From positions 1-41,429 of the IMG/VR virus record IMGVR_UViG_3300050821_001698: a stretch of 41,429 nt of DNA, one strand, 5' to 3'. A model generated the notes under the pieces. It did no database searches and was not told the DNA's origin. It worked only from the letters and a program-made list of their open reading frames with translations. The stretch is from a virus. The position numbers were made by a program, and so were the translations under genes. Below are positions 1-41,429 of the stretch, one piece after another. Numbering within the stretch: the first letter of the stretch is position 1; each line of letters opens with the position of its first letter.

Positions 1-89
1 TAGTGGCGAGTTGCTTCTCTGCTGCCGACCATGCTGCCGACCTTGCTGCCGACCTTGCTGCCGACTCTGCTGCCGACCATGCTGCCGAC
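1..89. repeat. Terminal direct repeat, left copy (circular overlap)
   Basis: Bases 1-89 are identical to 41282-41370. At base 90 (T here, C at 41371) the two ends diverge, within the 12-bp tandem array. This is what an assembler leaves when a circular or circularly permuted genome is cut inside a repeat. It implies a genome of about 41,281 bp plus or minus whole repeat units. Confidence 0.9.
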
Positions 90-571
90 TCTGCTGCCGA
101 CCATGCTGCCGACCATGCTGCCTCAGCGTCTTCGGCTACGGATTCGAGGGCAGCTTGAATGGATGGCGTTTTGGCGAAGCTGGTAATCTCAGGGAAGCTA
201 GCTAGGTAGTCAGCCTGCCTGGTGAGACCGGCGAGACGAAGCCATGCGGGAAGCTGGACACGTACATACCAATCCGCTGCCATGGTTGCTCGTTTAGCCT
301 CAAGCTTCTTGTCACGTGTATTGATTAGTAATGGGATCAGCGGCTTGAGTAGCCTGTCCCGATCCGCATCCGTAGGCAGTCCGTCATTCCACGAGACCAT
401 AAACGCCGTGATGACAGGACACGCACACGCCGGGTGGTCGCTCCATTCTTCCCCGGCCACATAAGCAACTGCTTCCATTACGCAGAAAGTAGAATCAGGG
501 TTGTGCTTACCGCTCTTGAGTGACCATTTCTCGAACCTCTTCCAACGCTCCTCGATAAGTTGTACCGTCAT
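1..571 (-). CDS. Hypothetical phage protein with C-terminal SAAX tandem repeats (5' part; continues at 41429)
   Basis: The ATG is at 571-569 and overlaps the stop of the next gene upstream (ATGA). The frame stays open to base 1 and re-enters at 41429. Residues 1-145 form a compact, Trp/Cys-containing domain (motifs CVMEAVAYVAGEEWSDHP, ADWYVRVQLPAWLRLAGLT). From about residue 150 it becomes a tetrapeptide repeat Ser-Ala-Ala-(Trp/Glu/Arg) encoded by a 12-bp unit. After joining, the product ends KQLATTVTELQQSALELVKR plus MIAA, giving about 209 residues with the short array. Similar domain-plus-AAR/AAW-repeat proteins are known to me from phages, without a function. The copy number of the repeat is uncertain because the assembly breaks inside it. 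Confidence 0.85.
   Translation of the reverse strand, partial: MTVQLIEERWKRFEKWSLKSGKHNPDSTFCVMEAVAYVAGEEWSDHPACACPVITAFMVSWNDGLPTDADRDRLLKPLIPLLINTRDKKLEAKRATMAADWYVRVQLPAWLRLAGLTRQADYLASFPEITSFAKTPSIQAALESVAEDAEAAWSAAWSAAESAAWSAAESAARSAARSAAWSAAEKQLAT
17..124. repeat. 12-bp tandem array, left part (nine units)
   Basis: Nine 12-bp units of the form NNNTGCTGCCGA lie on the plus strand, coding SAAX tetrapeptides on the minus strand. In plus order the variable residue is E, W, R, R, E, W, E, W, W; the last unit is degenerate (EAAW). The array is entirely coding. Confidence 0.9.
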
Positions 572-858
572 GCTCGTTTCCTCTCTTGCGCAACTTTTTG
601 CATACCACTGGCCTTTTTCGGTTCGCTAACTGGTTCCTTTTCAGCGGTCACAATCTGCTCTGCGGTGACTTTGGATAGATACGGTAGACGTTGACTGAAC
701 TCGAACCACAGGCGATGCTGCCGCACGATGGTACGCAATGCCTTGCTAGCATTCGGAAGCATTCCCGGCTCGGGGCGCTCGGACATGGCCATGGTCAGGA
801 TGTGCTGCCATTCAAGATGGTCGAAGCAACCCGTTACGCGCGTTTTCTCGTGGCCCAT
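568..858 (-). CDS. Hypothetical phage protein
   Basis: 96 residues from ATG 858, chosen because GGAG lies 8 bases upstream; a GTG nine bases further up is possible. The stop overlaps the ATG of the repeat protein gene (ATGA), so the two are probably translationally coupled. The N-terminus begins MGHEKTRVTGCFDHLEWQHI; the C-terminus is Lys/Arg-rich. I recognise no domain. It is part of the early leftward unit. Confidence 0.7.
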   Translation of the reverse strand: MGHEKTRVTGCFDHLEWQHILTMAMSERPEPGMLPNASKALRTIVRQHRLWFEFSQRLPYLSKVTAEQIVTAEKEPVSEPKKASGMQKVAQERKRA

Positions 859-930
859 CGTTACCACTCCGTACCATTTACATTCTCAGCAACCTGTAGT
901 AAATCGGGGCCACCTAGGGGGAATCCGGCC

Positions 931-1278
931 ATGACTCTGCCCCGCATTAAGTTGCTGGTTTCGCGCTTCTGCATTCCCACCAAGATTCCGTGGAAGTACC
1001 TGCGGGGCGCTTCCATCATTTCGCTAGAGTCATACGAGCTTGTCTCGCTCGCCCGCGCAGAGAAGGCACGGAAAAAGATCATCGACTTGCTAAGCGAATG
1101 GATGGAGGAAATGACGGCGGCTGCGGTCGCTCGGGAGTTTATCGAAGAGGCGAGATTACGCATCGACAGCAACCCCGCGCAGAAATGTTTCGAGTTTGTA
1201 GAGGGTGCGTGGCCCTGCCGCGCCAAGCCAGACCGCCATGTAGAAGGTGCGGCATACCGTAGGGCGGCCGCCGACTGA
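931..1278 (+). CDS. Possible rightward ORF, hypothetical
   Basis: 115 residues from an ATG preceded by AGGGGGA at 9 bases. The middle is helical and rich in Glu, Lys and Ala (for example VAREFIEEARLRIDS), more protein-like than the Ser/Met-rich frame on the other strand (861-1226), although both frames share third codon positions so codon bias cannot decide. It is convergent with, and overlaps by 123 bp, the better supported minus gene at 1156-1383. Its last 20 residues look like a shadow of that gene. If it is not real, 859-1155 contains no gene I can support. Confidence 0.35.
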   Translation: MTLPRIKLLVSRFCIPTKIPWKYLRGASIISLESYELVSLARAEKARKKIIDLLSEWMEEMTAAAVAREFIEEARLRIDSNPAQKCFEFVEGAWPCRAKPDRHVEGAAYRRAAAD

Positions 1279-1383
1279 GGAATTGATTTTGTCTGTTAGT
1301 TCATTCCACGAAAGGTTCTCACGGATTCGGTAATCCGCGATGGCCCTAAGGGTTTCAGCTACTTTGCGTTTGGACTTGCGCAC
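1156..1383 (-). CDS. Small HTH-like DNA-binding protein, first gene of the early unit
   Basis: 75 residues from a GTG start with GGGGAG about 9 bases upstream. The basic N-terminus (MRKSKRKVAETLRAIADYR) is followed by a helix-turn-helix-like stretch (NLSWNELTDKI) and a C-terminal helix RTLYKLETFLRG, the layout of small Xre/Cro-type regulators. The gene lies directly downstream of a sigma70-like promoter and a 12-bp inverted repeat, so an autoregulatory role is plausible. The family assignment comes from residue pattern only. Confidence 0.75.
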   Translation of the reverse strand: MRKSKRKVAETLRAIADYRIRENLSWNELTDKINSSVGGRPTVCRTFYMAVWLGAAGPRTLYKLETFLRGVAVDA

Positions 1384-1402
1384 CGGGAACGGCTCCCCGG
1401 TG
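1381..1402 (-). promoter_or_regulatory. Predicted RBS-sequestering hairpin over the GTG start
   Basis: The arms CACCGGG (1381-1387) and CCCGGTG (1396-1402) are perfect 7-bp complements with an 8-base loop. In the leftward mRNA the SD-like GGGGAG lies in the 5' arm and loop, and the start codon GUG (1383-1381) sits inside the 3' arm, so the fold would hide the translation start. Confidence 0.45.
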
Positions 1403-1466
1403 CTTCGGGTAGGGCGAAACTAAGGTAAAGGTAACATATGCTATACATTATGAGACCCGAAGCACC
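1399..1466 (-). promoter_or_regulatory. 12-bp inverted repeat in the early leader (operator or RNA stem)
   Basis: GGTGCTTCGGGT at 1399-1410 is the exact reverse complement of ACCCGAAGCACC at 1455-1466, with 44 bp between them. The distal arm starts one base after the predicted transcription start (about 1467). Bases 1399-1402 are shared with the start-codon hairpin, so the two RNA structures cannot form together. Confidence 0.55.
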
Positions 1467-1473
1467 CAAGCGC

Positions 1474-1502
1474 AATATGCACCTAGCCTAATTTCCTGTC
1501 AA
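1474..1502 (-). promoter_or_regulatory. Early promoter P1 (sigma70-like, leftward)
   Basis: On the minus strand TTGACA (1502-1497) is a perfect -35 box, followed by a 17-base spacer and CATATT (1479-1474), 4/6 to the -10 consensus. AT-rich sequence upstream (about 1503-1530) could act as an UP element. The predicted start near 1467 feeds 1156-1383 and the chain that crosses the window ends. Confidence 0.6.
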
Positions 1503-1599
1503 GTGTTTTCTGAATCTATTTGAAAACAATGTAACAAGCGTTTACCGTAGGACTTACAGGAGATAACTTAGAGGAGTCACCGTATTTCCACAGGCGGGG
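1503..1599. other. Intergenic spacer between late-unit end and P1
   Basis: No ORF with coding character is seen. It holds an AT-rich stretch with short inverted arms GTTTTC/GAAAAC near 1504-1526, next to the P1 -35 box. I see no hairpin followed by a clear T-run, so late-unit termination is not explained here. Confidence 0.4.
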
Positions 1600-1704
1600 T
1601 TACTTCGCTTCCGTGCGGAAATCTTCGCCTTCGGCGGAATCCGCGACCGAGCAGACATCCACTAGGTAGAGCTTGCTATCCGCGCTGCTACGGACAAGGA
1701 TCAT
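1600..1704 (-). CDS. Possible small ORF, last in the late unit
   Basis: 34 residues from ATG 1704 (starts MILVRSSADSKLYLVDVCSV). The composition is protein-like, but no Shine-Dalgarno is visible. A short hairpin (TGCAG-TTAG-CTGCA, 1719-1732) lies between it and the gene upstream, with that gene's stop codon in the loop. It could instead be an untranslated tail. Confidence 0.3.
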   Translation of the reverse strand: MILVRSSADSKLYLVDVCSVADSAEGEDFRTEAK

Positions 1705-1723
1705 AGGTCGAGACGCGCTGCAG

Positions 1724-2044
1724 TTAGCTGCAATCCTTGATGCAGGAGCAGGCTTTCGGGCGGCAGTAGGTCTTGCACTTCCCAGTGCGAGCAACAGGCT
1801 TGCCAGGATGAGCGCATTGCGTAGCCGCTTCGCATTCACAGTCATGGATAGCCGCCTTTCCGGTTTTGGAGAAGTTATCGCAGGATGCGGGTTGCTCTTT
1901 GCCTTGGTAATCGCGGTACTTCCCATCCTCGCAGGGCTTGTCTGAGCCCCAGCAGGGCGGGTTGCTATCGTCCTGGGCCGCATGGTAGGCGGGGGCGAGC
2001 ATCCCGAGGCAGCAAAGCGCGACGAATAGGTAGAGTGTTTTCAT
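1724..2044 (-). CDS. Secreted Cys-rich small protein
   Basis: 106 residues. An N-terminal signal peptide (MKTLYLFVALCCLGML...YHAAQ) is followed by an acidic and polar region with about ten cysteines, ending in a dense cluster (CKTYCRPKACSCIKDC). This suggests disulfides or metal binding outside the cytoplasm. The ATG overlaps the stop of the winged-helix gene (ATGA). I do not recognise the family. Confidence 0.8.
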   Translation of the reverse strand: MKTLYLFVALCCLGMLAPAYHAAQDDSNPPCWGSDKPCEDGKYRDYQGKEQPASCDNFSKTGKAAIHDCECEAATQCAHPGKPVARTGKCKTYCRPKACSCIKDCS

Positions 2045-2241
2045 TGGACCTCAACGAGTTGATAGACCTTTGACCGCCTGCCATTGCGATGGCCCCAACC
2101 CTGGATCAGCTTCCCGGTGTTCACTAGGTGCGTAAGCCGGGTATCTGCGGATGAGTATGTGAGATGGTACCGCTCCATGTAGTCCCTGATTGAAAACCCG
2201 TGCCCTTGTTCATAGCCAGCGGCCTTATTGAGCTTGTCCAT
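2041..2241 (-). CDS. Winged-helix-like small protein
   Basis: 66 residues. The pattern FSIRDYMERYHLTYSSADTR then LVNTGKLIQGWGHRNGRRSK and VYQL matches a helix-turn-helix with recognition helix and a basic beta-wing, as in small MarR/ArsR-like or phage winged-helix proteins. Its position at the end of the late unit, facing P1, makes a regulatory role conceivable. Confidence 0.7.
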   Translation of the reverse strand: MDKLNKAAGYEQGHGFSIRDYMERYHLTYSSADTRLTHLVNTGKLIQGWGHRNGRRSKVYQLVEVQ

Positions 2242-2273
2242 CTGTTCCCACAGATCATCGGGCGGGGCCGGTC

Positions 2274-3098
2274 TTACAGGTGGACGACGCGCTGTGGCGG
2301 GAGGTCGTAAATTTTTTTGTGCAATACGCAGGGATCTTCTCCTTTCGCCTTGAGCGAGCCGTCTACGGTGAAACGCACGGCTCCAAGGTCTGGAATCATT
2401 CGATAGCGCGAGTTCTTACGCATATACGAAGTTTGCAGTTGCCACGCGGGAAGGATTACCGCGTGCTTGCTGACGTGCTCGACGTGGACGAAGTAATGAG
2501 CGTGCGCCCTCACGATCACGTCGGCCTTTGGCGCCTTGCCAGTCTTCCCGGCGATAGCCGACCATAGCGCCTCGCGGTCTATAGCCACGGCGCGATAAAG
2601 GCCGCCTGAAACGCTGATGCCGTGAGAGAAATCGAATACCACTCCCTCAACATCGAGGTCCATGACTTCTTTGGCATACGTTCCGACTCCCAGACCTTCG
2701 TACGTGATCGCTTTAAGCGCCTGCCCAACGTTATCGACGCTGCGCCCCAACTCATCATCGTGATAAGGTGTGCCTTTGACGAAGTAGACTTTCTTGGGCT
2801 TGGTAGCTTCGATTAGCGGGGCAAGGATTTGAATGGAGGCCTGCTCCTGATCGATTACGAGCGGCAGGCACAACTCAGAGGCGCGGCTCTTGGGCTGCTT
2901 CCCTTCTACGACATCGCCCACAACCACGATAGCGTCTACCGGCCCGACCCACTTACACATGTCGGTCCAGCAATCCCAGAGGTACTTCTGCCCTACGTTT
3001 TGACCGATTGGCTGGCCGTTTGAGCCTGAGAAGTTTGGCGGGAGCATCCCATAGATCGATCCCGGATGGATGTCTGAAACGGTAAGGATGCGCTTCAT
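2274..3098 (-). CDS. Calcineurin-like metallophosphoesterase
   Basis: 274 residues. Metallophosphatase blocks appear in order: SDIHPGS (residues 8-14), VVGDVVEGKQP (about 60-70), KGTPYHDDE (about 108-116), FSHGISVSGG (about 156-165) and RAHAHYF (about 198-204). These supply the His/Asp/Asn-type ligands of a two-metal site, though the usual GNHD is replaced by GTPYH. Phage versions act on nucleic acid or phosphoesters; the substrate is unknown. The start overlaps the stop of the 60-residue gene upstream (ATGA). Confidence 0.8.
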   Translation of the reverse strand: MKRILTVSDIHPGSIYGMLPPNFSGSNGQPIGQNVGQKYLWDCWTDMCKWVGPVDAIVVVGDVVEGKQPKSRASELCLPLVIDQEQASIQILAPLIEATKPKKVYFVKGTPYHDDELGRSVDNVGQALKAITYEGLGVGTYAKEVMDLDVEGVVFDFSHGISVSGGLYRAVAIDREALWSAIAGKTGKAPKADVIVRAHAHYFVHVEHVSKHAVILPAWQLQTSYMRKNSRYRMIPDLGAVRFTVDGSLKAKGEDPCVLHKKIYDLPPQRVVHL

Positions 3099-3277
3099 TT
3101 GGTGTAACGTTTCACGAGTTCACCCTTGAGGTAGACACAGAGATCCAGAGCTTCCTCATACGCATTTTGCAGCCAGTCTCTTCCATCGTCGGGCAGAAGC
3201 TCCTGTTTATAGTTGGCCCATCCCATCGCATTGCGTTTATCGAAGTCCTCTTTGACGAGATCGAAAAGGGTTTTCAT
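3095..3277 (-). CDS. Small helical phage protein (MazG-like in pattern)
   Basis: 60 residues. The segment GWANYKQELLPDDGRDWLQN followed by AYEEALDLCVYLKGEL resembles the short phage proteins that carry part of a MazG-type helix bundle with acidic EE...D residues. It is too short to be a complete enzyme alone. It is joined by TAATG to the HNH gene upstream and ATGA to the phosphoesterase downstream. Confidence 0.65.
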   Translation of the reverse strand: MKTLFDLVKEDFDKRNAMGWANYKQELLPDDGRDWLQNAYEEALDLCVYLKGELVKRYTK

Positions 3278-3687
3278 TAGTGGATCGTCTCAAATTGGCC
3301 TGTTATGGGATTGCGCGGTGGAATAAATTGTCGCCTATTCCTAGCCTGTTCTTTCTTTGTCGCCCATCGGCAGTTCTCAGGAGAATACGGACCATCATTG
3401 TCAATGCGGTCGATGGAATGCTGCGGCGATGGCTTGCGGCCCATATCTCCGAGAAAGCTCTCGAACACATGCCAGCGCTCACACACGCGAATACCACGGC
3501 CGCCATACCAGAGAAACGACGGATTACGAGGATTCTCGCAGCGCTGGAGCATTTGGCTCCACGAGCGATATTCGGACCACCATTGTCCAGGTCGCGTAGC
3601 GCCATGCCTCGTACGGGCCGCTGAAATGCGGGCACGCGATTCATCTGTGTGATAGTGACTACCTTTGAGAGGCCCCTTCTTGCTCAT
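3277..3687 (-). CDS. HNH-type endonuclease-like protein
   Basis: 136 residues. The signature [20 protein letters not shown] followed by [20 protein letters not shown] is the pattern of small phage HNH/homing-type nucleases, with a basic N-terminus. Phage HNH proteins can be free-standing homing enzymes or packaging helpers. Its place beside the lysis genes, far from terminase, favours a mobile origin. Confidence 0.8.
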
Positions 3688-4070
3688 TAGTGGATAACCT
3701 GTAGGTCTTTATCGAGAGTTTGAGCGATTAAATCCCTTACTATTTTGGGCAATATTATACATCCACGACTTGAGCATCCAGGATTGGTTGTACTGTCTCC
3801 ATGAATAAGAAAGCCGGATCTGCCGTACATGGTGTTCTTGACATCCGGAGTTAGCGGCAAGCACTCGGGGCCATGCTCCGGGGAGTCGAACGGCATACCT
3901 ATGGTATAGAAGCCGGTTGGGATTGGGCCAACATTAGGGACATTCTCCATCTTGGGGTTGTTCATGCCGGCGCCGTTTCCCGAGTAGCCTTTGGATACGA
4001 GGTTCAGTTTGATGGGAACGACATTGAAGATGCGAAACAACTCGCCCCAGCCTGAGCTATAGACCCACAT
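3687..4070 (-). CDS. Cell-wall hydrolase, DUF2778/L,D-transpeptidase-like fold (endolysin candidate)
   Basis: 127 residues from ATG 4070 (GGGAGG about 8 bases upstream); 14 codons further upstream are open but lack an SD. The C-terminal motif GFLIHGDS...[11 protein letters not shown] supplies His90 and Cys104 in the arrangement of L,D-transpeptidase/Tlde1-like (DUF2778) enzymes, and [11 protein letters not shown] and LPLTPD are typical of this family. There is no signal peptide, so a holin would be needed for export. The adjacent small membrane protein gene supports a lysis cassette. Confidence 0.8.
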
Positions 4071-4071
4071 C

Positions 4072-4308
4072 TCACTTCCCTCCCATGACGTGCGCCAAAA
4101 ACAGCGCCCCAAAAACGAGAATCAGGAATGCGCAGAACGCGATTCCGCCGCGCCAAAAGTTAATCTGTGAACTATGCTGATCCTGTATCTCTTCGAGTTC
4201 CGTAATCTTCCCTTTACGCCCGTCCCCGCCAAACAGTTCCGTGTCCATGCGGTTGACGGTCGTATGAACTTCGACCAGTAAGTCGCGGTCTGATTTAGGT
4301 TCGTTCAT
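4072..4308 (-). CDS. Small membrane protein, holin candidate
   Basis: 78 residues. A polar, coiled-coil-like N-terminus (DRDLLVEVHTTVNRMD...ITELEEIQDQ) is followed by one hydrophobic helix (IAFCAFLILVFGALFLAHVM) and a short GGK tail. The layout matches XhlA-like holin-associated proteins. It sits directly upstream of the endolysin candidate and is coupled to the gene before it by ATGA. Confidence 0.7.
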   Translation of the reverse strand: MNEPKSDRDLLVEVHTTVNRMDTELFGGDGRKGKITELEEIQDQHSSQINFWRGGIAFCAFLILVFGALFLAHVMGGK

Positions 4309-4577
4309 TTGTGGGCCTTGGGTTTGGTTTTCTTCTCAACCGCTTTGAACCACGCATTGCATCGTCGCAAAGCTTTATCGAGCGAAGCATCTCTAGCCAA
4401 CTGAAGCCGCCACTCTGCTCCGCCTTCGTACTTGCCCCAGACATCCAAGCGCCAGTCACCCTCAATCGGGTCTTTCTTGACATCGCATCCGTAGTTTTTC
4501 AGTCCTTCGAGCGGAGGGTTTTGGGCCGAGACGGGAACGGCGATGAGGAGCAGGACCGCGAGCCACTTCACTGGCAC
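4305..4577 (-). CDS. Secreted small protein, possible lysis accessory
   Basis: 90 residues. The signal peptide MPVKWLAVLLLIAVPVSA/Q is followed by a polar domain with two cysteines (GCDVKKD, RCNAWF) and a lysine-rich C-terminus. Its place in the lysis cassette would suit a periplasmic spanin-like role, but I see no lipobox, so this is a guess. Confidence 0.65.
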   Translation of the reverse strand: MPVKWLAVLLLIAVPVSAQNPPLEGLKNYGCDVKKDPIEGDWRLDVWGKYEGGAEWRLQLARDASLDKALRRCNAWFKAVEKKTKPKAHK

Positions 4578-4620
4578 AAGGCACTAAGCGTCCAAGAGCC
4601 GTCTGGATTCTGCGTAATCG

Positions 4621-5001
4621 TTAATTCTCCACAGGTGAACCCAGCAGTGGAGCTTTTGGGCCTTGATGCGCATAGACGTTATAGCCAGCAACTGTGCCCG
4701 TCTCTGTCCATGTAAGCGTTGCCGTGTGCGTTCCCGTAGGTGGGACCGTCGCCACCACGGAGTTACTCGGGACCGATTCCAAACCGAACGAATCGACGGC
4801 CGTAACGATGTACTGACATTGCGTGGCATCAACGCAAGCGCTGTCCACGTAAGTCTGAACGGTTACGAGTGAGGCGTTTAGTTTGACGTAGCCGGTTGGA
4901 ATCTGGGCGTGTGCGTTGACAGTCGCCAAGAACCCAAATAAAAGGGCCACCAGTGCCGCGACAAAGTATTTGCGCAAGTTCGGCTGCTTTGCTGAGTCCA
5001 T
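4621..5001 (-). CDS. Secreted fibronectin type III-like protein
   Basis: 126 residues from ATG 5001, preceded by a strong GGAGG. A signal anchor (YFVAALVALLFGFLATVNAH, then AQ) leads into one FN3-like domain: CQYIVTAVDSFGLESVPSNS, then HTATLTWTETGTVAGYNVYA. Such domains are common in phage fibres and secreted surface proteins. It lies between the tailspike candidate and the lysis cassette. Confidence 0.75.
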   Translation of the reverse strand: MDSAKQPNLRKYFVAALVALLFGFLATVNAHAQIPTGYVKLNASLVTVQTYVDSACVDATQCQYIVTAVDSFGLESVPSNSVVATVPPTGTHTATLTWTETGTVAGYNVYAHQGPKAPLLGSPVEN

Positions 5002-5070
5002 CGTCTGCCTCCGTAAATCGTCGAGATTTAGCCACACATTCTCACCACGCTCCGCAATGGGGAGGGAGCA

Positions 5071-6918
5071 TCAGTGTGCGAATGTGAGCACTTCAATTAG
5101 GTCGCCGCTTGCAATTGCTGCTGCACTCGCCGTGCACGTGGTCGTCGGTGTTCCTGATACCGTTGGTGTAATAGTGTCTGCTGGAGTTGTCTTATCTGCG
5201 AACCAGCAGTTCCATTCGTTGGGAGCAGCTACCGAACTTGGGGTCAGTGTAATTGTGGCCGCTCCGCTCGTTCCGGTGCATTTGAACGAACTATTCATCT
5301 GCCCACCGAGGGCACTGCTGTTGGTGGCGCACGCGCCAGTTCCCGCAATCGTCATCAGGCCAGGGCCACTCGATACGAATGACCCCTCACCAACTAGCCG
5401 ATCAACAACAACGCCGACGCCGCTCAAATACCAAACAGCAAGCGGCGATGTACAGGACACCGTACCACCAGGGTCTGAAATTAGAATAGTTCCCGCGCAA
5501 ATCGGAGACGTTAAGAGAGCCTGAACGTTAGTGTTTATCTTTAGAATTCCGTTTGTAATTGAGCGAGTAAAATTAAGCGCCGGACCAAGGGTATTATTGA
5601 GGGGGTTTATCTTGCCATCGACCTTCCAGTAGGTCGCATTCCCGGAAATGTTGAAATATGTGTTGTTCGAGGCAGCGTTGCTGTCCACCTGCAAGTTGAA
5701 GGTGGCATTCTGAATGGAGCCAGTAGCAGAAGCAGTATCCTGAACTAGAACCGCGTTCGTGGCGACCGTTTCATTGGCATAGCCATAAAATGACGGTCCC
5801 TGGATGATGCCAGAACCCTCATCCAGATATAGCAAGGAATTATTAGGGGCAGTAGAAGTGGTGGATTGGCTGGAGAGTATGGTTCTAGACCCGGTAAAAA
5901 TGCCGATGCTCTGAGAGGCTGAACCTGCGAATGACACGTAGGGGCTTGTGAGCCCGGCGGTGTTTGCGTAAGAAAGTGTGACGGGAACTCCCGTGGCGGC
6001 GTACTCAAAATAAGCCGTGTCGATGGATGAGAACTGTTCTCCCCGGTAGTTGTAATAAATCCAGGGACTGTATCCCACCACAAAGCAATCCACCAACTTG
6101 TTTTGGATTCCGTTTGAGCCGGATGTACGCCCATGCAGGAAACAGGCTGTCGGAGCATTGGCGGTTGATGTTCCGCATTTGAAAACGATATTCTCAAACT
6201 CAAGATTGATACTTCCAGATATATCGACTCCTGCCGTCCCAGCGCCAGGGGCATAGTTGAACGTCAATACCGTACCAGTTTGGGAAGAATCTCCCGGACT
6301 ACTGGCAAAGGCCGATGCGCCTTCAAACGTGCAGCCCGTCATGTTTGTGAGGTTCCAGCCGGGAGAGGTAAACGCATAAGTTCCGGGAGGGATAATTACC
6401 CTGCCATTGCTAGTCCCGCCCGGTCCGCCGCAAGCCGCCAGCGTAGCCGCAATTATTCCTGCTCCAGTTTTCGGGTACGTCACCCCATCCACGAAGATGA
6501 TGGAGTTGAGGGAGGGTACTGGTCCATTGGCTAATGATGTTCCGATCCACGTGTTGATTGTCCCGTCGAAAGTAAAGCTGCAGATGGTCGTTGCGTTTGC
6601 ACCCACGTTGACCGTGCAGGCACTGGTTATGCTAATAGTTGGCCCGCCGAATGGAGCCGTCCAGGATGAAAAAGTTACCGAGAAGCCTCCTGTAGCATTT
6701 TCCACAAACTCCACAATGACATTTCCCTGTGCAGGAGTCGGGACGCCGACGAATTGGAATGTTGTGACATTCTGCGTGAGTGTTACCTTGAAATTCTTCC
6801 AACCGTTTCCGTCTATGGGAGCCTGTACCGTTCCATTAATGCTCGTAGACAGCACGAGTTGCCCAAAGCACGGCGCGGCAAAGAACAGGAGCAATGGGAG
6901 TAGGGTGAACCTTCTCAT
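5071..6918 (-). CDS. Tailspike/tail-fibre-like protein with beta-helix character and N-terminal signal peptide
   Basis: 615 residues. It begins with an apparent Sec signal peptide (MRRFTLLPLLLFFAAPCFG/Q). The body is rich in Ser, Thr, Gly and Asn. From about residue 140 it shows VDGVTYPKTGAGI...GGTSNGRVIIPPGTY, the entry motif of pectate-lyase-like right-handed beta-helices found in tailspikes. The C-terminus looks like a trimerisation or receptor-binding module. Catalytic residues cannot be assigned by eye. A 14-bp near-palindrome lies about 40 bp upstream of the start. A signal peptide on a tail protein is odd. Confidence 0.75.
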   Translation of the reverse strand: MRRFTLLPLLLFFAAPCFGQLVLSTSINGTVQAPIDGNGWKNFKVTLTQNVTTFQFVGVPTPAQGNVIVEFVENATGGFSVTFSSWTAPFGGPTISITSACTVNVGANATTICSFTFDGTINTWIGTSLANGPVPSLNSIIFVDGVTYPKTGAGIIAATLAACGGPGGTSNGRVIIPPGTYAFTSPGWNLTNMTGCTFEGASAFASSPGDSSQTGTVLTFNYAPGAGTAGVDISGSINLEFENIVFKCGTSTANAPTACFLHGRTSGSNGIQNKLVDCFVVGYSPWIYYNYRGEQFSSIDTAYFEYAATGVPVTLSYANTAGLTSPYVSFAGSASQSIGIFTGSRTILSSQSTTSTAPNNSLLYLDEGSGIIQGPSFYGYANETVATNAVLVQDTASATGSIQNATFNLQVDSNAASNNTYFNISGNATYWKVDGKINPLNNTLGPALNFTRSITNGILKINTNVQALLTSPICAGTILISDPGGTVSCTSPLAVWYLSGVGVVVDRLVGEGSFVSSGPGLMTIAGTGACATNSSALGGQMNSSFKCTGTSGAATITLTPSSVAAPNEWNCWFADKTTPADTITPTVSGTPTTTCTASAAAIASGDLIEVLTFAH

Positions 6919-7077
6919 GTGAGTGGCCCTCTGGGTATCACTGTGGAGTTATGGTGTTTCGCGTAACAAAGGCGCTGGGCGAACGAAAAGGGAATAGGTC
7001 ATACCTGGGGGCCTACACCACATCTAGTGGCTTCCATTCCCCACGCATCGGCTCATACTTTGGAGTAAGGTAAAACC
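6919..7077. other. Divergent intergenic region with repeated near-palindrome
   Basis: This 159-bp gap separates the leftward tailspike gene from the rightward secreted pair. It contains TGTTTCGCGTAACAA at 6955-6969 and the short inverted repeat CCAC-ATCTA-GTGG near 7019-7031. The stretch around the near-palindrome resembles the 15674-15739 spacer. No strong promoter for either side is visible. Confidence 0.5.
6955..6969 (+). promoter_or_regulatory. Near-palindrome TGTTTCGCGTAACAA, copy 1
   Basis: The core GTT-T-CGCG-T-AAC is palindromic apart from the central T/T pair. It is one of three copies, two of them intergenic and just upstream of a leftward start. A protein-binding site is the simplest reading. 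Confidence 0.45.
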
Positions 7078-7533
7078 ATGAGACGCCTTCTGTTCCTGCT
7101 ATCGTCGCTCTTGGTGCTCTGCCAGTTGACCCACGCTCAGAAGAAACAATCCGTTCAAATCGTGTATAGGCAGGCTAATCAATCCCAAGGTATCTATTCC
7201 GTCCCTGGGTATTCACAGACGAATTGCAATGGTGTTGGTTCCTGCAATCAAACGTACAATCCAGCGCATTCAGGAACCTACAACGTAAATGGCGCAACAT
7301 TCTCCCTGCTCTTGCCAGACGGTCGGTTGGTTGTGGTCACCTGTTCGGCGAAATTGAACTGGTCAAATTTCAATGGTGTCTACCGGAGTTGCCGCCAACC
7401 ACTTACCGATACAGTAGATGCCGACTTTAATGGTGAAAACGCAAAACTCGAATGGTCGATCTCGCTAGACGGCAAGAAAAAACAGAGCGAGACATACAAA
7501 ATCATCGGAGTCCTCGCGAAAAATCCGTCATGA
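7078..7533 (+). CDS. Secreted protein of unknown function (rightward moron)
   Basis: 151 residues with GGAG upstream of ATG. The signal peptide MRRLLFLLSSLLVLCQLTHA/Q is followed by a beta-rich mature part: GATFSLLLPDGRLVVVTC, RSCRQPLTD, then ADFNGENAKLEWSISLDGKK. The pattern resembles small secreted proteins I associate with Acidobacteriota genomes, from memory and unverified. It runs against the surrounding late genes and overlaps the next gene (ATGA), so the two form an inserted pair. Confidence 0.85.
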   Translation: MRRLLFLLSSLLVLCQLTHAQKKQSVQIVYRQANQSQGIYSVPGYSQTNCNGVGSCNQTYNPAHSGTYNVNGATFSLLLPDGRLVVVTCSAKLNWSNFNGVYRSCRQPLTDTVDADFNGENAKLEWSISLDGKKKQSETYKIIGVLAKNPS

Positions 7534-7895
7534 AATACTTGCTACCATTCGTTTTGCTTACTTCTCTGCTCTGCCCTGTGGTGAGAGGCCAGGGGCCTGC
7601 CGTGTCGGGGAATGAAACAAAAGTCCGCGCCGTATTGTCTAATTTGAATCAGATTTATCCGCACGATTGGCGCTTTGTGATTCTGGAAGAAAAAGCATGG
7701 AACTCAGTGCATAACAAGAGTACCGAAATCGCTTTCACTGTTAGAGCGCTCCGAACGACTTATATACGGGAATCCTTTCTCACGACTTCCACTATCCCAG
7801 AGTTGCGTCATGTGATGCTTCACGAGGCGGGCCACATCGCGTGTGCCTGCGAAAATGAGCACACCGCAGAATTGTTCGCGCAACTCCGTCAGTAA
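7530..7895 (+). CDS. Secreted HExxH metallopeptidase-like protein
   Basis: 121 residues from ATG 7530, overlapping the previous stop. The signal peptide MKYLLPFVLLTSLLCPVVRG/Q leads to one small domain with a zinc-peptidase motif LRHVMLHEAGHIACACENEH: HEAGH supplies two His ligands and a catalytic Glu, and the following Glu/His could be the third ligand. It is short for a peptidase. It ends 13 bp before the convergent fibre gene. Confidence 0.75.
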   Translation: MKYLLPFVLLTSLLCPVVRGQGPAVSGNETKVRAVLSNLNQIYPHDWRFVILEEKAWNSVHNKSTEIAFTVRALRTTYIRESFLTTSTIPELRHVMLHEAGHIACACENEHTAELFAQLRQ

Positions 7896-7908
7896 CAAAA
7901 CCATCTCA

Positions 7909-9162
7909 TCAGTTTTCAGTGTATTCAAATGTAAATGTGCCCGCGCCTGGGAAGTTGCCGCACCCAACTGCATTGGTGCTCTCGCGAATATCGAAAGTGT
8001 GCCCGGTAGGAATGGTCGTCGGCCCCACGGCCTGATTATATTGCGCCGTACTAGCCGCTGTCGTTATCGCGCTGCCAGAAACCGCTCCACCGGCCGTCTC
8101 ATCGAACAATTCAAACACGGCATAAGTAGAACAGCCAGAAGGTGCAACGCCAGATATAGCTAGGCGAACCGCTGCAACGGAAATGGAGCCGCTAGTGGTG
8201 TGGAATAGCGCAATGATACTGTTGGGTAAATTACTCAGACTACAACTACCTATGCAAAAAAAGCCCGTCCCGAACATCTGGGGCACATTCGAGATTGTCA
8301 CGCCGCCAATGGTGGGAGTTGTGAGTCCGGGCGATGTTAGGTTGCAACCCGTCGTTCCTGAAGCGCATAGCGTTCCGCTGCCGCTATTGCTGAGAGACGT
8401 AATTTGCTGACCGTTAATTTTGAACACATTCCCGCTGCCGCCAGTGTCGAAGGTCTTATTCGTGAAAGCATCTGGCGAGTTGCGCCCCACGACCGTATCG
8501 ACTGTGCCGCCGTTGTTGCTCATGGCCCAGCGATGAGCGGAGTTATCGGCATAGAGCAGATCGCTCGCCGCTACTCCGCTCGGCGCCGTGACTTCGGGGA
8601 ACAGCATTGACCCGCCAGCCCAAGAGAAGAGATCATTCGTATTTTTTGAGAAGCAAAGGTTCGCGTTATTTGCGTTGTTCCTGAAGCAGAACGAGTCGCC
8701 CGATGCGAGTCTCAAGATGCCCGAGGTTGCCGGATTTGGGGATGCGGAGATGAAGGGAGATGAAGAGGATCCAGAACTACCGCCGCCGAAGCCTGGCACG
8801 TTATCTACGGTGTAGAGCGTGTCTCCGCTCGCGCAAGCCGCTCCATCGTTCTGCACGCAAAGTTGGAATTTATAGAATTGATTCAAGAGCCATACTTGCG
8901 GCAATCGTCCCGAAGAGTCGGCGGGGATCGGATTCGGATTGAGTATGATTCCGGTTGAGTCCGTGTACGTGCTGGCCTGAGTCGATGTTCCGGCGTTGAA
9001 CACATAGAGCACTGCGTTTGGCTGAATTGTCCCGGTATTCGAGAGTGGCTGCAGGCGAAGCTGGGGCATGAGTTGAACTGATTGCGCTTGAAGTGGTACG
9101 ATGGCACACAAGGCTATGAGCACCGCCGTTGGAATTATCGCCTTCGTGATCCTGAGTAGCAT
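7909..9162 (-). CDS. Tail-fibre-like protein with N-terminal signal peptide
   Basis: 417 residues from ATG 9162 (GGAG at about 6 bases); 36 open codons upstream lack support. A signal peptide (ITKAIIPTAVLIALCAIVPL then QA/Q) precedes a typical phage fibre N-terminus: YVFNAGTSTQASTYTDSTG and PIPADSSGRLPQVWLL, the pattern of virion-anchored fibres. A Ser/Gly hinge (about residue 140), repeats such as SGILRLASGDSFCF and a beta-rich C-terminus follow. It lies directly after the ejection proteins, as expected for a receptor-binding fibre. Confidence 0.8.
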   Translation of the reverse strand: MLLRITKAIIPTAVLIALCAIVPLQAQSVQLMPQLRLQPLSNTGTIQPNAVLYVFNAGTSTQASTYTDSTGIILNPNPIPADSSGRLPQVWLLNQFYKFQLCVQNDGAACASGDTLYTVDNVPGFGGGSSGSSSSPFISASPNPATSGILRLASGDSFCFRNNANNANLCFSKNTNDLFSWAGGSMLFPEVTAPSGVAASDLLYADNSAHRWAMSNNGGTVDTVVGRNSPDAFTNKTFDTGGSGNVFKINGQQITSLSNSGSGTLCASGTTGCNLTSPGLTTPTIGGVTISNVPQMFGTGFFCIGSCSLSNLPNSIIALFHTTSGSISVAAVRLAISGVAPSGCSTYAVFELFDETAGGAVSGSAITTAASTAQYNQAVGPTTIPTGHTFDIRESTNAVGCGNFPGAGTFTFEYTEN

Positions 9163-9170
9163 TCTCGCTC

Positions 9171-10283
9171 CTAGAAAAGTTTCCCCATCTCGCGTAAGGT
9201 TCCTGCGCCAAGTGCCCCACTCGCGCCCGCCACAATCGCTCGCCTTGTCGGATAGGACAGCCCTTGCCATGCCTTCGCCGCCCCTGAAGGCGCGCTCTTT
9301 GACATCGCCGCGGCGGAAGCCTCTTGCGTTGCCTCCATCGCCCGAGTAAGCCCCGCATACGATTTGAGCGCGTGATCTAACTGCGGAACTGCGTCAACCA
9401 GGTCGCCACGAGTCGCGCTGTAAACAATGTCCCGCACGGGCAAGTCGTGATACATCTTCGGCGTGTCGTGCCAGAGAGCCTGTAGTAGTTGTCGCCCTTC
9501 GCTCGGAGTGGCTTTTCTCCAATCGGCAATGTCCAATTCCTTCGCCGTCCTACTGACAACCTTGAGCACCTGATTCTGCGCATCGGGGCTAGGCAGATTG
9601 TCGATGGCCTTGTAGAGAGACTTCCCCGCGTCGTAGGTCACTTTGTTTTTAGTGGCCGTGTCTGCGATGGCTGACACTTCGGATCCGGCAGACTGCCAAG
9701 CTGGGGCAATCCTTTGCGCCTGCTGAAAGGGCGTCATCTTTGCTAATTCGTTCGGCTGAATGCCAGCGCGTTCCACTACGGCGCGGCCCGGATTGACGAA
9801 TGCTTCCTCCGGTCCTTTAGCTCCCATCGGTAGGCTGATCTCGTTTTTCCCCACGCCCAGAGCTTCATTTGCGGCTTGCCAACTTTCCGCCCCTGCTTTC
9901 GGCCCAAGCAAGCCGAGCCAATCTGCGAGCTTCCCCACACCCTTCATCAATGCGCTGGTCCCGCCATAGACCAAGGCATTCTTCGCTGTTTCTCCTGCCG
10001 TTGGTTGCTGTCCAAGTAATCGCTCTGCTTGAGTCCCAGCGGCAGCCCCGGCCGCTGCACCGATTGGCCCTCCCACTTCTCCGACAGTCGCCCCAATCGG
10101 CGGAAGGGCACCCGCGATTATCTGCTTGGTGGCCTCTGGATCAATTTTGGAATAGCGCTTATAGAGCGATTCACCGGGACGCAGAGGGGCATTGTTTATC
10201 GGCTGTGCGCCAGCAGCGTTTAGCGGCTCGGCATTACCAAAGCCTTGTAAGGGCTCTGCTGTTCCGAACGCATCATTTGGCAT
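9171..10283 (-). CDS. Internal virion / DNA-ejection-type protein
   Basis: 370 residues. A low-complexity N-terminus (FGTAEPLQGFGNAEPLNAAG) is followed by a glycine-zipper membrane-like stretch (PPIGATVGEVGGPIGAAAGA) and long alpha-helical parts. It ends with an Ala-rich tail (RRAIVAGASGALGAGTLREM). Podovirus ejection proteins often have such helical, zipper-containing architecture. It is the third of three such genes after the gp10-like protein, the place of gp16 in P22. The assignment rests on synteny and composition. Confidence 0.65.
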   Translation of the reverse strand: MPNDAFGTAEPLQGFGNAEPLNAAGAQPINNAPLRPGESLYKRYSKIDPEATKQIIAGALPPIGATVGEVGGPIGAAAGAAAGTQAERLLGQQPTAGETAKNALVYGGTSALMKGVGKLADWLGLLGPKAGAESWQAANEALGVGKNEISLPMGAKGPEEAFVNPGRAVVERAGIQPNELAKMTPFQQAQRIAPAWQSAGSEVSAIADTATKNKVTYDAGKSLYKAIDNLPSPDAQNQVLKVVSRTAKELDIADWRKATPSEGRQLLQALWHDTPKMYHDLPVRDIVYSATRGDLVDAVPQLDHALKSYAGLTRAMEATQEASAAAMSKSAPSGAAKAWQGLSYPTRRAIVAGASGALGAGTLREMGKLF

Positions 10284-11715
10284 TGTAGGGTCGGAAGTTC
10301 TTGCCGTCCGTTATGCCCATGCGCCCGTCTGAGTGGGTCGTCCAACTCCATCCTTGTGGGAGCGTAACGTCTTTCGGATACTGTCCTTCCGCTGCACCGG
10401 CCTTCGGCTCAAGCCCCTTCATCTCCACCGGCTTGAACTTTGCCCCGAAGGTCTGGTTGATCGTGTCGAGCGTGTTCTCGTACTTCGCCCGATTCCCTCT
10501 CGCCATGAGGTCTTGCATCTCGGACATATCATCGAGCACGGAATCGGGAATAGACTTGCCGGTAAGAGCTTTGCCGAGATGCCCCTGCATTCGCTGCCAG
10601 AGCGAGCCGCCGCCATAGTTTTGAATCTCGGCCATATTGATGCGCTTCACGCCCTGCGAAGTGGTGATCTGCAGTGCGCCCTCTTGCGGGATCAACTGAT
10701 AGGCGACGACGTTCCCCTTCTTCGCGTCGTCCATCATGGCCTTCAACCGATCGGTTACGGACAATGACTGCGCGTATTCGCTACCCGCTTTGTTCGCCGC
10801 TTCGCTGGCAGGCGTTATCAGATGCGGTGGAACATTGGCGAGCGCAGCGTTTGAACCTCGCGCCGCCTGTGCTTCGGTATTCGCTCGGGCTACGCCCTCA
10901 GCCGCCGAGACTGCCTCCTTCCCTGCCTGGATCTGCGGATTCGTGGCAACGGCAACATCCTGGTTAACCTTCTGCTGTCCTTCCGGTGACAAGCCACCGC
11001 CTTCGGGAATTACTTTCTGTTTGGCCTCGGCCGCTTCGCTCTGCTCTTTGCTGAGCTTCGCGTGGTACGAGTCCATAGCGGCGTCGAGCTTGAGGACCTG
11101 CGCAACTGCGGCTAGGTGGCCGACATCGGCCTGCTGGAAGAGCTTGGAATCGTTGGCATCTATACCAGGAAGGGGATTCCGCGCGTACTCTGATTTAAGG
11201 GTGTCGAGTGCCATCTGCTGCTTTGCTGGATCTTTTATGTCGAGGACTTTGGCAACGTCCTGACCCATCTGCTGATGCGACTCTGCGCGATTCTTTAGGT
11301 AATCACCACTGGCGGCGCCGAGGTTCTTACGAATCTCTGAGTTGTTCTTGGCAATCGTCTGAAAGGAGTTAACGACTTGCGACGCCTGTTCCGGCAACAC
11401 TTTCATCGAGAGAAGATGCTGATAGGCACCAGCAGCATCGAAGCCTGAACCGTCCGGTGTATCTACGCCCGCGAATTTATTGAGTTCCCCATTGGCGACA
11501 GCGTCCATCATGGCTTTCTGGCTGGCGAGCGCCGTCTGCTGTTGCTGCGTGGCAAGAGCCGCCTGCTTTGCCTTTTCCTGTTGCTCCTGAATCTGTAGGG
11601 GCAAAAGCTGGTTCATCTCACGCAATGAGCCCATTTTCTGAGCCATGCCTAAGAGGTCGGGCGGCGGTTGCTGCGGGATGGTGTAGTTAGGGAGTGGTGC
11701 GGAGGGTATCGGCAT
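10273..11715 (-). CDS. Internal virion / DNA-ejection-type protein, coiled-coil rich
   Basis: 480 residues. A Pro-rich N-terminus leads to a Gln/Ala coiled coil (LPLQIQEQQEKAKQAALATQ), then long helical segments. It ends in a small beta module (LPQGWSWTTHSDGRMGITDG) close to the stop. The start is fused to the previous stop as TAATG, and the end overlaps the next gene by 11 bp. It takes the position of P22 gp20. It could instead be a scaffold-like core protein. Confidence 0.65.
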   Translation of the reverse strand: MPIPSAPLPNYTIPQQPPPDLLGMAQKMGSLREMNQLLPLQIQEQQEKAKQAALATQQQQTALASQKAMMDAVANGELNKFAGVDTPDGSGFDAAGAYQHLLSMKVLPEQASQVVNSFQTIAKNNSEIRKNLGAASGDYLKNRAESHQQMGQDVAKVLDIKDPAKQQMALDTLKSEYARNPLPGIDANDSKLFQQADVGHLAAVAQVLKLDAAMDSYHAKLSKEQSEAAEAKQKVIPEGGGLSPEGQQKVNQDVAVATNPQIQAGKEAVSAAEGVARANTEAQAARGSNAALANVPPHLITPASEAANKAGSEYAQSLSVTDRLKAMMDDAKKGNVVAYQLIPQEGALQITTSQGVKRINMAEIQNYGGGSLWQRMQGHLGKALTGKSIPDSVLDDMSEMQDLMARGNRAKYENTLDTINQTFGAKFKPVEMKGLEPKAGAAEGQYPKDVTLPQGWSWTTHSDGRMGITDGKNFRPYNAK

Positions 11716-12659
11716 TATTGAACCATGTTCATGTCAGAGAGTGCGCCGCTTGGATTCTGCATCCACGGATCCATCCCGCTCGGTTGCATCCACGGTGCCG
11801 CGCCCCAAGGAGCTGACCCACCGCCGCCCCAAGGTGCGCTACTCGGAGCGGTCGTGTTCCAATTCGCGGGATTCAGTTGATTGAGCATTCCATACTGCAT
11901 GGCCGTGTTTCCGAGATTGCTGAACATCCCCGAGAGGGCCGAACCTGTACCAATCGTGCCTGCCGCGTGTGCCGCGCCTTGCTGGTTGTACAAACTGGCA
12001 ATGTCGGCTCCGGTTCCTGTTGTGATGTTCCCGAAGTTCTGGGCCCCCATCTGATTGAGGTTCCCCATCTGGCCGGTTGCATTGAGCCCCTGATTCGACA
12101 TCCCGAATAGGCGGTTGTACGTGTTGTTCTGATTGTTCTGGAAGGTGTTGTAAGCCGAGTTGTACTGCTGAAGGGCGTTATTGAAGGTGTTCTGGTAATT
12201 TGTACTGGCAAGTCCTTGCCCAAAACTATTCATGTCGGCCAAGGTCTGCCCAGAGAGTAATCCGCCGCGTGCCGCGGCTGAGTTCTGGATTGCGTTCTCG
12301 CCTTGCTGGAGTTGGAACTGATAGCCGGGGGTTTGCGCCGCTTGTGCCGCAGTCGGTGCCGTGAAGGTGTTGGTCCACGGCGTCAGTAATCCCTGCCCGG
12401 GAGTGCCCAGCATCTCATTGAGGTTGCCCGTCGCATTCGCGCCAGCAGAAAGGTAAGGCGCGTAGTTGGACTGGTTCTGCCCGAGGATGTTCTGCTGGAA
12501 GCCGAGCGCCTGCCCTTCGGACTGCTGGAGTTGCTGTTGCGCTTGCTGCTCGGCCTGGATTTGTTGCTGCGCGGCATGGGAGGCAGAGCTCGCGCCGAAT
12601 AAGCCTCCAAATAGGCTTCCGATACCGCTGATGATTGGTCCAGCTAAGAAGGCTGCCAT
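11715..12659 (-). CDS. DNA transfer / ejection-type protein
   Basis: 314 residues. A hydrophobic Gly-rich start (AGPIISGIGSLFGGLFGASS) is followed by a Gln-rich helix, then the signature NYAPYLSAGANA...TPGYQFQLQQGENAIQN, SAAARGGLLSG, typical of podovirus DNA-transfer proteins. The C-terminus is Gly/Trp/Pro-rich (SAPWGGGGSAPWGAAPWMQP). It is the first of three consecutive ejection-type genes. Confidence 0.75.
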   Translation of the reverse strand: MAAFLAGPIISGIGSLFGGLFGASSASHAAQQQIQAEQQAQQQLQQSEGQALGFQQNILGQNQSNYAPYLSAGANATGNLNEMLGTPGQGLLTPWTNTFTAPTAAQAAQTPGYQFQLQQGENAIQNSAAARGGLLSGQTLADMNSFGQGLASTNYQNTFNNALQQYNSAYNTFQNNQNNTYNRLFGMSNQGLNATGQMGNLNQMGAQNFGNITTGTGADIASLYNQQGAAHAAGTIGTGSALSGMFSNLGNTAMQYGMLNQLNPANWNTTAPSSAPWGGGGSAPWGAAPWMQPSGMDPWMQNPSGALSDMNMVQ

Positions 12660-12663
12660 AGTT

Positions 12664-13122
12664 TTACGCTATCTCGTAGAAGCCAGAGAGCACGAGCGTT
12701 TCACCGGACGCGCCGGGGTACGAATTATCGTAGTTCACGACGGCTAGCACGGCAGAGTTCACGCCGACAATTCCCTGTAGCATCTTCCCTGAGACTGCCG
12801 TAGCCCGGCCGGGGATGACATGATTGACGCCCGCGACATTCACCGATGCGAATGGCAGAGTCACATTGACCTGGGTTGCCGCCGTCCCATTGGTCGTAAT
12901 CGTGACCGTGATCTGAATGAAAACCAGCTTTCCGATGATGCGATAGCGGCCAGTCGCAGAAACGGTAGTGAATGCGCCCGAGCCAGCCGTTATAACCGGC
13001 GCGTAAGTTACGAAAGGATTGAGATAGGTCGGGAGAAGGGAAAGCCAGCGCTGCCAGTAGCGGGAGAACTGCTTTCCGTCGAGAACCTCGTTCATAAATT
13101 GCGGAGCTTCTAGGACGCTCAT
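12664..13122 (-). CDS. Beta-rich virion protein, unknown
   Basis: 152 residues. A helical N-terminus (VLDGKQFSRYWQRWLSLLPT) is followed by a Val/Thr-rich beta domain (RYRIIGKLVFIQITVTITTN; ASVNVAGVNHVIPGRA). The last part, SGETLVLSGFYEIA, resembles the distal domain of short fibres. It sits between the gp10-like and ejection genes, where P22 carries its needle (gp26). It has no needle-like coiled coil, so I do not assign that role. Confidence 0.6.
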   Translation of the reverse strand: MSVLEAPQFMNEVLDGKQFSRYWQRWLSLLPTYLNPFVTYAPVITAGSGAFTTVSATGRYRIIGKLVFIQITVTITTNGTAATQVNVTLPFASVNVAGVNHVIPGRATAVSGKMLQGIVGVNSAVLAVVNYDNSYPGASGETLVLSGFYEIA

Positions 13123-13125
13123 TTT

Positions 13126-14685
13126 CTATTGCATCTTGGCGTAGATCTTGGAGAGTCTTTCCTGTGCTTCCTGCGTAGGGTTGAGCAAACCGTCAGCAAT
13201 GCGCCAGGGAATCGGGTCGGAGACCGTGACCTTCGGAGTCCATGCGCGCCACTTCCCGAGACGCCTATCGGTTGCACGCACAAGGTAGTTCCCTGCCTGT
13301 CCGCACGGGATCATGCGCTCATTTCCAAATGTCTTTCCGAAGTCACGCGAGTAGGAGAACATTGCGTAAGGATCGCGGGAATTACCGTTGGCATCGGTCA
13401 GGGGCGGTTCAGGTCCCAAGCCCACTTCAAAGTCCACCTGAAACTCATTCACGAACATCCACTTTGTTTCGGTTGAAACCGTTGGCCCAACCCGAGTTCG
13501 TATGATTGGCGTGCCGTTGTCAGTGTAGGTTGAGCCGCTCATGGTGTAGACGTTGCCCGATGTGCGGTCGCCGACAAGGTGCGTTCCGAAGTTGTAGGTA
13601 TGGCAGCGAGCCAGATGTGCAGCAGGCTTGCCGCCGACTAGTGAGCTACGCTGGTGCCAGATGCCCAGATCGGTGTCGAGTACCCAAGTCTTGTTCGCCG
13701 AAGGGAACCACAGGCAATAAAAGTTGTGGCCGTTCTCGCGTGTGGCAAATCCTACCGCATCGGAGATGGTTTTCTGATTCGCCAGCCAGTATTCGAGCGC
13801 ATGATCGGAGACTCGCTGCGGGATGAACCCATTGGCACGCGCCACAAATGCTTCCCCGCGCTCATCACCGGCCAGCCAGATAATCGTCGTTCCCGCTCCG
13901 TAAGCGACCCTGGCTGGCGAGAACTGCGCGACGAGGCCAACCTCCATGAAGGACGATGTAATTACCCCGAAAGGAAAGATTGACCCGCCGTCTAGGGTGT
14001 CATAGGCCACAGCGCGCTTTGCGCCGAACACCCACAACATGCGGTTATTTTCGATGATGGAGAGCAGCACATCGGAGTAGACCGACACCTGAGAAATGGA
14101 TAGTCCCGGCCAGTTGGTGCAATCCTCTACCGCCGACACCTGGAAATCGTTAATGGATTGCAGCGCGACAAAGAAGCCGTCAACGTAGTCGATCATTACC
14201 ACGTTGGTCGGCGCCGAAGTGATGGCTACGAACGCATTGGTCGCCAGGTTGAAAGCGGTAAGAGTTCCCCCCGATGCGATCAGGAGTTGCCCCGGATACT
14301 GGCCCGACGCGGTTCCCCCGGCAACCATCGTCACCGCCAAGCCATCGTCCACGATATTGTTATTGGCCGCGCCGCCCGTGATGCCGTGATTCCCGCCATA
14401 GTCGGTGAAGGTAGCTCCACTTAGGATCTCGAACAGGTGTGTGCCGTAAACCTTGAACGTGCGCCCGTTGATTGTGTAGCTGCCGCGCACGGCCTTGGTG
14501 GTGCCAGTATCGTTCGCATCTGTCGGCAGAGTGCAGAACAGACCGAGGCCGTAGGTGGGATATAAGGCCCATGACACGCGAGAGTTGGGATTCTCAGATT
14601 GCTCCGGATACCAGTTTATTGAAGTTTGGGCATCTACTAGGGCGCTTTGACTCTGATAATTGCCTCCACAGAAGCCAAACCTCAT
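13126..14685 (-). CDS. P22 gp10-like packaged-DNA stabilisation protein (tail hub)
   Basis: 519 residues. The N-terminus FGFCGGNYQSQSALVDAQTS, then INWYPEQSENP and YPTYGLGLF, is the characteristic opening of the P22 gp10 family, which forms the hexameric tail hub that plugs the portal after packaging. The rest is beta-propeller-like, with repeated short strands. Its place two genes after the gp4-like protein matches P22 order; only a small rightward gene intervenes. Confidence 0.85.
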   Translation of the reverse strand: MRFGFCGGNYQSQSALVDAQTSINWYPEQSENPNSRVSWALYPTYGLGLFCTLPTDANDTGTTKAVRGSYTINGRTFKVYGTHLFEILSGATFTDYGGNHGITGGAANNNIVDDGLAVTMVAGGTASGQYPGQLLIASGGTLTAFNLATNAFVAITSAPTNVVMIDYVDGFFVALQSINDFQVSAVEDCTNWPGLSISQVSVYSDVLLSIIENNRMLWVFGAKRAVAYDTLDGGSIFPFGVITSSFMEVGLVAQFSPARVAYGAGTTIIWLAGDERGEAFVARANGFIPQRVSDHALEYWLANQKTISDAVGFATRENGHNFYCLWFPSANKTWVLDTDLGIWHQRSSLVGGKPAAHLARCHTYNFGTHLVGDRTSGNVYTMSGSTYTDNGTPIIRTRVGPTVSTETKWMFVNEFQVDFEVGLGPEPPLTDANGNSRDPYAMFSYSRDFGKTFGNERMIPCGQAGNYLVRATDRRLGKWRAWTPKVTVSDPIPWRIADGLLNPTQEAQERLSKIYAKMQ

Positions 14686-14693
14686 GCTAGAAT
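14665..14693 (+). promoter_or_regulatory. Promoter for a leaderless rightward gene
   Basis: TCCACA (14665-14670, 4/6 to the -35 box), a 17-base spacer and TAGAAT (14688-14693, 5/6 to -10) end 6 bases before the ATG at 14700. The predicted transcription start is therefore the A of the start codon. It overlaps the first codons of the divergent gp10-like gene. Confidence 0.5.
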
Positions 14694-14699
14694 TGCCCC

Positions 14700-14894
14700 A
14701 TGATTGAGAAGGGTGACACTTTCGAGTTTTCTGGTACTTTCGCGGTCAATCCTGAGATGCGAGAAACGACAAGGATCGTAAATGTAGGCGATGTCTGCAC
14801 TTTAGGCACCGATCCGCGTCGGTGGAAGTGCATTGAGGTTGTAGAGGACGAAAACGCCGACACCCTCAGTTACCGTTTTGAACTCATTGGCTAG
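14700..14894 (+). CDS. Small rightward gene, probably leaderless, unknown function
   Basis: 64 residues, acidic and beta-rich (GDTFEFSGTFAVNPEMRETT; ADTLSYRFELIG). It fills a 205-bp gap between two leftward genes and ends 4 bp into the convergent gp4-like gene. There is no Shine-Dalgarno, but a -10-like TAGAAT lies 6 bases before the ATG. This suggests a transcriptionally autonomous moron. No family is recognised; an SH3/KOW-like small barrel is possible. Confidence 0.7.
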   Translation: MIEKGDTFEFSGTFAVNPEMRETTRIVNVGDVCTLGTDPRRWKCIEVVEDENADTLSYRFELIG

Positions 14895-15673
14895 TATCTG
14901 TGGCTCCTGTTGGGTGTGCCACTGTAAATATTTCCCCGCAGATGGTCTCCCAGGATCCCCTCATCGCAACTGACTTCCTTCATCGGCAGGTTGAAAGACC
15001 GGATGCGTGCCAAAGATTCATTGGCAATCTTCATCACCAAGGGCATCTTCTGCGGGTCCCCGGGGAACTCCGCAGCAAGTCTCACAGCCAGGTTGTAGCG
15101 AATGGCTTCCTGATAGGCTGGTGGAAAACTATACTGTGTGATGAGGTCGGCGAAGTTTTGAATGGGTTGCCACGCATAGAGCACAATCGGATTGGCTTGC
15201 GTGGGCGGAGGCCAGAACCACAGCGTCATAATAGGGAATGCCAGATCGTTGAAGCAGACTTGGGGCAAAAGAGATACCGTGGTCTTGTTGACCACTCCCT
15301 GCCAGGCCACATCGTCCAACATCTCCAAGGGGAACTCGGAGGGCGTGGCTTGGGCTGCGGAATACATCACCGACACGCGCTCCAGCCGAGCGGGGCGTGG
15401 GTAGTTGAAGTCTGGGGCGTTGGCTCCGAGTTGATACGACTGCTTGTTGGCTACCAGGGTGAATGGAACGTTATTCGAGTCGTTTGTGATGCGCGCGACG
15501 AAAGGAACCATCAGCCTTTCAATCTGCCATGCATCAATCATCTCGGTCAGGATCATGCCTGCGTCGTTCAATTCGCTGGCTGTGGGCACTTCGCCAGAAG
15601 CAAGAGACCCGACTAGACGTAAGGAAGAAGAGATAATACTCGTACCAGTCTGGGGATTAGCAGTTATGGTCAT
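14891..15673 (-). CDS. P22 gp4-like head-completion / tail adaptor protein
   Basis: 260 residues. The N-terminus IISSSLRLVGSLASGEVPTA then ASELNDAGMILTEMIDAWQI is the standard opening of P22 gp4-type adaptors, which add to the portal ring and carry the hub. The later ITLWFWPPPTQANPIVLYAW-like stretch (here FPIMTLWFWPPPTQANPIV) is also common in the family. No Shine-Dalgarno is visible; the repeated near-palindrome lies 11-25 bp upstream of the ATG. Confidence 0.85.
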   Translation of the reverse strand: MTITANPQTGTSIISSSLRLVGSLASGEVPTASELNDAGMILTEMIDAWQIERLMVPFVARITNDSNNVPFTLVANKQSYQLGANAPDFNYPRPARLERVSVMYSAAQATPSEFPLEMLDDVAWQGVVNKTTVSLLPQVCFNDLAFPIMTLWFWPPPTQANPIVLYAWQPIQNFADLITQYSFPPAYQEAIRYNLAVRLAAEFPGDPQKMPLVMKIANESLARIRSFNLPMKEVSCDEGILGDHLRGNIYSGTPNRSHRY

Positions 15674-15739
15674 AGGTTAGGGGTGTTTCGCGTAACAACG
15701 GCTTAGCATCAATACTGGGTGCCTCGATAGGGGAATGGC
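15674..15739. other. Spacer sharing an element with 6919-7000
   Basis: This 66-bp gap lies upstream of the gp4-like start. Read leftward it holds ATTCCCCTATCG, CACCCAG and TTGTTACGCGAAACACC, which align (with a 6-8 base length difference) with ATTCCCTTTTCG, CGCCCAG and TTGTTACGCGAAACACC upstream of the tailspike gene. Confidence 0.5.
15684..15698 (+). promoter_or_regulatory. Near-palindrome TGTTTCGCGTAACAA, copy 2
   Basis: Identical over 15 bp to 6955-6969. It sits 11-25 bp before the ATG of the gp4-like gene, where a ribosome-binding site would be expected but none is seen. Confidence 0.45.
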
Positions 15740-16306
15740 TTAAGCCGTCGCTGCGGTGCTCTCTGCGGCTCGTTTCCGGCCCTTCGGCGCTTTGGCTACC
15801 GTAACCTGTTCGAGCTTGCTTCTGGTCTCCAGCGGATGCTCTTCGAGCCACAACTGCTCTTCCACTTCGTCGTGGACGATGCTGGCCGCGATCTGATCCC
15901 GCCATGCCTGCCGCTTCTGGCGGTAGTCGTCGACGCCGGCGCACTGATCCGCGCGAGGGGCCGGTGTATGGTCCATCGTCTTGGGATAAGCGCCCGGAGT
16001 CAGGATTGGGTCATGGGCATGACGTTGGAGCCAGTCAGCCTCTTCGCTCTTGCTTTTGACCGTGCTCTCAATCTGCCGCTGATCCCATTGCTTGCGGGCG
16101 TGCTCCAGCAGGATTTCCGCGTCGAACTTGCCCGCGAAGTCCCGGAGTTGTGGATAAGGAGTCTTATCCATGACCTTCGGGTACTCCTGATAGACGTAAG
16201 CCTTTCGCACGTACCGGCCATGAGTGCCCGTGTCGCCCAGGTATTCATGCGGGCCACGGCGAATCTTCTCTTGCTCGGTCGGATCGGGGAGGTTATAGGA
16301 AATCAT
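15740..16306 (-). CDS. Hypothetical charged protein with YPK repeats
   Basis: 188 residues, rich in charged residues and Gln, with GAGGAGG before the ATG. Two copies of a short motif occur: YPKVMDKTP (residue 42) and YPKTMDHTP (residue 107). A third form, YPKAIAHDP, is in the next gene upstream. The C-terminus is basic and Ala-rich. It lies between the coat-side secreted protein and gp4, so a virion-associated or assembly role is possible. Unknown family. Confidence 0.7.
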   Translation of the reverse strand: MISYNLPDPTEQEKIRRGPHEYLGDTGTHGRYVRKAYVYQEYPKVMDKTPYPQLRDFAGKFDAEILLEHARKQWDQRQIESTVKSKSEEADWLQRHAHDPILTPGAYPKTMDHTPAPRADQCAGVDDYRQKRQAWRDQIAASIVHDEVEEQLWLEEHPLETRSKLEQVTVAKAPKGRKRAAESTAATA

Positions 16307-16537
16307 TTACTCCTCCTCTTCGCTGTTGACGATTACCGGCTCACCGCTGACCGGATCGTGGGCGATGGCCTTCGGGTATTCGCTTGGCTCGAAATCGGGG
16401 TCGGGCTTGTAGCCTGCCGCCTCATGCGCTTCGACGCTGGCATTGGCTACGGGCACAAAGGTATGCGGTGCGCGCACTACCTTTTCGTGTGCATCGAAAG
16501 GCGTCGGTTGAATCTTGTCGCTTCCATCGAGTTTCAT
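16307..16537 (-). CDS. Small hypothetical protein with YPK motif
   Basis: 76 residues from ATG 16537 (AAGGAG 7 bases upstream). The composition is acidic at the C-terminus (NSEEEE). The YPKAIAHDP motif at residue 54 matches the repeats in the adjacent downstream gene, suggesting shared ancestry or a common partner. The gene abuts that gene with its stop beside the next RBS. Confidence 0.7.
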   Translation of the reverse strand: MKLDGSDKIQPTPFDAHEKVVRAPHTFVPVANASVEAHEAAGYKPDPDFEPSEYPKAIAHDPVSGEPVIVNSEEEE

Positions 16538-16595
16538 TTGGAGTCTCCTTTTATAGTTGGGCGCTGATACGCTCAACGCCCGAAGCGGTTAGAGG

Positions 16596-17393
16596 TTATT
16601 GCCTGCCCGTGGTTTCCACGGTGTAGCGGGACAGGTCGAGAAACTCATACGTTCCCGCTGCTGGCGTACACGCGGCGGCGGTCAATACGGTGAAGTACAA
16701 AGACACCGTATTGGTTGCCGTGATACGTGCGGCCGTCAATGGGCACAAACTGGTCGGTGCCGGTTGCACTACGATCTGAATCGGCTCACCAATGTTCGTG
16801 CCATTGAGCGTGAAGGTTTGAGCCACGGTCTGAATGGCTGCCGATGTCGCCGCTGGCGTGATGGAGCCAGTAGACAGCACTGGCAACCAGTTGCCGTTGG
16901 TGGCATCGCAAATCCATTGCCGTCCCGTATGGACGTTAACAACCGGGGTTGCGAGCGTGCCGGTAAGGTTGCATTGTCCTTCCGGATCTTGCGATGCGAA
17001 GAATTGAGGAGGGCCAGCAATCACAACCGCACCGTTTTGGTGAGGAGTGATGTTTGACCCTTCCCATCCGCGAATCACCGTGACGCTTTTTTGGGTTGCA
17101 TTGACGGTCTGCACGGCCATCTGTTCGCCGTCAATGTTCAAAAGCGTGTTGTACTGTGGACCACCGCCTACCGTCCCACCAACGGCTACCCCTGTTCCGA
17201 AAGCGTTGATGCCGCTCACGGAAGTAACGAAGATGGTGGTTTGGTAAGGTTGCTGCCCGAAACCGGAAACCGCGCTTGGCGCAGTGACGGCAGTGGTCAG
17301 CGTGGTATAGGTCATGGCGGTCTGGGCCTGCGAGATTCCGCAGATGCCCAAGACCAGCGCGAGAGTGAGAACCGCTTTCTTTAGTGTGTTCAT
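16596..17393 (-). CDS. Secreted-type protein encoded beside the coat gene
   Basis: 265 residues. A clear signal peptide (MNTLKKAVLTLALVLGICGI, then SQA/Q) precedes a beta-rich body. The stretch LNIDGEQMAVQTV then VTVIRGWEGSNITPHQNGAV resembles a motif seen in various phage tail and capsid-associated proteins. It is directly downstream of the coat gene, the usual place of a decoration protein, yet it appears built for export. Function unknown. Confidence 0.75.
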   Translation of the reverse strand: MNTLKKAVLTLALVLGICGISQAQTAMTYTTLTTAVTAPSAVSGFGQQPYQTTIFVTSVSGINAFGTGVAVGGTVGGGPQYNTLLNIDGEQMAVQTVNATQKSVTVIRGWEGSNITPHQNGAVVIAGPPQFFASQDPEGQCNLTGTLATPVVNVHTGRQWICDATNGNWLPVLSTGSITPAATSAAIQTVAQTFTLNGTNIGEPIQIVVQPAPTSLCPLTAARITATNTVSLYFTVLTAAACTPAAGTYEFLDLSRYTVETTGRQ

Positions 17394-17399
17394 GGTCGG

Positions 17400-18668
17400 T
17401 TAGCTCGCAATCCGTACCGCGCCTTGCGGGTACTGGGTTAGCCATCCGCCGAGTACGTCGAGACGCATCAGCAAACGGTCGGTGTTGATGTCGGGCTGAG
17501 CCCACATGCGGATCGCCAGGCCCAACTCCTTGTCCGCAGCCATTTCCATGATGTGCTGACCTTCGTAGGTTTCAAGGTCGGCGCATCCGAAAGTGAATGC
17601 GGATGGATGGAAAGCTACGCCGCGATAGGACTGCACTGCGCTGGCTCCCTGAACTGTGATCGCCGCACTGTTGGCCGGCGAAACATCTACAGTCTGATAG
17701 GGTCCACCAAGCGTGATGCCGTCACCGTCGACGCAACCGATCGGGATGGTCGCATTGCCGCCGCCGTCAGACGTTACGTTGGCGAGGACCACGAAGGGTC
17801 GCAAGTCGCCCGTAGATTGACGTGTGAGCGGATTGACGCGGTGAACGCCAGCGAAGAAAATGATGTCGCCAGCATTGAGAACTGCGGTTGAGGCAGTCCA
17901 GCCGTTCGTGACGATGCTCGAACCGGACTGGTTTGCACCATTGACTACCGGGGTTCCGCCTTGCGTGCCGGTCTTGAAGGTGGGCACGTTTTGCGACATG
18001 AACCACTCGAAGCCCAGCCCTTCGGCTACCAGGCCCTTGAAGTAGTCCTCTTCGCCGCCCTTGCCGCCCTTCAAGTTGCGAAGGAAGCCAAGAGACGCCG
18101 TGCCGCCAGCATTTGTGATAAGCCCTTGGAGTGCCGGGAAGATCGCCCGTTGCATACGCGGAGAGATGTGCAAAGACAAATTTTCTTCGTCGTCAATCGG
18201 GAAACCTTCGTCTGCGAGGATTTGCAAAGCGTTCAGATACGTGTCTGCGGCGGTGGGCACCGTTCCAGGCGTCCCAACTTCAGCAGGCACATCGACAAAG
18301 CGCTGCAAACCATCGAAGTCCACATCATTGGCGATCTGGACGATGAGCGGCTTGGTGACTCGGTTCGTGAAGTCATCCAGGCTCAAGGCCATATCGGAAG
18401 AGGTAAATCCGCGCGCTTGCTGATACTGCTTGTTCAGAACCAGCGGAACAGAGCGTTCAATGTAGTCCTGCAACTGAATGCCCTGCCCTGCCGTGGATAC
18501 CGCACGCGCGGGCTTGCGGATGTTGATGATGTAGCCGATTTTCGCGCCGGCGCGACCGAACTTATCGTCGTACTGGCGGTCAACCTTTTTGGTGAAGGAG
18601 ATCGAGTTTTCAAGAACCAATAGGTTCTTCCAACTGATCTCCTGTCGGGTAAGTAATACGTTTGCCAC
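17400..18668 (-). CDS. Major capsid protein, P22 gp5-like
   Basis: 422 residues from GTG 18668 with AAAGGAG upstream. The opening ANVLLTRQEISWKNLLVLEN and the GDIIFFAGVHRVNPLTRQST and MRLDVLGGWLTQYPQGAVRI stretches match the P22-type HK97-fold coat family. It follows the scaffold gene immediately, as in P22. The length is near that of P22 coat (430 residues). Confidence 0.9.
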   Translation of the reverse strand: MANVLLTRQEISWKNLLVLENSISFTKKVDRQYDDKFGRAGAKIGYIINIRKPARAVSTAGQGIQLQDYIERSVPLVLNKQYQQARGFTSSDMALSLDDFTNRVTKPLIVQIANDVDFDGLQRFVDVPAEVGTPGTVPTAADTYLNALQILADEGFPIDDEENLSLHISPRMQRAIFPALQGLITNAGGTASLGFLRNLKGGKGGEEDYFKGLVAEGLGFEWFMSQNVPTFKTGTQGGTPVVNGANQSGSSIVTNGWTASTAVLNAGDIIFFAGVHRVNPLTRQSTGDLRPFVVLANVTSDGGGNATIPIGCVDGDGITLGGPYQTVDVSPANSAAITVQGASAVQSYRGVAFHPSAFTFGCADLETYEGQHIMEMAADKELGLAIRMWAQPDINTDRLLMRLDVLGGWLTQYPQGAVRIAS

Positions 18669-18686
18669 TTAGAGCTCCTTTTGGCT

Positions 18687-19652
18687 CTATCGCTCTGCGG
18701 CGGCTGCTAACCTTAAATCTTTGGCTTTGCCCGGGTAGTTGGGCTTCGCGGCAATTTCCGCAAAGCTAAGAGCGGCTGAAGATCCCGCAGTACTGACCGT
18801 CCGCACCGGAGCGGGTACTTTGGGTTTAGGTTTTGTGGTTTCTTCGCTGCGAGCCTCGCCAGGTGCAGGCGCGCCAGTCTTCAGCCTCGCGGAGAGGCGA
18901 CCGACTTCCATCACAGCGGAGAGTGGAGATAACTCACCGAGTTTTCGTGCATAGGCAGGGTGTCGCCCAAGGTAATAAACCACTTCGGCGCCATTCTCCT
19001 GCTCTAAGATCGCTAGTTGAACTTCGCGGCCAATGTGGATGTCTTGATTAACCACATCGTCCCAATCCTCATAATTGTCCTTGGCCTCTTCTACTTGGGC
19101 CTTGTAACTGAGGAGGTTTTCGTTAAAGCGTGCCTGGTCGGCGGCCTGCGCATCCTTGATGGCTTTGTCCTTGATCCCTTTGTCCAGGCCCCATGCGATC
19201 AGCGCATCTTCATACTTCTGTTGGCCTTCGTCGCCCTGCTCGAACTCGGCTCGCTTGGGGCGTTGAGCTTCCTTGGGCGCTTCTTCCGTTTTGGGGGCTG
19301 CGGCCTTGCCGGATTCTTCCAGCTTCTTGCGTAGTTCCTCGTTTTCGCGCTTCAACTCCGCCGTAGCTCGTTCGATGGCCCTCGTCTTGCGGCTCTTGCG
19401 CGGAGGCGCAACTTCTTCCTCTTCTTCCCCTGCGGCTGCGGCCGGCTTGGCTTCTTGCTTGTCCTGCCATCCGACATGCGCAGCCTCAAATTCCTCTTCG
19501 GTCTTGAAGTCCTCGCGCTTGGGCTCGGCGGTGACTTCGGGCTTCTCCGCTACTTCGTAGCCAGCGCGTTCCACTACGGCCTGCAGGTTCTTTTCGCGGA
19601 CTTCATCGCTAACTTCGTGGCTGGCAGACTTAAGTATTATTCCGGTCGGCAT
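18687..19652 (-). CDS. Scaffolding protein
   Basis: 321 residues, highly charged and helical. It has Glu-rich and Lys-rich blocks (EEEEEVAPPRKSRKTRAIER; TAELKRENEELRKKLEESGK) forming a coiled coil, a conserved-looking middle (VVYYLGRHPAYARKLGELS) and a basic C-terminus. The middle motif and the position just before the coat gene are typical of podovirus scaffolds, which guide coat assembly and then leave the head. Confidence 0.85.
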   Translation of the reverse strand: MPTGIILKSASHEVSDEVREKNLQAVVERAGYEVAEKPEVTAEPKREDFKTEEEFEAAHVGWQDKQEAKPAAAAGEEEEEVAPPRKSRKTRAIERATAELKRENEELRKKLEESGKAAAPKTEEAPKEAQRPKRAEFEQGDEGQQKYEDALIAWGLDKGIKDKAIKDAQAADQARFNENLLSYKAQVEEAKDNYEDWDDVVNQDIHIGREVQLAILEQENGAEVVYYLGRHPAYARKLGELSPLSAVMEVGRLSARLKTGAPAPGEARSEETTKPKPKVPAPVRTVSTAGSSAALSFAEIAAKPNYPGKAKDLRLAAAAER

Positions 19653-19660
19653 TTGTGCTC

Positions 19661-20575
19661 CTATTGCTGAACGTAGGTGATTCGTACTGACAAAATGGGT
19701 GTCGACCCTACCGTACTAAGTACGCAGAGTCCCTGGCTTGCTCCGGTTGCAAACAACGTCCCGCCGTAACCCTCGGTCCACACTACTGGAGCGGTGAAAG
19801 TGGAGTTGCTATACGTGTTCGTTAGCGCTGTAGGAGAAGTGGCACAGGACGCGCCGGTGCCGTTCTCAAGAATGGCGGTGTTTGTTGTGGTGGTCGAAAA
19901 GCTGCTAATCACATAGCTGCAAACGTAGGTATTCGTCGTGCCGGACGGTGCGACAAGAGAAGTGGTCGTGGCTGTGGTGATGTTTGCGAACGCGGACTGT
20001 TTCTGCTGGCTCAAGTCTTGGCAAGGATCGGTCGACCCGGGCACTACCGGAGGGGCCGCAGCAACGATTAGCGAAGGGTCGATAGCCGCTTGAGTGAGTG
20101 TGATGTTGATGTTGGCCGCACCTGAACCATAGGCCGAGGCGCGCACGCGGAAGCGCATCGCCGCCCAAACGGGACATTGCCATGCGCGCACCTGATTGGT
20201 CGGAACGACTTCGCTCGCTTCCAAAATGTTGACATCGGTGCGGGCGCAGACTTCCTGAAAGTAGTTCGTGCCAGCGGTCGGGTCGGAGAAGTCAAAGCCG
20301 ATGGTCACGCCGGAGTAGGTGCCTGAAATGGTGATTGTGGCCGCTGCATAGTTCTGCACAGGCACGTCGAGCGTGGAACCTGATCCGGAGGTCTGCGGCG
20401 AGCCGCTGATTCCCAGTGTGGTCACGAACACTTGGTTCGCGCATGTGGCGTTCGGCGTGCTACAGGAAGACGTAAGTTGGCCGTTGTAACTGATGTTGGG
20501 CAGGATGTTCTGAGCGAACAGGCTTCCGCCAGTCGCCAGCAGAACTAGCGAGAGAAACAGCAATTTGATTTTCAT
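19661..20575 (-). CDS. Secreted-type protein between portal and scaffold genes
   Basis: 304 residues. The signal peptide (MKIKLLFLSLVLLATGGSLF then A/Q) is followed by a Thr/Ser-rich beta body with paired cysteines and the stretch VWAAMRFRVRASAYGSGAAN, then NITLTQ, which I associate with phage structural proteins. The location between portal and scaffold is unusual for an exported product. No P22 counterpart is known to me. Confidence 0.75.
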   Translation of the reverse strand: MKIKLLFLSLVLLATGGSLFAQNILPNISYNGQLTSSCSTPNATCANQVFVTTLGISGSPQTSGSGSTLDVPVQNYAAATITISGTYSGVTIGFDFSDPTAGTNYFQEVCARTDVNILEASEVVPTNQVRAWQCPVWAAMRFRVRASAYGSGAANINITLTQAAIDPSLIVAAAPPVVPGSTDPCQDLSQQKQSAFANITTATTTSLVAPSGTTNTYVCSYVISSFSTTTTNTAILENGTGASCATSPTALTNTYSNSTFTAPVVWTEGYGGTLFATGASQGLCVLSTVGSTPILSVRITYVQQ

Positions 20576-20580
20576 TGGAC

Positions 20581-22773
20581 CTAGCCTGTGCTCCCTGGCA
20601 CTGGTGTAGTTGGTGCTGCTGGCGTGATGGGTTGGACTTTGGGCTCTACTTTCCCGGGCAATTCTGGCGTCTGCGGTGCTGCGCCGGCCTCTTGCTCTAC
20701 GCTCATGGAGTCATGCAGGGTTTCGAGCCGATGAGTAATGATGCCAAGCTCTTCCTCTAATCGCGCTTGCGCTGCGGCATCGTGACTCTTCAATAATTGC
20801 AATATGATCTGCGTGCGGTTGTTTTCAAGGGACACGCGCTCCCTACTCTCGATGTCTAACCGCTTGGTGCGGATCGTATCGGACGCACGGGCAAGTTCCG
20901 CCACAAGTTGCTGTTGCTGCGCGGTCAACTGTTGGATCATCGCGCCTTGTTGCGCTAGCTGGGCGTCCTTGTCGGCAGGGTCGGCGTCTTGGAACTGCGG
21001 TGGAACCATCTTCTTGAAAATCTTTGCCAGTTGGTCGGCACCGTTAAAATCAGCATTCTGGGCCCACAAATACAGTATCGGCATAAATGCTGGGCTTTGA
21101 GCAATCGCTGGCTGTGCGATTACTTGCGTGAGAGCCTTGAATCCTTCCTGCCGCCCTGTCTGACTCATGGGCCCAGCAGAAAGCGTAACGTCATACTCGC
21201 CCTTGCCAACATCGTAGGCTTTGCGGATGGCCTGCATATCGAGCAGGTAGGACGCATCTTCCGGCGTGCTTCCATATTGCGAATTGAAAATGGCTGCGTG
21301 CTTGATGCTGTCATCGGGGTTGATGATGCGCTGCAGCTTGGGCTCGGTAATGTATCGGGGCCAAAGGTCCAGAAGGAGTTTGCCTTGCCAGCGAATCGCC
21401 CGGTTCAGGTTGTCGGAGTAACTCAGCATCCCTTTGTCGGATTGCTGCTGCCGGGTAAGGATGGCGAAGCCCGACTCAGCCTGCAGGTTGGGCTGGTCGG
21501 CTTGCGGGCCATAAATTCCGATGACCGCTTTCATGTCGTAATCCGCCTGCTTAATGATCGCCGCCATTCCAGCGATGTCCACGTTGCGATTGGCACGGCT
21601 GGGCGGCGGGAGCGGCCGGTCCTGCTTATCGAATGGCTGGTAAGGGATGTAGGCGAAGTTCTTGCGGTTCATCAGCCGATAGAACTCTTCGAAGTTCTCC
21701 GTGGCGCCCATGGGCACAAACAGCGGGTCTTTGCCTTGGGCGTCTATCTGCTCAACTTGCCGCGTAACCATGAAGTCATAGATCCGCTGCGCATCCCGGT
21801 AATCGCGCACCATACCGGCTTTATAAGCTCTGCCATTTACGTTCAGGCGCACACCAAACAGGTCTACCAGCGGAATGTATTTGCCGAGATACTCATACTT
21901 TTCGAGGACTTCGACGGCGTTGTGCTTAACGCAATGAACCTTGCGGATAATCGTCTCGCGTTCGTCGTCAATGACGCCCTTCTCAAGTGTCGACAGGTCT
22001 TTTTTGAGCTTCACACTGCCATCGGAGAGTTGGCAGATGGTCTCTGGGATAAGCTCAACCCACCAGTATTCAGCTACACGCGCGCCGTGCTTTGTGACCC
22101 AACCGGGCACAGGTGATCCGGTATCGGTCGGAAAGCGCAACTGGACCATGAGCGTATTGCCATATTTGGCCTTGTACTCTTCTTTGCTGAGGTCCTCGAC
22201 AACGTGCGCCCACAGCGGGTCCTGCCCGAGTGGATTGCGAATGGGAGACAGGTAAGCGTTGAAGGGATTCTCGAATGGCTCAATCCGAGGCTCTTGGTCG
22301 AAGGACATCTCCGAAACGTAGTCGGTCTTGACTCGCCACGGGCACCAGCCGGTGCGCATCATCCAATCGTAGGAATCGTCATAGGTCACATCCGCGAAGC
22401 TGGCGACTTCGATATGCCGCAGGACGCCTTGATGAATCTTGGCAAGCTCCAAATCCGCGCCTGACCCGACTGGATTAACCAGCATGGAGGGCCGATGCTG
22501 CCGCTCATCCCCTGTGTATTGGCGAAGGAATGAGGGCGCGCGGTTGATGGTTAGGCAGGGCTTGCCGTCTATTTCGCGGTTGGCCTTGACTGCCTCATCC
22601 CATTGGCCTGTGCCGATGGAGAATTTTAGGTCCTCAAGCCCCTGCTTGCGGGATTCCGACTCTGCTTCGGCAGTTATTTCGAAGCGCTTCAGGGACGTGG
22701 TAATGACGGTCTCGGCGTCTCCCTGCAGCTTCTTGTCGCGTTTACGGGACTTTGAGTCGAGGATTACGGCCAT
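20581..22773 (-). CDS. Portal protein, P22 gp1-like
   Basis: 730 residues, close to P22 portal (725). Family landmarks: KPCLTINRAPSFLRQYTGDE and DVTYDDSYDWMMRTGWCPWR near the N-terminus, PFNAYLSPIRNP, and a long C-terminal Gln-rich coiled coil (QLAQQGAMIQQLTAQQQQLV), which would form the barrel seen in P22. Twelve copies would form the packaging vertex. Confidence 0.9.
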   Translation of the reverse strand: MAVILDSKSRKRDKKLQGDAETVITTSLKRFEITAEAESESRKQGLEDLKFSIGTGQWDEAVKANREIDGKPCLTINRAPSFLRQYTGDERQHRPSMLVNPVGSGADLELAKIHQGVLRHIEVASFADVTYDDSYDWMMRTGWCPWRVKTDYVSEMSFDQEPRIEPFENPFNAYLSPIRNPLGQDPLWAHVVEDLSKEEYKAKYGNTLMVQLRFPTDTGSPVPGWVTKHGARVAEYWWVELIPETICQLSDGSVKLKKDLSTLEKGVIDDERETIIRKVHCVKHNAVEVLEKYEYLGKYIPLVDLFGVRLNVNGRAYKAGMVRDYRDAQRIYDFMVTRQVEQIDAQGKDPLFVPMGATENFEEFYRLMNRKNFAYIPYQPFDKQDRPLPPPSRANRNVDIAGMAAIIKQADYDMKAVIGIYGPQADQPNLQAESGFAILTRQQQSDKGMLSYSDNLNRAIRWQGKLLLDLWPRYITEPKLQRIINPDDSIKHAAIFNSQYGSTPEDASYLLDMQAIRKAYDVGKGEYDVTLSAGPMSQTGRQEGFKALTQVIAQPAIAQSPAFMPILYLWAQNADFNGADQLAKIFKKMVPPQFQDADPADKDAQLAQQGAMIQQLTAQQQQLVAELARASDTIRTKRLDIESRERVSLENNRTQIILQLLKSHDAAAQARLEEELGIITHRLETLHDSMSVEQEAGAAPQTPELPGKVEPKVQPITPAAPTTPVPGSTG

Positions 22774-22781
22774 CTAACGGG

Positions 22782-23348
22782 CTAGAACGTTTTCATTCCT
22801 GGCGCATCATTCAAAGCGCAACAAGCATTCAGAAACACTCGAAATGCACCCTGCTTGCAAAATTGGTTGCGGCCCTGACTGTCTGCCTTCTTCGCTGGAG
22901 TGTGGTATTCGCAACGGCGGCATCCGAACCCTTTCTTCGGAGTCTCTCCATAATCCGCCATGTTTTTACTGATCTTTTCTGCGAATAAAAGCTCAGAATC
23001 GCCAGCGTCCAAGTCTTCCCAATGTCGGCAACTGCCATGATCCGGGCTTATTTCACCTTCAACGGCTACGCAGGACTTTGGCTCGTACTTGTTGCATTCA
23101 CCACAGAGGTAGTCCCCATCATCATCAAACGCGCGCGGGTCTCCGGCCCACGGGTCGGAATACTGAAACATTTTGGCGAAGGTATCCCGCAGATGTGATT
23201 CAAGAACTTCGTCATATTCCCCGGTATCTTCAAATAGGCCATCGGCGCCACGTGGAGGCTTGACGATCTTTCTGGTGGTGGTCTTAGCTGGCTTGCTGCC
23301 TTGTACTATCACGAATTTCGCGTAAGTCTCACGGTCACGCCGTCTCAC
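22782..23348 (-). CDS. Cys-rich protein with HiPIP-like metal motif
   Basis: 188 residues from a GTG that overlaps the upstream stop. The central motif CGECNKYEPKSCVAVEGEIS then PDHGSCRHWE resembles the C-x2-C...C-x-V-x-G-x-I...C-x2-W pattern annotated in phages as high-potential iron-sulfur-like. A second cluster follows (GCRRCEYHT...FCKQGAF...CC). It may bind iron-sulfur or zinc; function unknown. It lies immediately before the portal gene. Confidence 0.65.
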   Translation of the reverse strand: MRRRDRETYAKFVIVQGSKPAKTTTRKIVKPPRGADGLFEDTGEYDEVLESHLRDTFAKMFQYSDPWAGDPRAFDDDGDYLCGECNKYEPKSCVAVEGEISPDHGSCRHWEDLDAGDSELLFAEKISKNMADYGETPKKGFGCRRCEYHTPAKKADSQGRNQFCKQGAFRVFLNACCALNDAPGMKTF

Positions 23349-23581
23349 TGAATGCGGCGCGCAAGACCCGATAGGCGCATCAGACGCGCATAAGAGAGCG
23401 GCGCGAACTGCAAGTGCGGCTTGAGCAAGTCGTACATATTGCGCCGGTCATGCACATCGAATCTTAGGAGTACGGTCTTAAGGTGGAAGTCGTTGCGAAT
23501 CTTGCGGGCTGAGGCCGTGAGCCTATTGAGCCTTGCGCGCTTGTCCTCTGCCTCGAAGTATTCCGCAGTCGCGTCGCTCAT
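23345..23581 (-). CDS. Small basic hypothetical protein
   Basis: 78 residues, helical and basic (EAEDKRARLNRLTASARKIR; FAPLSYARLMRLSGLARRIQ). Its stop overlaps the start of the Cys-rich gene. No family recognised. Confidence 0.65.
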   Translation of the reverse strand: MSDATAEYFEAEDKRARLNRLTASARKIRNDFHLKTVLLRFDVHDRRNMYDLLKPHLQFAPLSYARLMRLSGLARRIQ

Positions 23582-23586
23582 CTGTG

Positions 23587-23751
23587 CTACAGTGCCCCTA
23601 GTTCCTTAGTCGCAGGCGAACCGACCATGTTTTGGCGGAAGCGCCGTGGCGGCCAGTGCGATACAAAGGACAGGTCCTCCGAATAGACGGTCCAGCGACC
23701 AATGATTGCTGACACTCCCGCGCGTGAGTGAGGGACCGAGACGCGCTTCAT
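23587..23751 (-). CDS. Small hypothetical protein
   Basis: 54 residues from ATG 23751, which overlaps the stop of the GroES-like gene (ATGA); the upstream open codons in this frame lie inside that gene and are ignored. It starts MKRVSVPHSRAGVSAIIGRW. No family recognised. Confidence 0.55.
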   Translation of the reverse strand: MKRVSVPHSRAGVSAIIGRWTVYSEDLSFVSHWPPRRFRQNMVGSPATKELGAL

Positions 23752-24209
23752 ATCACCAACCTGATGTCGCCTTCCTGACAAAGCGCGATGTCCTCGACTT
23801 CGAGGTCGACCCAATTACCGATGAGCACCACTTGACCGGCTTGGACGCTGACAGGTCGGCGATAGCCTGGAAACCATGTCCATTCGCGGTAGTTGATTCC
23901 GTAGATTTTTACCTTCCACCACTCTCCAGGTATCCATCGCCCAGGCCCGGTCTTGAGCACGACCGCCTCGCGGCATCCGCCAATTAACGGTTGCGCGTCA
24001 GTCAGCACTATCGCGCCAGGTTGGGGCTCATTCAGGAGTTGCACCACAATGCGGTCGTGCATCGGTTGGACTTGGCGAATGAACTGATCGCGTGAAAGAG
24101 TAGTTTCCGCGAGTTCCCACTCAGGCAGTTTGGTTCCGTATCTGTAGTTGGCAGGTCGTGGAATCTTGCCCTTGGTTGTCTCGCGGATCTGTTCTTTGGT
24201 GAGGGGCAT
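23748..24209 (-). CDS. GroES/Cpn10-like co-chaperonin with N-terminal extension
   Basis: 153 residues from ATG 24209 (TGATG overlap with the upstream stop). Residues 49-153 follow the Cpn10 pattern: MHDRIVVQLLNEPQPGAIVL contains the domain start and a mobile-loop-like GAIVL; EAVVLKTGPG is the GKVVAVGPG-equivalent; VQAGQVVLIGNWVDLEVEDI then ALCQEGDIRLVI matches the C-terminal strands. Cpn10 normally spans about 95-100 residues, so about 46 N-terminal residues and an insertion near 92-118 are extra. No GroEL is encoded here, so it would work with host GroEL, plausibly for coat folding. Confidence 0.75.
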   Translation of the reverse strand: MPLTKEQIRETTKGKIPRPANYRYGTKLPEWELAETTLSRDQFIRQVQPMHDRIVVQLLNEPQPGAIVLTDAQPLIGGCREAVVLKTGPGRWIPGEWWKVKIYGINYREWTWFPGYRRPVSVQAGQVVLIGNWVDLEVEDIALCQEGDIRLVI

Positions 24210-24445
24210 CAGGCAGTTATTCTCTGGACGGGACCGCGGAGGATGAAGCCTTCGACCTTCCCGTTGCGCACAGAGCGGTACTCTATGCCTCCGCATTCAA
24301 GCCTGGTTATGCGCTCTTGGAAGCGCGGGGATCTGCGACCATTTGAATAAGTGATGTCAATCAGCACTTGATTCGCAGTGTTTATATCGAAACACCAGAC
24401 CATGAGCCGAAAACTGAAAAGACCGATGCCGAAGTAAAAGATCAC
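24209..24445 (-). CDS. Small hypothetical protein
   Basis: 78 residues from GTG 24445 (GGAG 5 bases upstream; GTGA overlap with the previous stop). The N-terminus is hydrophobic, then beta-rich and basic (SPRFQERITRLECGGIEYRS). Upstream of the co-chaperonin gene and coupled to it. An internal ATG 14 codons in is an alternative start. Confidence 0.6.
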   Translation of the reverse strand: MIFYFGIGLFSFRLMVWCFDINTANQVLIDITYSNGRRSPRFQERITRLECGGIEYRSVRNGKVEGFILRGPVQRITA

Positions 24446-24618
24446 GCCATCTCCGACAAGCTGCCGCTCATCTTGCGGTCATGCTTTTTCTGTGCCCGCT
24501 TCCCTTTGGCCGTTTCCTTCGAGCCGCGCATATAGCCCTTGGCGTTCATCACCTTGTACGGAACCTTGCTGTTCTCTCCGTACTCGCGCTTGAGCTTGGC
24601 TTCAAGGAATGCGGGCAT
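24442..24618 (-). CDS. Small basic phage protein (58 aa)
   Basis: 58 residues from ATG 24618, starting MPAFLEAKLKREYGENSKVP and ending in a Lys/Arg-rich tail (KGKRAQKKHDRKMSG). The stop overlaps the next GTG. The type, a short basic protein about creating or joining small helical repeats, is common in phages without known role. Confidence 0.7.
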   Translation of the reverse strand: MPAFLEAKLKREYGENSKVPYKVMNAKGYMRGSKETAKGKRAQKKHDRKMSGSLSEMA

Positions 24619-24621
24619 GGG

Positions 24622-24894
24622 TTACCGACACTCCACAACAAATGAGCCGCGTGAATCATTGCCAACGTATCGTAGACGGATGGCCGTGCTAAGGTCCGAG
24701 CACTGCCATAAGCGCGTCGATTCAATCCAATCTGGCACTGCTGGCGGCTTTGGGCTGTGAACTGGTGGCGGATCAGCATATTTAACTATCAGCCATGTGC
24801 CCAGAAAGACCGAAGCAAGTCCCATCAACGGGAAGACTGCGTGCCATCTCTTATCGAGAGGCATTGTTAGGATGTGCCAGACTCGTCGCATCAA
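24622..24894 (-). CDS. Small single-pass membrane protein
   Basis: 90 residues. One hydrophobic helix (AVFPLMGLASVFLGTWLIVK) is followed by a Pro-rich linker (ADPPPVHSPKPPAVPD) and a polar C-terminal part with two cysteines (LWQCSDLS, FVVEC). The layout would suit a type II membrane protein with a periplasmic domain. Function unknown. Confidence 0.7.
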   Translation of the reverse strand: MMRRVWHILTMPLDKRWHAVFPLMGLASVFLGTWLIVKYADPPPVHSPKPPAVPDWIESTRLWQCSDLSTAIRLRYVGNDSRGSFVVECR

Positions 24895-25151
24895 TCGTGC
24901 TTTTTCTTGGTGTCGAACTTTGGGTGCACAGCCGTCCGCGAGTTGGCGTAGAAGCTATTCGGCACAGGCGCGCCAATCTTGGGTTTTGGTATCGGAGCCA
25001 CGTTGGGATGGTTCCGCGTGCGTCCCTGCGTCGGTGCTTCAGCCTTACCGCGCATCTGAGGATTGCCGACATTCTCCATGCTGCGATGGTTCGCGGAGCG
25101 ATGCCCTCCGGGTGCCTCTACTTTACCTTTCAATTTTGAACCGCTTCTCAT
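24891..25151 (-). CDS. Small basic, disordered hypothetical protein
   Basis: 86 residues from ATG 25151 (AAAGGAG upstream). Rich in Lys, Arg, Pro, Asn and Gly (KGKVEAPGGHRSANHRSMEN; VAPIPKPKIGAPVP), hence probably unstructured and nucleic-acid-binding. Stop and start overlaps tie it to both neighbours. Confidence 0.65.
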   Translation of the reverse strand: MRSGSKLKGKVEAPGGHRSANHRSMENVGNPQMRGKAEAPTQGRTRNHPNVAPIPKPKIGAPVPNSFYANSRTAVHPKFDTKKKHD

Positions 25152-25354
25152 GATGTTCTCCTTTGACAATATTTACGCTGAATCACTTCAAGCCCATCAG
25201 GAACTGGCACAGGAACACCATTGCCATCTTCCAAGGAACCGACATAGCATTCCGATTCAAACACACCGTCTTCGCTCATGATATGGACGCACCCTGGGCT
25301 TGGTTGGTAGAGCGTGCTCAGCCAATCTTTATCCGTCGCGTAAATGATTTTCAT
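25148..25354 (-). CDS. Small hypothetical protein
   Basis: 68 residues, starting MKIIYATDKDWLSTLYQPSP. Acidic middle (SEDGVFESECYVGSLEDG). Coupled by ATGA at both ends. No family recognised. Confidence 0.65.
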   Translation of the reverse strand: MKIIYATDKDWLSTLYQPSPGCVHIMSEDGVFESECYVGSLEDGNGVPVPVPDGLEVIQRKYCQRRTS

Positions 25355-25620
25355 TCAAATGGCTCCGGCTCAGACTCTTTCTGTTCCTCGACCTTTTCAT
25401 GAGGCAAGCCGGCATGTTTGGCGATGTGTGCCAGCGCTTCATGGCCTTCGTCCTCGGTAAATTCGTGAGACTTGGGCTCGTGCTGGTAGCTCGTGTAGTG
25501 GTGCGTGATGATGTGCCCGCCGCCAAGCCGAGGCGCGATCTCCATCTTCGCAAGCGTCTTGGCAGGCTTCTTGGGCCTGCTGGATTCTGCCGTCGACATG
25601 CCGCCGTACTGTTCGGCCAT
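25351..25620 (-). CDS. Small hypothetical protein
   Basis: 89 residues. A basic N-terminal half (SRPKKPAKTLAKMEIAPRLG) and a His/Glu-rich second half (HIITHHYTSYQHEPKSHEF; HIAKHAGLPHEKVEE). A motif GGGHIITHHY followed by an EDEGHEALAHIAKH helix is shared by several phage small proteins in my memory, with no function known. Confidence 0.65.
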   Translation of the reverse strand: MAEQYGGMSTAESSRPKKPAKTLAKMEIAPRLGGGHIITHHYTSYQHEPKSHEFTEDEGHEALAHIAKHAGLPHEKVEEQKESEPEPFE

Positions 25621-25623
25621 TGG

Positions 25624-25815
25624 TTACTCCTGTGCCCTGAAACGAACAGGGCGACGAATAGCGATGAAAACAGGCCATGGTGCGAACTGCTTCTTCCATA
25701 CATTCATTGGCGAGATTGGACTAAACGCCATCGAAAAGTTGCGGCTGTATAAACTCGCTATGCGGTAACTCGCAGCGATCTGCGTAAACCGGCCAATCTG
25801 TTCGAGAGAAACCAT
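25624..25815 (-). CDS. Small hypothetical protein
   Basis: 63 residues from ATG 25815 with GAGG 7 bases upstream. Starts MVSLEQIGRFTQIAASYRIA; basic C-terminus. It lies between two small genes without overlap. Unknown. Confidence 0.55.
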   Translation of the reverse strand: MVSLEQIGRFTQIAASYRIASLYSRNFSMAFSPISPMNVWKKQFAPWPVFIAIRRPVRFRAQE

Positions 25816-25825
25816 AATTTGCACC

Positions 25826-26101
25826 TCATTTCGTGAACTTCCGCGCACTCTTCAGACGCGGCGCTCCGGTATTAAACCCAACCTTGAACAATCCGCGCCG
25901 GGTCCATGAGGATTGCTCTTCTGACTCGCGCTGCTGCTTCCTTCGGCCCAGTTCGCCTGAAGAAGGCCCCGTTACAGCTACGTCCACCTCTTCCGGTTCC
26001 GCAGTTTGCCTTTCGAGAGCTTGGAACGTTCTGCGTGCGCGCCCGGGCCGCTTACTGCCCACGCCCATGCCGAAAAATGAATTGCCGCCGAATATCTTCA
26101 T
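25826..26101 (-). CDS. Small basic hypothetical protein
   Basis: 91 residues. Starts MKIFGGNSFFGMGVGSKRPG, then a polar Glu/Arg-rich middle (ESEEQSSWTRRGLFKVG) and basic end (APRLKSARKFTK). The start overlaps the stop of the 35-residue membrane peptide gene (ATGA). A rightward frame over the same bases is less convincing. Confidence 0.55.
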   Translation of the reverse strand: MKIFGGNSFFGMGVGSKRPGRARRTFQALERQTAEPEEVDVAVTGPSSGELGRRKQQRESEEQSSWTRRGLFKVGFNTGAPRLKSARKFTK

Positions 26102-26205
26102 TGCGCCTTACACCTCTTGCGCAACCAATTATGCAGTGGTATCCACAGCCACAATCTGCTTGAGCCGATGATCACGCCGACGATTACTGCTGTTTGGGTT
26201 GTCAT
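26098..26205 (-). CDS. Tiny membrane peptide (35 aa) after terminase
   Basis: ATG 26205 overlaps the terminase stop, and its own stop overlaps the next start; both are ATGA. The product starts MTTQTAVIVGVIIGSSRLWL and ends with a basic tail (WLRKRCKAQ): one short hydrophobic helix, positive inside. The double coupling supports translation. Confidence 0.6.
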   Translation of the reverse strand: MTTQTAVIVGVIIGSSRLWLWIPLHNWLRKRCKAQ

Positions 26206-27626
26206 TCCATCCACGCCCCTGAGCTGCCGCGCCCGTAAGTGGCATAGCCGCGCGGTATCGTCTCTTTCTCCTTGGCTGGCTCTTCGCCCTTGATCGATAC
26301 GGCCAGCGTCCTGAATGCGTCGGCATCATGCGAGGACCAATCATGGAGAGGCTTGCGGCTGTAGGTGCGCAACTCCTGGTCGTACTCGTACTGATAGCAG
26401 CGTAATCCGCGCAGACCCACTTGCTGCTTGGTGTTCGGCAGGATGAAGTTGCACTTCTCACCATCAAAGAAGCATTTCGGGAAGATGGCCCTAACTGCCG
26501 CGATACCGTCCTCGACCCTGATCTGTTTCGCGCAACGTACGCGGTCGCGCCCAAAGATCGCTTTCATTTGTTCGAGCACGGTGCGTTCGCTGCCAAACTC
26601 ACTCCGCGCCGCATCCCAAGGCAGCCAGTGAGTGCCGTAGTGGTATTCCTTCTCCTTGAGCTGCTTCACATAAAACGGTAAGGACTCCATCTCGCCGGCG
26701 ATGTAGTCGATGATGCGATACTCGAATGGGAACGACTGCGCGAGCCAGATGCGCGTGTGCGCTGGGCCTATGTCCCAAAACGTATCTACTGCATGGGTGG
26801 GGTCGTAAGGCACGCGGCCGGTTAAACGCCCTTGCGTCTCGGCTGCCTGGATTTCACGCTTGTATATGGCGCCTTCGACCGTGCTGCGCGTGGTGCCTTC
26901 ATAGACATGCTGGGCTTCGTCTGGATCGCGCCGCATGAGGTCTTCCCGGTCTTTGCGAAGGACTTCAGGAAAGAACGGATTGTCATGCCAATTTATGAAT
27001 GCGCATTGCGTGCCTTCCGGTCGATTGGCTTCGATCGCAAATAATTTGTAAACTTCGTCCTCTTCAAACTCTGGGTTGAAGTCGAACCATAATTCGCTGC
27101 CATACTTCTTGTTGAGGATGTCCCGGCGCAGTGTCGGGAACACAATACCCAAAGACCGCTTTGACATGGCCTCTGCTTGCGATCCCCATGCGATGTGCAC
27201 ATTCTCGTAGGATTTCAGGTTGTCCGCCGACTGACGCACGCCAGCGAAGAAGAACTCTGTGCCATTCTTGCCAACGATGTGATTTTCCCAGGTACGATAA
27301 AAGTTATTGAGCCTAAGCAGGCGGATTTGATCGCAAAGCAGTTGATGCACGGATTCCTTGATCGCGTTCATGGTCTCGCGGTAGCACAGTATGCGTATGC
27401 CGCTGTCCTTCTCTTCCAGACCTTTACTGGCACACCACTCATACCAACCAGGCCAAAGCAAATCAGGCTGCTTACCGATGAGCAATAAGGCCCGCGCCAT
27501 ACTCCATGACTTTGAACTCCCGCGACCTCCATAGGCCACCTTGTAACGTGATGGGGTAAACAGGAACTCAAGCTTCGGCGGAAACCATACATCCTCATTT
27601 ACGGCACTAACTGTCGCGGTTGCCAT
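26202..27626 (-). CDS. Terminase large subunit
   Basis: 474 residues from ATG 27626. Walker A GGRGSSKS at residues 33-40 and a Terminase_3-like ATPase follow. The segment where Walker B is expected reads VHIAWGSQAEAMSKRS, lacking the usual double-acidic EE. The nuclease half carries DTFWDIG and the last acid in HDADAFRTLAVSI. It packages DNA through the portal with the small subunit, whose gene overlaps its start by about 20 bp. Confidence 0.9.
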   Translation of the reverse strand: MATATVSAVNEDVWFPPKLEFLFTPSRYKVAYGGRGSSKSWSMARALLLIGKQPDLLWPGWYEWCASKGLEEKDSGIRILCYRETMNAIKESVHQLLCDQIRLLRLNNFYRTWENHIVGKNGTEFFFAGVRQSADNLKSYENVHIAWGSQAEAMSKRSLGIVFPTLRRDILNKKYGSELWFDFNPEFEEDEVYKLFAIEANRPEGTQCAFINWHDNPFFPEVLRKDREDLMRRDPDEAQHVYEGTTRSTVEGAIYKREIQAAETQGRLTGRVPYDPTHAVDTFWDIGPAHTRIWLAQSFPFEYRIIDYIAGEMESLPFYVKQLKEKEYHYGTHWLPWDAARSEFGSERTVLEQMKAIFGRDRVRCAKQIRVEDGIAAVRAIFPKCFFDGEKCNFILPNTKQQVGLRGLRCYQYEYDQELRTYSRKPLHDWSSHDADAFRTLAVSIKGEEPAKEKETIPRGYATYGRGSSGAWME

Positions 27627-27951
27627 CGCCAAACCTAATCGTGTGGACTACGTGCTGGAGGGGTCCACCGTCAGCCCCAGTCACTTCCTGCTTCTCTTTT
27701 TGCCCGCAAAACTGTTTGCCACACCAAATCAGCATTGTGTTATCGCCGCTCAGCGCCTTCTCAACCTGCTTACGCTTCAGTGATGCGCTCAGCAGCTCAC
27801 GTCCTGTTTTTAAGGCTTCGGAAAAACGCTTGTCGAGGAGAGAGGAACTGCAATCACAAAAGGCTGCAATCTCATTCTGTGTCATGCCCTTAGAGGCTAG
27901 TTCGATAACCCGCTTAGCGTCTATGTTTTTCCTTGGGCGCCCCGTTTTCAT
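27607..27951 (-). CDS. Terminase small subunit-like HTH protein
   Basis: 114 residues. It starts TGRPRKNIDAKRVIELASKG and has a helix-turn-helix (MTQNEIAAFCDCSSSLLDKR) of the kind that binds pac or cos DNA. The C-terminus includes DNTMLIWCGKQFCGQKEK, typical of small terminase-like or related HTH proteins. It overlaps the large subunit start, the classical arrangement. Confidence 0.8.
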   Translation of the reverse strand: MKTGRPRKNIDAKRVIELASKGMTQNEIAAFCDCSSSLLDKRFSEALKTGRELLSASLKRKQVEKALSGDNTMLIWCGKQFCGQKEKQEVTGADGGPLQHVVHTIRFGDGNRDS

Positions 27952-28172
27952 ATAGCGTCTGCGGCCAGATGGACGAGTTGGCGTGAGGTGATGCGAAAAC
28001 GAAATGGCTTATCACGGGGGACCGTTAGCAATTCATTCAATACTGATTCTTCCCATTCATCAGCAGCCTTCTGCCCTAAGTCCGTAGCGATGATACTTTT
28101 CGCTGGCTCAATAAAGTGCTCAATGCACTCCTCGAATGTTGCAAATGTTGGTGACCACACTGTGAGATTCAT
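27948..28172 (-). CDS. Small acidic hypothetical protein
   Basis: 74 residues, helical (SPTFATFEECIEHFIEPAKS; ADEWEESVLNELLTVPRDK). Coupled to the terminase small subunit by ATGA. Unknown. Confidence 0.65.
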   Translation of the reverse strand: MNLTVWSPTFATFEECIEHFIEPAKSIIATDLGQKAADEWEESVLNELLTVPRDKPFRFRITSRQLVHLAADAI

Positions 28173-28258
28173 ATCGCCCTCACCGCATCCCGAATGTGCT
28201 TGCCGAGTGTGATTACCCTATCATCAAACACTTCTCTTACCCGGAAGGGGCAGCGCAT
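28169..28258 (-). CDS. Small ORF, possibly the 3' part of a frameshifted gene
   Basis: 29 residues from ATG 28258 (MRCPFRVREVFDDRVITLGK...); the stop overlaps the next ATG. The same frame continues open and strongly protein-like upstream to 28373 (GSAVAFDDSTLQRAHVVSPA) with no ATG, GTG or TTG. A 17-codon ORF from GTG 28406 could feed it by a +1 shift at CTG-TGA (28358-28353), giving 78 residues. See findings. Confidence 0.5.
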   Translation of the reverse strand: MRCPFRVREVFDDRVITLGKHIRDAVRAI

Positions 28259-28352
28259 GGCTAAAGGTGATAGTATTCTCTTGGGGCCTGCTGGACTAAC
28301 GACGTGAGCACGCTGCAGCGTTGAATCGTCAAAGGCAACGGCAGACCCCCAC

Positions 28353-28406
28353 TCACAGCCTCTTACCGGCCTTTCGTATCAGGTGGCAGATGCCTACGAA
28401 GATCAC
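28353..28406 (-). CDS. 17-codon ORF, possible 5' part of a frameshifted gene
   Basis: GTG 28406, reading MIFVGICHLIRKAGKRL then TGA. It begins 4 bases after the stop of the 51-residue gene, as expected in this packed chain. By itself it is hardly a gene; joined by a +1 shift it makes a 78-residue product with 28169-28352. Confidence 0.35.
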   Translation of the reverse strand: MIFVGICHLIRKAGKRL

Positions 28407-28409
28407 AAG

Positions 28410-28565
28410 TCACGGATTCGCGCTTGGGGGCGTTGTTGGCATCGGCGCTGTAGCTGGCTGCTTCTTCTTATGGAACAGGTGAATGATCGCGCCTATCCCC
28501 TTCTGAATCTCAGGTTCGAGATCCTTGAATGCTTCGACCGCAGCAATGATCTCGGAGGGGGTCAT
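28410..28565 (-). CDS. Small hypothetical protein (51 aa)
   Basis: ATG 28565, two bases after the upstream stop, with CC between. Product MTPSEIIAAVEAFKDLEPEI followed by QKGIGAIIHLFHKKK and a Pro/Ala/Thr tail. An amphipathic helix with a Lys cluster. It lies between a secreted-type protein gene and the frameshift candidate. Unknown family. Confidence 0.65.
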   Translation of the reverse strand: MTPSEIIAAVEAFKDLEPEIQKGIGAIIHLFHKKKQPATAPMPTTPPSANP

Positions 28566-28567
28566 GG

Positions 28568-28882
28568 CTATTTTTTTGTTGCGCCTTTGGCCGCAGCCTT
28601 GGCCTGCTTGGCGGCTAGCTTCTGCGCGGTCACGACAGCCGTGGGATGCGCGATATTGTGGAAGAAGTCCACGCCGGCATCGGCCACAGCGTCTACCTTG
28701 GCGAATCCCTGGGCGATCTTGCCAGTGACGTATTCTGCGGTGTCGGTGCCCACCGTTACCGCGTGCATGATGGTGTCGGGTGCCAGGGCCAGTACGCTCA
28801 CGAACGAGCGCGCCTGGGCTTGCGGAGTGAAGAGAGGAAGAAAGCTCACAGCTACGAAAATAGCGAACAGTTTCTTTTTCAC
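28568..28882 (-). CDS. Secreted-type small protein
   Basis: 104 residues from GTG 28882 (AAGGAG upstream). The signal peptide (KKKLFAIFVAVSFLPLFTPQ then AQA) is followed by an Ala/Val-rich helical body (TAEYVTGKIAQGFAKVDAVA) and a Lys/Ala-rich tail. It could be a small envelope protein. Position next to a holin-like gene suggests an early-late envelope function. Confidence 0.65.
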   Translation of the reverse strand: MKKKLFAIFVAVSFLPLFTPQAQARSFVSVLALAPDTIMHAVTVGTDTAEYVTGKIAQGFAKVDAVADAGVDFFHNIAHPTAVVTAQKLAAKQAKAAAKGATKK

Positions 28883-28892
28883 GTGATGCTCC

Positions 28893-29060
28893 TTAATTTG
28901 ATTTAGCCGGGTTGTGGTACACAACAAACACCGTGGACACTGCGCCTACGAGGGCTGAGAGAATAGGGTACTGATGCAGGACCGCTTGGCCTGCTGGCGT
29001 GGCAAGGAAGCCCCATGCCGCTGCGCCAATGACTGCGAAAACGTGAGTGATAGCTTTCAT
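28893..29060 (-). CDS. Two-helix membrane protein, holin-like (55 aa)
   Basis: ATG 29060 with AAGGAG upstream. Two hydrophobic segments (VFAVIGAAAWGFLA; LSALVGAVSTVFVVYHN) are joined by a short polar turn, and the C-terminus is PAKSN. Size and topology fit class II holins. A second candidate lies at 4072-4308, so which one is the true holin is open. Confidence 0.65.
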   Translation of the reverse strand: MKAITHVFAVIGAAAWGFLATPAGQAVLHQYPILSALVGAVSTVFVVYHNPAKSN

Positions 29061-29069
29061 GTGCGCTCC

Positions 29070-29240
29070 TTATTCGTCGTAATGCAGCATCTTGAATCCG
29101 TCCTTCAAGCGCTGCATGTAAGTGTGTTCGGGTCTATGGGAGTGACCTTCAAAGTTTTCAGAGGCTCGAATAGCCCTTTCTTCCCGCTCGTCTGAGACGT
29201 AACGCTCAATTGGATTTCGTTTCTTCGCCGGCTTCTTCAT
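29070..29240 (-). CDS. Small charged hypothetical protein (56 aa)
   Basis: ATG 29240 overlaps the preceding stop (ATGA). Starts MKKPAKKRNPIERYVSDERE and ends RLKDGFKMLHYDE; strongly charged, helical. Unknown. Confidence 0.7.
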   Translation of the reverse strand: MKKPAKKRNPIERYVSDEREERAIRASENFEGHSHRPEHTYMQRLKDGFKMLHYDE

Positions 29241-29539
29241 CGCGCCTCTGGCTGCATCCTGATTTGCTGCACCATTGCGTAAGCCCAGCCTGAGCGGTTG
29301 CGGTCCTGTGAATAGAGCCTCTTGAGATACTCGCCATACCTTGCGGAGAATCCACGGAATACACCGGAGCGTACCTTATGGTCATACCCATGCGGATTGG
29401 CACGCGGCAGTATCCCGATCACTCCGTTTTCATGGGGCACAGCCTGTTCGATGGTGAGTAGTTTGTTAGCTTCTTTGGTGGGCACGTGCAGCGTGGAACC
29501 GTCTGGAAGGCGCGCTATTACGAAGTCGCGTTTAGACAA
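29237..29539 (-). CDS. First late-unit gene, hypothetical
   Basis: 100 residues. A beta-like start (FVIARLPDGSTLHVPTKEAN) and a helical, aromatic middle (VFRGFSARYGEYLKRLYSQD). It is the first gene after promoter P2 and its leader hairpins. No family recognised; a regulatory role is only suggested by position. Confidence 0.7.
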   Translation of the reverse strand: MSKRDFVIARLPDGSTLHVPTKEANKLLTIEQAVPHENGVIGILPRANPHGYDHKVRSGVFRGFSARYGEYLKRLYSQDRNRSGWAYAMVQQIRMQPEAR

Positions 29540-29557
29540 GTGTGCGAGAGAATGAGC

Positions 29558-29588
29558 CGCTAAGGATGCGCTAAGCGGATCGCGCTAA
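29558..29588 (-). promoter_or_regulatory. Three CGCTAA direct repeats in the late leader
   Basis: CGCTAA occurs at 29558-29563, 29569-29574 and 29583-29588 (plus strand), 19-49 bp before the first late start codon. The first two also form CCGCT/AGCGG inverted arms (29557-29561, 29574-29578). This could be a protein-binding or RNA element. Confidence 0.35.
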
Positions 29589-29603
29589 CCCCGATTCAGG
29601 AAA

Positions 29604-29625
29604 GGGGCGGGGAGAGTGCCGCCCC
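29604..29625 (-). terminator. Terminator-like hairpin in the late leader
   Basis: In the leftward transcript GGGGCGG pairs perfectly with CCGCCCC over an 8-base loop and is followed by UUUCC. The stem is strong; the U-run is weak. It lies between P2 and the first late gene, about 20-45 bases after the predicted start, so it may be an attenuator rather than an end-of-operon terminator. Confidence 0.5.
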
Positions 29626-29653
29626 AGGGCTCAATGACATCAGGGTTGAGTTA

Positions 29654-29682
29654 GCTATACGGTGAACGCCGTAGAGAGTCAA
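29654..29682 (-). promoter_or_regulatory. Late promoter P2 (sigma70-like, leftward)
   Basis: TTGACT (29682-29677, 5/6), a 17-base spacer and TATAGC (29659-29654, 4/6). The spacer contains the inverted arms TACGG/CCGTA (29658-29673), a possible operator. It overlaps the end of the last early gene and precedes the whole late chain. Confidence 0.6.
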
Positions 29683-29861
29683 TATGCCGGTGAGGTATTC
29701 TCTGTACTTTCGTCAAGCCTTTGATGTTTTACGCGCTCTACTACTTCCCCAGTCCAAAAATCTAGCTTGCATGGATTGCAGCGGTATCGACGCCAACGCT
29801 TCTTGTCCGGCTCCCTGGAGTCTTTGCAATCGGCCTTCTTGCCGCACTCGGGGCAGCGCAC
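29679..29861 (-). CDS. Zinc-ribbon protein resembling the NrdR N-terminus
   Basis: 60 residues from GTG 29861. CPECGKKADCKDSREPDKKR followed by WRRYRCNPCKLDF gives two Cys pairs and the DSR and RRYRC pattern of the NrdR zinc ribbon; there is no ATP-cone. Many phages carry such free ribbons as putative transcription factors. It is the last early gene, directly on top of P2. Confidence 0.75.
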   Translation of the reverse strand: MRCPECGKKADCKDSREPDKKRWRRYRCNPCKLDFWTGEVVERVKHQRLDESTENTSPAY

Positions 29862-29862
29862 G

Positions 29863-31041
29863 CTAGGCTTTCTCCATCTCCGCTTTCTGCTTCTGGAGTT
29901 CGGCCTCCAAGTTGGCGATGTACTCCTCGTCCGAGGCTACGCCATAGCCACGCTCCAGCCACTCCTTACGTTGGCGCGCGTGCTTCGCTTCCCTGACTCT
30001 CGCCTCCAGTATCTGCGCATCGGCTTCTTTCACAACTTCTCGCCGGATCGCCGCATCGTGCTCAACTAAAAACCTTTGTAGATGATCTGTTGCCATCGCA
30101 ATATTGAAGCCCCATCCGTCGTCAAATTGATCGATACAGTGACGCAGTTCAGAGATGTCTAGCGCAGGAGTCACCTTGGCTTCGGTCTGTTGCTTACCTA
30201 GCACCGCTTCCGCAGAACCGTAAATCCCCTTACTGGGTGCGGGAGATTTTGTGGGGCCTCCGACCTGCTGCTCCGCTTGGTCGGCCCACTTGCGGAATAT
30301 CGCAGCATTCTTATGTGGTGGAGCGCCGTCTATTGCGTCCGCGCATCTCCGGTACGCCTTCGCTTCCGCGCTGGCGATCTGCGCCTTGAGTTCGGCCACT
30401 CTTGGAGAAGCGTCTACCACTTCGTCAAAGTTTTCGATTCCGTCCGCCAATACCTCGCCTTGATAACCGAGTGCCTTGATCCAATCGTTGTCGCGTACAG
30501 CCACCAGCGCCGCATCATGCTCCGCGATTGCGTTTGGGTTCGGAACGAGTGCGAGGATGTGCTGCTGCCACCATCCCGCTTCTGTGCCTGTGCCGTCGTC
30601 AAGGTCGGGATCGTAGTATCTGCCGCAAGAGCACCGCAGAAATGGGCCGGTAGTTTTAGGCACATGCTCCGCCACCTGCCCCGCGAACAGTGCGAGTGCG
30701 GCGGCGAGGTTCTGTTTATCCCGCGCTTCCATCGCGGCTTGAACTTCCGATGGGCCGAGGGAGCGAATAGCTTGCGCAACGGCATTACCAAGCTCGGTTT
30801 CTTTTTCTGGGTAGTCGCACAAGTTTTGAAAGTCTTTAAGCACGGCCAGCTTTGCGGCCTCGGCTGCCGCAATTTGCATCTCCGCTGCGGCCTTGTGGCG
30901 CTCCTGTGTGACGAATCGCTCAATTGTATCGGCTACTTTTTGCGGATTGCGGGTTCCGTTACTAATCCCTGAATGACCGAAGCAAATTTCATTCGCAAGT
31001 TCTAATAGCCGTTCCCTTAGCTTGCTTGCTCCGTCTGTCAT
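29863..31041 (-). CDS. Large helical hypothetical protein
   Basis: 392 residues from ATG 31041, which overlaps the upstream stop (ATGA). Predominantly coiled-coil (ERHKAAAEMQIAAAEAAKLA; C-terminal YIANLEAELQKQKAEMEK), with a Cys motif RCSCGRYYDP in the middle and an ASPRVAELKAQIASAEAKAY helix. It resembles composite early phage proteins with no known function. It could be a structural scaffold for early complexes. Confidence 0.75.
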   Translation of the reverse strand: MTDGASKLRERLLELANEICFGHSGISNGTRNPQKVADTIERFVTQERHKAAAEMQIAAAEAAKLAVLKDFQNLCDYPEKETELGNAVAQAIRSLGPSEVQAAMEARDKQNLAAALALFAGQVAEHVPKTTGPFLRCSCGRYYDPDLDDGTGTEAGWWQQHILALVPNPNAIAEHDAALVAVRDNDWIKALGYQGEVLADGIENFDEVVDASPRVAELKAQIASAEAKAYRRCADAIDGAPPHKNAAIFRKWADQAEQQVGGPTKSPAPSKGIYGSAEAVLGKQQTEAKVTPALDISELRHCIDQFDDGWGFNIAMATDHLQRFLVEHDAAIRREVVKEADAQILEARVREAKHARQRKEWLERGYGVASDEEYIANLEAELQKQKAEMEKA

Positions 31042-31262
31042 AGCTCTAACCTCGCATCGGCGTCTTTTTGCGCTTTGCAATCTTCCTGTGATGAACGATA
31101 AGGACACTTGCCACAGATTATGAACATCTCGTCACAGGCCGGGCATTCCTCGTAGGACAGCGAATCTATGCTTTCGCACTGTGGGCAAACGTAACCGCCG
31201 AGATAATCTCCCCGACTGTAAGCAACCAGCTTGCTTGCCCCGTCTGGGTTAGGTGAGGTCAT
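31038..31262 (-). CDS. Small zinc-knuckle protein
   Basis: 74 residues. YVCPQCESIDSLSYEECPAC followed by CGKCPYRSSQEDC: three Cys-pair knuckles, likely zinc-binding. AAAGGATAG precedes the start. Also shares the DGASKL stretch with the start of the next gene (PDGASKLVAY versus TDGASKLRER), a small duplication. Confidence 0.7.
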   Translation of the reverse strand: MTSPNPDGASKLVAYSRGDYLGGYVCPQCESIDSLSYEECPACDEMFIICGKCPYRSSQEDCKAQKDADARLEL

Positions 31263-31266
31263 GGGG

Positions 31267-31488
31267 CTATCCTTTCTCGCGCCTCGGCGTGTAAGGGAAT
31301 TTGAACTGTTTTCTAGCTTGCTTGGTAAGATTCCGAGCGCGTCTTACACACCATTCCAACTCCCCGTTTCGCGTTCTAAACTCAACATGATGAACGAGGC
31401 CGCAATCACAACAGCCATTGTATGTAGGGGCTAGATGCCATTCGCCGTCAGCAATGTTGTGGCGTTTCACCCCGCTTTGCTTTGGCAT
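31267..31488 (-). CDS. Small phage protein with CCDCGLVH motif
   Basis: 73 residues. The stretch YNGCCDCGLVHHVEFRTRNG is a recurring motif in short phage proteins, probably metal-binding. The C-terminus is basic (RNLTKQARKQFKFPYTPRRE). Function unknown. Confidence 0.7.
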   Translation of the reverse strand: MPKQSGVKRHNIADGEWHLAPTYNGCCDCGLVHHVEFRTRNGELEWCVRRARNLTKQARKQFKFPYTPRREKG

Positions 31489-31490
31489 GG

Positions 31491-31652
31491 TTAGCCTTTC
31501 CGCTTTGGCTCATCGCCTTGGCAGCAACCGGAAAGATCATCGCGGTGCCGATAACAGAATCCGCTACGATGGCCAGTGCGGTTCTGGCAAGGCCCTGATT
31601 TGGTAATCGCCCTACACTGGGGGACCTTCCACGCATTGAATCTCTTGGTCAT
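31491..31652 (-). CDS. Small Cys-rich phage protein (53 aa)
   Basis: ATG 31652 behind a GGGGAGA. Product contains CRAITKSGPCQNRTGHRSGF then CYRHRD: the C-x8-C...C-x2-H pattern of short phage zinc proteins. Two bases separate its stop from the next ATG. A longer frame over the same bases (31448-31636) is a shadow. Confidence 0.75.
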   Translation of the reverse strand: MTKRFNAWKVPQCRAITKSGPCQNRTGHRSGFCYRHRDDLSGCCQGDEPKRKG

Positions 31653-31675
31653 TCTCCCCATCCCCCTGATTGGAG

Positions 31676-32002
31676 TCAGCTACCCGGCTCATCCTTATCG
31701 CATACGTCCTTGATGAATCGAATTGCCATCGCGGCAACGTGAATCGCCTCTTTACGGAGTTCAAACCTTCTGTGATCGGCCGGCTGCCACGCTCTCACTT
31801 CGTCCCAAAGCTCGTCTACTTCCTCCCAAATAACGGCCCAACCCTCATGGGCGCTGTTGAATGGCGCGTGCTTCTTGATAGCTTTCTGTAAAGCCGTGTC
31901 GATCTCTTCAGCTAGAGAATCTCCGATTGTCGGTAAAATTGGCTCGCTCACGATTGTCCTATCCTTTCCCCGTTCCGGTTGATGGTTTGCTAAATCCCTC
32001 AT
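31676..32002 (-). CDS. MazG-like nucleotide pyrophosphohydrolase-type protein
   Basis: 108 residues from ATG 32002 (GGGGAG, and ATGA overlap). The motif HEGWAVIWEEVDELWDEVRA followed by RKEAIHVAAMAIRFIKD has the EExxE...helix layout of all-alpha MazG/NTP pyrophosphatases. Such phage enzymes alter nucleotide pools or (p)ppGpp. The second acidic motif is less clear, so activity is not certain. Confidence 0.7.
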   Translation of the reverse strand: MRDLANHQPERGKDRTIVSEPILPTIGDSLAEEIDTALQKAIKKHAPFNSAHEGWAVIWEEVDELWDEVRAWQPADHRRFELRKEAIHVAAMAIRFIKDVCDKDEPGS

Positions 32003-32424
32003 GCGCTCACTCCCCACGATTGGGTTAGCTCTAAATATGAGGCATCAACGGATGTCTTTTGTTTTCGGTCTAGAAACTTAATCCACACCAAATTAGGAGA
32101 GCGTCCAAACCCTATTACAATCGCCGCCCTGCCCCTGTCTCTGGGGAATTGCTCGAGATAGGATTCATTGGGCCGCACTCGATCTCCAACCGAGAAACCA
32201 TAAGAGGATCGCGGAGCCGCAGGTTTACTTGGCACCACTACATCGAAGAGGTGAACTCCTATTGTTTTGACGCTTCTTTCGCCGTCCCAGATTATGCGTA
32301 CAAGTGCGGGGTCCCTGCTCAAGCGCGCTACGGTGGCTAATCGATCTGGGCGTCTAGGAAAATGGTTACGCCCTTCCTCATTTAGCTTCACTACGGCTCC
32401 CACGCCGAACTGTTGCTTATTCAT
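31999..32424 (-). CDS. Two-domain KOW/SH3-like small protein
   Basis: 141 residues. Two similar halves: FGVGAVVKLNEEGRNHFPRR...LVRIIWDGERSVKTI (residues about 6-62) and FSVGDRVRPNESYLEQFPRD...LVWIKFLDRKQKTSV (about 76-134). Each looks like a small beta-barrel (SH3/KOW type), suggesting an internal duplication. Unknown function. The start has the duplicated RBS cassette described at 32422. Confidence 0.7.
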   Translation of the reverse strand: MNKQQFGVGAVVKLNEEGRNHFPRRPDRLATVARLSRDPALVRIIWDGERSVKTIGVHLFDVVVPSKPAAPRSSYGFSVGDRVRPNESYLEQFPRDRGRAAIVIGFGRSPNLVWIKFLDRKQKTSVDASYLELTQSWGVSA

Positions 32425-32449
32425 GGCCTCACGTTCCTATCCTTCCCCG
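32422..32449 (-). repeat. Duplicated translation-start cassette, copy 1
   Basis: This segment and 32536-32563 are identical except one base, and each ends in the start codon of a different leftward gene. Read leftward they give GGGGAAGGATAGGAACGTGA then GGCCATG or AGCCATG. Confidence 0.75.
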
Positions 32450-32451
32450 GC

Positions 32452-32538
32452 TCATGGCTTCCCTCGTGTCGCCCGTATCAGGGCCACTAGAAATAGTGCA
32501 AAGAGGCCGATCATAATGAGTGTCCCACCAGTGCTCAT
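32452..32538 (-). CDS. Tiny membrane peptide (28 aa)
   Basis: ATG 32538 behind the duplicated GGAAGGATAG cassette. Product starts MSTGGTLIMIGLFALFLVAL and ends IRATRGKP: one transmembrane helix with a positive C-terminus. Short phage membrane peptides of this form are often anti-host or lysis-timing factors, but no homolog can be named. Confidence 0.55.
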   Translation of the reverse strand: MSTGGTLIMIGLFALFLVALIRATRGKP

Positions 32539-32563
32539 GGCTTCACGTTCCTATCCTTCCCCG
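32536..32563 (-). repeat. Duplicated translation-start cassette, copy 2
   Basis: Second copy of the 28-bp segment at 32422-32449 (one mismatch), preceding the 28-residue peptide gene. Two tandem genes with nearly identical leaders suggest local duplication or leader conversion. Confidence 0.75.
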
Positions 32564-32581
32564 ATTTTGCTGATAGGCTCA

Positions 32582-32683
32582 TCAATTCGGCCTGGACTTG
32601 CACTTGCATAGTATGAAAGTAAAGCCGCACTTCGGACAAAACCAACGCGCTGGTTTTTGTCTCGTGATCACTATGACCTTCAT
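32582..32683 (-). CDS. Tiny zinc-knuckle peptide (33 aa)
   Basis: ATG 32683 with GGAAGGATGGAG upstream. Product MKVIVITRQKPARWFCPKCG then FTFILCKCKSRPN, carrying CPKC...CKC Cys pairs. Possibly zinc-binding. Its stop is followed at once by the leader of the 28-residue peptide. Confidence 0.6.
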   Translation of the reverse strand: MKVIVITRQKPARWFCPKCGFTFILCKCKSRPN

Positions 32684-32752
32684 CTCCATCCTTCCTTTAC
32701 CAAACCGAGTTCTCGGTGATCGGCATCAGCTAGCGCGCCCTTCCCATGCTCG

Positions 32753-33049
32753 TCAATCCGTGAGAATTTGGTGCTCGCACACAATGAATGGTGGGCCGAC
32801 GATTCCAAGGCGCTGCATGTCGTCTCTGCTCACCGTGAATGCTCGACCGCCACATGGTTCATCAGGAACGCAGGAGGCCGCACGCGATGGCGTTGGTCGC
32901 AACTGAACCATGACGCGCTGTCCAACTAATTTTGACCACCCGCTGCTGCCTATATCTTCAGGGTGAGGATCAACCACAATCGCCGGCTGCCAGTCACACC
33001 GCTCGGATTGCTGACCTTGGCTCGCTTGTTCGGTAAAAGTGTTTTCCAT
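32753..33049 (-). CDS. Hypothetical phage protein
   Basis: 98 residues. PHPEDIGSSGWSKLVGQRVM and RLGIVGPPFIVCEHQILTD are reminiscent of a small phage family with a beta-barrel middle, but I cannot name it. The gene follows the first methyltransferase at 67 bp. Confidence 0.6.
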   Translation of the reverse strand: MENTFTEQASQGQQSERCDWQPAIVVDPHPEDIGSSGWSKLVGQRVMVQLRPTPSRAASCVPDEPCGGRAFTVSRDDMQRLGIVGPPFIVCEHQILTD

Positions 33050-33116
33050 TTAACATCCTTCCCTGCCCTGAGTTGCGGGCCGACACCGGCGCGTTGCTCC
33101 AGGAGTCGCTCGGCCA

Positions 33117-33854
33117 TCAGAATTGCAATACTTTCTGCGCCAGTCTTTTGGCAGCTATCTCGCAATACTTTTCCTCGATCTCGATGCCGATGGCCTTGCG
33201 GCCGAGACCCTTAGCTGCGAGTAGCGTTGTGCCACTTCCACAGTACGGGTCGATTACTACATCCCCCGGCGCCGTCGTAAGTAGAATGCAGCGGGACGGC
33301 AGCTCGAGGGGGAATTCGCAGGGATGCTCCGGCGCGTCGTTTCCTGGGTTGATCTTCCAAACCGATGTATAGCCTTGCGGGAAATGCTGCTCCGGCCGAC
33401 GAATCCAATAGATCCGTTCATCGCTGATAATCAGTCGCCTCGAGTTGTGCGTCATACCTCCGCCCCGGTCCCAGATGATCTCTGCCCATAGCGGGAAACG
33501 ATTTAGCCACTCGAGGGGATGAATGACGCGCCCAGCTCGTTTAATCGCATAACGGAGCTTGTGGTTATAGAAAACGCTCGAGCGGCACGTCTCCAAAAGC
33601 CCTTTTAAGAACTCACATTGCTGATCTTGGTACTGCTCCTCTGGGATGTCATCGTCGTACCAGATTTCGTCATAATGCTTCGCAAGCCCCTTATAGATGG
33701 AGTTTGGGCCCGGAGATTCACACCACTTGCGGACGAGATTGTAAGGTGGGGACGTGACAGCTATTTCAGCGCAGGGAACCTCGAGGCACGGCATGATCTC
33801 GAAACAACTACCGTGGTAGATGGTTATGCCGTCCTCTGAGTAGTAAGGCTTCAT
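33117..33854 (-). CDS. DNA methyltransferase, beta class (copy 1)
   Basis: 245 residues. Motif IV TSPPYN (about residue 34-39) precedes motif I DPYCGSGTTLLAAKGLGRKA near the C-terminus, the beta order for N6-adenine or N4-cytosine methylation. The first 15 residues and the last about 25 are nearly identical to those of the second methyltransferase. No matching restriction enzyme is seen, so it may protect phage DNA from host restriction. Confidence 0.9.
   Translation of the reverse strand: MKPYYSEDGITIYHGSCFEIMPCLEVPCAEIAVTSPPYNLVRKWCESPGPNSIYKGLAKHYDEIWYDDDIPEEQYQDQQCEFLKGLLETCRSSVFYNHKLRYAIKRAGRVIHPLEWLNRFPLWAEIIWDRGGGMTHNSRRLIISDERIYWIRRPEQHFPQGYTSVWKINPGNDAPEHPCEFPLELPSRCILLTTAPGDVVIDPYCGSGTTLLAAKGLGRKAIGIEIEEKYCEIAAKRLAQKVLQF
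33157..33196. repeat. 40-bp direct repeat shared with 38040-38079
   Basis: Identical 40 bp encoding the C-terminal motif of both methyltransferases (GIEIEEKYCEI). See 33811-33848 for the matching 5' segment. Confidence 0.9.
33811..33848. repeat. 38-bp direct repeat shared with 38571-38608
   Basis: Identical 38 bp encoding the N-terminus of both methyltransferases (YYSEDGITIYHG). Direct orientation, so recombination could delete or duplicate the 4-kb block between the copies. Confidence 0.9.
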
Positions 33855-33877
33855 ATTTCACAGGTCCAAAAGACGCT

Positions 33878-34132
33878 TCACGCCGTCCTCCGCTCCACAA
33901 ACATTCGGCATTGTTCGTTTTCCAGCCCATCTGCCGTCTGTGGAATGAACGTATCGAGCACGGTTTTCTTTACCGCATCAGCGTTCTTACCCACCGCGTC
34001 ATAGTTCCACATGCTGTGGAGTGTCAGGATGGGGCAGTCGATAAGCTTGTCGTAATCCGGCCTATGGATGCAGCGCGAGCAGTATCTTTCTTCGTAATCA
34101 GATCCTTCGCATCCGTTTGAGAAATATCCCAT
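33878..34132 (-). CDS. Cys-containing hypothetical phage protein
   Basis: 84 residues from ATG 34132 with GGAGG at 8 bases. Pattern GYFSNGCEGSDYEERYCSRC then IHRP, CPILTLHSMWNY, and a C-terminal CRMF. This combination recurs in short phage proteins in my memory without function. Two Cys pairs may bind zinc. Confidence 0.7.
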   Translation of the reverse strand: MGYFSNGCEGSDYEERYCSRCIHRPDYDKLIDCPILTLHSMWNYDAVGKNADAVKKTVLDTFIPQTADGLENEQCRMFVERRTA

Positions 34133-34157
34133 TACGCCGTCCTCCGGTCGCGGGGGA

Positions 34158-34340
34158 TCACGGCTTAACCTCTGTCGCCCGCTCAAGTGGTATGGGCGTT
34201 AGAAATTCTTCCAAGCTCTTTGCACAGTTGGCGCACAAGTCCTTTCCTTCTACCTTCTTCCAACGATTTGGGTAGCTGCTATTTACTCCACTAACCCATT
34301 GAGAACCACGGCACCGGTCGCACGAAATGTAATAGCTCAC
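34158..34340 (-). CDS. Small zinc-ribbon protein
   Basis: 60 residues. ISCDRCRGSQW and KDLCANCAKSLEEFL provide two C-x2-C knuckles about 30 residues apart, a zinc ribbon. The start overlaps the resolvase-like gene (ATGA). Function unknown. Confidence 0.7.
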   Translation of the reverse strand: MSYYISCDRCRGSQWVSGVNSSYPNRWKKVEGKDLCANCAKSLEEFLTPIPLERATEVKP

Positions 34341-34618
34341 AGGTACACCACCTCAACTTCCTTCCTGAATCTGTAGATCAAAACCATTTTTATCGTCCCG
34401 CGTGGCACAGGGTCATCAACCATTTCTCTCAACTCCGCAGCGCTCGGCTTGCAGTTGTATTTGACCTGGGCTAGAACGAAGCGGTCGCGGTTTCGCCCGA
34501 TCACGTCCCACAATCCGTGCGAACCAGCAGCGCGGACGCAAACGTATCCCCACTTTTCAAGGTATCTCATTGCCTGATACTCGCGGTCCCGCCCGTTGGC
34601 ATAGTTGCGGTTAGACAT
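34337..34618 (-). CDS. Holliday-junction-resolvase-like nuclease
   Basis: 93 residues. NGRDREYQAMRYLEKWGYVC then RAAGSHGLWDVIGRNRDRFV and LAQVKYN follow the PD-(D/E)xK core of Hjc/VRR-type resolvases: Glu14, Asp38, and Gln-Val-Lys where Glu-x-Lys is usual. It would cut branched recombination or replication intermediates before packaging. The Gln-for-Glu change may weaken activity. Confidence 0.75.
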   Translation of the reverse strand: MSNRNYANGRDREYQAMRYLEKWGYVCVRAAGSHGLWDVIGRNRDRFVLAQVKYNCKPSAAELREMVDDPVPRGTIKMVLIYRFRKEVEVVYL

Positions 34619-35012
34619 TCAGAAACTCTCGTGCTGCGTCAAATGGCGCTGGTGCCTTACTTCCGAGATTGTTAATGGTGCGGTATTCCTCTTCCCAATC
34701 GCACACCGAGCGGAGCGCGTTAAGCAGTTTGATTCCGTGGTCGATTAGCTGAAGTTCTGGGCGCTTTTCGCACTCCAAGATGTGATCCATTGCCACCTTG
34801 CGTTTCGCGTCCCAATCAGGTGAACCGGCATCGCTGATTTTCCCGCAGTACGAACAGACTGACAGACAAGCCTTTTTCTTCCATTCCTCTGCGAGCTTCC
34901 GGCTGGCAACATCCAGTAATCCGTCTAGGGCGAACTTACGCTCCAAGTCCAGCCCACGATTGAAGGGCTCTAGGACTTGGTGGAGTAGTTCGTACATATC
35001 TTCGGAGGTCAT
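34611..35012 (-). CDS. Hypothetical protein with Cys motif
   Basis: 133 residues. A helical N-terminus (SEDMYELLHQVLEPFNRGLD), SVCSYCGKISDAGSPDWD in the centre and an HILECEKRPELQL follow-up (His/Cys) could bind zinc. It overlaps the resolvase-like gene by 8 bp. Unknown. Confidence 0.65.
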   Translation of the reverse strand: MTSEDMYELLHQVLEPFNRGLDLERKFALDGLLDVASRKLAEEWKKKACLSVCSYCGKISDAGSPDWDAKRKVAMDHILECEKRPELQLIDHGIKLLNALRSVCDWEEEYRTINNLGSKAPAPFDAAREFLNV

Positions 35013-35212
35013 TTCGTGAACGTCACTCCGATCTTGTCATCCCGCGTCCACTCATGCGGGCACTTGTGGCCTTGGTCCAACATACAGGTTGACCCCACTT
35101 CGCACGGAGGATCGTAAAAGTAATGCTCCTCACAGATGCCGAATTCATTAAGGATTTCTTCCCCTGTCTCTCGACAGAACGATGGGCCATTTTCCCAGCA
35201 GTGCAGACTCAT
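35009..35212 (-). CDS. Small Cys-rich hypothetical protein
   Basis: 67 residues from ATG 35212 (AAGGAG and ATGA overlap). MSLHCWENGPSFCRETGEEI and PPCEVGSTCMLDQGHKCPHE provide several Cys and His residues. Unknown role. Confidence 0.65.
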   Translation of the reverse strand: MSLHCWENGPSFCRETGEEILNEFGICEEHYFYDPPCEVGSTCMLDQGHKCPHEWTRDDKIGVTFTK

Positions 35213-35622
35213 GCCGTCTCCTTCATCCACCGCAGTCGTACTCGCGGGTGCTCTTTGCGGTGACACAATTCGCAATGAGTAATACAATTTTGTGGCGAGT
35301 CATCTCCGAGGCCGCTCTTACCGTGTCCCCTTCTACGAATATGGTGCATGTGCCCGGTTTCCCATGTCACGGGAACATCGCATCGCACGGGAATGTAGCC
35401 ATCACCTTCGCAATCCTCGCAACCATTACCACCACATTCAGGGCAAGGCCATTGGCGAACACCCGTGCAGCGGTAACCGTCTCGCTCAAAGACCTCCCGG
35501 CGTAGTTGCTCAATGTCATCCCCGAACAAGAATTTCTTCCCGTCGAGGCGCACATACGAGCGCTGGTCGGTGAACTTCGCCGCTGCGGTTGCTGCCGGGT
35601 CCCGATGTCCGCCGCCTCTCAC
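35209..35622 (-). CDS. HNH endonuclease with DnaJ-type zinc knuckle
   Basis: 137 residues. The HNH part is ETGHMHHIRRRGHGKSGLGD then NCITHCELCHRKEH. Between the entry strand (REVFERDGYRC) and this core lies CPECGGNGCEDCEGDGYIPV, two CxxCxGxG repeats as in DnaJ zinc fingers. This is a less usual insertion. It lies in the early nuclease and methylase block. Confidence 0.8.
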   Translation of the reverse strand: MRGGGHRDPAATAAAKFTDQRSYVRLDGKKFLFGDDIEQLRREVFERDGYRCTGVRQWPCPECGGNGCEDCEGDGYIPVRCDVPVTWETGHMHHIRRRGHGKSGLGDDSPQNCITHCELCHRKEHPRVRLRWMKETA

Positions 35623-35928
35623 TTACGCCTGCCTGTACCCGGCACCGTCTGCCCGTAGCTCAAATTCACTTTTGACCGAGACCTGTTCTGTCTGCGCCTC
35701 ACCCGTAAGCGCTGGTTCGCGTTTCAACTCTTCGGTTTGCGATTCCTGCTCATCAGTTGCTCCTTGGAAAGTAGGGTCAATGCGTTGGCTTGTGAGCATC
35801 TGAATCTTGACGTGCTCGGCATTGATGGGAATTGAGGTTGAGCATTTCCGAACCGCATCTGCTGCTCCGACTGTTCTGAAGTAGACCATGTACTCAACTT
35901 TCATCTGGTATTTGCGCTTCTCTGCCAT
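35623..35928 (-). CDS. Hypothetical protein
   Basis: 101 residues with GGAGG before ATG. A short beta start (YQMKVEYMVYFRTVGAADAV) and an acidic, probably flexible C-terminal half. No family recognised. Confidence 0.65.
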   Translation of the reverse strand: MAEKRKYQMKVEYMVYFRTVGAADAVRKCSTSIPINAEHVKIQMLTSQRIDPTFQGATDEQESQTEELKREPALTGEAQTEQVSVKSEFELRADGAGYRQA

Positions 35929-35941
35929 TTGCGACCTCCTT

Positions 35942-36130
35942 TTAGGCTTCCAGCTTCCTTCGTTCCCTACTGAGCCTTCCTATATGCCAACTCCGACATT
36001 CCGCACAGAAGTACGGTCTATAGTCACTGGCCCTAACCAACTTGCGAAACACCAGGTGGCGAATATGCGCCAAAGCGACACCGTGAGTTTTGTGCCTAAC
36101 TTTTCCGCAACGATTATTTCTGTTGGGCAT
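35942..36130 (-). CDS. Small zinc-binding phage protein
   Basis: 62 residues. KVRHKTHGVALAHIRHLVFR then YFCAECRSWHIGR: a basic helix followed by C-x2-C...WH, a common phage zinc-ribbon type. Function unknown. Confidence 0.7.
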   Translation of the reverse strand: MPNRNNRCGKVRHKTHGVALAHIRHLVFRKLVRASDYRPYFCAECRSWHIGRLSRERRKLEA

Positions 36131-36134
36131 TGGC

Positions 36135-36419
36135 TCACTCCATTTCTCCTTCGCTCGGGTGTGGAGTTTCCAGTCTCAAACAGGCCATTTCCAGGCCCAA
36201 CTCGCCGCCGAACTTCTTGCGCAGATGTGTAATTGCGTTTATGGCCCGGTCTGCCAGCGATGCCGGCCAAGTCTGGTAACTGACCCGCTTGCCGCGCTCC
36301 TTGCGCACCGCTCGCTCGCGTGTGGGTGACCAGATCAGAATCCCTTCGCGCCACTGTTCGGCAGACACACTGCGGAGGAGCTCCAGGGCTTCTTCTTTCG
36401 AGTGGAGGGATGTCGCCAA
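36135..36419 (-). CDS. Small hypothetical protein
   Basis: 94 residues, helical (SLHSKEEALELLRSVSAEQW; AINAITHLRKKFGGELGLEM). Five bases separate it from the next gene. Unknown. Confidence 0.65.
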   Translation of the reverse strand: MATSLHSKEEALELLRSVSAEQWREGILIWSPTRERAVRKERGKRVSYQTWPASLADRAINAITHLRKKFGGELGLEMACLRLETPHPSEGEME

Positions 36420-36420
36420 C

Positions 36421-36666
36421 TTATCTGGCCCTCTGATCGTCCCGCTCGACAGGCAGGCTCAGGGCATAGCGATTGTGAATACTCAGCGGCATTTTAATGT
36501 CCGAGTACACATCAGCCACCCATCGGCACCCTTCTACGGGGCACTTAGCTATAAACCTGCCGGCAAGCTCAGCATCCTCATTGGCCTGGTTGGAACTTCT
36601 ATGTTTACGCGCCGGCGCCCGCTCAATGACTTGCATATCCACCGACACGTGAAACCGGCATCTCAT
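36421..36666 (-). CDS. Small hypothetical protein
   Basis: 81 residues from ATG 36666, preceded by GGGAG. Starts MRCRFHVSVDMQVIERAPAR and contains FIAKCPVEGCRWVADVYS, a C-x4-C knuckle. Sixteen more codons upstream are open but overlap the preceding gene. Confidence 0.55.
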   Translation of the reverse strand: MRCRFHVSVDMQVIERAPARKHRSSNQANEDAELAGRFIAKCPVEGCRWVADVYSDIKMPLSIHNRYALSLPVERDDQRAR

Positions 36667-36706
36667 TTTCGCCCCATCTCCCGCAACCGCCTGTCTATTG
36701 GCTGAC

Positions 36707-37069
36707 TCACACATGACTTCTGCATTCGCATTTCACGGCCAGTCTGATGTGTGGATCTCCATAATCGGGATGCTGGATCATCTTGAATCCGGTCCCTTTA
36801 CAGTCCTGGCAGTCGTTACGCGATTCCTTACGCCGGTTAAGAGATTCGATTGATGGAGCTAGCCGCTTTACACTGGCCGCATCGAGGGGGAATGGCCCCT
36901 CAACGTCAATAGCCTTACTGACTGCTAGCTCGATTTGTGGCAATGTCAAATCGCGCAACTCCTCCTCGTAAGCTAGGAGTTGGTCCACACTGGCCTCTCT
37001 AGCTTTTGCGCCGAATAGCTTCTGCAATAGTTGCATCAGACTGTGCCTTTCCTCTTGCGAGCGTAGCAT
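36707..37069 (-). CDS. Possible replication accessory / helicase-loader-like protein
   Basis: 120 residues from ATG 37069 (GGAGG 6 bases upstream). A helical N-terminal domain (LRDLTLPQIELAVSKAIDVE), then RNDCQDCKGTGFKMIQHP and KCECRS, a C-x2-C-x-GTG...C-x-C zinc knuckle. This arrangement (helical domain plus terminal zinc knuckle, just after an initiator gene) is often seen in phage helicase loaders. Evidence is positional and weak. Confidence 0.6.
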   Translation of the reverse strand: MLRSQEERHSLMQLLQKLFGAKAREASVDQLLAYEEELRDLTLPQIELAVSKAIDVEGPFPLDAASVKRLAPSIESLNRRKESRNDCQDCKGTGFKMIQHPDYGDPHIRLAVKCECRSHV

Positions 37070-37772
37070 TACTACCTCCGTTTTCTTTTGGCTCCCAAAA
37101 GCCTTTCCAGCCGTAAAGAATCGCATTCTCAAGTATTAGCTGAGGTGAAAAGCCTTTAGAGGCCAACTCTTCCAACTGCCCTATAAGCCTCTTGAAGGCC
37201 AACGGCGTGTTGGGCGCTTTCAACTTCGGGCGAACCTTCTTCGTGTACTCCTCCCAAGCCTCGAGAGGTAGCCAGTCTGGAAGTAAGACTTCACTGGTAT
37301 TAGATTCTTTAGAACTTAAAGAATTAGGAGTTAATACAAATACGTGATCCGGCGTTACCGTAACGTTACCGGAAGCGTTACTTGGGGTGTTACACTTCCT
37401 TTCCCTGAACTTTTGCTGCCTCATACGGTTGGATAAGCGGTTTCGGTCAAGTGAGTTAACATCTTCAACCCATTCCGCCGCGAACCTGACCATCTCTGGA
37501 TCGTAGATCACGCCCTGCTTATTTCTGTGAATGATTCCAGCTTCGTCTAGTTGGCAGAGGCCAAGTCTGTAGGCCGCCTCTTCAAAGCCGCAACCTCGTG
37601 CAGCCATGGAGTCGGTCAAAGCAGTCCCGGAGGTTCCGCACAAGTAGCCGTACCTTACCGATTCACTCATAAGCAAGCGCATCCTGTACCACTGACATTG
37701 CACTTCTGGACCACAGACAAAAACCCTACTTTCATTACGAGACGAAATCGCTAGAAACTCGGGCCTCGGCAC
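36999..37772 (-). CDS. Replication initiator / replisome organiser-like protein
   Basis: 257 residues from GTG 37772. The N-terminal winged-helix-like region (MRLLMSESVRYGYLCGTSGT; GIIHRNKQGVIYDPEMVRFA) is joined by a polar linker with Asn/Ser repeats to a C-terminal helical domain. That domain ends FSPQLILENAILYGWKGFWE, a hallmark of phage O/DnaD-type replication proteins. The end overlaps the accessory gene by 71 bp. Confidence 0.65.
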   Translation of the reverse strand: MPRPEFLAISSRNESRVFVCGPEVQCQWYRMRLLMSESVRYGYLCGTSGTALTDSMAARGCGFEEAAYRLGLCQLDEAGIIHRNKQGVIYDPEMVRFAAEWVEDVNSLDRNRLSNRMRQQKFRERKCNTPSNASGNVTVTPDHVFVLTPNSLSSKESNTSEVLLPDWLPLEAWEEYTKKVRPKLKAPNTPLAFKRLIGQLEELASKGFSPQLILENAILYGWKGFWEPKENGGSNATLARGKAQSDATIAEAIRRKS

Positions 37773-37778
37773 CCTTGG

Positions 37779-38000
37779 CTACCAATCCCCTTCGACTGCC
37801 TGGTACGGCTCGCTACGAGCTTTGTTACGCGAAACAACGCTACTGTGCGCGGCGTCCTTAGCCAGCCGTCTCTTGTCACGCATCTTCTCGCGCAAATCCT
37901 GCTTCTTGCACTCAGGCGAGCAGAAGCGCTTCTTCCAGTCAGTCGAGCCGTCAGGCTTGAGTAAGAGCACGCCACACGATGCGCGGGAACAGACTCTCAT
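37779..38000 (-). CDS. Zinc-finger-like small basic protein
   Basis: 73 residues from ATG 38000 (ATGA overlap). VCSRASCGVLLLKPDG...FCSPECKKQDLREKMR gives a C-x4-C...C-x3-C zinc knuckle followed by a strongly basic helix. It also contains copy 3 of the near-palindrome at 37822-37837, which here is coding. Confidence 0.65.
   Translation of the reverse strand: MRVCSRASCGVLLLKPDGSTDWKKRFCSPECKKQDLREKMRDKRRLAKDAAHSSVVSRNKARSEPYQAVEGDW
37822..37837 (-). promoter_or_regulatory. Near-palindrome TTGTTACGCGAAACAA, copy 3
   Basis: Full 16-bp palindrome except for the central A/A pair. It matches copies 1 and 2 over 15 bp in reverse orientation. It lies inside a coding sequence, so a shared function is less certain. 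Confidence 0.35.
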
Positions 38001-38614
38001 TTGAAGTCCAGAACTTTCTGCGCTAACCGCTTGGCCGCGATCTCGCAATACTTTTCCTCGATCTCGATGCCGATGGCCTGTCTGCCAAGTTGTTTTGCCG
38101 CTACGATAGTGCTCCCGCTTCCCATAAACGGATCAACTATGATTCCGATGGGGCATCTCTCAATAAGCTGGATCATTACGCTGTGGGGCTTCTCAGTGGG
38201 GTGTAAGCCATTACTAGTTATGCGGTCCCATCGCAGCACTGTGCCCATGCGCTTACCGCAAAACCCATCTCCCATTACATAGATTTCTTCATGTGAAGGA
38301 CCCCAGGGGAAAGAGAGGTCGCCCATTCCCGGCCATTCCCCCTTGTCCCAAATGAGCACAGCTTTAGTGGCATCGGGCCTAGGAACGGACCATCTCCCAA
38401 ACACGATAGCTGGCTTAGGCAGCCATCGCTGCAACACATGGTTTCTAAGAACGGGGCTATCGTCTCCGCGAACGTAGGAGTTAGACCATCCTGAGCAATA
38501 AGACATTCCGTACGGAGGATCAGTAACAAGCACTTCAGCATCAATCTCGGGCAGCACTTCCCTGCAATCTCCGTGGTAGATGGTTATGCCGTCCTCTGAG
38601 TAGTAAGGTTTCAC
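37997..38614 (-). CDS. DNA adenine methyltransferase-like, beta class (copy 2)
   Basis: 205 residues. DPPYGMSYCSGW (motif IV) near residue 32 precedes DPFMGSGSTIVAAKQLGRQA (motif I) near the C-terminus. DPPY suggests N6-adenine methylation. GLHPTEKPHSVM is the usual motif before motif I. Ends are shared with the copy at 33117-33854, whereas the middle differs and is shorter, implying different target recognition. Confidence 0.9.
   Translation of the reverse strand: MKPYYSEDGITIYHGDCREVLPEIDAEVLVTDPPYGMSYCSGWSNSYVRGDDSPVLRNHVLQRWLPKPAIVFGRWSVPRPDATKAVLIWDKGEWPGMGDLSFPWGPSHEEIYVMGDGFCGKRMGTVLRWDRITSNGLHPTEKPHSVMIQLIERCPIGIIVDPFMGSGSTIVAAKQLGRQAIGIEIEEKYCEIAAKRLAQKVLDFK
38040..38079. repeat. 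40-bp direct repeat shared with 33157-33196
   Basis: Second copy, in the 3' end of the second methyltransferase gene. Confidence 0.9.
38571..38608. repeat. 38-bp direct repeat shared with 33811-33848
   Basis: Second copy, at the 5' end of the second methyltransferase gene. Confidence 0.9.
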
Positions 38615-38820
38615 TCAGGCGACCTCTGATAAAGCCTCTCAAGTAGCTCAATCTCGCAATCCGCCTCCGTCTTGGTGCGCACCGTAGGTGGGGCGATGCC
38701 ATTCCCGTCGCAATGCGAGCAGCGCCCGTGTTTCGTGAGGTCCACGTAGATCAGGCAATCCAGGCAAAAGGGGCGCTCGTAGTTCACAGATGGATGCCCC
38801 TTAGGAACATCAAAAACCAC
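38611..38820 (-). CDS. Small zinc-knuckle protein
   Basis: 69 residues from GTG 38820. FCLDCLIYVDLTKHGRCSHC then DGNGIAPPT gives two C-x2-C pairs. The start lies within the membrane-peptide gene upstream (37-bp overlap in another frame). The stop overlaps the methyltransferase ATG. Confidence 0.65.
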   Translation of the reverse strand: MVFDVPKGHPSVNYERPFCLDCLIYVDLTKHGRCSHCDGNGIAPPTVRTKTEADCEIELLERLYQRSPE

Positions 38821-38918
38821 ACCGCCAAGCCCACCATGACAACCCCGGACGCGGCCATGAGAGCCATAAACACAACGAAGGGCCAGTTCACTCTGAAGGA
38901 TTCGTTCTCAGGTTCCAA
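38784..38918 (-). CDS. Small membrane protein, TTG start (44 aa)
   Basis: TTG 38918 with a perfect GAGGAGG 7 bases upstream; no ATG is nearby. Starts MEPENESFRVNWPFVVFMAL and continues MAASGVVMVGLAVWFLMFLR: one long transmembrane helix. The frame overlaps the start of the zinc-knuckle gene by 37 bp. The strong SD decides the start. Confidence 0.6.
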   Translation of the reverse strand: MEPENESFRVNWPFVVFMALMAASGVVMVGLAVWFLMFLRGIHL

Positions 38919-38929
38919 GGTGCGCCTCC

Positions 38930-39634
38930 TCAGTAGGGTTTGTGCTCATCCGCTATCGCCAGACTCTTACGCAAGGCACTTACGAGCGTGGGGTCTAGGT
39001 CGACCAGCGTGCTTTTGTCGAGCTTGGCGATTAGCTCATTCACTTCGGCCAGGAACTTCGTGACCTCCACCTCCATTTCCGCGATCCGCGCTTCGTCGCG
39101 CTCCAGCCGGCGCACAAAGAGTTGTAACCGCTTGGGCAGCCGAGGGTCATAGCTCACGAAGTCGCACCACTGCCGCTCGGCGCAAGCCATCTCTGCCAAC
39201 ATTTGCCAGTGGTACTCGGCGGGGACTACGCCTCCGATGATGTACTCGATGTGCGTGGACGTGTTAGGGCACTTGAACTCGACCAAGCCATCAGCACCCA
39301 CTAGGCCATCAGGCGATGCGCCGAAACGATTGATTCGGTAATGCAGTGCGAAGCCTACCGGATCGATGTCACCTATCTCGACTTCGTAAGCGTTGCGCGC
39401 GAATGGCTCGGTCTCTACGCCCCACTCCATTGCGGGGCTCACGTAATGCTCAGTGGATCGGCCAGTCAGGATTTCGCAGACAATCTCGGCCTTGTAGTCC
39501 TGGCGGCGCTGCGCCTCACCGTCTTTCCTCTTGAGCTTCGCCATCACATCGGCCATGCGCGAGCCGGTCACACATCCAATGCGCATCGCCAGCCATTCGG
39601 GGGTCTGTTGCTCGACACCTTCAACGATTGGCAT
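38930..39634 (-). CDS. YqaJ/lambda-exonuclease-like recombinase nuclease
   Basis: 234 residues. Starts VEGVEQQTPEWLAMRIGCVT (the usual QGTPEWL...R-x-G-x-TGS entry), then GVETEPFARNAYE, and the nuclease core FGASPDGLVGADGLVEFKCP (Asp and Glu-x-Lys), finally YHWQMLAEMACAERQWCDFV. These are the YqaJ/lambda-Exo motifs. It would pair with the Erf-like annealase encoded just upstream for single-strand annealing recombination. Confidence 0.9.
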   Translation of the reverse strand: MPIVEGVEQQTPEWLAMRIGCVTGSRMADVMAKLKRKDGEAQRRQDYKAEIVCEILTGRSTEHYVSPAMEWGVETEPFARNAYEVEIGDIDPVGFALHYRINRFGASPDGLVGADGLVEFKCPNTSTHIEYIIGGVVPAEYHWQMLAEMACAERQWCDFVSYDPRLPKRLQLFVRRLERDEARIAEMEVEVTKFLAEVNELIAKLDKSTLVDLDPTLVSALRKSLAIADEHKPY

Positions 39635-40385
39635 GTTCGATCTCCCTCTTCCGCTTGTCCTTGGCTTGGATGTACGACGCCATGGCCGAGCGGTCGTTCA
39701 GGGCCTGGGCCTCTTCGTAGGCTCTCTTGAACACGGCCTTAAGGTCGGCGAGTGTGTCTACTTCGGTGAGTTGGCGGCAGTATTCTTCGAGCTTGGCAGG
39801 ATCTACTACAGATTGCCCGCTCTGTGCATCGTCATCGTTCTTTGAGGCTAGGCCGCAAGCCGCCAAGAGGGTGTAGCGCTGTAGGTAAGTGACGGTTGAC
39901 CCTATGGCCTGAATGGAGTTCTTGCTACCGGATTTGTCGGGAGCCCCAATGAGTTGTGTCTCTTCGCTGTGACCTAGTTCGTGAGTGAGCACGCAAATCA
40001 CAGTGATAAATGACTCCTTGTCCTGTGTCACCTTCCAGGCGTGGGTTATGCCGACCGCGCTGAGTCCCTTGGTAACTTCGTCGCAGACGTGATCTAGCGT
40101 GGCGTGCCTGTAGTGGGTTTCGCCGAAGCTGACATCATGGTTTTTGGTGATCGTCGGCGGGTTGGCCTTGAACTTGTTCATCGCCTGCACGAATGCTTTG
40201 CGAGCCTCGTTCTTTTCCCATCGCTCTTGCAGGGCCATGAGCTTTTCTAGCTTGTCAATGTCCGCGCCTTGCGATACCGCAATGCGGAGCAAGTCAACTG
40301 GAGTTGCGACACTGATAGACGGAACGGCATCGCCGTTCAATGGCACTAACGATTCCTGGGCTGGGGCCTGTTTGGCTGTCGCCAT
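39621..40385 (-). CDS. erf: Erf-family single-strand annealing protein
   Basis: 254 residues from ATG 40385, chosen for GGAG 5 bases upstream. ATG 40445, which overlaps the preceding stop (ATGA), would add 20 residues. The ERF core is plain: NKFKANPPTITKNHDVSFGE, YRHATLDHVCDEV, GSTVTYLQRYTLLAACGLAS then KNDDDAQ. Erf anneals ssDNA and circularises P22 DNA after infection. With the exonuclease it forms a two-part recombination system; the product likely also repairs the permuted ends. Confidence 0.9.
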   Translation of the reverse strand: MATAKQAPAQESLVPLNGDAVPSISVATPVDLLRIAVSQGADIDKLEKLMALQERWEKNEARKAFVQAMNKFKANPPTITKNHDVSFGETHYRHATLDHVCDEVTKGLSAVGITHAWKVTQDKESFITVICVLTHELGHSEETQLIGAPDKSGSKNSIQAIGSTVTYLQRYTLLAACGLASKNDDDAQSGQSVVDPAKLEEYCRQLTEVDTLADLKAVFKRAYEEAQALNDRSAMASYIQAKDKRKREIEHANR

Positions 40386-40441
40386 GTGCTCTCCTTTGAG
40401 TTTAGGAATGTGGGCCTTAGCTGGAGACATCGGGCCGTCGC

Positions 40442-40831
40442 TCATCGGCGCTTTCTCTTCTGCATGTGCTTGGGGATGGGCTGGCCTAATTCGTGCATCT
40501 TGGCGCGCCACACATCATCGTGGCCGTGGTTGGGAGTGAGGATGTGTGCGTACTCATGCCACATCAGCCGGGATGGCTGCGTGGTTTCTCCCCAAGAGCC
40601 ATCATTGTTGCGTACAGCCGCAAACAACCTCCGATGGGAACGTATGCAGACCCATCCGAAATGCTTGTCTGCCTTATCGTTGTGGGCGTGAGCCTGCCTG
40701 CGGAAACTGGAGCCGATGCCACGCTCGATGCAGCCACCAACAAAGATGCCCTTGATTTCTGGCATCTGCGGGAACGTCTCGCGGGGACCGTATTGCGCTA
40801 GCGTTTCAGGCTTGGGTGTGAAGTTAGGCAT
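40442..40831 (-). CDS. SprT-like zinc metallopeptidase-type protein
   Basis: 129 residues from ATG 40831 (GGGAGG at 6 bases); 51 open codons upstream belong to overlapping frames. The motif [20 protein letters not shown] has HEYAH plus a following His and the W-x(R) typical of SprT-like zinc proteases. Short phage SprT-like proteins are common near recombination genes. Confidence 0.7.
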
Positions 40832-41069
40832 CGCGTGCCTCCCGTTCCATATCGCTCTCGACTTCAAAATCGTGCGGGTCCGGGCCGTCTGCTTCCTGTT
40901 CCTCGTTGAACTCAAAATGGGTTGGGGCTGTCGGCATCTCAGCCGAAGGCGGCGTTTTTGTCCCTGTACTCGGGCAGGCAGCATAAGAACCCGCTACATC
41001 CGCTCTGCGCGGCTCAGCCCCACAGAAAATGTCTAATCCCAAATCCGCTGCAGTAAGATTGCGCATCAT
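40824..41069 (-). CDS. Acidic hypothetical protein
   Basis: 81 residues; a second Met directly after the first is spaced better from GGAG. Starts [20 protein letters not shown] and ends in an acidic stretch ([20 protein letters not shown]). Overlaps the SprT-like gene by 8 bp. Unknown. Confidence 0.65.
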
Positions 41070-41079
41070 TCACTCCTTT

Positions 41080-41226
41080 TTACTTGCAGAACAGGGAAAG
41101 CCAGAGAAGCGCTGCCAGCCACATGCCGAAGGCTCCGGCTGCGCCCCCGGCAAGGATCAGGGCGCGCTCCAAGGGATTCAGGTTGCGCACCAGGTACCAC
41201 AGCGCGGAGCGATAGAGGCGCTTCAT
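41080..41226 (-). CDS. Small membrane protein (48 aa)
   Basis: ATG 41226 overlaps the stop of the repeat-protein gene (ATGA). Starts MKRLYRSALWYLVRNLNPLE and continues RALILAGGAAGAFGMWLAAL then LWLSLFCK: one hydrophobic C-terminal helix with a basic N-terminus. Unknown function. Confidence 0.65.
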   Translation of the reverse strand: MKRLYRSALWYLVRNLNPLERALILAGGAAGAFGMWLAALLWLSLFCK

Positions 41227-41429
41227 GCCGCGATCATCCGCTTGACGAGTTCTAGGGCCGATTGCTGTAGCTCAGTTACGGTAGTGGCGAGTTGCTTCTC
41301 TGCTGCCGACCATGCTGCCGACCTTGCTGCCGACCTTGCTGCCGACTCTGCTGCCGACCATGCTGCCGACCATGCTGCCGACCTTGCTGCCGACCTTGCT
41401 GCCGACTCTGCTGCCGACCATGCTGCCGA
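41223..41429 (-). CDS. Repeat protein, 3' part (continues from base 571 across the circle joint)
   Basis: From 41429 the frame reads ten SAAX units, SAAE, then KQLATTVTELQQSALELVKR, MIAA, stop. It joins in phase with the left-edge part: 571 plus 59 bases after removing the 148-base overlap equals 210 codons. The array here is longer (two full W-R-R-E-W periods). Confidence 0.85.
   Translation of the reverse strand, partial: SAAWSAAESAARSAARSAAWSAAWSAAESAARSAARSAAWSAAEKQLATTVTELQQSALELVKRMIAA
41282..41370. repeat. Terminal direct repeat, right copy (circular overlap)
   Basis: Identical to 1-89. See the left copy. Confidence 0.9.
41298..41429. repeat. 12-bp tandem array, right part (eleven units)
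   Basis: Variable residues in plus order are E, W, R, R, E, W, W, R, R, E, W: a 60-bp higher-order period of W-R-R-E-W. The left copy shows one period and then E, W, W, so the two ends do not agree on copy number. Confidence 0.9.

Follow-up and report, generated by a model that had tools for sequence, protein, structure and literature searches.

The window analysed spans 41,429 nt (positions 1 to 41,429 of the viral record IMGVR_UViG_3300050821_001698 from IMG/VR) and belongs to a P22-like podovirus, with PHROGs matches to portal, scaffold, coat, gp10 hub and gp7 ejection protein in order. The features considered here, with genes named below by their lower coordinate, are:

1724..2044, minus strand: small Cys-rich protein, predicted to be exported; signal 1976-2044, probable cut HAA/Q
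4305..4577, minus strand: small protein, predicted to be exported; signal 4524-4577, 18 aa, VSA/QNPP
4621..5001, minus strand: small protein, predicted to be exported; signal 4906-5001, 32 aa, AHA/QIPT
5071..6918, minus strand: second fibre-like gene (615 aa), called from its sequence and position after 7909; signal 6862-6918, 19 aa, CFG/QLVL
7078..7533, plus strand: predicted exported protein, 4 Cys in the mature protein; signal 7078-7137, 20 aa, THA/QKKQ
7530..7895, plus strand: predicted exported protein with a HEAGH zincin-like motif; signal 7530-7589, 20 aa, VRG/QGPA
7909..9162, minus strand: tailspike/fibre, 10 Cys in the mature protein, tailspike head-binding domain at the mature N-terminus; signal 9085-9162, 26 aa, ending LQA/QSVQ
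11715..12659, minus strand: ejection protein of gp7 type, no signal, no Cys (phrog_598, E 3e-22)
16596..17393, minus strand: coat-adjacent protein, decoration/appendage candidate, 4 Cys in the mature protein; signal 17325-17393, 23 aa, SQA/QTAM
17400..18668, minus strand: major coat protein of P22 type, no signal (phrog_283, E 2.5e-57)
18687..19652, minus strand: scaffold, no signal, no Cys (phrog_8865, E 5e-30)
19661..20575, minus strand: gene in the portal-scaffold slot, 8 Cys in the mature protein; signal 20513-20575, 21 aa, LFA/QNIL
20581..22773, minus strand: portal, no signal (phrog_156, E 8e-99)
28568..28882, minus strand: early-region protein without Cys, predicted to be exported; signal 28811-28882, 24 aa, AQA/RSFV

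All ten N-termini that the initial annotation had proposed as Sec signals are present and show a type I layout, with K/R in the n-region, no charges in the h-region and a small-x-small pattern in the c-region, as evaluated with an in-house heuristic scorer and not SignalP. None of the ten has a lipobox Cys after the h-region, which marks them as signals for SPase I rather than for lipoproteins. The proposed preference for Gln right after the cut holds for eight products, or nine if that of 1724 is cut at its probable site, HAA/Q; the 28568 product has Arg at +1. Three gene starts were amended, with 7909 most likely beginning at 9162 rather than 9270, 4621 at 5001 and 28568 at 28882. The scorer cut-off of 4.6 was reached by 6 of 115 antisense ORFs of the clade (~5%), and the products of 5071 (4.5) and 7530 (4.4), on score alone the weakest of the ten, lie in a range shared by some antisense ORFs. 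These two would agree with over-prediction, in which hydrophobic starts of beta-rich proteins are taken for signals. However, the signals are conserved clade-wide at ~30% identity and control phages lack them at the same gene positions; we give this explanation practically no credence, and it is already contradicted for 7909, 16596 and 19661, whose case is independent of the score because relatives, too, have signals at the corresponding gene positions. For 28568 and 1724, the only support is their own sequence, since no relatives of either product were found in the clade. Relatives of the 4621 product were likewise not found, and Pfam and PHROGs searches with the ten products returned little.

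Relatives of 16596 were reached through the coat gene, a direct search of viral contigs having found nothing. The gene is present throughout the relatives wherever the contig covers its position, and the signal is kept in all 30 distinct signal-bearing homologues, which are ~30% identical to their counterpart in the window, with an even Cys count in 28 of 28 complete rows. Four coat-adjacent homologues (L018, L089, L090 and L092) have neither signal nor Cys, and signal-less homologues adjoin the coat gene in sister phages; as the coat-adjacent protein is without a signal in both L018 and G414, export is not obligatory for it. The predicted structure of the 16596 product has a folded N-terminal domain (residues ~1-150) and a poor C-terminal third, and the model gave no significant match among PDB folds; in a viral library it matched many uncharacterised, fibre and baseplate proteins. 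It is its position after the coat gene and this fibre/tail-type domain that make 16596 a candidate decoration or appendage gene.

About a dozen relatives have no gene in the slot between portal and scaffold, occupied here by 19661; in the others it holds varied and often unrelated genes, almost every one of which has a signal. Variable presence of an exported gene, as in morons, is true of this slot but not of 16596 or 7909. Seven relatives of the 19661 product have 6 or 8 Cys each. Its structure model is of low confidence (mean pLDDT 58.5), and the likeness to its best PDB fold match, the Bacillus prophage proteins PBSX XepA and SPBc2 YomS, is only a lead. Searches of public phages with tblastn gave no match for 16596, 19661 or the second-fibre domains.

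The head-binding domain of 7909 is visible only when a family profile is compared with the PDB, where eight homologues yielded matches to the tail spike 9vyg/9vyh (E 1e-8) and to the head-binding domain of 7eeq (E 3e-5). The 7909 product thus shares with P22-type tailspikes (gp9 class; 9vyg/9vyh, 7eeq and that of Xanthomonas phage PBR31) an N-terminal head-binding domain and a late-operon position after the ejection genes. It departs from them in that P22-type tailspikes fold in the cytoplasm without a signal, the known homologues starting directly with the domain and lacking the conserved C-x7-C pair, whereas the 7909 family members examined have a signal-like N-terminus and relatives combine the signal with even Cys counts. 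The signal-less spike homologues of PBR31, ctn9Y15 and DSL-LC05 begin where the mature 7909-type protein begins, mature residue i aligning to about i-1 to i+3 of the native protein. The 7909 gene occurs throughout the relatives wherever the contig covers its position, and clear fibre genes after the ejection genes carried a signal in each genome checked. The view that 5071 and 7909 are both fibre-like agrees with their position, although a head-binding domain is recognisable in 7909 only; the 5071 product has one relative (42%), in G014, likewise with a signal.

Cysteine counts in mature signal-bearing proteins were even in 42 cases and odd in 6 (p 1e-7, on rows deduplicated at 70% that still share ancestry); signal-less genes gave 88 even and 93 odd counts. 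Cys columns covaried as pairs 61-113, 63-111, 67-110 and 164-194 and, in a separate alignment, 110-119, 171-182 and 134-137. Both the even bias and the covariation indicate mature parts suited to an oxidising compartment, and VKOR is present in the host-side bin. Odd counts occur in the window in 5071 (13) and 1724 (11). A Met at mature position 4 of the window 16596 product, and near mature position 7 of several fibres, could allow for two forms, a signal-less cytoplasmic virion form from an internal start and an exported full-length form. However, the Met is replaced by Leu in most coat-adjacent homologues and absent in the G007 and G018 fibres, Cys pairing acts on the whole mature chain, and conservation extends to the ATG of the signal, which has a purine-rich tract upstream. 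Internal starts giving a cytoplasmic form were rejected because they are not conserved, and we consider the two-form arrangement very improbable.

Gln also occupies +1 in about 12 of 20 clear signals of a Bryobacterales (Acidobacteriota) bin, and is a habit of the host. The phage signals look host-like since it is in that host that they have to function, and the host-derived N-terminus previously invoked for virion proteins is not needed as an explanation. Cyclisation of the N-terminal Gln to pyroglutamate, also suggested earlier, is plausible, but as a phage speciality it was ruled out, Gln at +1 being common in host signals. A co-binned 39-kb phage contig and two acidobacterial genomes with homologues of the fibre indicate that the host of this soil-phage group is probably an acidobacterium; the coat protein, searched in 396 genomes of the phylum, appeared only in the original bin and as two distant or partial matches. 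An uncleaved hydrophobic N-terminus that serves in particle or membrane to anchor the protein or as a docking helix is very improbable, because the gene families, otherwise unlike one another, have in common just the signal pattern and the A/G-Q cut, which match host signals, and signal-less homologues begin at the cut site.

Secretion signals together with paired cysteines imply that folding of these parts takes place beyond the cytoplasm; any that are on the particle would have to be added to it after export. Export of the signal-bearing products is well supported at the sequence level by conserved signals, covarying paired Cys and signal-less homologues without Cys, and conservation across coat-adjacent, slot and fibre genes argues that the predicted signals are under selection. 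The initial annotation had offered exported products or virion proteins as alternatives; the former is strongly supported, and a virion protein reached by export fits best for 7909 and probably for 16596. From the computed signal conservation, cut position relative to signal-less homologues, paired Cys and head-binding homology, we infer a two-compartment route, with Sec export of appendages and subsequent docking at lysis, that on balance we favour as the explanation of the whole. Capsid, portal, tail hub and ejection proteins, without signals, would assemble in the cytoplasm, and the pre-proteins of 7909, 5071, 16596 and 19661 would pass through Sec, after which SPase I would cleave immediately ahead of Gln; in the tailspike this would give the head-binding domain its native N-terminus again. 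The exported appendages would fold in the periplasm with disulfide bonds; lysis would open the inner membrane and bring packaged particles together with the completed spikes and ornaments, which probably dock from outside.

Signals and paired Cys point to export only, and the disulfide-bonded products might never be on the particle, acting as free or surface depolymerases, receptor blockers in superinfection exclusion, or surface coats. The moron-like pattern of the portal-scaffold slot is consistent with this, as is the opposite-strand pair 7078/7530, whose genes overlap by 4 nt; 19661, 7078/7530 and 1724 may encode a free depolymerase or exclusion factor. Nevertheless, a head-binding domain exactly at the mature N-terminus of 7909 would serve no purpose in an enzyme acting free, the clade genomes examined showed no spike without a signal, and the signal-less 16596 homologues keep their place beside the coat gene, so that exclusive action off the particle appears unlikely, though far from negligible.

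An independent case of signals on genes for fibre, spike and structural proteins is that of the cultured acidobacterial podoviruses Tunturi_1 and Tunturi_2 of Tunturiibacter (PMC11924767, whose text contains neither the term "signal peptide" nor "mass spectrometry"). Sec-signal starts were found in gp12, gp13 (tail fiber), gp14 (tail spike/pectin lyase), gp16 and gp17 (virion structural), and the large signal-bearing products have even Cys counts. Unlike the window phage, both have 63-kb genomes and a different coat/portal order; Tunturi_3, which shares their host strain Tunturiibacter psychrotolerans X5P2, has no such signals. Chances seem evenly balanced that two-compartment particle building is practised by at least two podovirus lineages of Acidobacteriota.

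Among known systems, pIII and pVIII of filamentous phages are virion coat proteins with Sec signals, but they are membrane-inserted and assembled during extrusion, and are not soluble appendages of a tailed particle. Rz1, secreted endolysins and Lom are, as predicted for the window products, phage-encoded exported proteins, as are the envelope proteins Bor and T5 Llp; these have lysis, membrane or exclusion roles, lack a head-binding domain and are not virion parts. BcepC6B gp19 and PBR31 orf035, annotated as tail fiber or putative structural protein, have Sec-like signals and adjoin a tailspike or fibre; in these proteobacterial phages the signal is on a single accessory fibre, and the main spike of PBR31 is without one. 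No report of Sec signals on tailspikes was found in the literature searched, although absence there is not proof.

Tailed-phage particles are taught to be wholly cytoplasmic products. If spikes were made by the secretory route, virion assembly would be split between two compartments, explaining how the phage obtains disulfide-bonded adhesins, and particles would be armed only at lysis. Free periplasmic spikes could also block re-infection, and signal peptides could help to locate receptor-binding genes in uncultured soil phages. The cultured Tunturi_1 and Tunturi_2 make the idea of secreted spikes testable now.

Regarding the smaller genes, a 31% relative of the 7530 product adjoins a fibre in G010. 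Gene 4305 adjoins a TM protein gene (4072) and a gene with a Tlde1/YkuD domain, and its product may have a role in lysis.

Sec-type signals had been assigned to ten products of this complete 41,429-base virus record (1724, 4305, 4621, 5071, 7078, 7530, 7909, 16596, 19661 and 28568) in the initial annotation, and all ten N-termini do begin with one, in n-, h- and c-region layout, with starts corrected to 9162 for 7909, 5001 for 4621 and 28882 for 28568. Gln follows the predicted cut in eight of them, or nine if the 1724 product is cut at HAA/Q; the 28568 product has Arg there.

Window genes with PHROGs matches, and further window features
11715: gp7-like ejection protein
13126: gp10-like hub
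17400: P22-type coat
18687: P22-type scaffold
20581: P22-type portal
26202: terminase
1600-1845: second signal-like ORF (MTVNAKRLRNALILASLLLALG), partly within the 1724 gene in another frame; it may be a chance frame or possibly half of a nested pair
3687-4112: Tlde1/YkuD (L,D-transpeptidase-like) domain gene at the expected endolysin place, adjoining the C-terminal-TM protein 4072
7530-7895, + strand, paired with 7078 within the fibre module: small product, predicted to be exported, with a zincin-like motif (HEAGH..E..H); a relative (31%) adjoins the fibre in contig G010
12664-13122: signal-less gene at the tail-needle (gp26) position, resembling the C-terminal part of a pectin-lyase PHROG; tblastn found no counterpart in relatives

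Signals were scored with a heuristic on the three regions, not with SignalP; because six of 115 antisense ORFs from the clade reached its cut-off, comparison was preferred to scores. We gathered relatives through the coat gene (45 loci, coat mostly 77–96% identical). Relatives of the coat-adjacent protein 16596 share 27–38% identity with it, and all 30 distinct signal-bearing ones start with a signal ending in A/G-Q; nearly every row of this family has a purine-rich tract upstream of the ATG. The signal region is under purifying selection (pN/pS 0.63, versus 0.44 for the mature part, with synonymous sites near saturation). The portal-scaffold slot, occupied by 19661 in the window, is empty (6–64 nt) in about a dozen loci and elsewhere holds genes of several different kinds (~118–704 aa), nearly all with a signal. 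On the longer contigs, wherever a fibre gene between the ejection and lysis genes was clear, it carried a signal (counting a few just under the cut-off that were judged by eye); none of the spikes seen lacked one. Beside the coat there are no signals in controls with ~30–45% coat identity (PBR31, ctn9Y15, PAE2, P26218, EBPR podovirus 1, VvAW1, Paraburkholderia and Burkholderia prophage loci, and others).

Locus L018 lies within the clade by its coat, and its coat-adjacent protein, 59–60% identical to those of sister phages L089 and L092, has neither signal nor Cys in the 167 residues available. The homologues in L089, L090 and L092 likewise lack both and start at the mature-Gln position; nevertheless, all four fibre genes of L092 (contig G414) carry signals. 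Signal and cysteines therefore appear and disappear jointly in individual genes; they are neither a whole-genome property nor an annotation artefact. Signal-less fibres of contig G416 have 17 and 11 Cys.

Mature coat-adjacent proteins contain 4, 6 or 8 Cys, an even number in 28 of 28 complete rows, and their cysteine columns are gained or lost as pairs. Pair 164-194 is invariant; alternation is seen for 276-315 and for several C-terminal pairs; and 61-113, 63-111 and 67-110 substitute for one another, as expected of a bond shifting along neighbouring antiparallel strands. Counts in the fibre family are 10, 12 or 14 (even in 8/8), and in the 19661 family 6 or 8. Among proteins non-redundant at 70% identity, even and odd counts stand at 42:6 in signal-bearing products (p 1e-7) versus 88:93 in signal-less genes (p 0.77); in some bacteria, an excess of even counts is known to characterise exported proteins (PMC7678975). 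Cys density is 2.26 per 100 aa in signal-bearing proteins, versus 0.57 in cytoplasmic virion proteins; the scaffold, the gp7-type ejection protein and the next ejection protein have none. The signals are real by layout and maintained, and the mature parts show adaptation to disulfide bonding. We consider export with oxidative folding very likely, export and cleavage themselves being steps that we infer. A VKOR-family protein is present in the host-side bin. A sister phage contig (G414, 29984-37453) encodes a 2,489-aa signal-bearing fibre with 78 Cys.

The first fibre, 7909, is by homology a tailspike: a profile of eight homologues matches, at E 1e-8, the tailspike structures 9vyg/9vyh and, at E 3e-5, the head-binding domain of a tailspike, 7eeq. 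In tblastn, its head-binding domain also begins the PBR31 tail spike, a ctn9Y15 tail fiber and a DSL-LC05 protein, all three lacking a signal. Residue numbering in these natives agrees within ~3 with the mature spike, indicating that the signal sits directly before the normal N-terminus and that cleavage would restore the native start. Unlike the signal-less versions, the signal-bearing domain has an extra Cys pair that is conserved (alignment columns 110 and 119). We lean towards spikes docking on particles at lysis, which would be feasible because P22 tailspikes join finished heads last and from outside, and can be added in vitro; for 16596 and 19661, docking is less likely. The main competing reading is that the exported products act free. 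In the literature searched, phage signal peptides are described on lysis and envelope proteins, and there was no report of one on a tailspike. The phage itself is of a known sort, P22-type with tailspikes; two-compartment assembly, if shown, would be a new principle.

The cultured Tunturiibacter podophages Tunturi_1/2 (PMC11924767) form an independent lineage in which five products, read from their annotated starts, open with a signal: gp12, gp13 (tail fiber), gp14 (tail spike/pectin lyase), gp16 and gp17 (virion structural), with 20, 10, 20, 1 and 32–34 mature Cys, respectively. None was found on the annotated fibre or structural genes of Tunturi_3, a podovirus of the same strain, the large structural genes of the siphovirus Tunturi_4, or the tail and fibre genes checked in the myovirus Tunturi_5, so the trait is lineage-specific rather than host-imposed. 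Two further products have Sec-like signals, and single exported fibres may thus be wider spread:

Sec-like signals directly after a preceding fibre or tailspike gene
L138:8998-10071: gp19 of Burkholderia phage BcepC6B, annotated tail fiber
L047:24674-25483: orf035 of Xanthomonas phage PBR31, putative structural protein

Among 84,980 species genomes, the sole close match was a contig of 39 kb from a bin assigned to the Bryobacterales (Acidobacteriota); the contig is entirely phage, so that the host link depends on binning. About 12 of 20 clear signals in that bin (judged by reading a list of 24) have Gln after the cut, which explains the Gln pattern as a habit of the host. Two other Acidobacteriota genomes, G299 and G259 (a contig of 6.4 Mb), have fibres on chromosomal contigs that combine a signal with the head-binding domain found in 7909. 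Three signal-bearing fibre-like genes at L128 13693-19680, in the latter, have few recognisable phage neighbours and may be a phage remnant or a domesticated module.
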